From the NCBI GenBank assembly GCA_019915135.1, contig JAHLMK010000021.1:1-64000 (forward strand): a DNA stretch of 64,000 bases, in the 5' to 3' direction. Position 1 is the first letter of the stretch. The number at the start of each line of letters is the position of its first letter. The position numbers and the translations under genes are program-made. The DNA is from Strobilurus pachycystidiatus. Lineage: Eukaryota > Basidiomycota > Agaricomycetes > Agaricales > Physalacriaceae. Positions 1 to 64,000 of the stretch are shown here, one piece after another. The notes below the pieces were generated by a model. The model saw only the letters and a list, made by a program, of their open reading frames with translations, searched no databases and was not told where the DNA came from.

Positions 1-730
1 TAGTCACCACTAGCTGTGGGCTATGAGCCTCAACCCTAGCTCTAGCTAGGGAAATCCTACAGAAATATCACTGAGCTAGCTAGAGCCAGGCTTCTGGCTA
101 GCTACAGCCTGTGCTGAGGCTCATGGCAGCCAACATTAATAAGCAGGCCGTTGCCATATTAAGCCATGCAGCGCTGTGCCCGCCCTCCAAGGCGCGCGAG
201 AGCCCCGATGAGCAGAGCGGAGTCTCAATATCATCCAGATTCGGACGTTTGATACACGGCATCCTTCGCCGGCGTTGTAAAGGTACATACATCGTCCAAA
301 AAAGTATTATTATGGAGAATAATGCGGAACGTACCATTAGTCGGGACCACCGCTGCGCCACATGCCTGTATCCGGTAACATAATGCACATTGTACGAGCT
401 ACAGGTACAACAATGTCCTAGTTCAATTCCGTGGCCTCTTGGCAGCTCCTTGTCCACCCCAACGCCGTGCAAAGCTCTCGTGGATGTTGTCATAGACCTC
501 GGCTTGTCTAAGGGCATACGCTCGACGCCCAGAGCGAACGGCCGCCGTGCCAAATGCGTTATCTGCCCGTTCCCGCCACACTGCCGCGTACCACCGAAGT
601 GAGCGAAGTGTGGCGCACATTTCCTCCTCTATCAAAATCACTTCTTCCCGCCAGCGTTCCTTTCTCGCGTAAGCTTTGCACCACTTGATTCGAACCGCTA
701 CACCATTGATTAGATCAATAGCACAGTAAA
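1..730. other. Left-edge non-coding stretch, probably the 3' flank of the KDZ element
   Basis: I see no convincing gene here. The first 125 bases hold repeated CTAGCTAG/AGCTAGAGC words and an inverted pair (ATGAGCCTCA near 22-31 and TGAGGCTCAT near 115-124), the sort of subterminal repeat found near DNA transposon ends. Because the adjacent KDZ gene reads leftward and stops at 731, this is plausibly its downstream flank. The short open frames in both directions have no recognisable domain. Confidence 0.3.
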
Positions 731-2312
731 TTAATGAAACTCACATTCGTGGAGATATTCGTCTGAGTCATCTGGGGCGCCTTGAGCCGTCCAGATCCAT
801 GAAAGTGTACGCCGACTAGCACCGCGCTCCTCAGCTCCATGCTCCGCCGTCTGCTCTGCCTCGTCCTCGTCGCCGTCCAACAGTAGGCTGCCCCCCATGT
901 TGGTGCTTGGCCTCCCCGCAATCTTCGCGAGTCGTCGCGCTGCGCGAGCATCATGATCCTGCACATACTTCAACTGGACATCCGCGTCAGCTAAAACTCG
1001 GAACTCTCCGCAGCCATCCTGCCCCATTAACGCCCCCAATGCCCGCCGCGCCTCCCGATACTTCCGTGCCTGGGCGTCTACACGATTGCTAACCACATCA
1101 ATCAGAGTCTTGGCCCGCGTCGTCTTCTTCTGCCCTCGCAGATATGCGTTACGGAACATGATGAGATGCCGCTTCGCGTGCAAGCGCAAGCGCAGCATGC
1201 CCAGTGAGGAAGAGCACTGAGCCCGCCGCAAACGAGCCTCCATGTCGAACAATGTGGGCCGTCGCATACTCGCGCGCAATGCGGTCGGAATCTCCGAGGG
1301 TAACCACAACTTGATTGCTTCGGCTGGGACAGGACGTCCACTGTCCGTCGCCTCATCATCTGACTGCTGTATGAGGTCAGAGACACCGGGCATATACGTC
1401 TCCTGAAGCGCTCGAAAGCGAGGTAGGCCCTTGAGAAACATTTTCCGCCGCTCGTCGATTTTTCCGTCGCGCTCCTTCGTGGAACCATGGATGCGCATCT
1501 TTAAAAGATCTTTGATACGACGCCTAATTATTCAGTCAGTGTCAAAGTGTCAAAGCTCAATGGGAAAGAACGTACTGGACCTCCTCTAACCGCAAGCCAA
1601 GTGTGATGAAAACCGTTTGACTCGATTTACGGCTCTTCCCTCCATCCTGCAAAGACGCGATCTCCTCCGACTCTTCCTTCTGCAATGACTCCCGCACCTC
1701 TGCCTCCGAAAGCATTTCTGTAAGAAAGTGAGTTATAGGCACAGCTTTGCGACAACGAGGGCGCTCGTACCTTTTTTCCAACCCGCCACATATGGATTCT
1801 TCACCGTCCGTTGGGCTTTCGGCAAATCTTCTTGTTGGTGCCATGCATTCACCTCCTCCTGCCACTTCCCTCGCAATTCTTCGTCCAGGGCATTCGATGT
1901 CTCTCGAAAGTTCAATAACTGCTTGGCGCGCTCCTCGACGGCGACAGTTTGACGTCGTTCCAATAAGGCTCCTGTCGTCTGTCAGATTTGTGTCGAAATC
2001 ATTATCAAAGCAGGCGACTAACCTAGGCCCAGGTTCTTGGAGAAATTGTGGTTGTCGACTGCATCCTCGATATTCTCGTGACGGCCATCGGCGTGCATTT
2101 CCCTGGTCGCTGTAGCCAGAGCGTTGAGACGGGCCCAGACCCTCTCTACAGCCTCGCCGTCTGTCATGCCCGCACCCGGTTTGTAGCGCAGTGATTCGCT
2201 CATTGTGCACTCCTCTTCGTGAACAGCGCCGTGCCAAACCGGTGTTCCCACACGAATTTTCGGTGTGGTTCCATTCGGGCTCTGTTTGAGGAGATCTGGC
2301 ATCCCTTCGCGG
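731..2312 (-). pseudogene. KDZ-type (Kyakuja-Dileera-Zisupton) transposase, C-terminal half, truncated by LTR element A
   Basis: The fragment reads leftward to a TAA at 731-733. It can be assembled from four exons separated by short introns (about 1981-2022, 1740-1790 and 1515-1575). The translation has KDZ landmarks in order: a WHG-x3-HEEEC stretch, then PGAGMTDGEAVERVW, a NPYVAGW block, a LRLEEVQ block, the basic KMFLKGLPRFR region followed by YMPGV, IKLWLPSE, an LRLHAKRHLIMFRN region, KYREARRAL and the terminal RRTLSWIW motif. KDZ proteins are cut-and-paste transposases common in basidiomycetes. The upstream part with the N-terminal zinc-binding region and the first catalytic acidic residues is absent, because element A begins at 2313 directly within the reading frame. 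It is therefore a dead remnant. Family assignment rests on motif recognition by eye. Confidence 0.75.
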
Positions 2313-4143
2313 TGACACGCCTTATGCGCGCCTGAGCCTAGAAACCGAGAATTTTGCGATTTCTAGATAAGACTCGAAGCCGAAATGCACGATACATCTA
2401 ACGAGAGACCATAAGATTGCCAGTGATAATACGGAGACCTCATTAGGGCAAGAATGAGCCTCCAGGAGAAATTCATCTTCGAATATCACCATCCAAAGTG
2501 CCCACTTGATTTATCAAGTCAACATCACGTACACATTCTTAAAGAGGACTCGTCTAAGAAACGAACTCGAGTTCCAAGTAATTCGGACTCGACTTTGTCA
2601 GTGTTGTTCATAGACGATTAGAGTTCGATTAGCTCACTTCCTGCTGATGAGTAGAATGGGGTTAAGCTACAGAATGGTCTAGGTCAGCATAAATGGGGAT
2701 GAAAGCCCAGTAATGTTATCACAAGATACAACTATCCCCTTGGAATTCTAAGTCTAGAACCCACGATAGCACAAAATCGAGTAACAGCCGAGCTATTCGA
2801 AGAAGCCAATAAAGATAAAGATGATCAAGTGTTCTTCATGAATAATCCGCAGTATGCCAAGAGTGTTAAGAATCAAGAAGCCAAGCTTCTTCAGATCTCA
2901 GGTGATTAAATCTGACCTGAAATCAGTAGAGATTGGAACAAGCAGACAGATTGCGAACAACAAGTCAACGATCTACCATGGATCTTAGAGTGGATTCTTA
3001 AGCGAAATGAAGCTCTAGACTCAATCAGATAATCGAGACTGAATTGGTGACGCAATCTGAAGAATCCGAGTCGCAAAGAAGCATTCAGAACAATTAAGAG
3101 CCAAGAGAAGATGAACCCCATGTGATAGATTCGACCGATAGCACGCAAGGATGTTGCAATCCGAGCTTGAAATTAGTCAACGTGGATCAACTCTAGAGGG
3201 TTCGTCATGAATAAACTGGCATAATAAGGAAATGGAAGCGCCTAGACTGGTGTCTACAGCGCGGAAATTAACTCCAAGTGGCTATTAGTTAGTAAGTTAA
3301 GATTAGTGTACAGTAGGGACCAGTTTGTATAAAAGAAGCGTCGATACAGTATAGTAGTTTAGTTTAGTGACCCGCAGCCACGAGCCCACAAAGCTCTACT
3401 GTAGTAATCTATCTCTGTACAAAATCGAATTCGATTTGCACGCACCCAAAGAAACTCGAATTCGAGTCAAACCTAAGAACCAAAGAACAAACCTAACGCA
3501 CTAAGAGCAAGGGTTTAGAACAAAAGTGAACTTAATCGAAGAGCAAAGTTCCTTGAATTCAACGTACTAGAGGCGGTGTTTCTGAGTATAGTATCTCCCT
3601 AGAGACACTACAGAGACTTTGCAGTCTGAGCCAGCCTTTCCCTAGAGAGGACCGTTCAGTCGCGAAAAGCGTTAACCAGCATAACCTCTTGCGAGTTCAA
3701 GTGCAATTCGAGCACGATTTGGTCTAAAACCCACGCAAAACACTCAAACTCAAAGAATAAGCTCCTACCGAGGTTATAAGAAACATACCAAGTGTGGCAG
3801 TAGACTATCGTGTTCTTGATACAACCCCTCCAGCGCGAGGATTGTGAAAGTCGCATAGTTTAAGTTCAGTCAGAGGCTTGTGTATTGTTCCCTGAAAACC
3901 AGACGATTTGTCAATCGGTCAAAATCCCTACCACCCCCTTCAAACTCGCACTTTGTGCACACCTACGTTTCTGTTACGCAAGAACCTTGTTTTTCAAGTG
4001 TAGTGTTGTAGTAAATCAAGCTCGATTTTCTATTGCAAAACCCAATATTCCAAAACCGCAGAAACTTTACTCTCATTCGGAGTATTAAGAGTTGTGTTGT
4101 TTGTTAGGTGTGATTCTACGCCTCTAAAATAACGTGCACATCA
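2313..4143 (+). repeat. Left LTR of element A
   Basis: This is a 1831-bp repeat beginning TG and ending CA, and it matches 20836-22666 at a fixed offset of 18523. A TATAAAAG box lies at 3328-3335, which puts U3 at roughly 2313-3360 and R-U5 at roughly 3360-4143. Two TCGA-AT-TCGA palindromes (3425-3434, 3456-3465) lie in the presumed R region. No ATG occurs between the TATA box and the end of the LTR. Confidence 0.95.
3328..3335 (+). promoter_or_regulatory. LTR promoter TATA box, element A (copy at 21851-21858)
   Basis: TATAAAAG lies about 1.0 kb into the LTR. The diverged LTR of element B has the same word at 35448-35455 in the corresponding position, which supports its use as the Pol II core promoter for the genomic RNA. 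Transcription would start about 25-35 nt downstream. Confidence 0.7.
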
Positions 4144-4149
4144 ACTTTT

Positions 4150-4167
4150 TGGAGCCCACCGCGAGGG
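4150..4167 (+). other. Candidate minus-strand primer binding site of element A
   Basis: Six bases after the LTR end, a stretch begins with TGG (TGGAGCCCACCGCGAGGG), as expected for a site complementary to the CCA end of a tRNA. The tRNA implied would end in GGTGGGCTCCA. I cannot name the tRNA without a tRNA set. The 6-nt gap from the LTR is slightly larger than usual. Confidence 0.45.
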
Positions 4168-4583
4168 GGGTCCTATATTTTGATCAACCAAATCGGTGGT
4201 CTTTATATCCAAAAACGTCTAAGAAAGGCAGACAGTCTGCTAAATACACCCGAAGTCAACTAGACGCAAACCCGGAAACACCACCGGTTGCTAGTGGATC
4301 TCGAATTGCTCCTGAAGAATCTGAACTACAAAGTGTCCAAGTAGGAACTAGAAGTTTAAGAAAGAACAGACCACGGGTAGGAGCCCTATTCAACGATCAA
4401 CCAGAAAAAGTACGGGAAAAAGTTCGCAGGTTAGCTGAACATCCCCCGCCAATTCGAAGAAGATTAGCTCCTAGAAAGAGTTATTCTGATCTTGAACAAT
4501 CCGAACTCGAATTTCTACTTTTAAGCCGAGCCTTAGAAAACTACCAAGATCTTTTAAACATTCCTACGTTTATACCTCCAAGA

Positions 4584-5966
4584 ATGACTACTGTTCGAGC
4601 GCTAGTCATCGATGAATTTCCTTCTCTGAAGTGGAGAGAAGACATAAAAGACAAAAAGATACCCAAGTATGGCACCAGCAATGCGCCAAACTTCAATGGA
4701 AAATCGGAAAACATAGCCGATTTTCTAAGGGTGATTGAACAAATCATTGGCGAGTCTGGTATTACGGATGAAGGCACGATGATTGAAATCGCGTGTAACT
4801 TTGTGCCAGAAACCATTCGAGACCAATGGTTAAATATGCCTACTTTCATTAGAGGAGAGTGGAAAGAATTCAAGTCGGCTTTGTTGTCTAGCTATAACAG
4901 AGGCAAAGATGACACCAAGTATTCTCTAGACGATCTAGAGGATGCTATTGTCAAATTCGAAAAACGGCCTGTTGACCACAAAGACAGGTGGAATGTTTTT
5001 CAAAGAGAAGTACTGCACATATTGCGGTACTTAGTTAAGAAGGGTGAAATCACGGACAAGAAAGCCGTGGAAAGAATCCAAGACTGTGTAACAAATGCAG
5101 TTTGGGCCAGTACTACTGGTCATTTAAGAACCAACAAACCGGCAGCAACAACGGTGTTGGATTGGTACAACAACATCACCAATGTTGTAGGCGCTATTAC
5201 CAGCGTGTTGGAAGAAACGGCAGTCTATAGGACCAAAGGGTCCCACAAGACAGAAACCGGTACTTCAAGAGTCAAGACTGAAGATTTGACGGATACCAAT
5301 AGTGCACTCAATGCACTAAGGGATATCCTGATACAATCAGAAAAAGCTAGAGAAAAAGATCGAGTAGAGATGGCGCGCGAGAAGGAAGAAAATCAAAAGA
5401 ATCATCAACGATTCCTTGATACAATCAACGCTTCCTTGTTGAATGCGAGAACAATGAATTACCAAGATACCAATTCGATCTCGAATTTTGTTCAATCGGC
5501 ACCTATCACTGTTCAACCGCCTATGGGTACGAACAGATCCAACCAGATACCCTATACGGGAGGGAACACTGCAAATCCGACTCGAATTTTGCAGAACCCT
5601 AACCGTCTGGTACCAGCTGGTCAAACTACGTCGTATTCACAACCCGGGCGCTGCTTTTTCTGTGAAGAACCTGGTCATATGCGTGATCAGTGTAAGAAAA
5701 GATTTGACTTGCAAACGGAAGGTTGGCTAGTGATTACGGAAGCCAACTGGGACTTTTTCAACAATGGCCTTCCGATTTTAAGAAAGGAAAGGGCTGGTGG
5801 AAAGTCACCTTTGCAACAGGTTCTTAAGTACAAAGAAGATAGTCTTCGAGAAGTTAAAGCGCAAACCACTATTGGGCAAACGGATGACTTCGCACCAGAA
5901 GACATGCGTTTGGATACCTCGTATGCAAATACTATGGTACCTCACAATCAAGGGGGTTTCAACTGA
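4584..5966 (+). CDS. Gag polyprotein of element A
   Basis: This is the structural capsid/nucleocapsid protein. The reading frame is open from 4128 but has no ATG until 4584, which is also the first ATG downstream of the LTR TATA box. I therefore place the start there (460 aa), although a non-AUG or spliced N-terminal extension is possible. The protein has a capsid-like helical region (from about NFNGKSENIADFLRV), a Lys/Glu-rich coiled segment (EKAREKDRVEMAREKEENQ) and one zinc knuckle, CFFCEEPGHMRDQC (C-x2-C-x4-H-x4-C), encoded near 5652-5693. The C-terminal part aligns with the gag fragment of element B. It ends at a TGA just after a GGGTTTC heptamer that allows a -1 shift into the protease frame. 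Confidence 0.85.
   Translation: MTTVRALVIDEFPSLKWREDIKDKKIPKYGTSNAPNFNGKSENIADFLRVIEQIIGESGITDEGTMIEIACNFVPETIRDQWLNMPTFIRGEWKEFKSALLSSYNRGKDDTKYSLDDLEDAIVKFEKRPVDHKDRWNVFQREVLHILRYLVKKGEITDKKAVERIQDCVTNAVWASTTGHLRTNKPAATTVLDWYNNITNVVGAITSVLEETAVYRTKGSHKTETGTSRVKTEDLTDTNSALNALRDILIQSEKAREKDRVEMAREKEENQKNHQRFLDTINASLLNARTMNYQDTNSISNFVQSAPITVQPPMGTNRSNQIPYTGGNTANPTRILQNPNRLVPAGQTTSYSQPGRCFFCEEPGHMRDQCKKRFDLQTEGWLVITEANWDFFNNGLPILRKERAGGKSPLQQVLKYKEDSLREVKAQTTIGQTDDFAPEDMRLDTSYANTMVPHNQGGFN
5954..5960 (+). promoter_or_regulatory. Gag/protease -1 frameshift heptamer, element A
   Basis: GGGTTTC is in the zero-frame register G GGT TTC, two codons before the gag stop. Slipping back one base continues without a stop into the protease frame. 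The same heptamer in the same register is present in element B at 23459-23465. Confidence 0.7.
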
Positions 5967-5968
5967 GC

Positions 5969-7111
5969 TTGATGAAGGAAGAAGATACAGTATCTTTACC
6001 GGAAAGCTCATACGCTGTTAATACTCGAAGTCAGAATAAGAATCAGAACGGTTTACAATTCGAAACCGAAATGCCTAAGACTACAGTACCGACTAAGACG
6101 GTATGGCCAAGACAGAGGGTCACGGTAGAAATACCAAAGCGACCTACTACAACAGTTCAACCTAAGCAAGTTAGCTTTGAAGATAAAGGTGAAGAAGACA
6201 GTTCATCTGACGAAGAGTCAGAAGGTGGGGAAGTTGAAAAGCAAGTAAAAGACGCTGCTAATCAACCAGAACCGAAAATCGAACTCGATTTACCTAAATC
6301 TTCCACGGTAGATTCAACTCTACCTAAAATAGAAAAGTTCAAGTCGTACAAAAGAAAATCGGAAATCGATTTGCTTCTTGAAGAAAATCCTCAATGGAAA
6401 GAAGCTTGGAAGGAACTTTTACCAGAGAAGTTACTTGCAACTAACATTGAGTGGCGAAAGAACCTAGAGAAATTGTTAAAGACAAGGAATGTTAAGACTA
6501 CCTCTAAGCATGTCTATTCGATTTCACAAATCGAGTCTGAAGAGGTCCCTAAAGGGTCAATAGTCGTACAAGATCCTATAGAACAATTTTTCAACACGAC
6601 GCAATTTCAAGGACCATACCATGTCTCTAAGTTGTACATGGCACCAGAAAGTGTAGACCTCAGAACCCTATGGTTAAGAATCAACCATGGAAATCGAAAA
6701 GAGTGTCTCCTAGACGGGGGATCACAGATTGCCTCGATGTCTCTCAAGACAGCATTTGAGCTCGGTTTAGCGTACGACCCAAGTTTTAAGATCACTATGG
6801 AAAGTGCAGATAAAGGAAGAACGGTAACATTAGGCTTAGCGCGAAATGTACCGGTAAACTGTGAAGGAATCGTGTATTACCTTCAGTTTCACATTCTACA
6901 AGATCCTGCCTATGACATTCTACTGGGTAGACCGTTTGAGACTGTGTCTCAAGCAAGCCTACAAACGTCGGCGGCCGGTCTAACCACAGTAACTGTTGTA
7001 GACCCAGGGAATGGCCAAAGAATGACTTTACCCACTTATGCAAGGGGTCAGATACCAAGTCATCAAACTAAGGCTGAACCCGTGGGTTTTCACCCAAACT
7101 CGAGGACTTGA
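5969..7111 (+). CDS. Retropepsin-like aspartic protease of element A
   Basis: This frame is -1 relative to gag and overlaps it through the slippery heptamer. An ATG at 5972 could alternatively serve reinitiation after the gag stop. The N-terminal half is low-complexity and charged (linker). A WKEAW-x2-LLPEKLLATN block is shared with element B. The protease core has LLDGGSQIASM near residue 249, where the usual Asp-Ser/Thr-Gly triad is Asp-Gly-Gly, followed by FHILQDPAYDILLGRPF, the typical hydrophobic-hydrophobic-LLGRPF flap/C-terminal signature. It processes Gag and Gag-Pol. The frame ends in TGA at 7109-7111 just after a second GGGTTT heptamer. Confidence 0.85.
   Translation: MMKEEDTVSLPESSYAVNTRSQNKNQNGLQFETEMPKTTVPTKTVWPRQRVTVEIPKRPTTTVQPKQVSFEDKGEEDSSSDEESEGGEVEKQVKDAANQPEPKIELDLPKSSTVDSTLPKIEKFKSYKRKSEIDLLLEENPQWKEAWKELLPEKLLATNIEWRKNLEKLLKTRNVKTTSKHVYSISQIESEEVPKGSIVVQDPIEQFFNTTQFQGPYHVSKLYMAPESVDLRTLWLRINHGNRKECLLDGGSQIASMSLKTAFELGLAYDPSFKITMESADKGRTVTLGLARNVPVNCEGIVYYLQFHILQDPAYDILLGRPFETVSQASLQTSAAGLTTVTVVDPGNGQRMTLPTYARGQIPSHQTKAEPVGFHPNSRT
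7084..7090 (+). promoter_or_regulatory. Protease/pol -1 frameshift heptamer, element A
   Basis: GGGTTTT is in register G GGT TTT, close to the protease stop. The -1 frame is open from here straight into pol. Element B has the identical heptamer and register at 24622-24628. A second possible slippery word, CCCAAAC at 7093-7099, is not conserved in B. Confidence 0.7.
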
Positions 7112-10100
7112 ACGAATATCAAGGAGAGTTGGCATTGGTGATTGAGAAGGGTCTGAATGGTGAAATCAAGATTAAGCAAACGTATGTTCCAAATGGTGGG
7201 CAGGACACGTTTGACCCAGAAGCAATAACTAGTCTGTACCTTCGAAAATCCTCGGATAGAGTGAATCAACTAGTAAAACCAATTCGAAATCAGTATCGAT
7301 TTATGAAACAAGGAGTGGAACCGTTCATGGTAACACCACCTAGTAAATCGAATTCGATTTTCCCTACTAAAGAAGTATTTGGTTTTAAGAAGTTGTTCGA
7401 TATTCGAAAAGAGAAATTCGACTTGGATTTGCCAGAAATCAAAGCCATGTCTACCATGGACATGTTTTATGGCGTACCTAATGGACTAGAAGAAGTGTTC
7501 AGTAATTTCAAGGTATCAATGCCTATAGATTATGTTGGACAAGCAAGAAAGGAATTCCTTTCGAATATCAAGGAAGAAAGAAGTAGTCGGGGAGTATTTG
7601 CTACGAAGAAATATAAACCCGTACACTTGAAGACCAAGGCTCACTTAGGAACCTTACCAGAAGAATTTCGGATTCAACGACATATTGTAGGAGATCCCTT
7701 AAAAGATATGCCTCAGTTATCGGAAAATCCGCCCGAATTTGTACCAACTGGACGCTATACAGCGGAACGTAGGGAACAGATTCAAGATGACCATACTGGA
7801 GATTTCCTATGGCCGGAAGAACGGAAACTGTTGGACCATTTTATGTGTCTACAGAATGAAGGATTTGCTTGGGATGAAACAGAAAAGGGGAAATTCAGAG
7901 AGGATTTCTTCCCGCCTGTTGATATGCCAGTAATACCTCATACTCCTTGGGTGTTAAAGAACATACCTATACCGCCAGGAATCTATGAAGAAGTATGCAA
8001 GATCATAAAACACAAAATCGATTCGGGAGTATACGAGCCTTCGAACTCGTCGTATAGAAGTCGATGGTTTTGTGTTGTCAAGAAAGATGGAAAGAAACTG
8101 AGATTAGTCCATAGTCTGGAACCGTTGAACGCGGTTACCATTGCTCACTCAGGTCTACCTCCAGCCACTGAAGAATTAGCAGAGGCTTTTGCGGGTTTGT
8201 CTTGCGGAGGGACATTAGATTTGTATGTAGGATACGATGAAAGAATGTTGGCCACTAGCAGTCGCGATATGACTACATTTTCTACACCGTATGGAGCATT
8301 AAGACTAAGAACCTTGCCTATGGGATGGACCAATTCGGTTCCGATTTTCCATGACGATGTAACTTACATCTTAAGAGACGAGATACCAGCTTTTACACGA
8401 CCTTATATTGACGATGTGCCAGTAAAAGGACCAAGTAGCAGGTATCAACAAGCAGATGGTACTTACGAAACCCTCAAATCGAACCCGAAAATCCGCCGGT
8501 TCATTTGGGAACACTTTTGTAACATGAATCGTATTGTCCAGCGTATGAAATATGCTGGAGGTACTTTTTCAGGTTTGAAAGCGGTTATCTGTGCTGAAGA
8601 AATCACTGTAGTTGGACATGTATGTACATACTATGGAAGAAAACCAGCGGAAGAAAGAGTAAAGGTCATTTCAGACTGGCCCGCTTGTCAATCGCTTACT
8701 GAAGTACGATCGTTCTTAGGAACGGCTGGAATCTTTAGGGCGTTTGTTAAGGATTACTCTAAGAAAGCTCGACCGTTGACTTATTTGACTAAGAAGATCA
8801 TACCCTTTAAGTGGGGAGATGAAGAACAAGCAAGTATGGACGAGTTAAAAAGAGCAATAGAGACTTGCCCCATGTTAAAACCTTTAAGATATGACTGGGA
8901 TACTCCAATCATTCTATCTGTGGATACTTCATATCAAGCAGTAGGGTTTTATCTGTCGCAATTCGATCCCGAAGAACCTAAGAAGCAGTACTTTGCGAAA
9001 TTCATGTCGATTACCTTGAATGAGCGAGAAGCTAGATATTCGCAAGCGAAAAGAGAATTGTTTGGCTTGTATCGGGCTTTGATGCACTGCAAATATTACT
9101 TGCTAGGATGTCGAAAGCTGAAAATCGAAGTGGATGCCAAATACATTAAAGGAATGTTGTCGAACGTTGACTCATTGGCGAATGCTAATTTACAACGTTG
9201 GGCAGAAGAAATTTTGATGTATCACTTTACCTTAGTACATGTGCCAGGTAAAGTACATGGTCCAGACGGTTTAAGCAGAAGACCCAGTTCAGAACTAGAT
9301 ATACAAGTTCCTAGACCAGATATTGATGAAGAAGAAGATGTTCTTCATATGTTTGAGTACGAAGAACCTGAAGACATAGAACTGAAAGATAAACCGGAAC
9401 CGTTCGATTCATTCAAAGATTTGATTGATAATCGAAAAGGTTTTGCTCAGACAATTGTAAATTCGAGCTCGGTTTTCTGGCCTGGCAAGTATAAAGAACA
9501 AAGAGACTTAGCTCTTAGCGGAGCAGTTTCGATTGAAGAACTAGAAGGATGGCTAGCAATGGATGAATTCCCAGCGTTACCTCGCAGTAAACGAGAAACT
9601 AACTGGGAGCTTCTTTTGCCTTATATGCAAGATTATATACTTGATCCTGAGAAGGAATTTGTGTCGCTAACGGAATCAGAAGTAACCCAATTACAAGAGT
9701 GGAGCAAAGATTTCTTTATCCGACATGAAAAGCTATATAAGAAAGATAAGGATGGAGCACATAAGAGAGTAATACAAAAATCGAGTCGATTTGCTATTGT
9801 AAAACGACTGCATGACTCGAATGGACATAAAGGCCAATACTCAGTGCTTCAGCTAGTCAAGAAGAGATTTTGGTGGCCTGGATTGGACACTGATATCAAA
9901 TGGTATACGAAGACTTGCATACTATGCCAGAAGAGACAAAAGACCCTTATAAGGACCGAACCTGTGATTACTTCAACACCTGGTATATTCGAGCGAGCCT
10001 ATATTGACACGTTTCGAATGCCAAAATCGGGTTCGAATTCCTCAAAGGTTGATAAATACAAAGACTATAACGCAGTAACCGTTGCAAGGTGTGGACTCAC

Positions 10101-10991
10101 TGGATGGCCAGAAGCTCGAGCGTTGAAGGTAGAAAACTCAGAAACGCTAGGTGAATGGATATTCGAAGACATACTATGCAGATGGGGTTGTCTTAAGGAA
10201 ATCGTAACCGATAATGGTCCAGCGATCCTAAAGCTATACGTTATATTGAAGACAAGTATGGTATAAAGGGTATTGCAATCACGCCGTACAACAAGACGGC
10301 TAACGGAAAAGTAGAAAGAGGACATTGGGATATCAGACAGTCACTATTCAAAGTTTGCAAAGGCAATCCTGAACAATGGCCGCAATTCCTCCATGAAATT
10401 CTTTGGGCTGAAAGAATCACAGTCAAAAGATCCATAGGAACTTCCCCCTTTTACGCTGTAACAGGTTGCGATCCCATTCTACCATTAGATTTGGAAGAAG
10501 TAACTTGGTTAGTGGATACACCAGATAAAATCGTATCGACATCCGATTTACTAGCTTATCGAGCAAAACAGCTCATCAAGCACAAGGAAGATGTAAAAGA
10601 AATGAAGAAGCGAGTTACCCTCAACAAGAAGAAAGCAGCTTCGAAATTCATGGATGATTTTGTCAATAGCATTCCTCGTTATCAATTCGATACTGGAGAT
10701 TTGGTATTGGTAAGAAACACTAGAATTGAGAAGGAAATGAACGCAAAGTTCAAAGAAAGGTTCATGGGACCATATGCTGTAGTGGCAAGAACTACTGCAA
10801 ATAATTACATCTTGTGCGAACTAGATGGCACTGTATTGAAAGACAAAATCGCTCAATTTAGGGTCATACCGTTCTACTCAAGAAAAGAACCTATTTTCTT
10901 GGGGCATAAATTCTTTGAAGCACTTAAGAGAATCAAGGAAGGCGCTAAGAAAATAGTAGAGGACTTGTCAAAGATGGGTAGAAAAGATTAA
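7108..10991 (+). pseudogene. Pol of element A: reverse transcriptase, RNase H and integrase, broken by a 1-nt deletion
   Basis: The frame is entered by a -1 shift from protease. RT motifs are visible: TLDLYVGYDE (motif A), the LPMGWTNS region, and PYIDDV (motif C, near residue 433). RNase H shows LSVDTSYQAVGFYLSQ, SQAKREL and EVDAKYIKG. Integrase has the H-x4-H...C-x2-C zinc domain (HDSNGHKG ... CILCQKRQ), the first Asp in YIDTF and the second in VTDNGPA. By comparison with element B, one base is missing between 10228 and 10256, so the frame stops at 10263-10266. The rest of integrase, including NGKVERGHW with the catalytic Glu and the C-terminal GPYAVV region, continues in another frame to a TAA at 10989-10991. 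Unless this is a sequencing error, this copy makes no integrase. Confidence 0.88.
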
Positions 10992-11160
10992 GAAAGCAAT
11001 TCGAATTCAATATTGCTAAGAAGTCAAGAGTAGTGTAATCGGTCAGTGCTTGAGAAATTCGAGCTCGAATATGAAAATCAATTCGAGATCGAATAACTCT
11101 ACAAACAGTGGTACCGTATGCTACTAAGATAAAAAGACGACTTTAAGTCGGGGGCCCAAT

Positions 11161-11237
11161 GGTCATATTGGGAATCGAACCCAAGTCCCCCTAGAATTCT
11201 AAGAGAATAGGGGATGCGACCATTACACCATATGACC
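11161..11237 (-). tRNA. tRNA-like sequence 1 inside element A
   Basis: On the minus strand this 77-nt stretch has a perfect 7-bp acceptor stem (GGTCATA/TATGACC), an A-box-like D arm (TGGTGTAATGG), and a perfect T arm TTGGG-TTCGATT-CCCAA with a canonical B box. The anticodon arm is enlarged (CCCCTA...TAGGGG around 14 nt), so either a small intron is present or the anticodon is lost; I cannot assign an isotype. The D arm resembles tRNA-Gln/Glu. It lies between pol and gene A1, antisense to the genomic RNA. Confidence 0.6.
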
Positions 11238-11325
11238 TTAAAGTACAAGAAGGATTGGTGAATCCCCTGAGCCAAAATTCCATCGAAAAAGAAAAAGATC
11301 AGATGCCGAAGCCGCAAACTAAAGT

Positions 11326-11414
11326 GGCGTCACTTGGATTTGAACCAAGATCCCTCCTGGCAACACTGAAGCCCGGAATAATCGAGGAGGATGTTACCAT
11401 TACACCATGATGCC
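11326..11414 (-). tRNA. tRNA-like sequence 2 inside element A
   Basis: The 89-nt minus-strand stretch has acceptor strands GGCATCA and TGACGCC (one mismatch), D arm TGGTGTAATGGTAACA, an anticodon stem CCTCC/GGAGG enclosing an enlarged 28-nt loop (intron-like), and a perfect T arm CTTGG-TTCAAAT-CCAAG. The isotype is not assignable. It is the second of three in 460 bp. Confidence 0.55.
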
Positions 11415-11548
11415 TTAAGAATTTATGAAATGTCCGAGACCACAATGCTCCAGATATTACATGAAATCATAAGGTCCTGAGGATATTCGAACTCGAATAG
11501 GTGGTGCTGAATTTCGATTAAAAAGGCGAAGACACAGTCAACTTATAG

Positions 11549-11620
11549 GGACATAAGTGGATTCGAACCAACTGAAATCTATCACAATAGATAGATGTGT
11601 TACCACTACACAATATGGCC
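11549..11620 (-). tRNA. tRNA-like sequence 3 inside element A
   Basis: The stretch is 72 nt on the minus strand, the usual tRNA length. Acceptor strands are GGCCATA and TATGTCC (one mismatch). The D arm is TTGTGTAGTGGTAACACA, the anticodon stem TCTAT/ATAGA with an 8-nt loop, and the B box GGTTCGAATCC, although the T stem has a mismatch. It is more degenerate than copies 1 and 2. Confidence 0.5.
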
Positions 11621-12258
11621 GGTGGAAGATCATAAAACCACAGAGTCCCATGGAATTGTGAAGAAAAACAAAAAGTGGTATATGGACGTTTGTGGGTCCC
11701 AGATAAGAAAGAAAATCAACATAGATTAAATTCATGTTGAATTCGAGAGGTAATCAGACGACCAAATCGAAGTTGATTTGGTGAAAGTTGATTAAAGAGT
11801 AAGACTAGATGGTGCGGACACCATCAAAAGAAAATAGAGGGGATATATATGGTGTATTAAACAGGAAAATTACAATAAATTTTTCGGATCTACTAGATCT
11901 GATGCGCCAAAAACCCCAAAATGAATAAATCTGGACCTCAGATCGGCTTAGGAACCGATACTGGTACCAGAGTAAGTAAGAAGCGCGAAGACAAACGTGC
12001 GTGGCGGACCTGATTACCAAATTGGGAAAGATTCAGGAACGTTGGCGCAGGGCGCACAGCAAAGATCAGCGTTTTCCAGAGTAAAAGAAAAATCGGAGTC
12101 GAAAATCGACTCATAAGAAGTTGTGCTCGTCGGGTGCTCGGATTTATCGTTCAGAGGGGTATATAGGAAAGGACACCGAACTCGATTTGCTTCCTTTCCG
12201 TCCCCATATTTACGATTACCCGGGCTAGCTTGCACCACTTCGAACTCGAGTTTCATCA
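11621..12258. promoter_or_regulatory. Promoter region of accessory gene A1
   Basis: No gene is seen. A TATATAG word at 12160-12166 lies about 95 bp before the A1 ATG. A 28-nt block at 12115-12142 is repeated with 24 of 28 matches upstream of gene A2 (15556-15583). A small perfect hairpin GATGGTG/CACCATC sits near 11808-11825. Confidence 0.4.
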
Positions 12259-14459
12259 ATGCCTCAACCTATTGCATCCACGTCGACCTATGATTCGCAG
12301 CGAACTATCCCTACACAGTCAAGTGGGCAAGGTAGAGCTGAAAGAATAAAGGATCTGGGCAAACGAATGGGAAGATTGAGCGTTGAAGAAGTAAGTCAAA
12401 TCGAGAAGATACGAATAAGACTTGACTCGATTTTAGTCGCAACCAGCTGGTCAGCACAAAGAGTCGAGAAAAGGAAAAGAAAAGGCTCGAGTAAGAAATT
12501 CGAGCATGACTTTTCATTAGGCTAATCACTGTGACAATAGACAGTTGACGCAGCGATGGAACCAGAGACAAGGGACAGTTCGCATGAAAACGAGGTAGGT
12601 AGAAAATCGAAGTTCGATTTTCTACTTAGTTAACATTTCGAACTAAGACCCCGCTTATGGCTCTAATGCCAATCGAAAAGTTCTGGACCAACCCAAAGAA
12701 CAATGGAGAGCTTCATGCCTATGCGTTCTCGAGCCAAGTCGACTATCGGTGGAAACTCAACCTAAGTCTACTAGAACGACAGGAATTCATACGAGGCAAC
12801 ATGGACAAGATCAAGGAAATCCTTATTCGAAAAGGTATCGATAACCGCGATCTACATGTGGCTAAGTCTTGGTGTTACCTGGTAACGGCAGTGATAGTCG
12901 ACCCAGTGTTCCAGAAAGCAGACCCGAATAGCCGTTGGTGGCGCCTAGCCGGTCTAGATTCGTTGATGGCCAAAGCTGTCAATGGTGCCTTGGAGAAAGG
13001 GAAGGGTTCCAATCGACCTATCCCCGCCGTCGAAACACCGCCAACAAAGTTCCTGTACTTCGGCAATACAAATCTTCCCAGCAAGTACCGCATTCGACCT
13101 TCACATGACGTGTGTGGGGACATTGTGCTTGGAAAGCGGCGGATTTACGAAGTAGCCATGGAGCACTTCAACCAGCAGATCCCCCCGCATAACCACTTCG
13201 ACGTATTCTTTTGGACATCGCTACAGCAGGCGGTAACATTCGAGAAAATCGAAATCGAAAATTCGTTTTACTACGTGCTGGACAAGGCGATATCCGAAGG
13301 TCTGAAGAAGATGTTCAACAGAGAACCGACAACCTCGGGACTTAGAGAGTTCTTCGACTTCGACGCAAGACAGGATCTTAACATAGAACCTTTCACACGT
13401 CGACCCGAAGACCAGGATTGGCACCTGGTAATTGAATCAATCTCGTACCGGAGAGAAATGTATAAAGTCCCGAAGATGCGAAAAAGAGAAGAACCTGCGC
13501 CCGTGCCCAAAACCTTGCAAAAGGACCAGGCGAAGGCAATGGTAGAAGCTCCAACAAGGGAGATGAAAGAGGTAAGAAAATCGAATTCGAAGTTCTATTC
13601 GAGCTAGATTTAATTGGTCGATTTAGAAGACCACAAAGAAAGCCAACGCTAGAAAGAGCGAGTTGGAAAAGACCAAGAAGAGAGTAAGTAGAAATTCGAT
13701 TTCGAATTTCTATAAACTAACTTACACTCGAAGAAATATAACGAACTGTCGTTCATTACTGAACCCAGAACGTTAGAAGAAGAGGAAGAAGACCGTGGGC
13801 CGCCACCACCAAAGAAGGTCAAGCGACAGTACAAGAGCAAATCGAGCTCGAAAACTGTTCCGCCCGCGCGTCCTCCAACCCCTCCACCAGTAGCCTCATC
13901 ATCCAGAGTCCAACTCCCTGCGAAGCTCGACTTGGGACCAGTATTGGGTATGGAGACTGACGACGACTCTCATCGAACTCAGGATCCACCTAAGCAGAAG
14001 AGTCCAAAGAAGTCGAAGGTGAACGAACCCAAGGCCACGAAAATCGACAGTACTGGGGCAGTGTACACTAACAAGGAGGTTCAAGAACGAATTGACACCC
14101 TCAATTCGTGCTCGAATTGCTTGAAGGGTCACAGGGAATGTACTTGGGTTGCGGTTAACGAGCAACTTTGGGAACCCCAGGCGGCCAAAGTCAAGATTCG
14201 AATTTCTTGCGACACTTGCCATGACCGTCGAGTAATGTGCCAACCACCCGATGTCGATGGTGGTTTCTTCTATCACCAAGCCAAGAAGATACCCGCCTTC
14301 GAAAAGATGAAGGATACGTTGGAAAGCAAGGGTACCGAGCTGAGGGATGCTGAAAGACGCATCAAGGATTTGGAAGAAGAGCTGCAGAAGGAGAAAGAGG
14401 CCAAGAAGAAGTTAGAAAAGAAGTTGGCTAAGGATAAGAAGAAGAGAGCAAGAGAGTAA
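12259..14459 (+). CDS. Accessory gene A1: coiled-coil protein with stretched Zn2Cys6-like cluster
   Basis: Six exons joined in phase 0 (introns 12391-12436, 12491-12540, 12595-12647, 13572-13626, 13684-13733) give about 648 aa. I do not recognise the N-terminal two thirds. The C-terminal part has CSNCLKGHREC, 22 residues, then CDTCHDRRVMC, that is C-x2-C-x6-C-x22-C-x2-C-x6-C. This is the Zn2Cys6 spacing of fungal transcription factors but with a longer linker. A charged heptad-like coiled coil (ERRIKDLEEELQKEKEAKKK) follows to the end. Basic, Pro-rich stretches precede the cluster. Gene A2 and element B gene B1 share this C-terminal architecture. It is sense to the element but has its own TATA-like box. 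I infer a nuclear DNA-binding dimer; no function is shown by the sequence. Several introns contain perfect inverted repeats right after the 5' splice site. Confidence 0.7.
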
Positions 14460-15722
14460 ATCGAATTCGATTTGACATTACCAGTCGGATTACTTTGACT
14501 TACTATTGGGACTTGAACTTTTTCTTACCCCTAGTTGAAATTCATATACGATTTTCTTGAACTAGACAGACTTAGGGTGCAGTAAGCCTCGAATAAGCCA
14601 AAAACAAAACGTTCTCGGTTTGCTTAGCACTATAAGAAAGAAGGGTTCGAATAGCTATGAAAAGATAGAAAATCGAAGAAATTTCGAAAAACGAGTACAA
14701 ACGAAGTCAAAAATCAAGAAATACTGTAACGCTTTATTGTGTGGTCGGTTTGACTTGAGCTTAGTTGGAAAGTTGTTCGAAATCAAAAATAAGCCCCTCA
14801 GTTTTTTCGCACGAAGCCTGGGGAGCGCCGTACGCAGAGATATTAAAGAAGTGACCTTAAAAGGCCCATAGAAGGTTTCCTGCCAAGATACGGATGTTGT
14901 GAGCTTCGAAACAGTCCGTATCTTGTTGGGAGCTTCAAATGAAACAGTCCGTATCCTCCTATAATGATCTAGGAAGTGAGATGGAGCCAATCGGTCAATT
15001 TGGGGCCAAACGGAGTATTTTGCCTTTTCTGGCGCGGAAAATGATCCAATCGACGATCGGACTTCAGATTTGGAATCCTGGCATCGATATCTACCAGAAT
15101 CACTTTTCAAAGTGAAAAACGGTCTATTCCTTACTGTCGGTCTAATGGGGTAAAGAAAGTTTAAAATCGATGGGGGCCAATTCGAGTTTGATTTGACCTG
15201 GGTACATTTGGACAAGTAAGAAACATAAGGGTCATAGAAAAGAAAAGCTTCAGAGCCTAGTAAAGCACTAAGGAATTGGCAAAATACGCTGTAAGATTAG
15301 AGAATTGAAGAAAAATCATACTCGATTTTCTTAGCTATCACCAGAGAAAGTTACCAAGAAAAAGAAGAAATATTCAAGCTCGAATATCAAGATAATCAGC
15401 CTAGAAATAAAGGGGCAAAATCAAGTGCTTAAGAAGGGTCAGGAAGCGCTGGAGATGAGATCTATGACCTAAATAGGCAAGAATCTAGATCGTTCGAAGG
15501 CGCTGATCCATAAACGTGTGCAACTGCGCATGTCGGACTTAGAAATTCGAGTCAGAAGAAGTTGTCACCGTCGGGTACTCGGAAAGCGATAATCGGTGTC
15601 GTATAAAAGCTGGGTCTTCGAGTCTGAAAAACTCTTTTCCCCCCCCCACGACGCTTACCACTCGCACTACGACCCTCGATTTCGATTTCCACCTTTTCGA
15701 CCTCGAATTTCTTCCCACCACC
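14460..15722. other. Intergenic region between A1 and A2 with A2 promoter
   Basis: A TCGA-AT-TCGA palindrome sits at 14461-14470 directly after the A1 stop. A direct repeat of GAAACAGTCCGTATC occurs at 14908-14922 and 14941-14955, with the complementary ATACGGA just upstream. The A1/A2 shared upstream block is at 15556-15583 and a TATAAAAG box at 15602-15609, about 115 bp before the A2 ATG. A 186-codon antisense open frame at 14655-15215 has no recognisable feature and is not called as a gene. Confidence 0.45.
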
Positions 15723-17181
15723 ATGCCCATGAAAGACATCGTAGCCGCTATGGACCAGACTCAAAACAAGGGACAGCTTAGGGTTGGCGGAGTCAACATC
15801 ACGAAGGGCCATAACTTCTTGTTCTTGGGCCGGAAACATGTGGACCCCCTCATTTATGTCCCCGTCTTCTCCACACAAGCCACTGCAGCTCAGTTGTGGT
15901 ACTTCCCGGATTCGTTGCGCAAGCTAGCGCCCAAACACCATTTCTACGAATTCGCGGCTCGATATGCTAGCACCATCAATCCGCTCGACTTCCAACTGGA
16001 ATTCGAGATCGAAAAGGTCGATGCCCTGCTTTTCGAAGCCTACGTGCTATGGTTCGTTTGGACGCTTGCACAAGGAGAACCGGAGCGGGAAGATGAAATC
16101 GACATTGAGTGGATGGTTCAAGAATACGAGGTTTTGCTGAGCTCGGTAAAGATTCAAGTATAGACAAGATTCGGACTGAAGCTAATAAAACCTTCTAGCC
16201 GCAACTTGTCTTGAAACAGATGCGAGAAATCGCAGAAGAAAAAGAGTGGCCTCTGGAACGGCCTACAGTGTTCAATGAAGAGGTAAGTAAAGAAATTCGA
16301 ACGCAAATTCCTTACTTAACAAAGATAAGATTTTCTTTGACGATGAAGAAGACGAGTCCGCCTCAGAAACGGACAGTGAAGATCAAGAATCGGAGTTGAC
16401 AACCAGAAACTCGACCCCGAAATCCTCCACACCCCTTTCCACGCCCAAGCCTAGACCTCGACCCACTCCGTTGAAGTCTGCCGAAGCGAAGGCAAGGATG
16501 GAGAAAGAAAAAGGGAAGCCAGCTAGAGCTGAGACACCGGTAAGAAAATCGACTTTGAATATCTTCAATTTGAATGAGATTTTCTTATGCCCTGTCCAGC
16601 GCACCCCCATAGCTTCTACTTCCAAGCAAGCGTTGGAACCCGAACCAGGAAATTCGCCTTCGAATTCCCTGCCAACGCCCAAGGCCCTTTCTCATTGCCC
16701 TCAGCCAGCGCCTAAACGAATTCGAAAGCGAAAACGTGCCGCGACCCCAGTAGAGGAGGAAGAGGAAGCGCCAGAGCCCAAGAAACCGAAGACCAATTCG
16801 AAGCCGAAATCCTCCACTAGCCGCCCGTCCAAAGCGGACAAGCACGGCAAAGTGTTGGACAACAAGGCGATGCAGAAGAAGATCAACGTGGATCGCAAGT
16901 GTCTCACCTGCGAGCAGCGAGGGCAAGAGTGCACTTGGGAGTATATGCTGAATCAGCGGGACCACCCAGACACCGTCAAGACGAAGACTTGTGTATCTTG
17001 CGACCGTTGCCGGGTCAAAAGGTACACTTGTTCACCGCCCAAGCGCCGCTACGATTACTTCAAGCACAAATCCAAGAAGGATGTCGAATTGGACAAGGCG
17101 GCTGAAGAGTTGACGAAGGCAAAGGAAGAGATCGACAAGCTGAAGAAGAAGTTGAAGAAGGCGAAGAAAGCGAAGGAGTGA
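15723..17181 (+). CDS. Accessory gene A2: second Zn2Cys6-like coiled-coil protein of element A
   Basis: Four exons (introns 16146-16198, 16283-16329, 16540-16599, all phase 0) give about 432 aa. The N-terminal domain (about 170 aa) is not recognised. A low-complexity Ser/Thr/Pro and acidic middle follows, then CLTCEQRGQEC, 22 residues, CDRCRVKRYTC. This is the same stretched Zn2Cys6 spacing as A1, with the CDRCRVKR core very close to Gal4-type clusters. A Lys/Glu coiled coil ends the protein. A1 and A2 are probably diverged duplicates at least in this C-terminal module and their promoters. The last intron (60 nt) can be read through in frame, but its first bases TAAGAAAATC pair perfectly with GATTTTCTTA at 16578-16587, a typical hairpin of this element. 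Confidence 0.7.
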
Positions 17182-17413
17182 TTCGAGCTCGATTTTCTAA
17201 AATAGACAATCGGACTAGTTTTACTTACTGGACTTTAACTTTTTCTTTTACAAACACGCATTTCTTGTAGACTTTAAAAATTTTACTTGACGCTTCTAAC
17301 GCTTTGAAGAACGAAAAAGATTAAGATGCAAATAAGAAATTCAAGATCGAATTGTAGAAACTTGATGTGGATAAAAGACATGTTGAATTTCAACGATTCG
17401 GTACGAACAATTC

Positions 17414-17428
17414 AAAGTTAAAGGGAGA
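17414..17428 (+). other. Internal (central) polypurine tract copy, element A
   Basis: AAAGTTAAAGGGAGA is identical over 15 nt to the 3' polypurine tract at 20821-20835. It lies between the convergent ends of A2 and M2. Element B has its own internal copy in the same place (31146-31160), matching its own 3' tract. A central plus-strand primer is the natural reading. Confidence 0.65.
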
Positions 17429-17444
17429 CATATAAGAAATGTAA

Positions 17445-18615
17445 CTACTCCCTCCAATGTGGCTCTATACAAAAGTGTCGAAACAAAGGACTGTTACCTC
17501 TATTATACAGCCTAGTATAAAAAGTATAAAGTTGTTCAGGCAACAAGGAAGCTACAACGTGTTGTAAGAGGCGAATGTCCGCAGCAGAGGCAGTTGACCA
17601 AGTAATTTCCCAAAAACGTTTAGGTATATTGGGAAAATCCTGGTCGATAAGCCTGTTAAGAAAGAAGTCAGAAATTCGAATTCGAGTTTCTAACAAATGC
17701 TTACGTGGGATATATAGGGCCTGCAGCATTAAGACCTTGGCGAAGAGTAGAGAAACTGAACTCGCGATCCCGAAATAGTCCTTGACTACCAGGCATAGGG
17801 TCAAGAACCCGGTCTTCATAGAACCGTGGAATCCAAGTAATCAGCTCGCGAATGTACACTGGAATGCCTCGCGTGGAGGGAGGGATGCTGCGCATCCATT
17901 CGACGTCCTCGGGTGACATTATGGTGTTCAAGTACCGAGGCAATGATTGTTCGGTAGAAAAGAACGCGGTTTCCTATGAAGTGATAAGAAAATCGATCTC
18001 GAATTTCTAAGCCAAGAAAAATAACATACCAAAGATCGCATGGTAACCGCTAGGAACTTCTCTCGAAATTCACCAAATGACAAGTGAATAATCGACTCGG
18101 GTAAGATATGGGGAAGAGTAACCCCGTCCAATCCTCGAAGCGGTTCCTCGTGAAAGAAGGACATCACAAGATGCCAACAGAGAATGTACATAGACAAAAA
18201 GCTATTTTCCACACCACGAGCAGTAACGGGGGCAACATGTCGCCATAAGTTACTGTAGCGTCGCTAGGAGGATAGTCAGAGAAATTCGAACAAGGAATGC
18301 TAGCTTGATTTTCTCACCAGCACATACACCATATACCGCAAGGTAGGAACGTCCAAGTTACCGTGGTGTCCACCAAAGAAAAGATGACGATCCGTATGGA
18401 AAGCCGTCTCTCGATGATCCACGTCGCCCAAGCTACCGTCGGGCTCTCGTTCCACCATCACAAAGTCGCGGTGTACGCTATAAAGATCCAGAGCGGACGC
18501 AACCGCTAATTCAGCCTCGAGAAACACGGCAACATCGTCGGGAATAATGGCGAAGCTGGAGTGAAGATTGCGGAACCTAAGTTCGCAGAAAAAAAGGGAA
18601 ATTCATCTGAGTCAT
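17445..18615 (-). CDS. Antisense accessory gene M2 of element A, unrecognised family
   Basis: Exons read leftward: from about 18615 to 18318, 18263-18030, 17973-17705 and 17652-17445, with introns 18264-18317, 17974-18029 and 17653-17704. The protein of roughly 335 aa has no domain I can name. It is clearly related to M2 of element B (shared DVPTLRYxxxVLV block after a REPDGSLG/RHPDGTLA segment, and a shared C-terminal helical region). The start is uncertain: an ATG at 18615 is separated from the conserved frame by a 7-T run (18589-18595), where one base fewer would restore the frame, so either the run is a mutation or the start lies elsewhere. Introns carry TCGA palindromes in hairpins. Confidence 0.6.
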
Positions 18616-18975
18616 GGTGATGAATGTCCACCACTCGAAAAGATCAAATTTATAAGAATCGAGAAGAAAGGTACCAAACCGATTAAGAAAAGAACCAAGA
18701 CCTAAGTAAAGAAACCAATAGGAGATAATCGAACCCGAATTTCTCGGGTCCGATTATCGAATCCAAGATCAAGAGTAAGAATGTCTATATGCAGACCGAC
18801 AGATAATAATACATGCGCGAGTAGACTAAAAAGATAAAGGTCCGTCGCGTAAGCCCCAAGCCTCCGGTACACTAGTCACAGTTCAAGCCAAGATTTCCGA
18901 CTAGTTACTTTGTAAAGAACAAGTCATCAATTACTTATGCTAAGAAGTATCAATGATGACTTGGCTCCCGATGAT
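18616..18975. other. Gap between antisense genes M2 and M1 of element A
   Basis: No gene is seen. It contains an inverted repeat around 18727-18762 (ATAATCGAACCCGA...TCGGGTCCGATTAT) in the presumed promoter region of the leftward M2 gene. Confidence 0.35.
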
Positions 18976-20576
18976 CTAAGGGACCAAAGAATCAGTCGCG
19001 GCCAGGTACAGGTCCCTCGTGCGCAGGAAGGTTTGAACCTCCCCGTGAGCCCTGTTCATGGTCAAGGACAACTCGTGGCGATAGCCGTGTTCCGCGGCTA
19101 CCATCGACGCGGAAAGAGCCAAGTCCGCGGGAAGCGCAGCCAAGATCTGCATTCTGCGAACAATGGCAGAACTGGCACCTTGGTAAGCGTTGACCAACTG
19201 AGCGGCTGTCAAGAAAACAAATTCGAGTTAGATACACCCAAAATCAAAATCGAATTTGTTACTCACTAGAAGACAACTGATCAATGAGGACGGGTTCGAT
19301 GTTAAACCCAGCGGGTTTAAGAGCCTTGGCCATCCTCTTGGATTCAGGAAGAGCAACAGTGGCCTTGCGCTTGGGAGCCGTCTCCAACTGAGCAGTAGGA
19401 ATGGATCCCGACGTCGCCACAGCCTTGTGATACAAGGAAGAATTAGTATCCAGGCCGGGTACTTCACAATAGTAAAGATATTTTACCGAGCGAGCAGACT
19501 ATATAGAAGTCAAAAATCGAGCTCGAAAAGCTAAAGAGCCAATAACTCACGGCTTCAGAGGCTGTAGAAGCGGGAGGTGTAGCAACCTCGACCACTTCTT
19601 CATCGCTATCCTCTTCGTCGGAAGACTCCACGGAGAGCTGTTTAAGAAAAGCAGCCAGATCAGCCTCGTAATCTAGACCGAAAAGGCATCAGAAGCTTAC
19701 TTCGGAGTCGGAAGAGTTTACTTCACCCATTTCTGAATGATCATCAGCCCATTGGAAGCCATTAGTAAAAGAAGATTTACTAATGTCGCCAGAGGCAAAT
19801 CGAATAGGATCGTCCAGAACGGTGGAAGAAGAAGAAGCCTTCTATAACATAAGACATAAGAAATTCGAACTCGAAACACAGAAAATCGAAATACGAACCA
19901 GAACCTTGAGCTTGTTCTTACCCTTGGGTTCGGGAGATTTAGCCTTCTCCTTACCCTTGGAAGAGGAAGCCTCGATGAGTTTCTTCCATTTGGGATGGAG
20001 GGGATGGATCGAAGGAAGGCTGGCAGCTTCCGCCGCGATAGTACCCTTCTTGGTGCAAGTCATGACGAACGCGTTAAGCACATTGGCCAGGTTAACGGTA
20101 TGCAAGTGAGGGCTGACACCCAACTCGGAAACCGCCAAACCTAAGAACGAGCGAAGATTGCAGGAAAACGTGGCGAGCTTCTCGGGATAGATGCAACCGG
20201 AGACGTTGTCCTTGGGAAGGTTCGCTCCCTTATAAAGATTTTAGAAAATCGAGCACGAATTCATAAGAAGAGAAAATCGACTCACAAGAACCTTGATGAT
20301 GACCATGTCCAAAGACGCGGCCTTATCCTTGGCGGAAGCCTTGGAGCGGTCCATGTACTCGACCGATTTAAGGACCAAGGGACAGAGGCTGTTGTAAAGC
20401 GTCAAGACGGCGGGAACCAAACCCGTAGCAGGCGGATCCCAATATTTAATATGGATGAAGAGCGCTTTGCCATCAGCGAGGCGACGTTCAACTAGCTCGG
20501 GAACGGTGTCGGGAGCCTCATCAGGGATAAGGTTGACGATTCCGGTCCACGATTTCTTGGAAACAAGAGAAGGCAT
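18976..20576 (-). CDS. Antisense accessory gene M1 of element A, unrecognised family
   Basis: It starts at ATG 20576 (MPSLVSKKSW). Intron 20229-20285 is phase 0; further introns lie at about 19842-19898, 19660-19700, 19480-19545 and 19206-19266; the TAG is at 18976-18978. The C-terminal end (about 70 aa, helical, ending near TRDLYLAATDSLVP) matches the end of element B M1 (STRDLYISALDAI), and an APKRK...EPVL segment is also shared, so the two are homologous. Lys/Glu/Ser-rich and acidic low-complexity stretches occupy the middle. No enzyme motif is seen. I could not resolve the phase of one short middle intron. The last intron contains a perfect 11-bp inverted repeat (19216-19226 with 19250-19260). 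Confidence 0.6.
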
Positions 20577-20820
20577 TGTGAGAAGTGTAGAAGAATTTCG
20601 AGGGTGAAATGGTTAGCAGGTGCTGGGGCAAATCGACCAGAAACCGCCGACTATTTAACCAAGTTGCAAAGATAACACGAAGACCCAGCGAGCGCTTTGT
20701 TCGCGCCAACTGGAGTTGGGATTGCATCCGTGCAGACAAAACCCGAAGAGAGAACCAGAAAAATAAGCGAAATGAATTATGGTTCAGGGTGAAGATCTTG
20801 ATGTTGCGGACAACATATCG

Positions 20821-20835
20821 AAAGTTAAAGGGAGA
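20821..20835 (+). other. 3' polypurine tract of element A
   Basis: The tract is AAAGTTAAAGGGAGA, directly before the TGACACGC start of the right LTR, the standard position of the plus-strand primer. It is identical to the internal copy at 17414-17428. Confidence 0.8.
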
Positions 20836-22666
20836 TGACACGCTTTATGCGCGCCTGAGCCTAGAAACCGAGAATTTTGCGATTTCTAGATAAGACTCGA
20901 AGCCGAAATGCACGATACATCTAACGAGAGACCATAAGATTGCCAGTGATAATACGGAGACCTCATTAGGGCAAGAATGAGCCTCCAGGAGAAATTCATC
21001 TTCGAATATCACCATCCAAAGTGCCCACTTGATTTATCAAGTCAACATCACGTACACATTCTTAAAGAGGACTCGTCTAAGAAACGAACTCGAGTTCCAA
21101 GTAATTCGGACTCGACTTTGTCAGTGTTGTTCATAGACGATTAGAGTTCGATTAGCTCACTTCCTGCTGATGAGTAGAATGGGGTTAAGCTACAGAATGG
21201 TCTAGGTCAGCATAAATGGGGATGAAAGCCCAGTAATGTTATCACAAGATACAACTATCCCCTTGGAATTCTAAGTCTAGAACCCACGATAGCACAAAAT
21301 CGAGTAACAGCCGAGCTATTCGAAGAAGCCAATAAAGATAAAGATGATCAAGTGTTCTTCATGAATAATCCGCAGTATGCCAAGAGTGTTAAGAATCAAG
21401 AAGCCAAGCTTCTTCAGATCTCAGGTGATTAAATCTGACCTGAAATCAGTAGAGATTGGAACAAGCAGACAGATTGCGAACAACAAGTCAACGATCTACC
21501 ATGGATCTTAGAGTGGATTCTTAAGCGAAATGAAGCTCTAGACTCAATCAGATAATCGAGACTGAATTGGTGACGCAATCTGAAGAATCCGAGTCGCAAA
21601 GAAGCATTCAGAACAATTAAGAGCCAAGAGAAGATGAACCCCATGTGATAGATTCGACCGATAGCACGCAAGGATGTTGCAATCCGAGCTTGAAATTAGT
21701 CAACGTGGATCAACTCTAGAGGGTTCGTCATGAATAAACTGGCATAATAAGGAAATGGAAGCGCCTAGACTGGTGTCTACAGCGCGGAAATTAACTCCAA
21801 GTGGCTATTAGTTAGTAAGTTAAGATTAGTGTACAGTAGGGACCAGTTTGTATAAAAGAAGCGTCGATACAGTATAGTAGTTTAGTTTAGTGACCCGCAG
21901 CCACGAGCCCACAAAGCTCTACTGTAGTAATCTATCTCTGTACAAAATCGAATTCGATTTGCACGCACCCAAAGAAACTCGAATTCGAGTCAAACCTAAG
22001 AACCAAAGAACAAACCTAACGCACTAAGAGCAAGGGTTTAGAACAAAAGTGAACTTAATCGAAGAGCAAAGTTCCTTGAATTCAACGTACTAGAGGCGGT
22101 GTTTCTGAGCATAGTATCTCCCTAGAGACACTACAGAGACTTTGCAGTCTGAGCCAGCCTTTCCCTAGAGAGGACCGTTCAGTCGCGAAAAGCGTTAACC
22201 AGCATAACCTCTTGCGAGTTCAAGTGCAATTCGAGCACGATTTGGTCTAAAACCCACGCAAAACACTCAAACTCAAAGAATAAGCTCCTACCGAGGTTAT
22301 AAGAAACATACCAAGTGTGGCAGTAGACTATCGTGTTCTTGATACAACCCCTCCAGCGCGAGGATTGTGAAAGTCGCATAGTTTAAGTTCAGTCAGAGGC
22401 TTGTGTATTGTTCCCTGAAAACCAGACGATTTGTCAATCGGTCAAAATCCCTACCACCCCCTTCAAACTCGCACTTTGTGCACACCTACGTTTCTGTTAC
22501 GCAAGAACCTTGTTTTTCAAGTGTAGTGTTGTAGTAAATCAAGCTCGATTTTCTATTGCAAAACCCAATATTCCAAAACCGCAGAAACTTTACTCTCATT
22601 CGGAGTATTAAGAGTTGTGTTGTTTGTTAGGTGTGATTCTACGCCTCTAAAATAACGTGCACATCA
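20836..22666 (+). repeat. Right LTR of element A
   Basis: A copy of 2313-4143 with two differences noted by eye. It ends GCACATCA. The next base starts the truncated gag of element B rather than the counterpart of the left flank. Confidence 0.95.
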
Positions 22667-23480
22667 GCGCGATGCGAAAGCTAATGCAACAGCCGGGACA
22701 ACCCCCACCTATGACTTCACGTTGTCAGAGGTCGAGGCAGCGATCTCCAACTACTTCTTGACCGATAAATGGATGAGCAAGAGTGCGAAGGATAGTCCTT
22801 ATAACAGAGAACTTATTCCCGCCTCTACCACCCGAATCAAGACAGAGGAGTTGGATGAATACCTGAATAGGGTAGCTAGCCTTCAGGACATTATCCAGAA
22901 AGGAGAAAAGGAACGCGAAGAGGCTCGCAAGGCTGATCAGAAGATGATGGCAGAACTTCTCCATACCTTACAGCGTGGAGGTCCGCAAGGACTCCGCACC
23001 CAAGGTTTTGTACAAGAAGCCTCGCCGATTTATCTACAAACACCTGCTCAAGGTGTCTCAGTCCCGACCAACTTACCGAATGGACTCTACAAAGCTCCTC
23101 CGGGCGCGTTCCCAGGAAACAAGTTCGTAGTTAACGATGGAAGGTGTTACTTCTGTCGTGAACTAGGGCATATTGTAGCGAATTGTCCTACAAAGGAAAT
23201 GTGCGAAAGCAATGGTCATATCTACAAGCCTGGTGGTACCAACATATATCATGTAACGAATGGAACTACTAGTCAACCTATTCAAAGGGTTAGTCCCAAG
23301 CAGCCTCTCAGCCCTTGGGAACAAGTCCAGAAGTTTCAACAAGAAAATGCACCTAAGGTATCGGCGTTCCAATCTCAAGAAGATGAGTTTGCACCTGAGG
23401 TCGCGATGTATGTTCAAACCCCAACCCAAGAAGAAGAGTTTGCCCCCGACGCCTATCAGGGTTTCGGCAGGGCTCGATGA
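22667..23480 (+). pseudogene. Gag of element B, N-terminally truncated
   Basis: The open frame begins at the LTR junction (RDAKANATAGTTP...) and corresponds to the part of gag A after about residue 330 of the open frame. It retains the coiled region (EKEREEARKADQK) and the zinc knuckle CYFCRELGHIVANC (C-x2-C-x4-H-x4-C) near 23145. It ends TGA at 23478-23480, overlapping the protease ATG as ATGA and preceded by the GGGTTTC heptamer. Confidence 0.85.
23459..23465 (+). promoter_or_regulatory. Gag/protease -1 frameshift heptamer, element B
   Basis: GGGTTTC in register G GGT TTC; the -1 frame is open into protease. The position relative to the stop is like that in element A. Confidence 0.7.
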
Positions 23481-24649
23481 AGGAAGGAGTGCAGTTAGCA
23501 CATACTCCTCCGGAGAGCCAGTTCACTGTAGAAACTCGTCAGACTCGTCAGAGCGCAAAAGCACCTAGTGCACCTGTGGATTCAACTCCACAAAAGAAGG
23601 TAACCTCATGGCCTAAGGACCGGGTGTCCGTGGTCATTCCAAAAGCAGCGCCGCCTAAGGTATCATTCTCCAAGCCGGAAGTCACTCAAGAAGTAGAACC
23701 TGTTGACCAGGACCTTCTTGACGAAGTCCTGGCGATGGAAGAACCCGACCCGGTGCCGCAACCAAAAGCAGATTCAACTCTGCCAGAAAAGAACCAACCA
23801 AAGGTTCACTCTAAGGAACCTAAGGTCAAGAGTTTCCAACGCCGTAGCCTGGCAGAAGAACTCTTGCACAAGAATCCCAGTTGGCGTGAAGCCTGGAAGT
23901 TCTTGTTACCCGAAGCCCTACTAGCTACCAACCCCCCTTGGCAGCAGAGCATTTCGGACTTCATCAGGAAACGCAACACGCCTGTGGCTGTATTCAAGAC
24001 GGAAGTAGTGGCCGATACGGTCCAAGATCACTTCCAACCCGAGCTATATTCAGTCAACTTTCATGAGCAAGGTGATTTACCTATTGGTGGAATTATAGTC
24101 CACGATGCGGTAGAACAGTTTGTAAACCTTTCCGGAGGTCACTATACTGGTCCCTTTCAAATGATAAGTGGCAATATGGCGCCGGAAAATGCAGATCTAC
24201 GAACCTTTTGGCCCTTGATCAACAAGAATGGTAAAAAGGAGAGTTTAGTGGATGGTGGGTCGCAGATCGCCTCCATTTCGCTCAAGGCAGCATTGGAACT
24301 AGGAATAGCCTATGATCCCACTTTCACCATTACTATGGAAAGTGCGGACAAGGGACGAACCAGTACCTTGGGATTGGCTCGTAACATACCTTTTGACTTT
24401 GAAGGAATTGTCTATTACCTTCAGTTGCATGTGTTGCAGGATCCCGCCTATGAGGTCCTACTGGGACGACCTTTCGAGATCGTTTCAAACCTGGTCATCA
24501 CCAACCTTTCCAACGGGAACGCAATCGGAACCCTTACGGATAACACCAATGGGAAGAAGTTATCGCTACCTTCTTACCGGCGAGGACAGATCCCAAGACA
24601 TATGATTCCAGGGGGACAAACGGGTTTTCACGGGAACCTAAGGACGTAG
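23477..24649 (+). CDS. Aspartic protease of element B
   Basis: Homologous to the protease of element A through the WREAWKFLLPEALLATN block, the active site VDGGSQIASI (again Asp-Gly-Gly in place of Asp-Ser/Thr-Gly), ITMESADKGRT, and LQDPAYEVLLGRPF. The frame is open and apparently intact. The ATG at 23477 overlaps the gag stop, so termination-reinitiation is an alternative to frameshifting. It ends TAG shortly after the GGGTTTT heptamer at 24622-24628. Confidence 0.87.
   Translation: MKEGVQLAHTPPESQFTVETRQTRQSAKAPSAPVDSTPQKKVTSWPKDRVSVVIPKAAPPKVSFSKPEVTQEVEPVDQDLLDEVLAMEEPDPVPQPKADSTLPEKNQPKVHSKEPKVKSFQRRSLAEELLHKNPSWREAWKFLLPEALLATNPPWQQSISDFIRKRNTPVAVFKTEVVADTVQDHFQPELYSVNFHEQGDLPIGGIIVHDAVEQFVNLSGGHYTGPFQMISGNMAPENADLRTFWPLINKNGKKESLVDGGSQIASISLKAALELGIAYDPTFTITMESADKGRTSTLGLARNIPFDFEGIVYYLQLHVLQDPAYEVLLGRPFEIVSNLVITNLSNGNAIGTLTDNTNGKKLSLPSYRRGQIPRHMIPGGQTGFHGNLRT
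24622..24628 (+). promoter_or_regulatory. Protease/pol -1 frameshift heptamer, element B
   Basis: GGGTTTT in register G GGT TTT. The -1 frame runs open into pol, which has no plausible ATG of its own near its start. Same word and register as in element A. Confidence 0.7.
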
Positions 24650-24669
24650 GAAACTCCTATGAAGAAGCC

Positions 24670-27600
24670 GTGTTGATCCTTGAAAGGTCACCAGAAGGAA
24701 ACATCGAAGTAAAGCAAAGTTGGATACCTGGTGATAACAGGGAGACCTTCGGGGAAGGGGACTTAACGTCCTTATACATGAAGAAGTCACCCAATAGGGT
24801 TCATCAGGCAGCCAAACGGCTAAGGAAACAACACGCCTTTATGCATGCATCGATGCATCAAGCATCGACACATATGACTGTCCCAGAACATATGGTGACA
24901 CCTACGGGACTATTAAAAGTCCCAACCAAGATTCAAGGCTTTCGCAAGGTATTCAATATCAATCAGATTGCGGAAGACCAAGAAGAATTTAAGTCCTACG
25001 CCACGGCGACTTTGAGTCTCTTTTACGGGGTACCAAAGGAGTTAGAACAAGTCTTTACGGGCTTGTCGGTAACCTTACCAAAGGATTACATGGCGGAGGC
25101 ACAACAGGAGTTCCTAAGGTTGGAAAGTCAGATCCCTAAGAGGGGTGTATTCGTAGGAAAGAAGTACAAACCAGTAGCCTTGAAAACCAAAGCTCACCTT
25201 GGAACCTTACCTGAAGAATTCAGGATCAAGCGCCACATTCATGGAGACCCACTAGCTGGGATGCCAGAATTAGTACCTGATCCACCACCCTTCGTACCCA
25301 CAGGTAGGTATACTGCCGAAAGGAGGGAACAGATACAAGCCGACCACGTCGGGGACTTCCTGACGGATGCAGAAAGACGGATTATAGACTCCATCTTCTG
25401 TAACCAGAACGAAGGCTTTGCCTGGGAAGAATCTGAGAAAGGACACTTCAAACCAGAGTTCTTTCCACCAGTGGATATCCCGGTAATACCGCACACACCT
25501 TGGGTGTTAAGGAATATACCAATTCCACCAGGAATCTATGACGAAGTCTGTAAGATTATCAAACACAAACTAGACTCGGGCGTGTATGAGCCTTCGAACT
25601 CCTCATACCGCTCCAGGTGGTTCTGTGTTGTGAAGAAGGATGGAAAGAAACTTCGCCTAGTGCACAGTCTGGAACCACTCAATGCGGTGACCATTGCGCA
25701 CTCAGGGTTACCTCCAGCCACGGAGGAACTAGCGGAGTCCTTTGCAGGACGAAGTTGTGGAGGGACCTTGGACCTGTTCGTTGGATATGACGAACGGCTC
25801 CTTGCCACCGCGTCTCGCGATATGACCACCTTCTCGACACCTTACGGAGCGTTAAGGTTAAAGACCTTACCGATGGGTTGGACTAATTCAGTACCTATCT
25901 TTCATGACGATGTTACAACGATTCTCAAGGATGAAATACCAGCCTTCACCAGACCTTATATCGACGATGTGCCCGTCCGCGGGCCCGCCACGCGATATGA
26001 ACAAGCTGATGGTACCTACGAAACGCTTCCAGGTCATCCTGAAGTAAGGCGTTTCGTTTGGGAACACCTTGTGAACATGAACAGAATCATACAACGAATG
26101 AAACATGCCGGAGGGACCTTTTCTGGTCACAAGGCTATCATTTGTGCAGAAGAAATTGTGGTAGTGGGACATGTCTGTACCTACGAAGGTAGAAAGCCAG
26201 CTGAAGATCGCGTTAAGGTGATCTCGGATTGGCCCCCTTGTAAAGCGCTCACGGAAGTCCGTTCGTTCTTAGGAACAGCTGGAATCTTCAGAGCATTCGT
26301 AGAGGACTACTCTAAGAAGGCGTTACCTTTGACCAGGTTAACCAAAGACATTACCAAGTTCAGATGGACAGACGAGGAGCAGGAAAGTATGGATACCTTA
26401 AAGGAAGCCATACGAACTTGTCCGATGCTGAAACCACTGAATTATGAATGGTCCACGCCAATCACGCTGTCGGTAGACACCTCTTACCAGGCAGTAGGTT
26501 TCTATCTGTCCCAGGTAGATCCCAAGGACCCTAAGAAACGATACTTTGCCAAGTTCATGTCTCTGACATTGAACGAAAGAGAGGCAAGGTACTCGCAAGC
26601 CAAGCGAGAACTATTCGGGCTCTTCAGAGCTCTGTCCGCGTGCAAGTACTACCTTCTAGGGTGTAGAAAACTAGAAATTGAAGTGGATGCAAAATACATC
26701 AAGGGCATGTTATCCAACGTGGACTCCTTAGCGAACGCAAACCTGCAAAGGTGGGCTGAGGAGATCTTGATGTATCACTTCACGCTTGTACACGTACCAG
26801 GAAAGGTTCATGGCCCGGATGGTTTAAGTCGCCGTCCAGCTTCAGAGCATGATGTAGTAGTACCCAGACCTCACATAAACATAGAGGATGACGAGGTCAA
26901 TACCTTTGAGTACCAGGAGCCTAAAGGTCTGCCTATAGAGGAGCAGCCGTTAGACTTTGACACTTTCAGGAATGACATCGACAGTAGGGGAGGCTATTTC
27001 CAGGAAATAGTACGGAGTCCTTTACCAGACCATATAAAGGTTTCTAAAGCGGTAAGGACTTTGGGACTAGTCAATGTTAAGGATATCGAAGGTTGGATGC
27101 ATATCACGGAGTTCCCGGAGCTCAATAAGAGCAAAAGGGAGCGTTTGTGGGAGACCTATTTGCCCAAACTTCAACCTTACTTACAATCGGAAGATGTACT
27201 TGAGGACGAAGACTTGGAGAAATGGAGCAAAGACTTCTTTGTCCAGCATGAAAGGTTATACCGAACCCATTCGGACTCCCACCCCCGTCGAGTGCTACTT
27301 CCAAATGAACGAATCCCGGTTTGTAAAGCTCTACACGACCGGGCAGGACATAAAGGACAATATTCCGTGTTACAACTCATCATGAAGCAATTCTGGTGGC
27401 CAGGTATGGAGGTCGACATACGATGGTATGTAAGGACCTGTGTACTATGTCAGAAACGCCAGAAACGTAACATAAAGGTTGCACCAACGATTACTTTAAC
27501 TCCAGGTATCTACGAAAGGGCTTATATAGACACCTTCCGGATGCCTAAGGCAGGAGAGGAATCCACCCGAAAGAAACGGCCTTCAAAATGGGCCGGCTTC

Positions 27601-28515
27601 AACGCTGTGACCGTAGCAAGGTGTGGATTAACAAGTTGGCCAGAGGCAAGGGCTCTCAAGGAAGAGACCGCCGAGTCACTGGGAGAATGGATCTTTGAGG
27701 ACATTCTGTGCAGGTGGGGTTGTATCAAGGAAATTGTAACCGACAATGGGCCAGCAATCAAGAAGGCTTTAGTACATATTGAACAGAAATATGGTATTAC
27801 AGGTATCTTGATCACGGCGTACAATAAGCAAGCCAACGGAAAGGTTGAACGAGGACACTGGGATATCCGTCAATCTCTCTTCAAGGTATGCAGGGGTAAA
27901 CCCGAGCAATGGCCAGAGTTCCTACATGAGGTCCTTTGGGCGGAGCGCATTACCATAAAGAGAAGTCTAGGTACTTCAGCGTTCCAGGCAGTAACCGGTT
28001 GTGAACCAATCATGCCAATGGACCTGGAGGAATTGACTTGGCTGGTCGAAGCACCAGACGGATTGATCTCCCATTCGGACCTTATTGCCTTCCGAGCTAG
28101 GCAGCTCATCAAGCACAAAGAAGATACTGTCAAGCTAAGGTCAAAGGTCCTTCTAAATGAACAGAAGGCCGCGGCAAAGTTCCTAGAGGACTTCCAGAAC
28201 AGTATCCCTCGCTACAAATTCAAAACTGGTGAACTAGTACTAGTAAGGAACACTAGGATTGAATCAGAAATGAATGCGAAGTTCAAGGAAAGGTTTATGG
28301 GACCTTACGCGGTAGTAACAAGGACCTCGGCAGGAAACTATGTGGTCTGCGAGTTGGACGGGACAATCTACAAAGACAAGATAGCTCAGTTCCGTGTAAT
28401 ACCTTTTGTATCGCGACGAGATCCTATAGACCTTGGAAAACAATTCTTTGATCGACTACACTTCATAAGTAAGCCGATCACAAAGACCTTAGATGTCCTT
28501 GCGAGAACTACGTGA
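24670..28515 (+). CDS. Pol of element B: RT, RNase H and integrase, intact
   Basis: This is a 1281-codon frame reached by a -1 shift from protease. RT: TLDLFVGYDE, LPMGWTNSVP, PYIDDV at residues about 429-434 (YIDD instead of the commoner YVDD/YLDD). RNase H: LSVDTSYQAVGFYLSQ, SQAKREL, EVDAKYIKG, and the LVHVPGKVHGPDGLSRRP end common in gypsy elements. Integrase: zinc domain HDRAGHKG ... CVLCQKRQ, catalytic Asp in YIDTF (about 954), Asp in VTDNGPA (about 1025), Glu in NGKVERGHW (about 1060). A basic C-terminal region with RFMGPYAVV follows; no chromodomain is seen. All catalytic residues are present, so this pol could still act in trans. Confidence 0.93.
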   Translation: MLILERSPEGNIEVKQSWIPGDNRETFGEGDLTSLYMKKSPNRVHQAAKRLRKQHAFMHASMHQASTHMTVPEHMVTPTGLLKVPTKIQGFRKVFNINQIAEDQEEFKSYATATLSLFYGVPKELEQVFTGLSVTLPKDYMAEAQQEFLRLESQIPKRGVFVGKKYKPVALKTKAHLGTLPEEFRIKRHIHGDPLAGMPELVPDPPPFVPTGRYTAERREQIQADHVGDFLTDAERRIIDSIFCNQNEGFAWEESEKGHFKPEFFPPVDIPVIPHTPWVLRNIPIPPGIYDEVCKIIKHKLDSGVYEPSNSSYRSRWFCVVKKDGKKLRLVHSLEPLNAVTIAHSGLPPATEELAESFAGRSCGGTLDLFVGYDERLLATASRDMTTFSTPYGALRLKTLPMGWTNSVPIFHDDVTTILKDEIPAFTRPYIDDVPVRGPATRYEQADGTYETLPGHPEVRRFVWEHLVNMNRIIQRMKHAGGTFSGHKAIICAEEIVVVGHVCTYEGRKPAEDRVKVISDWPPCKALTEVRSFLGTAGIFRAFVEDYSKKALPLTRLTKDITKFRWTDEEQESMDTLKEAIRTCPMLKPLNYEWSTPITLSVDTSYQAVGFYLSQVDPKDPKKRYFAKFMSLTLNEREARYSQAKRELFGLFRALSACKYYLLGCRKLEIEVDAKYIKGMLSNVDSLANANLQRWAEEILMYHFTLVHVPGKVHGPDGLSRRPASEHDVVVPRPHINIEDDEVNTFEYQEPKGLPIEEQPLDFDTFRNDIDSRGGYFQEIVRSPLPDHIKVSKAVRTLGLVNVKDIEGWMHITEFPELNKSKRERLWETYLPKLQPYLQSEDVLEDEDLEKWSKDFFVQHERLYRTHSDSHPRRVLLPNERIPVCKALHDRAGHKGQYSVLQLIMKQFWWPGMEVDIRWYVRTCVLCQKRQKRNIKVAPTITLTPGIYERAYIDTFRMPKAGEESTRKKRPSKWAGFNAVTVARCGLTSWPEARALKEETAESLGEWIFEDILCRWGCIKEIVTDNGPAIKKALVHIEQKYGITGILITAYNKQANGKVERGHWDIRQSLFKVCRGKPEQWPEFLHEVLWAERITIKRSLGTSAFQAVTGCEPIMPMDLEELTWLVEAPDGLISHSDLIAFRARQLIKHKEDTVKLRSKVLLNEQKAAAKFLEDFQNSIPRYKFKTGELVLVRNTRIESEMNAKFKERFMGPYAVVTRTSAGNYVVCELDGTIYKDKIAQFRVIPFVSRRDPIDLGKQFFDRLHFISKPITKTLDVLARTT

Positions 28516-28855
28516 CCTTGAGCACACAGGACTGGACTACAGCTTCAAAAGGAAGCCAAGGTACCATACCAGATGACGGGGACGTCATCAGAAAAGTAAA
28601 GAGAGAATAGAGGGACATCGGTCCATTTATTCAAAGACTATAAAAATTTTATTTAAGACTTATTCTGTGCCCAGCTGGCTACAAAGGTAGCTAAGGTAGC
28701 ATTGAACTAAGGACAGAATAAGGAAGCAAGACAAGGCACGAGGCATCAGGGAAGTGGCGGGGTGCGAATAAAGAAAAGCTTAAAAGTGATAAGCCCGTAG
28801 GCGATGTGGTAAGCGCAGAAAAGGAAGCACCACTCACCGAACAACCACCACGACC
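28516..28855. other. Spacer between pol and B1 of element B
   Basis: No gene is seen. An AT-rich run around 28640-28655 (TATAAAAATTTTATTT) could be promoter or 3'-end signal. It contains repeated AAGGTAGC words. No tRNA-like sequences are present, unlike the same position in element A. Confidence 0.35.
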
Positions 28856-30966
28856 ATGCTCCCTCAAGAGAACGACCCCACTGTGGACGCGAAGGTAAGT
28901 ACCTGGCACGATCACAGCGTAGAACGAGGCGGTGAACTTACTTACCAAAAGGAGCAGTCACCGCCGCCATCGCAGCCGCCGACGAAAGGCGACCAGGAGC
29001 CTCCCGCAGTCCAGGAGGAGAAGGAAATGGAGGTGCAAGGGCAGGAGCAGGTGAGTAGTGACAAAAAACGCGTTGAGAAACGGCGAAACTCACCACTGCC
29101 ACCCCCCTCTGCTAGCTCCCGTCCATTCCCTGCGAAGCCAGGCCGGACCATGTCAAAATGACGCGTCCCCTGTTCGACTACAGCGGTTTCTTGACGAACA
29201 GGACCGCGCCGCCGGAACTAGACGCAGGTATCAGCCTGCACCTGGCCGAGTTGCTGTGCGCCAACCCAACGACGACACGGGAGATCTTGCAGAAGGCCGG
29301 GTACTACGACTACCTGCACAATGGGGTCTTCTGGCTGACGTTCCAGGACGCGCTGGCGGCGAAACCAGCCAGCAGGGCCACTCCGCTCGAACGAGTGGAG
29401 ACCGCGCTCAGCACCGCGTGGCGCGCCACCTCCGCCTACAAAAAGCAGGTCCGTCCCACTCGAGCAACCACGTTCCTGAACAACGACCGCGTAGCCCCAG
29501 AGCTCGCCATCCGGCTCTCAGAAGACGACGCTCAGCGTTGTTTTCTGGAGTTGGACTATCTCTGGATGTTCGTGAATGATCAGGATCGCGCCAACCTGTT
29601 CTGGGGCGCCTTGATAGTGGAGATGCGCAAGCAGCGCGACAACCTCCCCATCCACAGGTCGTTCCTCAAAACGATGGACGAACTCATCGAGAGCGCGATT
29701 GCCGAGCTGGGTATCACGGACTACCAGCGCGAAGGGACGCCGAGTCTCGACAGCAAGGTCGACGACGAGGGAACTCCGCGCCCCACGATGCAACAGCTCG
29801 CGCAGGAGGCGTCGCCCAGTCCCCACGACTCGCGAGCCCCGTCTCCAGCATTCTCGTCACACCACGAACCCACGCCCGAGATGGAACCTCCCCAGCGACG
29901 ACCAGTTGTCGCGGCGGGTAAAGGTGGCCCCAAATCGGTTACCAAGTACGTCCGCCGAACCATCGCGCCGCTAATCCTTGCTAACGCCTCGACCAGGCCA
30001 AAGGCCGTCGTCGTGAAGGTGGAGCCAAAGGACAAGGACAAGGACGTCGCCCCCACCCGGAAGACCTCGGTCGCGCGCGCCACCACCGGTGGAAGCCAAA
30101 AGCGCAAGTTCGTCGAGGAGGAACCAGAGGAGGAGGACGAGTTGGACAAAGACGCCGAAGCCAGCGACGAGGAGGAGGACGACTTCGTCCTCGACGTCCG
30201 CGACAAGACCAACCCGCGCATCCCCCTCCACCGCGACGACGGTGTCTGCGTCCCCTGCATCAAGCAGCGGTTGACGTGCACCTACTTCCGGATCCACGCC
30301 ACGCCCGCCGAGAAGAACAATAGCTTCACGTGCGACCAGTGCAAAGAGAAGGACGGACAACATGGTCCGTGCTGGGTCGCGTGGAGGCGAAGTCAGGTCC
30401 CCGCGCCGTGGAAGGAGGTCGCGCTGAAGGTCCGCGCCCAGTTGCAGGCCGAGGCGAGGAACAAGCCCGACTCCCAGATCCGGTCCCGCCGCCATCAGGA
30501 CTACTCCGACGCCGCCCAAGCTATCGCGAAGGAAGCGGACCAGCGGTGGAAGGAGGAGAAGCAGCGGAAGAAGGACGAGCCCCCGGCAAAGCGCCGTCGC
30601 GTCGAGAGCACCGCGGGAAAGAAAGGCAAGGCCAAGAAGGAGGAGACGTCGGACGAAGAAGGAACTGGCGACTCCGACATCGAGGAGGTCCAAGCGCCCC
30701 GTACCCGCCTCCAGAAAGGAAAGGTCAGCGCCGCCCCGCCTCCCGCCTCCACCAAGTCCTCGAAGGGGGCCACCATCTCGATCAGCACGGCCCAGCGACA
30801 GGACAAGGGCGAAGGAGCCAGCCGTCAAGACGCGTCGTCCTCCGCCTCCGCCAGCCGCATCGACCCCGCCGAGGACGTGGACAAAGTCCTGGCGCTGTAC
30901 TTCTCCCTGAGTGAGAAGAGCCGCCGGAAGTTTAGGAAAGTCGCCGAGATCGCGGTGGGACGCTAG
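28856..30966 (+). CDS. Accessory gene B1: Zn2Cys6-like protein of element B
   Basis: Three exons (28856-28894, 28952-29050, 29116-30966; introns 28895-28951 and 29051-29115, all phase 0) give about 662 aa. The N-terminal region is Pro/Glu-rich. A roughly 200-aa folded region is not recognised but may match the corresponding part of A1. Acidic low-complexity precedes a cysteine cluster CVPCIKQRLTC, 17 residues, CDQCKEKDGQHGPC (C-x2-C-x6-C-x17-C-x2-C-x9-C). Lys/Arg-rich nuclear-localisation-like segments (AKRRRVE) and a helical C-terminus follow. It occupies the place of A1/A2 in element A. Both introns hold a perfect complement of their own 5' splice site: GGTAAGTA 28894-28901 with TACTTACC 28939-28946, and GGTGAGT 29050-29056 with ACTCACC 29088-29094. 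Confidence 0.7.
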
Positions 30967-31349
30967 TAGCGTCCCGCCGTCATATCTTTTTTATATACAA
31001 GAATACTAGTCACAGTGCCAAAAGGACACTTTACATATACGCATCCCCCGCCCCGTTGTATTCTATAAAAATTTACAACTTCTTGTACTCGAAGAACCGT
31101 GTGAAAACACTAAGGAAACAAGAACAAGGACCTTAGTCGAAACCTTAAGTCAAGGGGAGAGTCCAGGACTCTCCTTGATATACCAAAGGTCGCAAAGGTC
31201 AGAGGTTAGGGCCCTTGGAAGTCAAAAAGGACCACAAGGAACTGCGTTGCAAGTAAAGTAATACAGGCAGCAGCAATGTGACTATAAGGAACGTTCGTAA
31301 GGAAGAAAAGAAAGGCGACCTTTAGGCCAAAAGAGAAGTCAACTAAGGA
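30967..31349. other. Convergent spacer of element B with internal polypurine tract
   Basis: TAAGTCAAGGGGAGA at 31146-31160 is identical over 15 nt to the 3' polypurine tract at 34580-34594. Directly after it GGAGAGTCC/GGACTCTCC forms a 9-bp inverted repeat (31156-31174). Otherwise I see only short AAGGTC-type repeated words and no gene. Confidence 0.6.
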
Positions 31350-32486
31350 CTAAGCAAAACGACTCCAATCAGGAGGGACCGCAAGGTTCGCAAGGCGCGC
31401 ATAGAAAGGTCCTGCGTGGCTAAGGTCGATTGCTAACATACTAGCAGCAAGGAGTTCGTAGTCTACTTCGGTGGCCTCCGACCAGTCAATGAGCCAGAGT
31501 AGTGGATCGATGATAGGCAGCGACTGGTTGGGGCGCTGGAAACACAGAAGTTACAAACGGGCCTCAAACTACGAAGTTGTTCACAGACCCGATTGGCGGG
31601 AAGGTCAATCTCGGGGATCAACCGACGCATATTGGGAGGTCTATCCAACGCGTAGGCGTCGTCCCAGCCGTAAAGAGCAGAGTTCTGACGTTGGAACTCT
31701 GGCCACCACTTCATAACCGTGACAAGGTCGGCAGGAAGGTCCCCATACTGAACAGGAAGGACCTTCAGGTCGTCAGACCCGATGTAAAGCGAGCGAAGGA
31801 GTGTGGAAAAGCCGGAGTAACCACCAAAGTGGGCCTCGACCTACGCCTAAGGTCAGCGCCGACCACAAGACATGAAAGGAAGAGACCAGGTTTAACTCAC
31901 CATGAAAGGTCCGATGAACTCTTGGGTAAACCAAGGGTGACTCGCAAGGATGTCCATGTTCAGGTCCCCCAGGTGGAAGCGGGCGCCTTCACCGTCAAAG
32001 GTATTGCCTTCGGCGAACCAAGCCTTGCAAAGTTCGACGGCGGTGTAGTACAAAGGAAAGAAGTGCGCCTTGAAACCGTGAGGAATGGCCCCGTTCTGGA
32101 AGTGAAAAGCGGGTTCCCAGATATAACGAAAGCGGACCTAAGTACCATCCGTTAAACAAGAAGGGTGTCGAGACAAAATCAACTAGACTGACCAGAACGT
32201 GCAAAAGATAGCGCAAGGTTGGGACGTCTAGAGGTTCGTCGCGCCCAAAGGCATGAACCGGAGGCTTGAGCTGGGGAAGGAGGCGAGTGTCGTCCTCCGT
32301 AGCTAAGGTCCCATCCGGATGACGGACTACCGCAACGAAGTAGCGTGTATAGTTATACATCTCCATGGCGCAGCTCAGTGCAAGGTCCGCTGTGACTAAG
32401 TCAGTTTGAAAGGAGGTCAACGGCGAGCGAAGTCGAACGCCTTGAATGCGCGTATCTGCAAAGGAAGGCAGGACGGGTGCGGGCAT
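31350..32486 (-). CDS. Antisense accessory gene M2 of element B, unrecognised family
   Basis: ATG at 32486 (MPAPVLPSFADTR); leftward exons joined across an intron with donor after ...LRYLLHVL (about 32192) and acceptor near 32137, a second near 31900-31845, and a third near 31570-31530; TAG at 31350-31352. The protein is about 330 aa. It shares with element A M2 the RHPDGTLA...DVPTLRYLLHVLV block, a middle region around FHFQNGAIPHGFKAHFFPLYY, and a helical C-terminus. No domain or motif is recognised. Conservation of reading frame, introns and orientation in two diverged elements argues that it is a functional element gene. Confidence 0.62.
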
Positions 32487-32861
32487 GATCAAAGATGAGA
32501 TTCCTGTCCCCAGGACCGACTTAAAAGAGGACCCCTCGTCAGTCGAAGGTCCGAACGAACCGATAAAATGCAAAGTTTAGGCGCCACCTATCTAAAGGTA
32601 GGTACGATCGGCGATAGCCGATCGAACTAAGTTCGATCTTAGACCTACCAAGGTGCGGTCAGGAAAAACTTTAAGGGTTCAAATCGAAAGGAGTTGGATT
32701 ATGCACCAACTGGGCCTAGAGTAGTCTAAGGAAACAAAGTGACTACCGCTCCTACAAGTAGAGAAGAAATCCGAAACCAGTATAAAGACGAAGTAGAGAA
32801 AAACTATGAGTAGTACTGGTTAAGACTTGGCGAAAGCTAAGCTAAAGAAGGACCTTGTAGT
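32487..32861. promoter_or_regulatory. Spacer between antisense genes of element B with overlapping hairpins
   Basis: CGATCGGC-GATA-GCCGATCG (32605-32624) is a perfect 8-bp hairpin. It overlaps a second 9-bp inverted repeat GATCGAACT/AGTTCGATC (32620-32638), and both are nested inside an outer pair GTAGGT/ACCTAC (about 32599 and 32643). It lies just upstream of M2. No gene is seen. Confidence 0.5.
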
Positions 32862-34396
32862 CTACTGAGCCTGGTCAATCGCGTCTAAGGCCGAGATATA
32901 AAGGTCGCGAGTCGACTGCAAGACTTGGATACGACCCCGAATCTCGTTGAAGGTCGAGATAATGTCGTGCCGGTACTGGCGTTCCAAAATGACCAAGTTG
33001 GGCGAGATGTTGGGATCGTCAAGACCAGACAACCTTGACATACGCTTGTGGACTTGGGCCAAGGCAGCAGACAGACCATTGATGTACTGGTTCGCTAAGG
33101 GGAAGTAACCAGGAATCAACAAGGCAAACCAAGAAGCAAGGAAGAAGCACCTTACCGCCTTCAAGTTGTTTAAGAACGACGGGTTCGACTCCAAAGGTCG
33201 AAGGCCGGGCCGCCTTTACAACACGGCGAGCGTTCTCATCGTTAAGCTTACGCTTAGGAGGAGCTTCTTGACCATTGATCGCGCCCAAGGTTTGAAGGGC
33301 TTTCTGGTAAACACGGGCGTTAATGTCCATACCAGGAAGAGCTGCGAAAGGAAGGTAACGGACGGAAGATGACTATTAAAGAAGTCATAAGGACGTCCGG
33401 GACAAACATAGGATTCAAAGGAACGTACCGCTTCGGCTTCCTTTGACAAGGAATTGGCGAGTTGGAGCTGGCGAAAGGCTTCAATAAAGGAAGATGAGAC
33501 TGGCAAAGAAATTGAGCGCACAGTATCACCGACGACGACAACGGAGTCCTCACCGTCGCTCTCGCCAGCTGCCACATCGTCAGCCCAATTAAAGTACTCC
33601 GGACGAAAGAAGCGCGCACAAGAGTCGGGATCCATCGCAACGTCGCCGTCTCCCGTCTCGGCTCGTTTCTCCATGGCCTCGGTAACGACCTCGGGCGATT
33701 TCTTCGTCTTCTAAGCGAAGACATCCAGAGGTTACAGTAGGAAACCGACGAGTAACGAACGGACATACCTTGCCTTTCTCAAGCTTGTCCGGCTTGAAAT
33801 AAGTGTTATCCGGATGCATAGGGTGACCCGGGGACAGGCCAGGGAAGTGGGCGTTAGACGCCTTCTTGCAGCTGCTCACCAAAGGTTGGAGGATATGAGC
33901 GATGTGGTGCGTCGGCGTCTGAGGGTGAATCCCCAGCAGGTGTACCAGCATCCCTACATAGAGGCGAAGGTTGAAAATGAACACCGCCATGTCCGTCGAC
34001 ACCTTGGAACCATTCGGAAAGGTGCGAAGGTCATGGGCGACGGCCTAAAGAAAACAAGGACAGGATGAAGTCAGGATCAGGAAAAGAACACAGCGAAGGA
34101 GTACACACAAGGACTCTCTCCATGATCTTGTCAACATAGCCGGTGATCTCCAGTGCCACGTCGGGATTCGAACACGCCTTCTTGAGGTCCAGACGATGGA
34201 CCTTGGGAATGATGAGCGTAAGATGCATGCCGAGGTACATAAGGAAGTCGGGTGTGTTGGCTGGAGGGTCGTAGTCGAGCGCATAAGCGACGAGACCGGC
34301 GCCAAGGTCGCGCGTAGTGATCAGGTCCTTCGCGGACGGAACGTGCGGCGTTGTGGGAAGCAGTTTTGCGATGGGAGTCCAAGTTTTGGGAGCCAT
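32862..34396 (-). CDS. Antisense accessory gene M1 of element B, unrecognised family
   Basis: ATG at 34396 (MAPKTWTPIAKLL). Leftward exons cover TTRDLGAGLVAYALDYD, then AVAHDLRTFPNGSK with VHLLGIHPQTPTHHIAHI, an acidic middle (FNWADDVAAGESDGED), PGMDINARVYQKAL with PPKRKLN, and a final helical exon ending TRDLYISALDAIDQAQ at 32862. It is homologous to element A M1 by the PKRK...EPVV segment and the C-terminus. One intron (about 33430-33345) needs an unusual donor to keep frame, so its exact limits are uncertain. No known domain. Confidence 0.6.
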
Positions 34397-34579
34397 GATA
34401 GAATAAAGGCAGGAATGAAAGGTCTGAGGACAAGTCTCAGGACCTTTTATAACGGAACGAAGTTAGGCAAAAGAGGGTCCATCGGGCGATAGAAACCAAA
34501 AGGGGACTTCGTCACGACGGCCTGGTACCCAGGATAAAGGTTCTGAACCACCAAGGACTATGTCGCGGACGACATTTCA

Positions 34580-34594
34580 TAAGTCAAGGGGAGA
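34580..34594 (+). other. 3' polypurine tract of element B
   Basis: TAAGTCAAGGGGAGA lies directly before the TGATACGC start of the 3' LTR; it is identical to the internal copy at 31146-31160 and differs from the element A tract at three positions. Confidence 0.78.
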
Positions 34595-36264
34595 TGATAC
34601 GCAGGGTACTATTCCAGTACTAGAAACGGGGAATTTTGCGATTCCTGAACAGCCCAAAGACCTTAGGAACCTCCAGTCAAGTACTTAGGATAGAGCACGC
34701 AGGAGTTACTGCCTTGACGCGGGCAAGCCTCCAGGACAAGGTCCAGGCGCCTTAACAAGTCCTTTTAGGACAGGCGCGATCGAAACCTTCGATCACCTTC
34801 ATCCGAATATCCTTATCCGCGCGTTGGATCCCTTTCAAGATCCCGTACCTTTGCGTGTACCTTGTACTACAGACAATGTGCTATAACCATTCGCACCCAA
34901 GGAGGGTCCAAAGGTCTCCAGGCGGTTCAGTTCGAGCGACCCGAGACCTGCGCACCTCAACCCAAAGACCTGGAAGGTCCCGAAATAGTTCAAGGACGTC
35001 ACAACCCTTTTGGGGAAACAATCTTCGGAGCTGTCAAGGACTCCGAACCGACGCCTTCCGCTATGCCGATCGATCATGATCCACGATCAAGGACCACCCC
35101 GAAAGCAGGGTGTATTACCACTTTAAGAAAGCACTCCCCTGTAGTGTCTGCGCTCGAAAGGACGTTCTTAACGATCTCCATCCAACCTATCCACAAGAAA
35201 GCAGGTGTCCGTAGGACCTTGCAACATAAAGATACCTAAGGATCGAAGTCCTTATCGGACCTTGATCTCCTGGGCACAAGGATTGTACCATACCGCCAAG
35301 GTGGCGTATATGGCTAAAGGACCAAGCGGCCTGGCCGCAGTTGTTTCGACCAGGGATAGCCAATAAGAATCCAGCACTTGTATGACTCGAAAGTCCGATG
35401 TATCCGATCCTAGAATAGATGCTTACTCAGTAGGAACCCACCAGTAGTATAAAAGGGCCCAAAGGACCCATATTTCGGTAGCTTAGAGCCCCCTCCAGTA
35501 GCCGCTAGTCAGACGCAGCCATTGTAGTGAATCTATCTCGAGTTTCGACTCATTTCTGCAAAGTACACAAAGACCCCAAAGACCTTTCAAAGATTTAAAG
35601 ACATCAGGTGTTGCCAAACTCCTTGAAAGACTCAAAAGAACCTTATTCCGACGTACCAAGTCAAGTACCAACGAATCTACTTGGTGTTAGAACCTTGTAT
35701 TCGCAAGAAGGCCGGTTTGCAAGTGGTTCTGCCCTGCACTCACGCTCTTTCGTGAAGTACTTCCCTTTGAGGAATAAGTCGAGTTTGAACGAGTGTTGTC
35801 AACGTCTGAGATACCTTTCGGAACCTTTGGTCCCGGTGCAAGACACTAGAAGTTTGGTTTAAGTGCAAGAAGGAGTCCTTATCGTTAGCAGTCCAGTGGC
35901 GTAAAACCTGCGGTAGCGGCCTGACGATTCCAAGACAAAGTCCTTGTACACCAGAGCACTTGATAGGTAGAAGCTACATTGCCTCGCGCTGTTTAAGGTC
36001 TTCATACGTCAAGAGGTTCGGCCTACGACTTCAAGGTTTTCTTGTGTCATTTCGATCAGAATCCCTACACCCCCAAAAACAACTCGTAGTTTAACTACAG
36101 CGATTCGGAATACATCTCTATTTCTCCATTACCCAAAAGCACCTTGTTCTCTCGAACCTTTGTGCACCCCAGCTCCCTTACAAGGAGTACTAGTTGTGAT
36201 AAGGATTGATAGTGTGGTTAGACGATAGCTTCTTTTCAGAGGTCTATTCCGAACTTGCACATCA
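34595..36264 (+). repeat. 3' LTR of element B
   Basis: It starts TGATACGC and shares with the A LTR an early GAATTTTGCGATT-type block. It has TATAAAAG at 35448-35455 and ends TTGCACATCA, like the A LTR. Length is 1670 bp. No second copy is in the window, so the right end is set by similarity to A. No ATG occurs from the TATA box to its end. Confidence 0.85.
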
Positions 36265-36718
36265 GCGTACAATCACAACTCTTGGTGTGCGACATATTTT
36301 CTTACGTGCTCAGAGTGCTCTGAGACCTTGTGCTACATACCATGGATCAGACAGTGTGAGCTATGTATTCCTACTTCACGCACAACTCAATGCATGCTTT
36401 GGATGGCATCAGTGTTGTCACGGTTGCATGTAGCTGTTGGGCGCCCGCATACATATACAAGGGCTTTGGCGGAATTTTACATGGACAGAGTACTGTCTCA
36501 TGAGAAATAGCTCACCAGGTCATATGGATTGAAACTGCAGTCCGTTGATCAATGTGCGACGGACTCAAGATGAAGTGAGTACCCGGCAGCTGTCTTCTGA
36601 CACCATGGCCGCAAACACCCAGCCAAAGCGGCAGATGTGTTGCACAATGTCAAATGCACACTATGTTGCTAAGTGTACCACTTACACTACTGTAAGCGCA
36701 AATCATCGCATAGGTTTT
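36265..36718. other. Flank between element B and the hAT element
   Basis: I see no gene, RNA or convincing repeat in this stretch; the open frames are short and low quality. Confidence 0.3.
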
Positions 36719-36726
36719 GCGCCCAA

Positions 36727-37235
36727 TAGTGTTGCCACAAGCCGAGGTCGAGGGACATCGAGGTGATGCCATCAGCAGCTCGACCCACCTCGATGCGCTC
36801 CTGAGCGTTGTGCCGAGGTGCCGCCCTGTAGCACAGTACGAGGCGCTGGAAGCCTTTCAAGCAAGTTTGAGCACTGAATGAATTGTTTTGGAAGCATGCA
36901 ATATATACACATAATGATATAGACAACTCTGAGTGATTCTACTTCTTTTGGTCTGTAAGTCGGTCTAAATCTTCCATCCTAACCGTAGCCGACTTCTCTC
37001 GGAGGAGAGAAGTGTCAATACCCGTAACTGTACGTGGGTTGTCTGCTGCAAGGCTCTCTTTGGAGGACACCCAAGCTGCAGAGAAATTAAGTCGATGCTC
37101 TCGATAAAAAGCCTTGAGAATCTGCAAGAGATACTAAGTCCGACACATCGATGGACCTCGAAGCCGAAGCAATTGCCTTATTTGGCACCTCGATGTGCCT
37201 CGACCTCGAGGTGACCTCGGCTCGTAGCAACACTA
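36727..37235. mobile_element. Non-autonomous hAT-type element with 8-bp target duplication
   Basis: The left end TAGTGTTGCCACAAGCCGAG and the right end, read in reverse complement (TAGTGTTGCTACGAGCCGAG), form terminal inverted repeats of about 22 bp. An identical 8-bp direct duplication GCGCCCAA flanks it at 36719-36726 and 37236-37243. The TA(G)nGTTG-type termini and 8-bp duplication are hAT hallmarks. The 509-bp interior has further inverted CATCGAGGTG-type words and no transposase, so it must have moved in trans. Confidence 0.85.
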
Positions 37236-37243
37236 GCGCCCAA

Positions 37244-37823
37244 TACTACCAGGCGCGCATACCTGATCGGGATGTACGGCAGATCTCGGCATTGCTTGAT
37301 TTAATCTGGATTTTATGACTAACCTAAATTCAATGACCTCGGCGGTGGGATTGATAGTCCGGACGGGCTTATATAGCATCGCCTGGAGGGTCGTCTCCGA
37401 CGAACGGATCTCGACGTGGACGTCGGAGACGCCGTTGCGCGTCAAGATGGCGCGGCAGCCGAGAGCGATGTCGACGCCCTCTGCGCCCGAGAGAGAGCCA
37501 GGGACGACTCCAACCCAGAGGATGACGGGAAAAGACTCGCCGCCAGCGTACCCGATGCGCGCCGGGTCCAAGCTCGTCCAGGCCACCTTCTGGTTCCCCA
37601 GGTACTCCTCGATGGCGGAAGCGACGACGGGCTCCCAGACGCGGTCCAGGTCGTGGGGACCGACAGGCTTGAGCTCCTTCGCGGTGAGATAGGCCTCGGC
37701 TCCCGTGGGCTCGAGCCAAAGCTCAGCGCTGGAACGCGCAACGAGGACTGGCTCGGAGGGGAGGCCGTAGTAGTAGTGGGCGGCCTCGACGAGAGACGGG
37801 ATGCCGGGAACGTTGGGATTCAT
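37244..37823 (-). pseudogene. N-terminal part of a conserved fungal protein family of unknown function, truncated
   Basis: From ATG 37823 (MNPNVPGIPSLVEAA) the frame shows the hallmarks of a protein family I recall as frequent in agaricomycetes but cannot name: HYYYGLPSEPVLVAR, GAEAYLTAKELKPVGPH, WTSLDPARIGYAGGES, PVILWVGVVPGSLSG, DVHVEIRSSE and NPTAEV. Full-length relatives are roughly twice as long. Here the frame degrades after about 37315 and runs into the hAT target duplication, with nothing matching beyond it. The C-terminal half is therefore missing. The start lies about 300 bp from the divergent MAP1 start. Confidence 0.55.
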
Positions 37824-38130
37824 TTGGTTGGATAGGAGGCTTGGTGTCGTTCCGCACGGACTGAGCAACGCAGAAGACACTGTAAGGAATATAGTTGGGC
37901 GTTGCGATCAGCGCCTTCTTGGACGTCACGCAGCATCGAGCCTTCCGTGGCACTGGAATGCTGGACCCGAAGACTTTGCTGGCCTGTGTCAAGCTGTGGA
38001 CGACGATTCACGAATTTCGATTTTCAATCGATTTTGGCGCGTGAGCTATCTCGGCCCGAGATGCCGGCGTCATGACCCCGCCTCATGAATCAGAAAAGTC
38101 TTTGAGTCTTCGCTTTGTTCCACCATCTAT

Positions 38131-39988
38131 ATGTCTCCCCCGGTCTCATGCCAAAGCAAATCGTGTCCCAACGGCAACCCGCCATCCCACCTGGAATGCC
38201 CGACGTGCAATAAGTCAGCCTGGATATCCCACTACGCGTACGGCAAAAAATGATAATAGTCTCTGTCACAGACTCGGCATCCGCGGTTCATTCTTTTGTG
38301 GTCAAGAATGCTTCAAGGCAGGCTGTGAGCCGTCCATCTCGTCGAGACTGTACCGTCGCAGTATCTAACTTGGTGACGATTCGGCAGGGGAACGTATCCA
38401 TCGAAAAGGTTTGCGGCAATCAGGCTAACTGATTGTACAGAAAAGCCACAAGATCGTACATGCGCTCTTGGCTGTATCGAAAGAGGACGCCCTCGAAAGT
38501 GGGTGTTTCCATCCGAGCTCTATATCCTCCTTCGCTGACTGTTTGACATCCAAGAGGGAACGTATAATCCGTTCCCAAACTTCGCCTTCACCGGATCTAT
38601 GCGGCCCATCTACCCACTTTCTCCAAAACGCCAGGTGCCGGCTCATATACCGCGGCCCGATTATGCAGACGATGGTATGAGCATGGATCTCTCGATTCGA
38701 TATGCATGCGAGCTGAACGCGTTGTAACTTGTCACAGGCAGATCACTGGCGGAAGCCAAGGCCACCGGTTTACCTCCGACCATATTGACTTTGGAACAGC
38801 AAGAGAAAATGCGTACTGCTTGTAGAGCACGTCTCTATGTACTTTCTTTGATTTCCGTGCACTCATCCGCTTGCTCTCCAGCTTGGCCGAGAAGTCCTCG
38901 ACCTCGTCGCGTCTCACGTCAAACCTGGCATCACTACCGACGAACTCGACGAGATCGTACACGCTGCAACGATAGAGCGTAACGCCTACCCTTCCCCGCT
39001 AAACTACAACGGCTATCCCAAATCCGTCTGCACGTACGTCGACGCGTCCCAATCCGCGCGTCACTCTCCTTACCTTCCGCCGCAATTTCAGTTCTATAAA
39101 CGAAGTGATCTGCCACGGGATCCCGGACAAGCGAAAGCTCAAAAATGGTGACATTATCAATATTGGTACGCTCTTCTTCTTTGCCGGGGCTCTGTCACAG
39201 TGGACCTTACCGTTCGCAGATGTCAGCCTTTACCATGATGGTGAATGTCACTTTCACGGTGTATTATAAGTAGCTCTTCTATTCTTACTTACCCTGCTCG
39301 CACAAGGTTTCCACGCGGACCTCAACGCAACCTACCCCGTAGGGGAGATTGACGAAGAGTCCAAGAAGCTCATTCGCACCACTCGGCAATGCTTGGATGC
39401 CGCTATCAAGATCTGCAAGCCTGGTGTCCTGTTCCGAGACATAGGCAAAGTCATGTACGCTTCTATCCCGCTGACGACTTACTCATGTGTTTACCGTTTT
39501 TTGGAAGTGAGCCTTTAGCGCGAGCCAATGGCTGCGCAACGGTACGCAACTACGTGGGCCATGGGGTCAATACGCTCTTCCATTGTGAACCCAACTTCAT
39601 CCCGCATTATGCCAAGAACAAAGCTGTGGGTACGATGAAGGCTGGCATGGTATGTACCGCTCACTCAAAGTCCTTCGCTGCGATCTGACATCCGGGCCTG
39701 CGGGGTAGGCTTTCACCATAGAACCTGTAAGCGAAAATCGCTAAGTTCTCGTCCGTTACTAATTCCTTCTGTGCCAGATGATAAACATTGGGACCAACTG
39801 GGGCGACAACCATTGGCCCGATAACTGGACGGCAACGACTCTAGATGGCAAACGTAGTGCCCAGTTTGAAGAGACGCTGCTGTGAGTGGAAGTCCTATAA
39901 CCAGCCTCATCGTCAATGCTCATTTATTGATAGAATCACCGAAACCGGAGTGGAGGTGCTGACAGCCGGAAAACCATTAGAGTTATGA
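38131..39988 (+). CDS. MAP1: Methionine aminopeptidase type 1
   Basis: It removes the initiator Met from nascent proteins at the ribosome. ATG at 38131 begins MSPPVSC. The N-terminal zinc finger has C-x4-C ... HLECPTC ... [14 protein letters not shown]. After a [14 protein letters not shown]...[17 protein letters not shown] linker the pita-bread catalytic domain follows: [44 protein letters not shown] (first metal Asp), [11 protein letters not shown] (second Asp), NYVGHGV (His), TIEP (Glu) and FEETLLIT (Glu), ending GKPLEL-TGA. All five metal ligands are present. The gene is split by about ten short introns, of which 38827-38881 appears to use a GC donor. It is convergent with DPH1. Confidence 0.93.
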
Positions 39989-40255
39989 TAACTACACTAT
40001 ATATGTTGGCTTTGTTCCTAACTCGAGGAACGGACATTGGCCAATGCGGTCGTTCTTTCGACTCGCACTTGGGCGGGGGTACAGAGCTTCAAGGGAAGCG
40101 TATGGGAATCGATCTTTTTTCTTATCTGCTCAGACCGTCCATGTAAATGAATCCTCGGGAGCTCGGAGCATTACTAAAATGCGTGCCGACGTAGAAGACG
40201 TAGACTTTGTCGTTAACGACAACTTCGATACTGAGCATGGAGACAACGATACTTA

Positions 40256-41602
40256 TCAGGTCAAGAACCGCCCAGTCTTCCTCGCCTCTGCCCAGCGGCT
40301 TCCCCGCTTGTAAAAGTCCATGGGATGTGCACCGTTGTCACCCTCCCACTGCCCCAGCGCAACGCCAGCCTCGTACACCGTCAACAACGGCCGTTCAAAC
40401 GCGCCACCCCAATCAATGCTGAGCCGCGGACACGAGGTCTGCACAAACACATCGACGTGCGGGGAGAACAGCGACAATTTGGCGGGAGATAGCTCGGAGA
40501 GGAGGATGGGGATGGGCGTCAAGGAGGAATCTGTTGTTCTCTGCGCTGAGACAGAAGACGTCGTGTGTACAAGCGCGTCCAGATGCCCGGTACTCCCCTG
40601 TCGACCTAGCGTACCGAGGATGATGCCCCACGTTCGACCGCTGCTCGCTTTCTCGACGGCGCTGGCGCGGACTCTGCGCATCGCGACGTGGTCGTATCCT
40701 TCGCGCGTGAGCTTTTTGGCGTAGGGGTCGTAGCGGAAGGCGGGGAGGCCGGGGTTGGCGAGCATGGCTGCCTCGAGATGGAACCGCCCGTCGCCGAGGT
40801 AGATGATTGCATCGGCATCGTCTGACAGGGAGGGCGCTGTGCAGCCTAGGATCTCACCAGGTGAGAGTGGGTGCGCACGGGGGATGAAGGTGTTGTAGTC
40901 CGCTGAGAGGGTGTCGTGCAGAGTAGAGAGGGCTGTGGCGAATTGGATGGTGGATACGAGCGCGATGCGCGTCTTCTCTTCCTGGCCGTCGTCCTCTGCA
41001 GCGGCGATAGCTAAATGTCGATGATTTGTGATTTGGCCGCCGACGTCAACGACGTCTTCGACGAGTTTCTGGAGTGACTGACGCCCGGTGGGGATGTTGA
41101 GCCGGACGGTCTCCTCCAAGTGGCGGGAATCTATGGCAATCTCCACGAAGACGTACATTGTCCGCAGGCCGCCTTCGTCGTTGACGTTCATGGGAACGAG
41201 GCAGCTGTGCCCGTAGTGCACGAGAAAGTCGCACCCGAGTGCGCGCGCGGTGTAGTCATCCACGCAGCACGCCCCGTAGGTCACATCGCCCAAAATGACG
41301 GTAGTTGCGTCGGTGAATCGCTGGATGATGTCGGCAATGATGCACGCGAACATCTGCAGACCCTCTGGAAGCTGCAGTCCTACGCATTGCGACCCGAACT
41401 TGTGGATCTGTGCTATGGTTTTCGGAATCTCGAAGGAATAGTTGGGCGGGAGGACGGAGATGGCGGCATCGAGGGCGGGAGACGATGGGAATTGGGGCGG
41501 GACATAGGCCGATGACTTGAGCGCCTTTTTGGTGGTTGTCCCGACGAATTTGCGCCTCCGAGGCTTGGCAGAAGGCGGACTGGTGGCGGCCGTCCCAGAC
41601 AT
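40256..41602 (-). CDS. DPH1: Diphthamide biosynthesis protein 1 (radical 3-amino-3-carboxypropyl transferase subunit)
   Basis: A 448-aa intronless frame. With DPH2 this iron-sulfur enzyme adds the 3-amino-3-carboxypropyl group of SAM to the conserved His of elongation factor 2, the first step of diphthamide formation in the cytosol. Visible landmarks: LPPNYSFEIPKTIAQI, LQLPEGLQMFACIIADI, GDVTYGACCVDDYTARALGCDFLVHYGHSCLVP (cluster Cys at about 112/113), EILGCTAP (second Cys), YLGDGRFHLEA, and QTSCPRLSIDWG (third Cys). All three cluster positions are intact and the length is typical. It is divergent from the FHA-RING gene, with 232 bp between the two start codons. Confidence 0.95.
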   Translation of the reverse strand: MSGTAATSPPSAKPRRRKFVGTTTKKALKSSAYVPPQFPSSPALDAAISVLPPNYSFEIPKTIAQIHKFGSQCVGLQLPEGLQMFACIIADIIQRFTDATTVILGDVTYGACCVDDYTARALGCDFLVHYGHSCLVPMNVNDEGGLRTMYVFVEIAIDSRHLEETVRLNIPTGRQSLQKLVEDVVDVGGQITNHRHLAIAAAEDDGQEEKTRIALVSTIQFATALSTLHDTLSADYNTFIPRAHPLSPGEILGCTAPSLSDDADAIIYLGDGRFHLEAAMLANPGLPAFRYDPYAKKLTREGYDHVAMRRVRASAVEKASSGRTWGIILGTLGRQGSTGHLDALVHTTSSVSAQRTTDSSLTPIPILLSELSPAKLSLFSPHVDVFVQTSCPRLSIDWGGAFERPLLTVYEAGVALGQWEGDNGAHPMDFYKRGSRWAEARKTGRFLT

Positions 41603-41834
41603 TTTCGATTACTGGTCGATCGATTGAGCATGTACCCCGCCCCTTCCCGATATGGCCTGTGATCGGCGGCATTGCTCGGCTTGATCGTTTCCGATTGGGC
41701 GTTCCTGCCTCTTGTGGCGCACCTCAACATCAACGACGCCATGAACTGAATTCTCTCACGCGCGCCCTCTTCCTCCTACCGCCACGACCACACCGATTCT
41801 CTTCTACGACGCCGACGTTTCTAGCCTTCCTGCC
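41603..41834. promoter_or_regulatory. Shared divergent promoter of DPH1 and the FHA-RING gene
   Basis: Only 232 bp separate the two divergent ATGs, so the regulatory sequence must be shared or tightly packed. No motif stands out. Confidence 0.5.
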
Positions 41835-42961
41835 ATGAACCAACCACCGCCCCACTCGCTCGGCGGCGGCACATCTTCGACTCCGCCGCGCGGCACCATT
41901 CTGGGCCTCCTTCGCGGGCGCGGCCTCAGCCAGAGCCACGACCGCCCTCCCGCTCCCACCACCAACAATCTCCCTGTGCTGCGGGTGAACATCGATCCAG
42001 TGCCAGTGGCTGTAGAGCCGACCGCCGTCGCAGCGCACGGGCCCAGTTACCGCATCCGGCTCGTCCCCCACCTCGACTCGCGGCGCTCCCTCAAGTTCGA
42101 CCCAATCACGCGCGATCTCAAGGAAGGCGAGCCCGCACTGCGCATCGGTCGTGCCAACGCCCACTCCCAGCCGAGCAACATGCCCCAGCCCCATCCGACG
42201 GCGGGCAAGGTCGCCTTCAAGAGCAAGGTCGTCTCTCGCTCGCACGCTGAGCTCTGGGTTGAGGCCAACGGCCTGTTTTACGTCCGCGATACACGCTCGT
42301 CGAGTGGGACGTTTTTGAACCGCGCGCGCCTCAGCCCTGCCAACGAAGAGAGTTCGGCCAGGAACGTCAAGGACGGCGATGTCCTCCAGCTCGGCGTGGA
42401 CTACCAAGGCGGCACAGAAGACATCTATAAGAGCGTCAAGATGCGCGTAGAGATCGGACGAGAATGGCAGGATGGCCGAAATGTATTCAAGTGAGCTCCG
42501 TTTGTTGTTCTCTCTGTCATTGTTCCAATGCTTGCTTCAGCACAAGTGCTATGAAGAATCTCAAAGCTATCGCCAGCGCAGGCCACAAGACAGGTCTACC
42601 CGACTGCTGTATATGCCTATATGCCGTCCGCGTCCACCAGGCGCTATTCATCGCTCCCTGTTCCCACACATTCCACTACAAATGCATCCGCCCCCTAGTC
42701 GATAACCACCACCCGGCCTTTTCCTGCCCGCTTTGTAGGTCATTTGCCGATCTCAATGAGGATGTCGAGATAGACGTCGATGAGAGTGAGGTCGCCGTGG
42801 AGGACGACGCCTCGGAAGTAGACACGAACCCAGCGGATCATGTCGATGACCATGAGGAGGAGGAGGACGAAGCCATGGCAGGTGTCTTGGCCGAGGATGT
42901 AATGATGCCACATGCCATGGGCATGAATGACCTAGTCCAGCAAGTCAAATATCCTTCTTGA
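41835..42961 (+). CDS. FHA-RING E3 ubiquitin ligase, Dma1/Dma2-like
   Basis: Two exons (41835-42490, 42541-42961; 50-nt intron, phase 2) give about 358 aa. A disordered Pro/Gly-rich N-terminus precedes an FHA phosphothreonine-binding domain (LRIGR ... SKVVSRSHAELWVE ... YVRDTRSSSGTFLN ... GDVLQLGVDY). It is followed by a RING finger, CCICLYAVRVHQALFIAPCSHTFHYKCIRPL...CPLC, with C3HC4-type spacing. An acidic tail ends the protein. This FHA-then-RING order is that of the yeast Dma1/Dma2 and fission yeast dma1 ligases (relatives of human RNF8/CHFR), which act in the spindle checkpoint and septin/mitotic exit control; that role is by family inference. Confidence 0.9.
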
Positions 42962-44397
42962 CGGTGCAACACCCTATTACCCCGCCGACGGCCTCATATC
43001 AGACGGTCGCGGCCAGTCTCCAGTCAGCATCGCTACTCCCATCTCTCGTACCATCTCAAATTATCTAAATCACCGCACGGATGATATCCTAATTACATTG
43101 TTACGACTTCTACGCCTTTTTACACACTTGCATCCTTGTTTTCTTGTTCCATATCGCCGTAACTGTACTTTTCAGGTTACTGCCAGTGTCATCGTGAGTG
43201 ATGCTCATCTCCGTGCTTCTCGATACTGATCGCTGTCTCGCAGTAGCAGCTCTCGAAATGAAAAAGTTACTCTCAAGCCATCGTTCAGCCGACTGACGTC
43301 GCCCCCCTCTCCCCCCATAAGCACCGGTACCGCTGCTGATTTATTGATGATAGCCGATTCATTCAGCTTCGGCTTCGACTGTTCTCAGAGACTCAGACCG
43401 TTCCCAAGGTTTGTGATAAAGGAAAGACTTCAGTATTGAGTGCGAGTCCTAAAACACTCTCATCCTCTGATAAAACTGTCGAGCTACTTACATGTTGGTC
43501 AATTCGCCCCGACAACTCAAACATTCGGTCCCAGTATTGAGATCGCCACAGGCAATTGCCTGGCAACGAAATCGTGGATATCGAGTCTCCCCGGATACCG
43601 TTCGGCCGACGCGTGCATTCTACGCGAGCAGCGAGTTCCCGTCAATCAATAGCAAGGAAGGGTGAGTCCTGAAAGCGATCTTAGACAGCTTGTAGGCGAC
43701 AAGTTCTTTTCTGAATGCCTAGGAGACTGGATTGGGGCGCTCGAACTTGAGGTCGTCAAAGTACTTTTCATTGAACGCGGTACGGTATACTATTCTCTCT
43801 AGACAGCTCATCAGCATAACAAGCCGAAGATACAGAAAGACACGTACGAAGACACGTACGCGCAAGCTTCCTACAAAGGCCTGAGGCCACGGTGCGGCGA
43901 CATGGCGCATGTGCATGGACGGTCGACATCAATTGTCCGAAATCGAGCGGTTCAGATCCTTGATAGTAGTGTAGTTGAGAGATTTCTAGCCGAGTTCATC
44001 CTCCGTACTACTGTAAATTGTGTGCATTGTAATTGGCACGAATGGGGCTGCGGCAGTGGAAAGGGCGCAAATAGCTTGCCGCCATGCCGAACAGTCCTTG
44101 ACCTCTTACCAGTGACCACAACGTTCACCAATGCGCCAGAACATTTCACAAGGCCACGAGTCTTTCGACGTCGAGCTCCGACTGTCTGCGCTTCAAGCTC
44201 CCATGGTCAAGCAAATGCTGCACTCATAGTGGGAACGATAACGACAAGGATGATCAAACCTTGAATACAACAACATAATGTGGGTCCGTGATGGTATATG
44301 CTGATCCTCCAAGTACAATAACACTTCTCGAATAGGTGTTTTGAGGCGCCGCATAAGTACAAGACGCCACCGCTTGAGATGGATCCATTCGACCTTC
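42962..44397. other. Intergenic region without a supported gene
   Basis: The first few hundred bases are AT/pyrimidine-rich and probably hold the 3' UTR of the FHA-RING gene. Scattered open frames are short, lack conserved features and lie in several phases. I see no tRNA or repeat. Untranslated RNA or an upstream exon of the next gene cannot be excluded. Confidence 0.3.
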
Positions 44398-47300
44398 ATG
44401 TCCTCTACCCAGGCTCAGGGTCCCCAAAGGACTTACAATACTGGGATGGGCCGAGCTGACAGCATTGTGGACGAAAAGCATGCTACTGTTGCTTACAAGA
44501 CAGAGGAGGAGTTGTGGCACGCACTGGAGACCTATGCTCCGGCTATCGATGACTGTACGTTAGCGGGGGCATCCATACTGTCTCTATCTCACATCTTTCT
44601 CAGACGAACTCATCTGTTCTGCTCTCGATGAGCTCGGCATTACATACGCGCCGACCTCCCCCGATGAATCCATCCCTCCTCCTTCCTTTGCCGAACTGCA
44701 AGAGACCTATACCAGGCTTCTCCGCGCTCCGAACGACACCGCCTTGGGCACCCTCACGTACGCAGAGGCCCAAGCACTCACGAACTCCCTCTCCGAAACA
44801 GACTTTGAATCTCGCATAGCTCAAATGTACCAGACCATCACCATACAGGAGTGGGAGCGCGCCTACGCCGAACCTGAACCCAGGAATCCTTCCAAATACG
44901 ACGATTACACGCTGGAACAAAGGGCACAGGCGGAGAAAGCTATGCTGGACGAAATGAACGAACTGGACGCACGTTGGCAGCGCGCATACGATGAGTGTAC
45001 GCAGATCCCTGGACCGGATGGCGAGTTTCCTCCGCGGCTGGATGTTCGGCAGGAAGGCATCCCAGAGTCTGCGCTGACGGAGCGAGAGCTGCCACCGCTG
45101 GCGCCGTACAATATCCCAAAAGAGTTGGCGCAGCGTTCTCAGGCGTTGAAAGATGCTGCTGCTGCTGCTGAGGCGCGGAGACCACGAAGCACCTCGTCTC
45201 GACGTAGTTCACGTCGCAGGGGGCGCCGTGCGCGTAAACGGCGACAATTACCTAGTCCTCCAGACTCAGATGACGAATGGCCGCCTAGTGGTCAAAATGT
45301 GTGCGCTCCTTCCCCTCCAGGTGGTGTCACGACTCCAGGGGCTCAGATGATCGCTGGTGTCACGTCTCAGGCAAGTTGTCGTGCTCTTCTCTTTACGATC
45401 CATTCACTTACTGAACACTTGTGCAGGCTCTGCCGCAACCTTCTCCTCCTGCGAATTCTGCAGAGGTCAATGCTAAAATTCTACGCATGTGGACTTTCAA
45501 TCGTACACCCCCGCCGCGTCTGCCCTTGCCCGTGGTAGATAATACTACTATCCCCGTGAACAGTGCTTCGGTAAACCCAATGTCAACACCGGTTTCTGGT
45601 CTCCCAGCCACGCCTTTTACAACAGACTGTTCTCAAGCTGCAAGCGTACCATTGACAGACCCTCAGCAGACTCCCCAATCACAGAGCGCTCCAGCAGTCC
45701 CATCTGTATTCCCTACACCTTTCCCTCGGGCGCCAGTGTCGTTATCTCCTTCTCCGGTCTTGCGAGATGCGGCGCAGGTTCCTCTAAGCTCTGAGACACT
45801 GACAGCGAACCCAACAAAGCCGTCTCAGCAATCCGGAACTACAACGGCATTGCCTCAGCCCCTCCCAACGCCTGGGACTTCTCGCCAGCCGGTTCTCTCT
45901 GTGCCATCTTCGAGTAACTTGAAGACCCCTAGGCCTCAACAGTCTCCATCGCTCCCCCAGCAGGGTCCCCCGAGAATGGTCATTCCACAGAGCGCTCCCG
46001 TGGTTTCGTCCGCATTACCGGTACCACCTTCTCGTCCGTCGGTGTCGGTAGCTCCCTCTCCGGCCATCGGCAGGCGTGATGCGGCGCAGGTCGCACAATC
46101 TCACGGACCGCCATTACAGCAGTTTGGCAATGTATCAGCATCGCATCAGCGTGTTCGACAGACGAGCGTGGCGTCGACGCCTTTGGTGATCCCGCCCGAG
46201 CCTCAGCTGTTTGCGTCAAAAAACAGAATACCATATTGGACGAACGTGGAAGTCGGAATGACGGGACTCCGAAACATTGGGAATACGTGTTATATGAACT
46301 CGGTGCTGCAGTGTTTGAGTGCGACGGTACCGTTTGCGCAATTCTTTACTGGTGTGTTCTCCAACTGCTACAGTATCAAGAAGGAAGATGATGCTGACGG
46401 CAGAGTAGCCGGAGAGTGGATGCATGAAGTGAACAAGTACGCGCTGCCGCCGTTGCGGCCAGGATGGGACGAGAATCCTAGGGACCTCTTGAATGGGAAG
46501 ACGAGTTCCTTGTTTTCGGATTTGCTGCGTAGGCTCTGGGGCTCTGAGCTACCATGGGTCGCGCCGGAAGGCATTTGGGTAAGTGTGTGTGAACCCTCCC
46601 CCTCGACCGTGTCTCAGCCCTATCTCTAGGAACATATGACAAACCACTACAACGTTTTTAAAGACAAACGGCAGCACGACGCGGGCCAATGGATGGGCAG
46701 CCTTCTCGAAGTGCTCAGTGCCGAGCTCAATCGTGTGAGGGACCCTGACTGTGACGCCTGGCCGGACGAATGGTACTTGGACCTTCTAACACGCCCACTC
46801 GCAAAGTCGAACTACATGGCTTGGAAGAAAGAGTTGATGCGCGAGAGTAGTATTGTGTTGGATTGTTTCGGGACCTTGTCGCGGACTATACTGCAGTGCC
46901 AGAGGTGTTTCAAGGTACGTTCTTCCAGGATCGACTTAAGAGTTGTTGAGCTGATGAGGAGGGTTTTGTTTGACAGGAGAAACCGAGTTTTTCGACAGAG
47001 ACTATCCTTCCACTCAGTTTCCCTTCGAAGTATGGCTCGTCGCGGTTGACGCCACGACAGTGCTTTGAGAGCGTCTTCCAGACTGGGGAGGATATGAAAG
47101 GGAGTAACCAATGGTAAGACTCGGACTCTGAGATTATCTTTTGTCATCATCTCACATTTGTAGGGAATGCCCTTTCTGCAAGTCCCGCCAAGACACCAAA
47201 GTTACGACTCGTCTTTCTCGTGCTCCACCTGTCCTGCTGCTTCAGCTCAAACGTTACGGAGAGTCATTGGACGGGAAGAAGAAGAAGAACATGGTTGATT

Positions 47301-49499
47301 TTCCTCTGAGGGATCTCGACATGTCGGACTGGATGGTCACACTCGATCCAGAAGTCAGTGGGCCCTCTTCGGACGATGCCCGCGCGCAGCGACCACCATA
47401 TCGGTATGACCTCTACGCTGTTGTCAATCATGTCGGCGAAACGACCGAAAGTGGTCATTGTAGGTCATAATTGTACGCTGCTGAGTAGGAGTCCTGATGT
47501 TCTTTGCTTCAGATACTGCGACGATCCTTTCCAACGGGCGCTGGAAGGAGTGCGATGACGAACTCATTCGGGACATTGAGAACTCGGAGGTCATGGTATG
47601 GCCTCTTTGCTGCTAGTTCTTCGTCGTCGCTCATCATCTCGTAGACGCCAAAAGCATACATCTTGCTCTACAAGAGGACAGAGGTCCACACGTTTCCGAC
47701 GCCTGGGCCATCTCAACCTGCTGTTCTTCCCGTGTCATCTTCGAGTAAGGCCCCTCGTCCTCAGTCTTCATCATTTCCTACAAGGACGGCCAAGCCGCAG
47801 AGTGCTCCGGCACGTTCGTCAGCATTGCCTTTGGCAACTCCTCATGCACCAGTGTCTGTCCTCCCCGTACCGTCCACGGCGCGAGATCAATCGCGGATTT
47901 CTGGGCAGGCTCCTCGACGTCCGAGAACAGCGATGGTCCGCCCTTCGCCACTTCCACCAATGGCGTCCCAGCAGTCTGAGACTTTACGAGTACCGCGTCT
48001 ACCACCATCAACGACCCAGGCACCTGGCACGTCTCGGCAAGCAGTTCCTCGCCTTTCGCCTGGCGGGGCCACAGTAGGCGTGTCGACAGTTACTACGACC
48101 TCCGTACCAGCAGCCTCACATCAGGTTCAGAGGTCAAGTGCAGGCCCTCGTCCAGCGCAGCAATCTAGCTCTCGGCATGCACCAATAAGCGATGTCCCGA
48201 TTCCTCGAAACCGTGATGCCCTAATCGCTCTACTAACGCGTGGACCCAATGAATATTCTCTTTCGGAATGGCCAAACTTTTGGAACGACGGTCTTCCCGT
48301 CAATCAAAACTGCTGCTTTCGGAATGCGGACCTGCAAAGTCTCTTGCATTGTCAGACTTTTACTAGGCTATTTTTGCAGCTCTATGGACTCATTGGCGAA
48401 GACGAGTTCCTCGAGATTGCCCCGCTTGTGCGTGCCACAGTGCGCTTTGTGCACCTGTACTTCGAGAAGAGGACAGAGCCACTTATAAACGACCATGGCC
48501 CCCCGCGGGCACCCCAGATTGCCCTGTTTGAAACACTTAAACGATTGATGCCGCGCCTTTTTGTGAGTTCTTCTTCGACCTCCATGAAATCGCGGTGTTA
48601 ATGTTCATAGCGTACGCCTCAATATCAAGAGGATGTGAATGAATTTCTAGGGTGTTTCTTGGAACGTTTGGATGAAGAGTTTCGGGCAATTTTGAAGGCA
48701 TTACCGTCACATGTATGCTGTCTCTCCTCTACGATAAACGTCATCTGAACGTTTTCCAGACCAGTGTGAGATGTCAGTCAGCCAGAAGTTCAATAAAGAG
48801 TCTCTTTGGAATTGATAATACGCTTGGTGGGAGAACGTTGCCACTTCCATTCTTAACGGTAGAATCTCCGAGTCTGTCGCTCATCATCCCACTAATATCT
48901 TGAACCGCATTGTAGAAACCGTTTGACGATGCTCAACTACAACTGCCTAAACTACTCGTCGACGTGATGTCTCACCCCACGGTCAACATCAAGTTTCCTT
49001 TGGAGCGTTTGCCCCAGGTGCTCTTTCTCATGATCGATCTCTGCTCCGACATGGGACAAGGTCAGGAACCGACAAAAGTGTTGGCGACTGTCGATATCCC
49101 AGAATTTCTTGAGCTCCCTACAGGTGAATGCAATTTTCGCCTACTTAAGTGATTTTTCGTGTGTTCATGCTGGATAGGATTTCTAAACCCTCAGAGATAC
49201 GATAGGATCCCTCAGTACAAGCTCAAAGCTGGTGTGTCTCTTCATGTGTTCGTGTGGCTGATAATTTACACAACTTCACAGTTGTATACCATTTTGGTCC
49301 CGGCACCGTGGCGGGTCACTACACGGCCGATGTCCGCCACCCCTTGTCGGACGAATGGTACGATGTAAACGACCAAAACAAAACTCATCTTGGCTCGTTC
49401 CAAGATGTTGTTGCAACCCAGAGGAAGATTCAGACCGAGGAGGTTGACTCGTATTTCCCTAAGAGACCGTATCTACTATTTTACGAGATGTGCATCTAG
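44398..49499 (+). CDS. Ubiquitin carboxyl-terminal hydrolase with two USP domains in tandem
   Basis: A long multi-exon gene (roughly 1,450 aa). The start is uncertain (ATG 44398 or 44446). A Glu/Arg-rich N-terminal region of about 300 aa precedes a Pro/Ser-rich linker and the first USP domain: Cys box GLRNIGNTCYMNSVLQCL near 46262, RQHDAGQW, LQCQRC and CPFCK zinc pairs, LLLQLKRYG, His box ESGHYTATI and WKECDD, ending AYILLYKR. Without a stop the frame continues through a second Pro/Ser linker into a diverged USP domain: VNQNCCFRNADLQSLLHC near 48296, YQEDVNEFLGCFLERL, VVYHFGPGTVAGHYTAD, WYDVND, and PYLLFYE at the end. Catalytic Cys and His are present in both. One intron (45371-45426) has a GC donor (CAG|GCAAGT). 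It probably removes ubiquitin from substrates. The 3' end converges on DNA2. Confidence 0.85.
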
Positions 49500-49648
49500 T
49501 CTTCATCCCCGCCTCAGCAAGGTTCCTTGAGAACGGTCCATCCACTTCGGAATCTACGTAAGAACAGCAGCGCTTTATGCACTTTTATGAGGCTTTGATC
49601 CAGAAAGTTTCGTCCATTGAGATCATGAATATATACCGGATTCTATTG

Positions 49649-52600
49649 TCACCGCTCGTCGTTCATAAGGTCCCTCAGAATTGGCCGCGTCTTCAGAAGG
49701 CCTTCCTCTCCGATAGCCTTGTGCCTCTTCACCGGTCTCTCATCTTTGCCGACCTTCGTGTTCTCCGCACCACGTTTCGGCGACCCACCAGGATTGAAAG
49801 CAGCGGCATGGCTGGTATGGGCACCGGCGGGGAGTTGCATGATCCATTTCTGCTCGTCCATGAGCGCAAAGAACTCCTTCAACAAAGGCGCGCCCTGGAG
49901 TGTCTTCCGAGAACCAAAGATGATAAGCTTGGACCGCGCTCGCGTGAAAGAGACGTTCATCCGCCGCCAATCCTTGACCAGATCCCCGATCTGCAAGGAA
50001 AAGTTTAGCCACGTAGAGAAGGACGAGCCAACAAGACGTACCACGCCGTCATCATTAGAGCGGACCAACGAGATAAGAATACAGTCTTTGTCTCTTCCTT
50101 GGCTGCGATCAGCTGTGAGGAGTTCAAGCCCTTGATAACCGTGTAACAGCTGTGTCAAGAGCTTGAGCTGCTGACGGTACAGAGAGATGACACCAATCTG
50201 CTCCGGGGCAATACCACTGTGCAACAATGTTTCCGCGACTTGGACGAGTAGAGTTGCCTCAACTTCGTTCTGTACGAGATCACCGACGCGTGAATCACGA
50301 GCAGGGACTAAGTCCGTGTCGACGAAGACTGCTTTGCAACTATTCCGGTGTGTCAGCGTCATTCGATGGAGCATCGTTCAGGATAAGTACCTTTCAGACA
50401 TCAATTGCTGGATCCAACAACCCTTCTGATGACAAGTGAGCTTTCCTCCATGTATCTTCCGAAGGAAGTCGTTATTAGGGAGCTTCAACGACTGCCCAGC
50501 CACCTCTTCAGACCCACATCGTAGCCGATCGCTATAAATGAGCTTGTTCGAAAGCAACATGATGTCCGAATTCATTCGGTATTGGCACGTCAAGTCGATG
50601 ACAGCATGAGGGTGGGCATCTGAGAGACGCCGGAAAAGAGAGACATCCAGACCGCCTTTGCGTGCGTCGGGGTTGCGGACTAAGGGTGGTAGCTGGAAGT
50701 GATCTCCGACCAGCACAAACTTGGAGGCGGATCGGAGCGGTCCAAGGCAAGTAGGGAGAGTGATTTGAGAGGCCTCATCGACTATGCAGTAATCGAACTG
50801 GCGTCGCGAGAAGAGAGGGCTGAAAGACTCTCAATAATCGGACTGGCAGAAGTCAATTACACTCACTGATCAACCGACAGACAAGTAGTAGCCACAACAA
50901 GTGGAGTCATGACTTGGTGTTCTAATTGCTCAACCGTAGTAGCAGTCCTCTTTGCGTTCAATGTCATGAAGCGAACATCAGGATGAATCTAGGAAACATC
51001 AGTCACCCTGCTTCAGAAATCGGTAGTAAAACCCACCTTGTCAACATTCCCCAGCCGCAGGACGCCAAAGTCCGCATTATCCTTCAACTTCAACAATATG
51101 GTATCGACGGCAGAATGCGTGTACGACGTCAGTAACACAGTCTTCCCCATCGTAGCCAGTGTCCGAATCAGAGCGGCAATGACCGTCGTCTTGCCTGTCC
51201 CTGGCATACCGAGTATTAGAGCGTAGTCCTTGGCAGAAAGGACCTTCGAAACGGCCTGCTTCTGATTCGCGTTGAGGTGTACCAAATGACGCGCCGCAGC
51301 AGCCGGTATGTCCATATGCTCGAATTCAGGAGCCTTCAGGTCAACCACGAGTTCCAGCCGCCTGGTATCTCCTTCAGCGTAGAACAGACGCGCAAGATTC
51401 TCCCGAATGCGGGCCATGCCGCTGAAGAGCTCGTCGCGGTCGATACGGAAGACGATCTCTGTAGGGGGCACACAGAAGGCCGACAGACGCGTCCTGATTT
51501 GATCGAGGGACAGGTCGTGGTCCACACCAACGACAACATGGGTAGGGGAGAGTTCGAGTATATATCCACGAGCTAGTGCGAGGAGTTTGGGTTCCACCGA
51601 GATCGTGACTGGGTCTCCGACGTTGAGAAACCCACTCAAGAGAGATGCAGACCCGATGAAGGTAGAGGCGCGTATAAATTTATAAGTGAACTGATGGATC
51701 TTGGTGTCGCGAGCGGAGGGGAGAGTCGGGGACGCGGAATACGAAGGGTCAACAGACATGGAGCTGAAGCATCTGCCTTTCGCTTCTCGCTCTGCTGCTC
51801 CCATCGTCCAGATCTCCTTGCGGAAACGACCCAGGTCTGATTCCTCGAGCGCAATGAGGTGCTCCCATTGCTTGAAGAAAGCCGTATGCGCTGCGGACAG
51901 GTGGGAGGTCCTCGCTTCATAGGTGTCTGCTATCGGAGAGTCGGTGTCGACAACTCCTTCGACCGCCTGTTCATGGTCAGAATGGTAATGTGAAATCAAA
52001 GGATGGAGGACAAGTACCTTGCGGTAGAGCATGCAAGTATCCAACGAATAACAACGCTTGCAAATTCGTTCGTCGTCCAAAGTAGGGGGTAGGAAGGAAG
52101 ATGAAGAGCCGTCTGGACCAACTAGGTGGCGACGAGCCATGTAACCCGCCATCTCGTTACGATAGATGATCAGGCCCCGAAGCTCGTTTCGACCGATAGG
52201 AACTTGAACCACTTCCTCGCTTTGTGTGTAGTATAGAAGGCCCGACGTGACCTCGATCCCGTATCTTTTCTCCGCCAGGATTGTATAAAGCATGGTCTGA
52301 GCGCGATGCTCCAAAGCTGCAACAGCGCGGCCTGTCTTGACTTCTAGAGGCTTGGGTCCTTTGGTGACGATGGGTTTGGGTAAGGCAGGGATAGTCTCGG
52401 TGATGGTGGTCTCGATAGTCGCGTCTATCTTTCCCTTGAGCCCATGAGACGGACACCAGATGTCCTCTTCGATATCGAGGACCTTGGTGATAGCCAATTG
52501 CGACTTGGCGTTCCGTAATGCTCGGGTATTGACGAGATTGGCGTGCGGCTGAACGTCAATGTCAACTCAGAGAGAAGGAGAGGGAAGTCAAAGGTACCTT

Positions 52601-53698
52601 TGGCGTATCTGATATATACTTCTCAGAGAACCCTTGGAGACCTTTCGCTCGGGCCTTCACTTCACGTTTGGCTTGCTCGACGGTCACATTGATACTAAGG
52701 AGATCGGAGATTCCATTCCGGACGACCTCGTCAATTTTGTCGTCCATCCAAAGATCGTCCCATCGTTCAGCAACGAGGGCTGCCTGGAGGACTGTATGCA
52801 ACATGTTTCCCCAGACCAAGGCTGGCGTGACATCAGAAGATGAATGCACCAAGGCAGACAGAAGAGGGCGTCGTCGACACTGTGCAGCGTTTGAAAGCGC
52901 CGTTGCCGTTAGCAAAGTATCGGGGTGCAGTATGAGAAGATTGTGCTTGGCGGTGATGGTAATGGTCGCCGTAAGGGATGAAGACGATTCGTGCAGCATG
53001 GTGAACTCTCCCAGGACATTGACCTTGTCACCTAGATACCGTGAGCCATCATAAACGCGTCTCAGACTGGATGCTACATACCGACACGTGCATCCGTTTG
53101 CACCCAGTCATCTCGTAGAATGACAGAGCGGCATTCGTCACTCTTGCTAAGTCTTACGATGAGTTTCTGCACATTGTATTCAGCATTTGAGTCCAGGAAA
53201 TACGCGCGTCTCTCACCTTTTCGCGACGGCCCTCAGCCGCGTATTCCTCGACCTTCTGGACTGTGCATCGCGTGCAGGTCTCGCCGACATAGGGCGTCTG
53301 GGGAGTTGAGAGTCACGTAAAGAATACCGAGGGATGACTTACACGCTGTCCCTCTGGTTCGGCTTGCTTCTTCTACGATATGACGCGTCAGATAATAGCT
53401 ACATAGCAGACAATCAACAGACCTCTGCCTTGACGACTTTCTTTGGTGACGGCTTCCTGGGCGAGATATCAAAGTCATCCCAATCATCAATGCCTTCTAA
53501 TAGATCCTCGTCGTTGATAGTGTGCACAATCGGAGTCGTCCTCTTTGCCTTCTCGCAGGGTTTCTGCTTGCGTACAGGCGTCACTGGGGCGGGGGCTTTC
53601 GGTTTCGCGGGCGACGGTGAGTCCCATAGAGAGTCATTTGAGAGGAGGTCGTTCATAAAAGCGTCCTCCTCCTGCGAGGAACGCTTGATGGGGGACAT
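49649..53698 (-). CDS. DNA2: DNA replication ATP-dependent helicase/nuclease DNA2
   Basis: Reads leftward from ATG 53698 ([19 protein letters not shown]) through several short introns to a TGA at 49649; about 1,200 aa. The N-terminal disordered region precedes the OB/nuclease part ([20 protein letters not shown] with the first iron-sulfur Cys, [24 protein letters not shown] with the nuclease Asp, [11 protein letters not shown], and [13 protein letters not shown] with the other cluster Cys). The SF1 helicase core has Walker [14 protein letters not shown] (motif II), [23 protein letters not shown] and the [10 protein letters not shown] and [13 protein letters not shown] motifs. DNA2 cuts long Okazaki flaps and resects breaks in the nucleus. 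All signature residues I can check are present. Confidence 0.93.
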
Positions 53699-53777
53699 GG
53701 CGGTAGGAAACAAGGGTGCTCGGCGACACAAAACAAACGCAAATGACGCGCTCAGGTCATCACATGAGCGGGACCAG
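53699..53777. promoter_or_regulatory. 79-bp divergent promoter shared by DNA2 and IES6
   Basis: Only 79 bp lie between the two divergent start codons, assuming the IES6 start at 53778. Both encode nuclear chromosome-maintenance factors. The interval includes an ACAAAACAAACGCAAATGACG stretch near 53727-53747 but no recognised binding site. Confidence 0.45.
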
Positions 53778-54531
53778 ATGCCGGTCCGAGCATCCGATTA
53801 CTGCCTACCTTTGGACAGCCATCATGTAAGTAGAAACCTAGTCGTTGTTGCCTTTCTGACAGTTCAGTAGGCCTCCAAAAGGCTTTGGGCGCAAGAAGGC
53901 TATCCCCGATGGAACTCCTGTACTCGCTCTGCTATCTGCTTTTCTGTGTTTCGATCTAATGGATGCGCTAGAGCTTGGCAGAACAACTTTCGTATCTCCA
54001 GAGCCCCAAACCATTCAAGAACCCGCATTACACCAAGGGTGTTGGCCGTAGAGCCAAGAATCTAAAGAACATGTTGAGCCAGGAAAAGGAACGCGAACGC
54101 GCTGAACGAGAGCGCAGACGCCTGGGAAGGCAGGAAGGTAACACGGAACTTGATCCAGAACCCGCTGAAATGCCGACGTGTACGTTGCATGCTCTGTAAA
54201 GAACCTGCGATGAGTACTCAGTCTTGTGAAGATGCCTCTATCGAGGCACCCCCATCTGTCTTGCCGTTACGCCACTACTGTGATATTACTGGACTTGAGG
54301 CACCTTACACCGATCCAGCAACTGGTTTACGGTACCATGACAAGAGTATATACCAAGTGATAAAGTCACTGGTACGTGGTCTTTCTCTGCTGCTTCAAAA
54401 AGCTGACAGCTACCTTCAGAGCGCCAGCTCTGCCAAGGAATATCTGTCAGGTAAGGCAATTGCATATCGTTGACGTGTTCAGATTCTGATTTCCTTCACA
54501 AGCCCGAGGTGTAAATTCTATCGTCAAATAG
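53778..54531 (+). CDS. IES6: INO80 chromatin-remodelling complex subunit Ies6/INO80C (YL1-C domain)
   Basis: Exon 1 starts at ATG 53778 (MPVRASDYCLPLDSHH) and is joined in phase 0 to FSRPPKGFGRKKAIPDGTP, then to SLAEQLSYLQSPKPFKNPHYTKGVGRRAKNLKNML with a Glu/Arg-rich helix. The C-terminal YL1-C domain reads PPSVLPLRHYCDITGLEAPYTDPATGLRYHDKSIYQVIKSL, then SAKEYLSARGV, ending SIVK-TAG at 54529-54531. YL1-C is the nucleosome/actin-related-protein binding module of Ies6, which associates with Arp5 in INO80. About five short introns. The first exon is the least certain part. Confidence 0.85.
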
Positions 54532-55432
54532 TTGTCTGTATTGTAATGTATCTCTCTTTCCTGGAAACGTGAATGCCATGCTTGTCAATGCAAGTTGGCA
54601 AGGCTCAAGAGACACGGAAGTTCGACCGTGACGGCTGATACTCACTTGACACTGCTCATGGGAAGAGAATTCAGTGACATTTTATTCAGGCTTTCCCGAC
54701 AAGATCACAGCGGACAACGTGGACGATATCAAGAGGATACATGCTACTTCTCTTGTTCCCAGAGCATGGCGCGCAGTATCTCTCCACTAACTGATCTGTA
54801 AGATGAAGATTAGTTGAACAACTTGAAGGACATTACTCGGTGAACGGCACTACCAGATGCTACGAATAATATCCGGATTCCGGAGGGCAGAGTTTCCTGC
54901 ATGGACGGGCCCTCATCGAAAACGCCACCGGCAGAAGACCAAATCAGTCTTCGTTTTTAACCTTGAGTACCATATAGATCGACCTGTTTTCAAAGATGAC
55001 CTCGAGCTCTCCAAGCATGACTACAATCTTGTGTTCTATCTCGCTACATAATGATAATCGCAACTACTGAGTGCAATCTCCCTTATCCGCGCTCTGACTG
55101 ATGCCAGTGTACGTTACAATGTCGCCCTCCTTGTCCGACCCACTTTTACTCGGCAGTGGCGGTCCCGACTGGCCATTCGGTCGCGCGTTCTGACTCTGGA
55201 CTGAATAAGATGCCTGAACGATGGCGTCAGAGATGCTTACTTGGACAACGGCATTCGCCGCATCATTCAAGCTCCGTCCGATCGTGGTTACTCATGCTTT
55301 CGTTGAGCGTTAGTCATCGTCGATACAAAAATGCGGGCAAGAGTTGTTTTCCACCACCATCTCTCCCCTCAACTGCGAGTCCGTCTTGCCGTCTGTGAAG
55401 AAAAGCCATGCTGACATCTCGCAGAATCAACG
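54532..55432. other. Intergenic region upstream of RPL10
   Basis: Contains only short open frames without recognisable features. The last 100 bases are pyrimidine-rich (CCACCACCATCTCTCCCC near 55349-55372), typical of a ribosomal-protein promoter/5' leader, and may include a 5' UTR intron. Confidence 0.35.
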
Positions 55433-56184
55433 ATGGGTCGCCGTCCCGCTCGCTGCTACCGCTACTGCAAGAACAAGCCGTACCCTAAATCTCGGTACAA
55501 CCGTGGTGTCCCCGACCCAAAGGTGCGCCACCATCCTTCCCGTTGCTCGCACCGCTCAGCCGCCATACTAGATCCGCATCTTTGATCTGGGCCGCAAACG
55601 TGCCTCTGTGGACGACTTTCCCTTCTGCTGCCATCTCGTCTCGGACGAGTACGAGCAGCTGTCCTCCGAGGCGCTCGAGGCCGCGCGCATCTGCGCCAAC
55701 AAATACGTGACCAAGACGTCGGGCAAGGACTCGTTCCACTTGCGCGTGCGTGTGCACCCGTTCCACGTCATCCGCATCAACAAGATGCTGTCCTGCGCCG
55801 GGGCGGATCGCCTCCAAACCGGCATGCGCGGCGCCTGGGGCAAGCCCTACGGCACCGTCGCCCGCGTCAACATCGGCCAGGTCATAATGTCCATCCGCTG
55901 CAAGGACGCCACCGCCCCCGTCGTTATGGAGGCCCTGCGCCGCGCCCGCTACAAGTTCCCTGGCCGCCAGAAGATCATCGTCTCCAAGAAGTGGGGTTTC
56001 ACAAACGTGAACAAGGCGGAGTACCTTCAGCTCAAGGAGGACAAGCTGGTGTTGCAGTACGTGGTCGTCCCTTCCAGGGTTATTTTCGATGCGCTGACGA
56101 CTGGGTAGGGATGGAGCTTACGTGCAGTTTATCAGGCCCAAGGGCCCCCTTGAGCAGAACCTGCGCAACCAGCTCCGCGCTTAG
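55433..56184 (+). CDS. RPL10: 60S ribosomal protein L10 (uL16)
   Basis: Three exons (55433-55522, 55572-56056, 56109-56184) give 216 aa, the usual length. The start [37 protein letters not shown] is diagnostic. The middle has [41 protein letters not shown], the loop region contacting the P site, and [27 protein letters not shown]; it ends [23 protein letters not shown]. uL16 completes the tRNA-binding face of the large subunit late in 60S maturation. The second intron splits the CAG-GAT codons (phase 2). The coding exons are strongly biased to C-ending codons, as expected for a highly expressed gene. Confidence 0.97.
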
Positions 56185-56672
56185 ATTGTATGATATCTAT
56201 ATGAATCTGAGGACCACTGTATTTCTGTGCAGGCGTGTGAGTCCGTCCGTATCTTTTTTCTTTTCGCGTGAACGTCTTGCCCTCTATCCACTGGCTCATC
56301 CAGAACAGTGGGTGACTCAGGGGAAAGGGGGCATATATTGATTATGGCTAGTACGTTATCGCGAGTAGGAGATGTCCGGTGTTCTTCTGCATGTATCTCG
56401 TCTGTCTACATCTCATATACGTTTCTGCTGCTCAATCATGACCACCACAACTTGGACATTACGTTCTCGTGAATAGCGTTGTTTGACCACGACGGACGAT
56501 TCAGCCTTTCAGTGTTCAATGATGGTGACTAACAACAATGTCAAGGGGAAGAGAGTCCGGCGACATGGTGTTTATGATCTGTGACCGTGGATCATCATAT
56601 TGAGAGAAAGAGAGCCAGGCAGGCTTCAGTACAATAAATAGCGAAGGTTTTTGTGTTCTACATAGAGTAGAT
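56185..56672. other. 3' flank of RPL10
   Basis: No gene is seen; AT-rich stretches presumably include the RPL10 polyadenylation region. Confidence 0.3.
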
Positions 56673-57230
56673 CTAGTCCTCGAAATGCTGGTTGCTTTCT
56701 AACTCGTCTGCTATGGGCTTCAAGAGCCCACTACGCCTCAGTTGAAAAATATAGTCATCTTGAACATCCGAATCCCCCACAAAATGTTCGACTGCGGTGT
56801 TGAGAAGCACACTGTACATGGTGCCGCCGTCAAGGCACTGCTCAAAAAAATATACCCCCTCCCATCGCTGAAACGCCTCTGAAAGTCTGTTCAGAGAATT
56901 TGGAAGGCGTGCCTCTTCTTCGCCTAGAAGGCGCTGGAAAACGACCCATCAGCAAGCTACATGGAGATGTTACCTTTAGCCCCTTCTCTCGAACGGATGA
57001 AACTTCAGATCTATCTTGAAAATCCTGACTAAATGGACGGGGCCTTGTCTACCCTCAATTGGTCCGGGTTCACCCAAGCCCTTCTTAGGCGCTTTGAAGC
57101 GCTGAACGAGATTATTTTCGAGATTCAGATGGAACATCAGCGTGACTCGCAGGACGGCATAGAACGAATTGGAGTCGAACAGAAAATTTGTGCAGTATGG
57201 CCGAAGATTTCGAGTTCATTGAACTTGACT
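56673..57230 (-). pseudogene. Degenerate minus-strand coding fragment, unrecognised
   Basis: A clean 85-codon terminal exon reads leftward from about 56930 to TAG at 56673-56675 (RLLGEEEARLPNSLNRL ... FFEQCLDGGTMYSVLLNTAVEHFV), preceded by a good acceptor and a possible donor (AAAG|GTAACA). The upstream exon (SFYAVLRVTLMFHLNLENN ... GPVHLVRIFKIDLKFHPF) has a stop just before the donor and its 5' part continues only in another frame (ELEIFGHTAQIFC). Either a pseudogene or a gene with introns I cannot resolve. No family is recognised. Confidence 0.35.
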
Positions 57231-57809
57231 ATCCGTTGGAGTATGTTACTTTTTTCTGGGTTATGAATGGTCCTCACAGTACCATTAGTGGAAATTGACG
57301 ATGGATTGTGCCCTCGCTACTCTAGAGGGTTTTGACAAGACCTTCAGACATTTGGAGCGACGCTGAACGGCGTACTTACTATGCTTCAATTTGAACAGGA
57401 TCTTGTGAGCAGCAAACGGGGTTGATGCTATCGATTAGACGGTAAATACATTTGATTGTATACTAGCCACTAGGTTATAACCACGCAATGTATATAATTC
57501 GTGTCACGAACACATTGAGTCAGAGAGTGTGTACGTGCTGAGACGTGGCAGTGACCCATCTGTCGGCTTGCCATACCCTAATAGATCTCCGAACGGTATA
57601 TAGTTTGAGGTTCAACAAAAAGTCCCTCTTTCGTACATTGAATCTGCATTGAATGAGTGTAAAGTCCTCAGCGTGACTCTCACTGTACGTGCTCGCCTGT
57701 GCTCGCTGGCTGTCCGCGTAACGTCACATCTTGCTTGCCTCCACGTCCCATTTTCCAGGCGGTATCAACAAGACATCTGCATACCGGGCCTGGAACAACG
57801 CTCTCCAAA
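57231..57809. promoter_or_regulatory. Upstream region of the alpha-COP gene
   Basis: No gene is supported. The 150 bases before the ATG are pyrimidine-rich and contain candidate splice sites (GTACGTGCTC at 57685, TTTTCCAG at 57752), so a 5' UTR intron is possible. Confidence 0.35.
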
Positions 57810-60800
57810 ATGTCGGTCATGCTCACAAAGTTCGAGTCGAAAAGCAACCGCGTCAAGGGTGCGCCCGCCTCGCGCTTCCGCCTGTTTCCCGCTCATTGAT
57901 TCGCTGCAGGCCTTGCATTCCACCCGACGCAGCCGCTGCTGGCCGCCGCGCTGCACAACGGCAGCGTGCAGCTCTGGAACTACCGCATGGGCGTGCTCGT
58001 CGACCGGTTTGAGGAACACGAAGGCACGTCGTGTACCCGCAGGCGCCGTCGGGACGCTGACGCTTTTCTGCAGGGCCCGTCCGCGGCGTCAACTTCCATC
58101 CGAGCCGGGCGCTGCTCATCACCGGCGGCGACGACTACAAAATCAAAGTGTGGGACATCCGGCCGCAGAACCGGCGCTGCCTGTTTACCCTCCACGGCCA
58201 TCTCGACTATGTGCGCACCGTGCAGTTCCATCACGAAATGCCGTGGATTGTGAGTTGCACCCTGTCTCTGTCCGGCCCAGCTAAGCCGCCACTAGCTCTC
58301 CACCGCCGACGATCAGACGATTCGCATATGGAACAGCACGTCCCGCCAATGCATCGCCGTCCTCACAGGACACACCCACTATGTCATGTCCGCGTTCTTC
58401 CATCCAAAGGACGACCTCATCGTCTCCGCCTCCATGGACCAGACCGTCCGCGTCTGGGACATCTCCGGCCTCCGCAAGGGCGGCTCCTCCAGCAACGGCC
58501 CCGGCAACTTTGAGACCTTTGACACGTTCTCCACCGTCAAATATGTCCTCGAGGGCCACGACCGTGGCGTCAACTACGCCGTCTTCCATCCCACCCTCCC
58601 CCTCATCCTTTCCGCCGCCGACGATCGCACCATAAAGATATGGCGAATGAGCGAAACCAAGGCCTGGGAGGTCGACTCTTGCCGCGGCCACTTTAACAAC
58701 GTCTCCAGCGCCCTCTTCCACCCTAAATCCGAGCTCATCGTTTCGTGTGGTGAGGACAAGACCGTGCGCGTCTGGGACTTGGCAAAGAGGACCGCTATTC
58801 AGACCTTTAGGAGGGAACACGACCGATTCTGGGTCCTGGCCTCTCACCCCAACCTCAACCTCTTCGCTGCCGGTCACGACAGTGGCCTGATCGTGTTCAA
58901 GCTCGAACGCGAAAGACCAGCATTTGCCGTCCACGGAGACTCGTTGTACTATATCCGCGACAAGTACGTTCGCTCATACGACTTCAACACGGGGGCGGAT
59001 ATTGGTCTCCTGAGCGTACGCAAGTTTGGAAGTCCGTACATGCCTCCCAGGACGCTGAGCTACAATGCGATGGAGCGCGCAGTGATCACAACGATCTCTT
59101 CGGACAATGGGCTTTTCGAGTTGACTTCATTGCCGCAGCAAACACAAGGCGAGGTCAAGGACTCCAGTGTGGATGGCAAGAAGGGTCCTGGACAGAGTGC
59201 CATCTTTGTTGCGCGAAACAGATTCGCGGTCCTGAACAAGACGAGCCAGGTGGGTATCGTGTTCAATGTCGAAGCAATTCCTCATCTGACCTTGCACTAG
59301 CTCATTGAAGTCCGGGATCTCTCCAATTCGGTGGTCAGAAGCATCAAGCCTCCCGTCCAGACCAACGAGATCTTCTACGGTGGAACCGGATGCCTCATCC
59401 TTAGCTCGACGAGCTCCGTTGTCCTATTTGATCTTCAACAGCAGAAATCCTTGGCCGAGATCAACAGCCCGCCAGTCAAATACGTTGTTTGGAACTCGGA
59501 CTCGTCCATGGTCGCCTTGATGAGCAAGCACAGTAAGTCGCGTTCTGATGCACTCTACGCGTGTGTCTGAGGCTGTTTTCAGCAATCACAATTGCAAAGC
59601 GGACCTTTGAGGACAACAGTCTGATCCACGAAACCATACGAATCAAGTCGGGCGCTTGGGATGATGCAGGCGTCTTCCTGTACTCGACTCTCAACCACGT
59701 CAAGTACTGTCTTCCTCAAGGGTGAGTGTATCATGGACGTTCGTGTTGTCTGCTTTAACACTTTTGTAGGGACCACGGCGTCATCTGCACTCTGGATAAC
59801 CCTGTCTATCTCACACGCGTCAAAGGCAAGACTGTGCACTGTCTCGACCGATCTGCCCGCCCTCGAACCATTACCTTCGACCCCACCGAATACCGCTTCA
59901 AGCTCGCTCTGCTGCGGAACAACTACGAAGAAATGTTGTACATCATCAAAACTTCAACTCTAATTGGACAGGGTATCATCGGCTATTTGCAGAAGAAGGG
60001 TTTCCCGGAGGTATGTCGCGTTGCTCAGATGACGAGTGTACACGTCTAACCGACTCCGAGATTGCGCTGCATTTCGTGCAAGATACCAACACGCGCTTCG
60101 AGCTTGCTATTGAGTGTGGGAACCTTGATGTGGCGATGGAGACCGCGAAGACCATCGATCGACCAGAGTGCTGGGAACGTCTTGCTCAACAGGCGTTGAA
60201 GCAGGGTAATCACAAGGTATGTACACCATTCCTTTCTGCCGAACGGGTTTTTAAAGGCTTCTTCAGATCGTCGAGAAGGCCTACCAGCAAACGAAAAACT
60301 TTGACAAACTCTCCTTCTTGTACCTGGCGACGGGCAGTATTGACAAGCTATCGAAGATGCAGAAGATCGCGGATGCTCGTGGGGACCCGATGTCGAGATT
60401 CCACAACGCACTGTATGCTGGGGATGTAGCTGGAAGGATCGCTGTCCTCAGGGATGTTGGCATGTGTAAGTCACACTCAACTCATTGGTTTTTGTATCGG
60501 GACCTGATGTCGAATAGATCCCTTGGCCTACCTCACTGCGAAAACCAATGGTCTCGAGGAGCTCGCTGAGGAAATCCTTGAGGCGGCCAACTTGACTGCT
60601 GCCGATGTCGATGATGTTCCGACCTATGGGCCGTCGACCTTGTCTACACCTCCCGTGGTTACAGAAACGACGGATCTGGTCTGGCCGTCTGTGTCCGCTG
60701 GGGAGAACTTCTTTGACAAGGCGCTGGCAAATGGAAGTCTCGAAGGCGGGGTTGAGCCCAGCTACTCTAATGGTGATGCTGCTTCTGGCGCTTTGGATGC

Positions 60801-62043
60801 TTGGGCAGAGGAGGAGGCGCATGAGGATATCGATCCCGAGGAGGGTGGATGGGATCTTGATGCCGATGAGTCTGAGGACGACGCGGTGCACGTTAACGGC
60901 GACGAGGCCGTCGAAGATGAGGAGCTGGGCGCGGGCGCAAACCCCGGAGTTGACGAAACAGAGCTGTGGGTCAGAAACTCACCTCTAGCGGCTGATCACG
61001 TCTCGGCTGGATCTTTCGAGACTGCTATGCAGGTGGGTCAAATTCATGATTATTCTTATTGGCTTGTGGGTCCTGAGGACGCTTGACAGTTACTCAACCG
61101 TCAACTTGGTGTCGTCAACTTCGCACCGCTGAAACCTCTGTTCATGTCTGTGTACCGCTCTTCGCATACCTACTTGTCTCCTGTGGCTTCATTACCGCCT
61201 CTGAAGCTTCACGTTCGCCGGAACCCGGCAGACTCGTCACCTGGGAAGGTACTACCAGTTGCTGTCATAACGCTCGACTCCGTACGGACCGAGCTTGCTG
61301 AGGGCAGCAGATTCGTATCACAGAACAAGCTTGTGGAAGCCAAGGCTGCGTTCAAGTCTGTTTTAGAGTCATTGCTACTGATCGCTCTGACTTCGGATGC
61401 TGAGGCCAAGCAGGTACGTCGAAGTCTGAACTGAATAGGATATCTTCTAACTTCTTCTCCTTTAGTGGCGAGATACTGTCACCAGCGCGCGTGAATACCT
61501 CCTTGGCGTGTCGATGGAGCTTGAGCGGCGACGCGTGGCTGAGGAAGATCCTGCGAATGTGCGGCGCAACCTGGAGCTGGCGGCGTACTTCACGCATTGT
61601 CAGCTGCAGCCTGCTCAGCTGCAGATCGCTCTGCGTAGTGCGATTAGCGTGTTTGCGAAGGCCAACAACCAGGCGGACGCTGCTCGCTTTGCTAAGCGCC
61701 TACTGGAGCTCAAGCCTGATCCCAAGATCGTCGCGACTGTACGTTGTCTTTTTCGACAGTCCTTTAATCCCGCACGAGCTAACGTCTATTCTTCTTCTAG
61801 TGTCGCCAACGCATCGCAGCAGGTGACCGGAATCCGCGCAATGCTGTCGAGGTCACGTACGACGAGTTCACGCCGTTCGAGATTTGTGGGGCAACATTCA
61901 CGCCGATATACAAGGGGTCGCCGGCGGTGCACTGTCCATACACGAATGCGGCGTACAACCCACAGTTTGCGGGCCAGCTCGATCCGTTGGTAGGGCTGAC
62001 GGAGATTGGGTCTGCTGCGTCGGGGATGCCTGCACCGTGGTAA
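57810..62043 (+). CDS. COP1: Coatomer subunit alpha (alpha-COP)
   Basis: ATG 57810 starts [17 protein letters not shown]. About a dozen short introns; roughly 1,200 aa, as usual for the family. The N-terminal WD40 propeller is plain: [113 protein letters not shown] and [16 protein letters not shown]. The second propeller and alpha-solenoid follow ([57 protein letters not shown]). An acidic linker ends in the C-terminal epsilon-COP-binding domain ([16 protein letters not shown] ... [10 protein letters not shown] ... [27 protein letters not shown]), terminating MPAPW-TAA. It is a subunit of the COPI coat for Golgi-to-ER retrograde transport and recognises dilysine cargo signals. Confidence 0.96.
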
Positions 62044-62787
62044 TGGTTAGGAATGGGTTTATGTGGGTGGGGGAGATTCCTGTTGCTGCAAAAAATTACT
62101 ATATTATTGTCTGCGTAGGATGCATAAGGAATAGTTTCATTAGATGTGGACTTCTCTCTTACCAGCGTGAGTGGGCTAGCAGAGTTACAGTAGAAACGAT
62201 GCTATTCGTGGGTACGGGCATCTCATTGGAGTGTACCTTTCCCTTCGACTGTGAGAAGGTCTTGCACCGGGCCTCGGGGAGTCTCGTAGACCGTGCTTTA
62301 CGTAGTAGTAATAGTGGTAGTCTTACAGCCGATGGTCCCATGTGAGAATAAACCGAGCAATCACAAGTACAATGCAAAATCACGCATAGTGTTCATCTCG
62401 AGCCCGGAGTAGAAAGTAATCCGTTTGCTAGACAGTCTACTATAGACACAGTGTAGTTAATGCGGAGATAAGAATTAGTGAGATTAGGGGAAAGCTGAGT
62501 GGAATTGGGTGGTCGCGACTCTATATAGCCCAACTGTTAGTGTTGTAGACCCCTTCATATAGCGTGCCACAGTTAGCGGACTTGGTTGCAGGATTTCAAG
62601 CGCGTCAAGGATGAGAATCGATATTTTCGGACTCGGTGGATGCTGGTCCCGGTCGGCCGTGGACCCGGAACTCCGATCTCGAGAACGCCAAGAATGTTGG
62701 CTTGAAAAAGGACTGCCAAGTACCGAAAGGCTCTCCCACTCTCCCCCTCATTGTGCGGTTGCTCAGCGCATATCCCTCAGCCGTGCG
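62044..62787. other. Intergenic region between COP1 and the DUF1275 gene
   Basis: No supported gene, RNA or repeat. The stretch is AT-rich; a TATATAG word near 62521-62528 lies about 265 bp upstream of the next ATG. Confidence 0.3.
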
Positions 62788-63828
62788 ATGTCCCAAACAA
62801 CGTCGGAGCCCGATAGGAAATCCGGGGCTTCACTGACCTCAGGGGCTGACCGCCATCCAGAGCTCGCTGACCGCGACCTGGAGCACGCTGCTGCTCCCAC
62901 CACAGCGCCCAAGTTCTCCTTCTGGTCCCACTTGAACCAGGATGTCGATCCCGAACAATCCACAGGCCCTCTCTCCGCCTTCTGCTTCATGACCGGGTAC
63001 ATGTAAGTGTCGTCATTGAAACGAAAAACCCAGCTTATCAACCGTCCCGCGCTCGTAGCGATGTCATTTCGTTCTCTGCGATTTTTGTATGGTGTGGTTT
63101 CCAGACCGGTAACTTTGCACAGGTGAATACTTCGTTCAAATGGTGAATGTGGTGTTGAATCCCCAATCAGTTGGGTCTCGCATTGGCGCGTTTGTTTGAC
63201 GGATCCCACGGACACCGCGATTCCAGTTTCCGTATCGCAGATAAACAGGCCTTGACTTCGCTCCTCTCCTTCAACGCCGGGGCCTTCGTCGGGAGAGTAG
63301 GGGACAGGGTTGGCCCGCACAAGCGATTCTGGCTTATCGGCGGCTCCTTCCTCCAGGTGCTGCTCACGATGGCTGCCGCTGTTACTATCTTCAAGAGCGG
63401 ACAGCCTGGTGTGGCGGATGCTCGGGATCTCCCTACCTGGACGAACCCGCTTTCGTACGTTTGCCTTGCCTTCATGAGCGCCAGTCTCGGCGTTCAGGGT
63501 ATACAGGCAAAGAGGCTCAACACTCAGTTCACGACAACTAGTTAGCAATCCCTGCTTCGCACCTGTACCTGACACTAACACCTCCCTAGTCGTTCTCACC
63601 ACCGTCTGGGTCGAGCTTGTCAGCGATCCCAAACTATTCAACTTCATGCACAAGGTCAAGACACGCGACCACAAGCTCATTGCCGCTGGTACGCTCTTCC
63701 TTGGCGCGTTCGTCGGCCGCGCAATATTAGCTGCCATTGGCCCCGCTGGTGCATTGGGTATCGGCTGTGGTTTCCGAGTCCTCGTCGCACTTTCATGGTT
63801 CTTTGTCCCCAACAAGAAGAAAAACTGA
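62788..63828 (+). CDS. DUF1275 (YoaK-type) multi-pass membrane protein
   Basis: Four exons: ATG 62788 (MSQTTSEPDRKSG), introns about 63003-63059, 63124-63171 and 63542-63590, TGA 63826-63828; about 290 aa. After a hydrophilic N-terminus come the family hallmarks: FCFMTGYIDVISFSAIFVWCGFQTGNFAQLGLALARLF, FNAGAFVGRVGDRVG, FLQVLLTMAAAVTIF, SYVCLAFMSASLGVQGIQAKRLNTQFTTTIVLTTVWVEL, LFLGAFVGRAILAAIGPAGALGIGCGFRVLVALSWFFVP and a basic C-terminus. About six membrane segments are predicted by eye. DUF1275 proteins are widespread in fungi and bacteria; transport has been suggested for some but no function is established. Confidence 0.88.
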
Positions 63829-64000
63829 TGACATAGAGAAGAGCATTTTCTTGATAGATATAGAGGTTTGGGTTCGTTACCCATTGATGATATTGTTAGC
63901 ACGACATACCTTAATTACTTTAACGCTGAATTTGGATATCCTGTACGGCACTCACCTCTCAACTTAGGTCGAGTCTTAGTGTAGGCGAAGACGGGCAGTC

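What the first reader, a model, noticed from the sequence alone, without database searches (positions are those of the whole stretch)
12259..34396. A conserved four-part accessory module carried by giant gypsy-like LTR elements
After pol, elements A and B both carry sense gene(s) encoding coiled-coil proteins with a stretched Zn2Cys6-like cluster (A1 and A2; B1) and then two antisense genes, M2 and M1. The antisense genes are clearly homologous between A and B (shared DVPTLRY block in M2; shared TRDLY-type C-terminus and PKRK segment in M1) although the elements are strongly diverged. Retention of intact frames, introns, order and orientation argues that the module does something for the element. 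I know of no described fungal Ty3/gypsy family with this set, though I cannot search.
Basis: partly seen in the sequence, partly recalled or inferred. Interest (0 to 1): 0.9.

Follow-up and report, generated by a model that had tools for sequence, protein, structure and literature searches.

The report
Retrotransposons that tag their own DNA
In a genome that is likely fungal, dozens of large LTR retrotransposons carry three or four extra genes that bear the mark of purifying selection and are strewn with a short DNA word typical of their family, which one of those extra proteins is predicted to recognise, perhaps so that the element escapes silencing.

Summary
The observed module is real. Element A (LTRs 2313-4143 and 20836-22666, 2 mismatches) carries A1, A2, then antisense M2, M1; element B (5'-truncated, 3' LTR from 34595) carries B1, M2, M1. 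The set recurs in order and orientation in 28 of 52 B-type and 15 of 17 C-type elements; 18 of 20 A-type elements keep antisense M2. New here: (1) families are strewn with their own DNA word, AAWTCGA in A (often the dimer TCGA-N2-TCGA), AAGGWC in B, AAGGMGTT in C, in LTRs, spacers, introns and even gag/pol frames beyond synonymous-codon shuffles; (2) B1 is hypervariable (up to 27% DNA difference in its N-terminal part where LTRs differ by at most 1.3%) and recombining; (3) derivatives without B1, M2 and most of M1 have multiplied. Best reading: the six-cysteine protein binds its family's word in trans, likely as an anti-silencing or activating factor, working like Arabidopsis VANC without shown kinship. 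Binding is untested. Antisense genes in fungal gypsy elements have a precedent (Boty brtn).

The parts
2313..4143 (+). 5' LTR of element A
   Evidence: 1831 bp, 2 mismatches to the 3' LTR
4128..5966 (+). gag open frame of A, with zinc knuckle
   Evidence: zf-CCHC below its cut-off
7078..10991 (+). pol of A (two overlapping frames, 7078-10266 and 10215-10991)
   Evidence: RT 82% identical to B
12259..14459 (+). A1, intron-containing gene; six-cysteine cluster at 14109-14240, charged, coiled-coil-like C-terminus
   Evidence: first exon from sequence reading only
15723..17181 (+). A2, second cluster gene; cluster at 16900-17031; cluster half 33% identical to A1 over 104 aa
17445..18600 (-). M2 of A, antisense; frame interrupted near its start in this copy; start approximate
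18976..20576 (-). M1 of A, antisense, seven exons modelled
20801..20835 (+). hairpin (6-bp stem) and polypurine tract before the 3' LTR of A
   Evidence: sequence
20836..22666 (+). 3' LTR of A
2313..20835 (.). dispersed A-family word AAWTCGA, 103 sites (58 noncoding, 45 coding); 16 noncoding TCGA-N2-TCGA dimers
22667..28515 (+). element B, 5'-truncated in gag; pol 24544-28515
28444..31404 (.). hypervariable cassette holding B1 and its flanking spacers
29158..30966 (+). B1, cluster protein; cluster 30247-30372; an upstream exon is possible
31350..32486 (-). M2 of B, antisense, four exons modelled
32862..34396 (-). M1 of B, antisense, five exons modelled
34560..34594 (+). hairpin and polypurine tract before the 3' LTR of B
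   Evidence: sequence
34595..36268 (+). 3' LTR of B
   Evidence: second LTR matches in L012, L019 and L026 start at 34595; main matches end at 36264-36271 in most full copies
24544..36268 (.). dispersed B-family word AAGGWC (35 sites in 3680 bp noncoding 28516-36268; 26 in pol 24544-28512)

Best explanation
Between pol and the 3' LTR these Ty3/gypsy elements carry a module under purifying selection, one or two sense genes for a six-cysteine cluster protein plus the antisense genes M2 and M1, and the cluster protein is predicted to bind in trans a short family-typical DNA word strewn over the whole element, likely keeping the element's chromatin open against host silencing. Shown: the module, its conservation and selection, the words and their strand symmetry, the hypervariability of B1, and the multiplication of copies that lack the module. 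Inferred: that the cluster folds with zinc and binds the word (the A word is an inverted repeat with fixed spacing, as expected for a dimer), that binding covers LTR, introns, spacers and pol alike, and that the outcome is anti-silencing or activation. M1 and M2 would be expressed from an antisense promoter in or beside the 3' LTR and likely act with the cluster protein; their biochemistry is unknown. B1 alleles are reshuffled between elements, plausibly by template switching, while the cysteine cluster stays almost constant, so the variation would concern what the N-terminal domain contacts, not the word.
For: Selection: pooled pN/pS over 45 pairs of ten B copies 0.07 M1, 0.14 M2, 0.19 B1; pooled A genes, window against L032, 0.14. 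B1: 33 B-type rows keep a stop-free frame of 595-617 aa at 81-100% identity. Module in order and orientation: 28 of 52 B, 15 of 17 C; M2 in 18 of 20 A. Words: AAWTCGA 58 in 6661 bp A noncoding (shuffled 5.8, sd 2.4), 1 in 3680 bp B noncoding, 4 in 27 kb flank; AAGGWC 35 in 3680 bp B noncoding (5.7, sd 2.3), 5 in A noncoding (6.7). TCGA: 16 of 27 neighbour pairs up to 20 bases apart lie exactly 6 apart. Inside frames, against synonymous shuffles: A pol AAWTCGA 15 vs 3.7 (max 10 of 500), A gag 6 vs 0.8 (max 4), B pol AAGGWC 26 vs 9.6 (max 18); crosswise controls at or below expectation; gag/pol sites in all frames and on both strands. A palindrome genome-wide: 32 places, 31 within 16 kb of an A-type RT or M2 hit, reversed control 0. 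C word AAGGMGTT: 20 sites in L029 plus L030, 1.4 expected. Trans action: derivatives multiplied.
Against: No binding, expression or methylation data. The words were picked from the noncoding sequence of the same elements, so those counts are descriptive; under the synonymous null unrelated frames reach similar top z for other 6-mers. Words of B and C are not exclusive: AAGGWC is about twofold in C (48 vs 21.8 over L029 and L030), AAGGMGTT is 4 vs 0.7 in B. The TCGA dimer is not enriched in A pol (1 vs 0.5), AAGGWC not in B1 (8 vs 8.2; all 8 in one frame). CpG is not depleted in the elements (o/e 0.86-1.09) and CpGs inside TCGA are not better preserved (15 of 118 against 33 of 365 show transitions): no mutational trace of methylation or of protection. 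The cluster scores below Pfam's Zn_clus cut-off (A1 10.8 of 21 bits; no match in B1); the AlphaFold2 model leaves it unresolved. A1 is only weakly constrained. L009 has a broken B1 frame, L025 a 29-column gap in M1.
Confidence: 0.4

Rival explanations
1. The cluster protein is a conventional transactivator of the LTR and of the antisense promoter, like retroviral Tat/Tas-type factors (recalled), and the words outside the LTRs are spill-over.
For: Words are present in the LTRs (A LTR 9 vs 0.8, B LTR 18 vs 2.5); the antisense M1 frames start about 200 (B) and 260 bp (A) from the LTR.
Against: Words are also dense in introns and spacers and enriched in gag and pol frames, which an LTR activator does not need.
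Confidence: 0.25
2. The words are a by-product of a mutational or copying bias, or of inherited word usage, and the module serves the particle, RNA export or another step unrelated to DNA binding.
For: Words occur in coding sequence too; other frames in this genome show comparable top z values for other words; B and C partly share theirs; M1 and M2 match no known family.
Against: Strand symmetry and an inverted repeat with one fixed spacing in A (16 pairs at 6, 2 at 7, at most 3 at any other spacing up to 20). AAWTCGA is at or below expectation in B and C, AAGGWC in noncoding A, although the RTs are 82-91% alike.
Confidence: 0.2
3. The system controls copy number or targets integration: the protein recognises the family's own DNA and either represses it or steers new copies into old ones.
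For: 32 of 94 elements lie within 50 kb of another; nested neighbours (L023; A beside B); hypervariable B1 would suit self/non-self discrimination.
Against: No insertion site was shown to lie at a word; A has no clear target duplication; clustering has ordinary explanations and was not compared with other repeats.
Confidence: 0.15

Closest known systems
VANC proteins of Arabidopsis VANDAL DNA transposons (PMC5735166, outline and first part of Results read; PMC10398659, abstract and outline read)
   Same: Element-encoded protein; short family-specific motifs in introns, intergenic and terminal regions of the element; related families use different motifs.
   Different: VANDALs are plant DNA transposons; VANC21 was shown to bind its motif, here binding is inferred; VANC21 favours noncoding DNA and VANC targets often form tandem repeats, here the words also lie in gag and pol frames; the proteins here matched no Pfam family above its cut-off.
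Retand lineage of plant Ty3/gypsy elements with antisense TRP28 ORFs (PMC11963269, abstract and outline read)
   Same: Very long pol-3' LTR region with antisense ORFs; possible DNA-binding accessory protein; non-autonomous copies.
   Different: There the putative DNA binder is the antisense TRP28 protein; here the cysteine-cluster gene is sense and two other genes are antisense; no Pfam match of M1 or M2.
Boty / BcGypsy1 of Botrytis with the antisense gene brtn (Zhao 2011, not read; cited in PMC7264820 and PMC8365987, passages read)
   Same: Fungal gypsy element with an additional antisense gene.
   Different: One named gene; its sequence was not compared here.
crapaud of Podospora anserina (PMC10787394, abstract and outline read)
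   Same: Fungal LTR element whose copies differ strongly in one stretch.
   Different: There the variable stretch is the 5' half of the LTRs; here it is a coding cassette under purifying selection while the LTRs are uniform.
Transposon-borne TET/JBP dioxygenases of fungi (PMC12730594, abstract and outline read)
   Same: Mobile elements of fungi carrying a presumed anti-silencing gene.
   Different: DNA transposons and an enzyme; no such Pfam match in the module's frames.

Membership tests
Ty3/gypsy LTR retrotransposon | LTR pair, gag, pol with RT-RNaseH before integrase | tested here: met
   RT_RNaseH and RT_RNaseH_2 before Integrase_H2C2 in B pol; LTR pair in A
Ty3/gypsy LTR retrotransposon | target-site duplication at the insertion | tested here: inconclusive
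   left CGCGG, right GCGCG at A, no duplication seen, but the two flanks do not belong to one interrupted sequence, so the original site may be lost
Fungal Zn2Cys6 cluster (PF00172) | profile match above cut-off | tested here: not met
   A1 10.8 of 21 bits; B1 and A2 no match
Fungal Zn2Cys6 cluster (PF00172) | six conserved cysteines with C-x2-C-x6-C and C-x2-C-x6..9-C halves | tested here: met
   six invariant cysteines in 12 of 12 aligned B1 proteins; the middle loop is longer than usual (usual length recalled)
VANC-type anti-silencing system | family-specific motifs dispersed in the element | tested here: met
   B and C words overlap in part
VANC-type anti-silencing system | protein binds the motif and lowers DNA methylation | not testable with these tools
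   needs EMSA/ChIP and methylome
VANC-type anti-silencing system | homology to VANC proteins | tested here: inconclusive
   no Pfam match above cut-off; VANC sequences themselves were not compared
Boty brtn-type antisense gene | homology of M1 or M2 to brtn | not tested
   brtn sequence not at hand
Retand TRP28 antisense gene | TRP28 domain in an antisense ORF | tested here: inconclusive
   no Pfam match of M1 or M2; whether TRP28 is in that library was not checked

The most novel reading that the evidence does not exclude
Probability: 0.33. Interest if true: 0.9.

Novelty: new variant of a known kind. Interest (0 to 1): 0.77.

Why it matters
It would also suggest why some gypsy elements carry long pol-3' LTR regions, and give a natural set of DNA-binding clusters and words (A, B, C) for studying how such specificity evolves. 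Even without the mechanism, a protein cassette that differs by up to 27% in DNA in its N-terminal part between copies whose LTRs differ by at most 1.3%, with pN/pS near 0.2, is an unusual pattern of recombination and selection inside a transposon family.

Tried and rejected
Host genes captured by chance: rejected for the bulk, 198 of 213 kept M2, M1 and B1 hits lie within 16 kb of an RT row; two isolated hits were not followed up. Neutral decay: rejected by pN/pS. Protein homologues: M1 none among 8000 scored candidates (I suspect the database rarely holds spliced genes, so this says little); B1 two unnamed proteins, 67% and 46% identical, and no more with a profile. Structure: the AlphaFold2 model of B1 has mean pLDDT 50, with only about the first 190 residues moderately confident; no PDB match with E up to 0.001. 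PDB sequence search: nothing below E 0.14. Protection of CpGs inside the word: not seen. B1 as source of word diversity within family B: unlikely, as the cluster is nearly constant. D-type elements (RT 50-52%): no B1, M2 or M1 of this kind in 5 of 5 rows and 2 of 2 loci. L023 was left in the first B1 pN/pS run although its B1 is a nested C-type gene; the cited values come, without it. L011 was aligned but dropped from the counts, because its BLAST match ends at 34078.

Rows dropped: the tally used 94 of the 105 RT rows (11 partial or frame-broken rows left out), 77 of 95 M2 rows, 75 of 79 M1 rows and 61 of 92 B1 rows, about one per element, chosen by hand. Only 20 of the 51 other B-type elements were read as sequence, and 2 C, 2 A (L032 usable; L031 had no module) and 2 D elements. 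The tools score only the best candidates, so copy numbers are lower bounds.
Full report
What is there. The window is the start of contig C21 of a 51.8 Mb, 61-contig genome that I take to be fungal, probably a basidiomycete, from gene content and short introns; no call names it. Element A runs from 2313 to 22666 with LTRs of 1831 bp differing at 2 positions, hence a young insertion of 20.35 kb. Element B begins in mid-gag at the end of A's 3' LTR (22667), has an open 1323-aa pol frame, and ends in a 3' LTR at 34595-36268. The left flank of A shows no match to B and there is no clear target duplication, so the junction was rearranged or joined.

The module. After pol, A carries A1 and A2 on the sense strand, then M2 and M1 antisense; B carries B1, then M2 and M1 antisense. 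In six frames of the whole window the stretched six-cysteine cluster occurs only in A1, A2 and B1. A1 and A2 are related in their cluster half (33% over 104 aa, E 3e-16); M1 of A and B are homologous over their length (26%); M2 is homologous at 38% over 71 aa. None of the accessory frames scanned matches a Pfam family above its cut-off.

How widespread. RT of B finds 105 rows; of the 94 kept, 52 are B-type (94-100% identical), 17 C-type (89-91%), 20 A-type (81-82%) and 5 D-type (50-52%). B1, M2 and M1 lie within 16 kb behind the RT, in order and on the expected strands, in 28 of 52 B-type and 15 of 17 C-type elements (a further B row, C3:555745, picks up the genes of a nested C element). M2 lies there in 18 of 20 A-type elements; the B queries for M1 exon 1 and B1 found nothing in A-type elements, the window's own A included, so those genes could not be counted this way. 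D-type elements have none of these three (5 of 5 rows), but both D loci read carry their own stretched cysteine-cluster frames behind pol, on the antisense strand.

Selection. Over ten B copies and 45 pairs, pooled pN/pS is 0.07 for M1, 0.14 for M2 and 0.19 for B1, and no stop appears when the copies are projected on the window's frame; yet L009 has a broken B1 frame and L025 a 29-column gap in M1. For A, window against L032, the pooled value is 0.14; A1 alone is weakly constrained (16.5 nonsynonymous changes in 1340 sites against 7.5 in 364), A2 and M1 strongly; only one exon of M2 was counted, and L032 has one stop in A2. Pairs share ancestry, so the ratios are summaries, not tests.

Hypervariable B1. 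Between the same ten copies the mean pairwise difference is 0.9% in the LTR (at most 1.3%), 1.0-1.2% in M1, 2.7% in M2 but 12.7% in B1 and 17.3% (at most 27%) in its first 543 bases; the peak spans 28.4-31.4 kb. Pol DNA is 97-99% identical to the window's in the 39 other copies scored, the best 40 of 120 candidates. The window copy and L015 differ by 0.6% in the LTR and 23% in the N-terminal part of B1; the window copy and L025 differ by 7.5% there but by 9.7% in the C-terminal part, where L025 is nearer to L016 (5.1%, against 22.9% in the N-terminal part), which points to recombination inside the gene. B1 distances correlate weakly with LTR distances (Mantel r 0.37, p 0.023). Old, still constrained B1 alleles have thus been shuffled into young elements. 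The cysteine cluster hardly varies among them.

Stripped derivatives. Seven of 20 fetched B copies share one deletion from 28757 to 33840 that removes B1, M2 and the 3' part of M1 (L017, L019, L022, L023, L024, L026, L028; L022 has a further loss in M1); two more lack nearly all of M2 and M1 (L013, L014). Genome-wide, 13 of 52 B-type rows show neither B1 nor M2 (11 with M1 exon 1 only, 2 with nothing), and L023's row is a fourteenth once the nested C element is discounted. The seven keep pol frames of 1294-1323 aa. The module is therefore not needed in cis; if it is needed, it works in trans.

The words. A k-mer scan of noncoding A and B gave the ATTCGA/AATCGA and AAGGTC/AAGGAC groups. AAWTCGA: 58 in 6661 bp of noncoding A (shuffles 5.8, sd 2.4), 45 in 11862 bp of coding A (5.3, sd 2.3), 1 in noncoding and 0 in coding B, 4 in 27 kb of flank (7.7). 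AAGGWC: 35 in 3680 bp of noncoding B (5.7, sd 2.3), 58 in coding B (13.3, sd 3.2), 5 and 17 in noncoding and coding A (6.7 and 14.9), 38 in the flank (28, sd 5). In A, 16 of 27 neighbouring TCGA pairs up to 20 bases apart are exactly 6 apart, giving an inverted repeat of the form GAAAWTCGA-N2-TCGAWTTTC; 9 of 12 intron stretches examined contain TCGA (some intron edges approximate). One form of that palindrome, GAAATTCGANNTCGAWTTTC, occurs at 32 places in the genome, none for the reversed pattern; 31 lie within 16 kb of one of 20 A-type RT rows or three further A-like RT/M2 hits that I added by hand. Most are homologous copies of a few sites, so this shows specificity, not 32 independent origins.

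Words inside genes. With synonymous codons shuffled among the positions of each frame, AAWTCGA is 15 against 3.7 in A pol and 6 against 0.8 in A gag, AAGGWC 26 against 9.6 in B pol, beyond all 500 shuffles; the crosswise counts (AAGGWC in A, AAWTCGA in B) are at or below expectation, the TCGA dimer is not enriched in A pol (1 against 0.5) and B1 itself is not enriched (8 against 8.2). In gag and pol the sites fall in all frames and on both strands; in B1 all 8 are in one frame. So in gag and pol neither amino acids nor an RNA signal explains them. A caution: scanning all 6-mers, unrelated frames also reach z near 5 for some word (for example CTCCGA in L008); what stands out is that the top words of A and B frames belong to the groups already found in their noncoding DNA. 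The C family has AAGGMGTT (10 each in L029 and L030, 0.6-0.8 expected; the two are related copies), but B shows 4 of these against 0.7, and AAGGWC is about twofold in C, so B and C share the AAGG core. GAAGGW is 59 against 14 in D locus L033 but only 24 against 11 in L034, and is raised in B and C too.

How it most likely works. The pairing of a cysteine-cluster protein with a family-typical, strand-symmetric, in A palindromic word spread over LTRs, introns, spacers and enzyme genes is best explained by a DNA-binding protein that coats its own element. Coverage of the whole length, not only of LTRs, favours a chromatin function, anti-silencing as in VANC (PMC5735166), over a simple transactivator. 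Trans action would explain the derivatives. The diversity of the N-terminal half of B1, with a constant cluster, would reflect escape from or engagement with host factors. None of this has been tested by experiment, and the CpG analysis gives no support for methylation or protection.

Against the literature. Searches of the held library listed papers on plant antisense ORFs, Boty brtn, VANC and transposon-borne TET genes; in those listings I saw no fungal gypsy family with sense cluster genes, two antisense genes and dispersed words. Most papers listed were not opened and subscription papers are mostly not held, so this is not proof of absence.

Noticed in passing
11160-11237, 11324-11414, 11548-11620 (-): Three tRNA-like genes in a row between pol and A1, antisense; two reach Rfam's tRNA cut-off; all three are found in 4 of 4 further A copies fetched.
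   Followed up: partly
20801-20816 and 34560-34575; L029 and L030 near 6260-6290: A 6-bp-stem hairpin (ATGTYG-N4-CRACAT) next to the polypurine tract is kept in A, B and C, with one compensatory T-A to C-G change between A and B/C.
   Followed up: partly
2308-2312 and 22667-22671: No target-site duplication round A; its left flank shows no match to B although its right flank is B's gag.
   Followed up: partly
17445-18600: M2 in the window's copy of A has its frame interrupted near the start; the 21 other A-type rows are open for 150 aa or more there.
   Followed up: partly
L033:3931-4935 (-); L034 (reversed) 2020-2529 (-): D-type elements, only 50-52% alike in RT, carry their own stretched cysteine-cluster frames behind pol, antisense.
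   Followed up: no
L004, L008: Another RT-bearing family shows TCCGGA/CTCCGA enriched in its pol frame under synonymous shuffling; the word habit may reach beyond these families, or be background.
   Followed up: no
G000:C26:446533-446751, G000:C4:2500614-2500973: Isolated M2-like and M1-like hits more than 400 kb from any RT row; remnants or host copies.
   Followed up: no
G000:C10:687000-760000, C11:973000-1024000, C3:1137000-1179000: B-type elements lie in clusters; 32 of 94 elements are within 50 kb of another.
   Followed up: no
28793-29161: An open frame upstream of B1 may be a further exon; C-type B1 lacks a start codon at the matching place.
   Followed up: no
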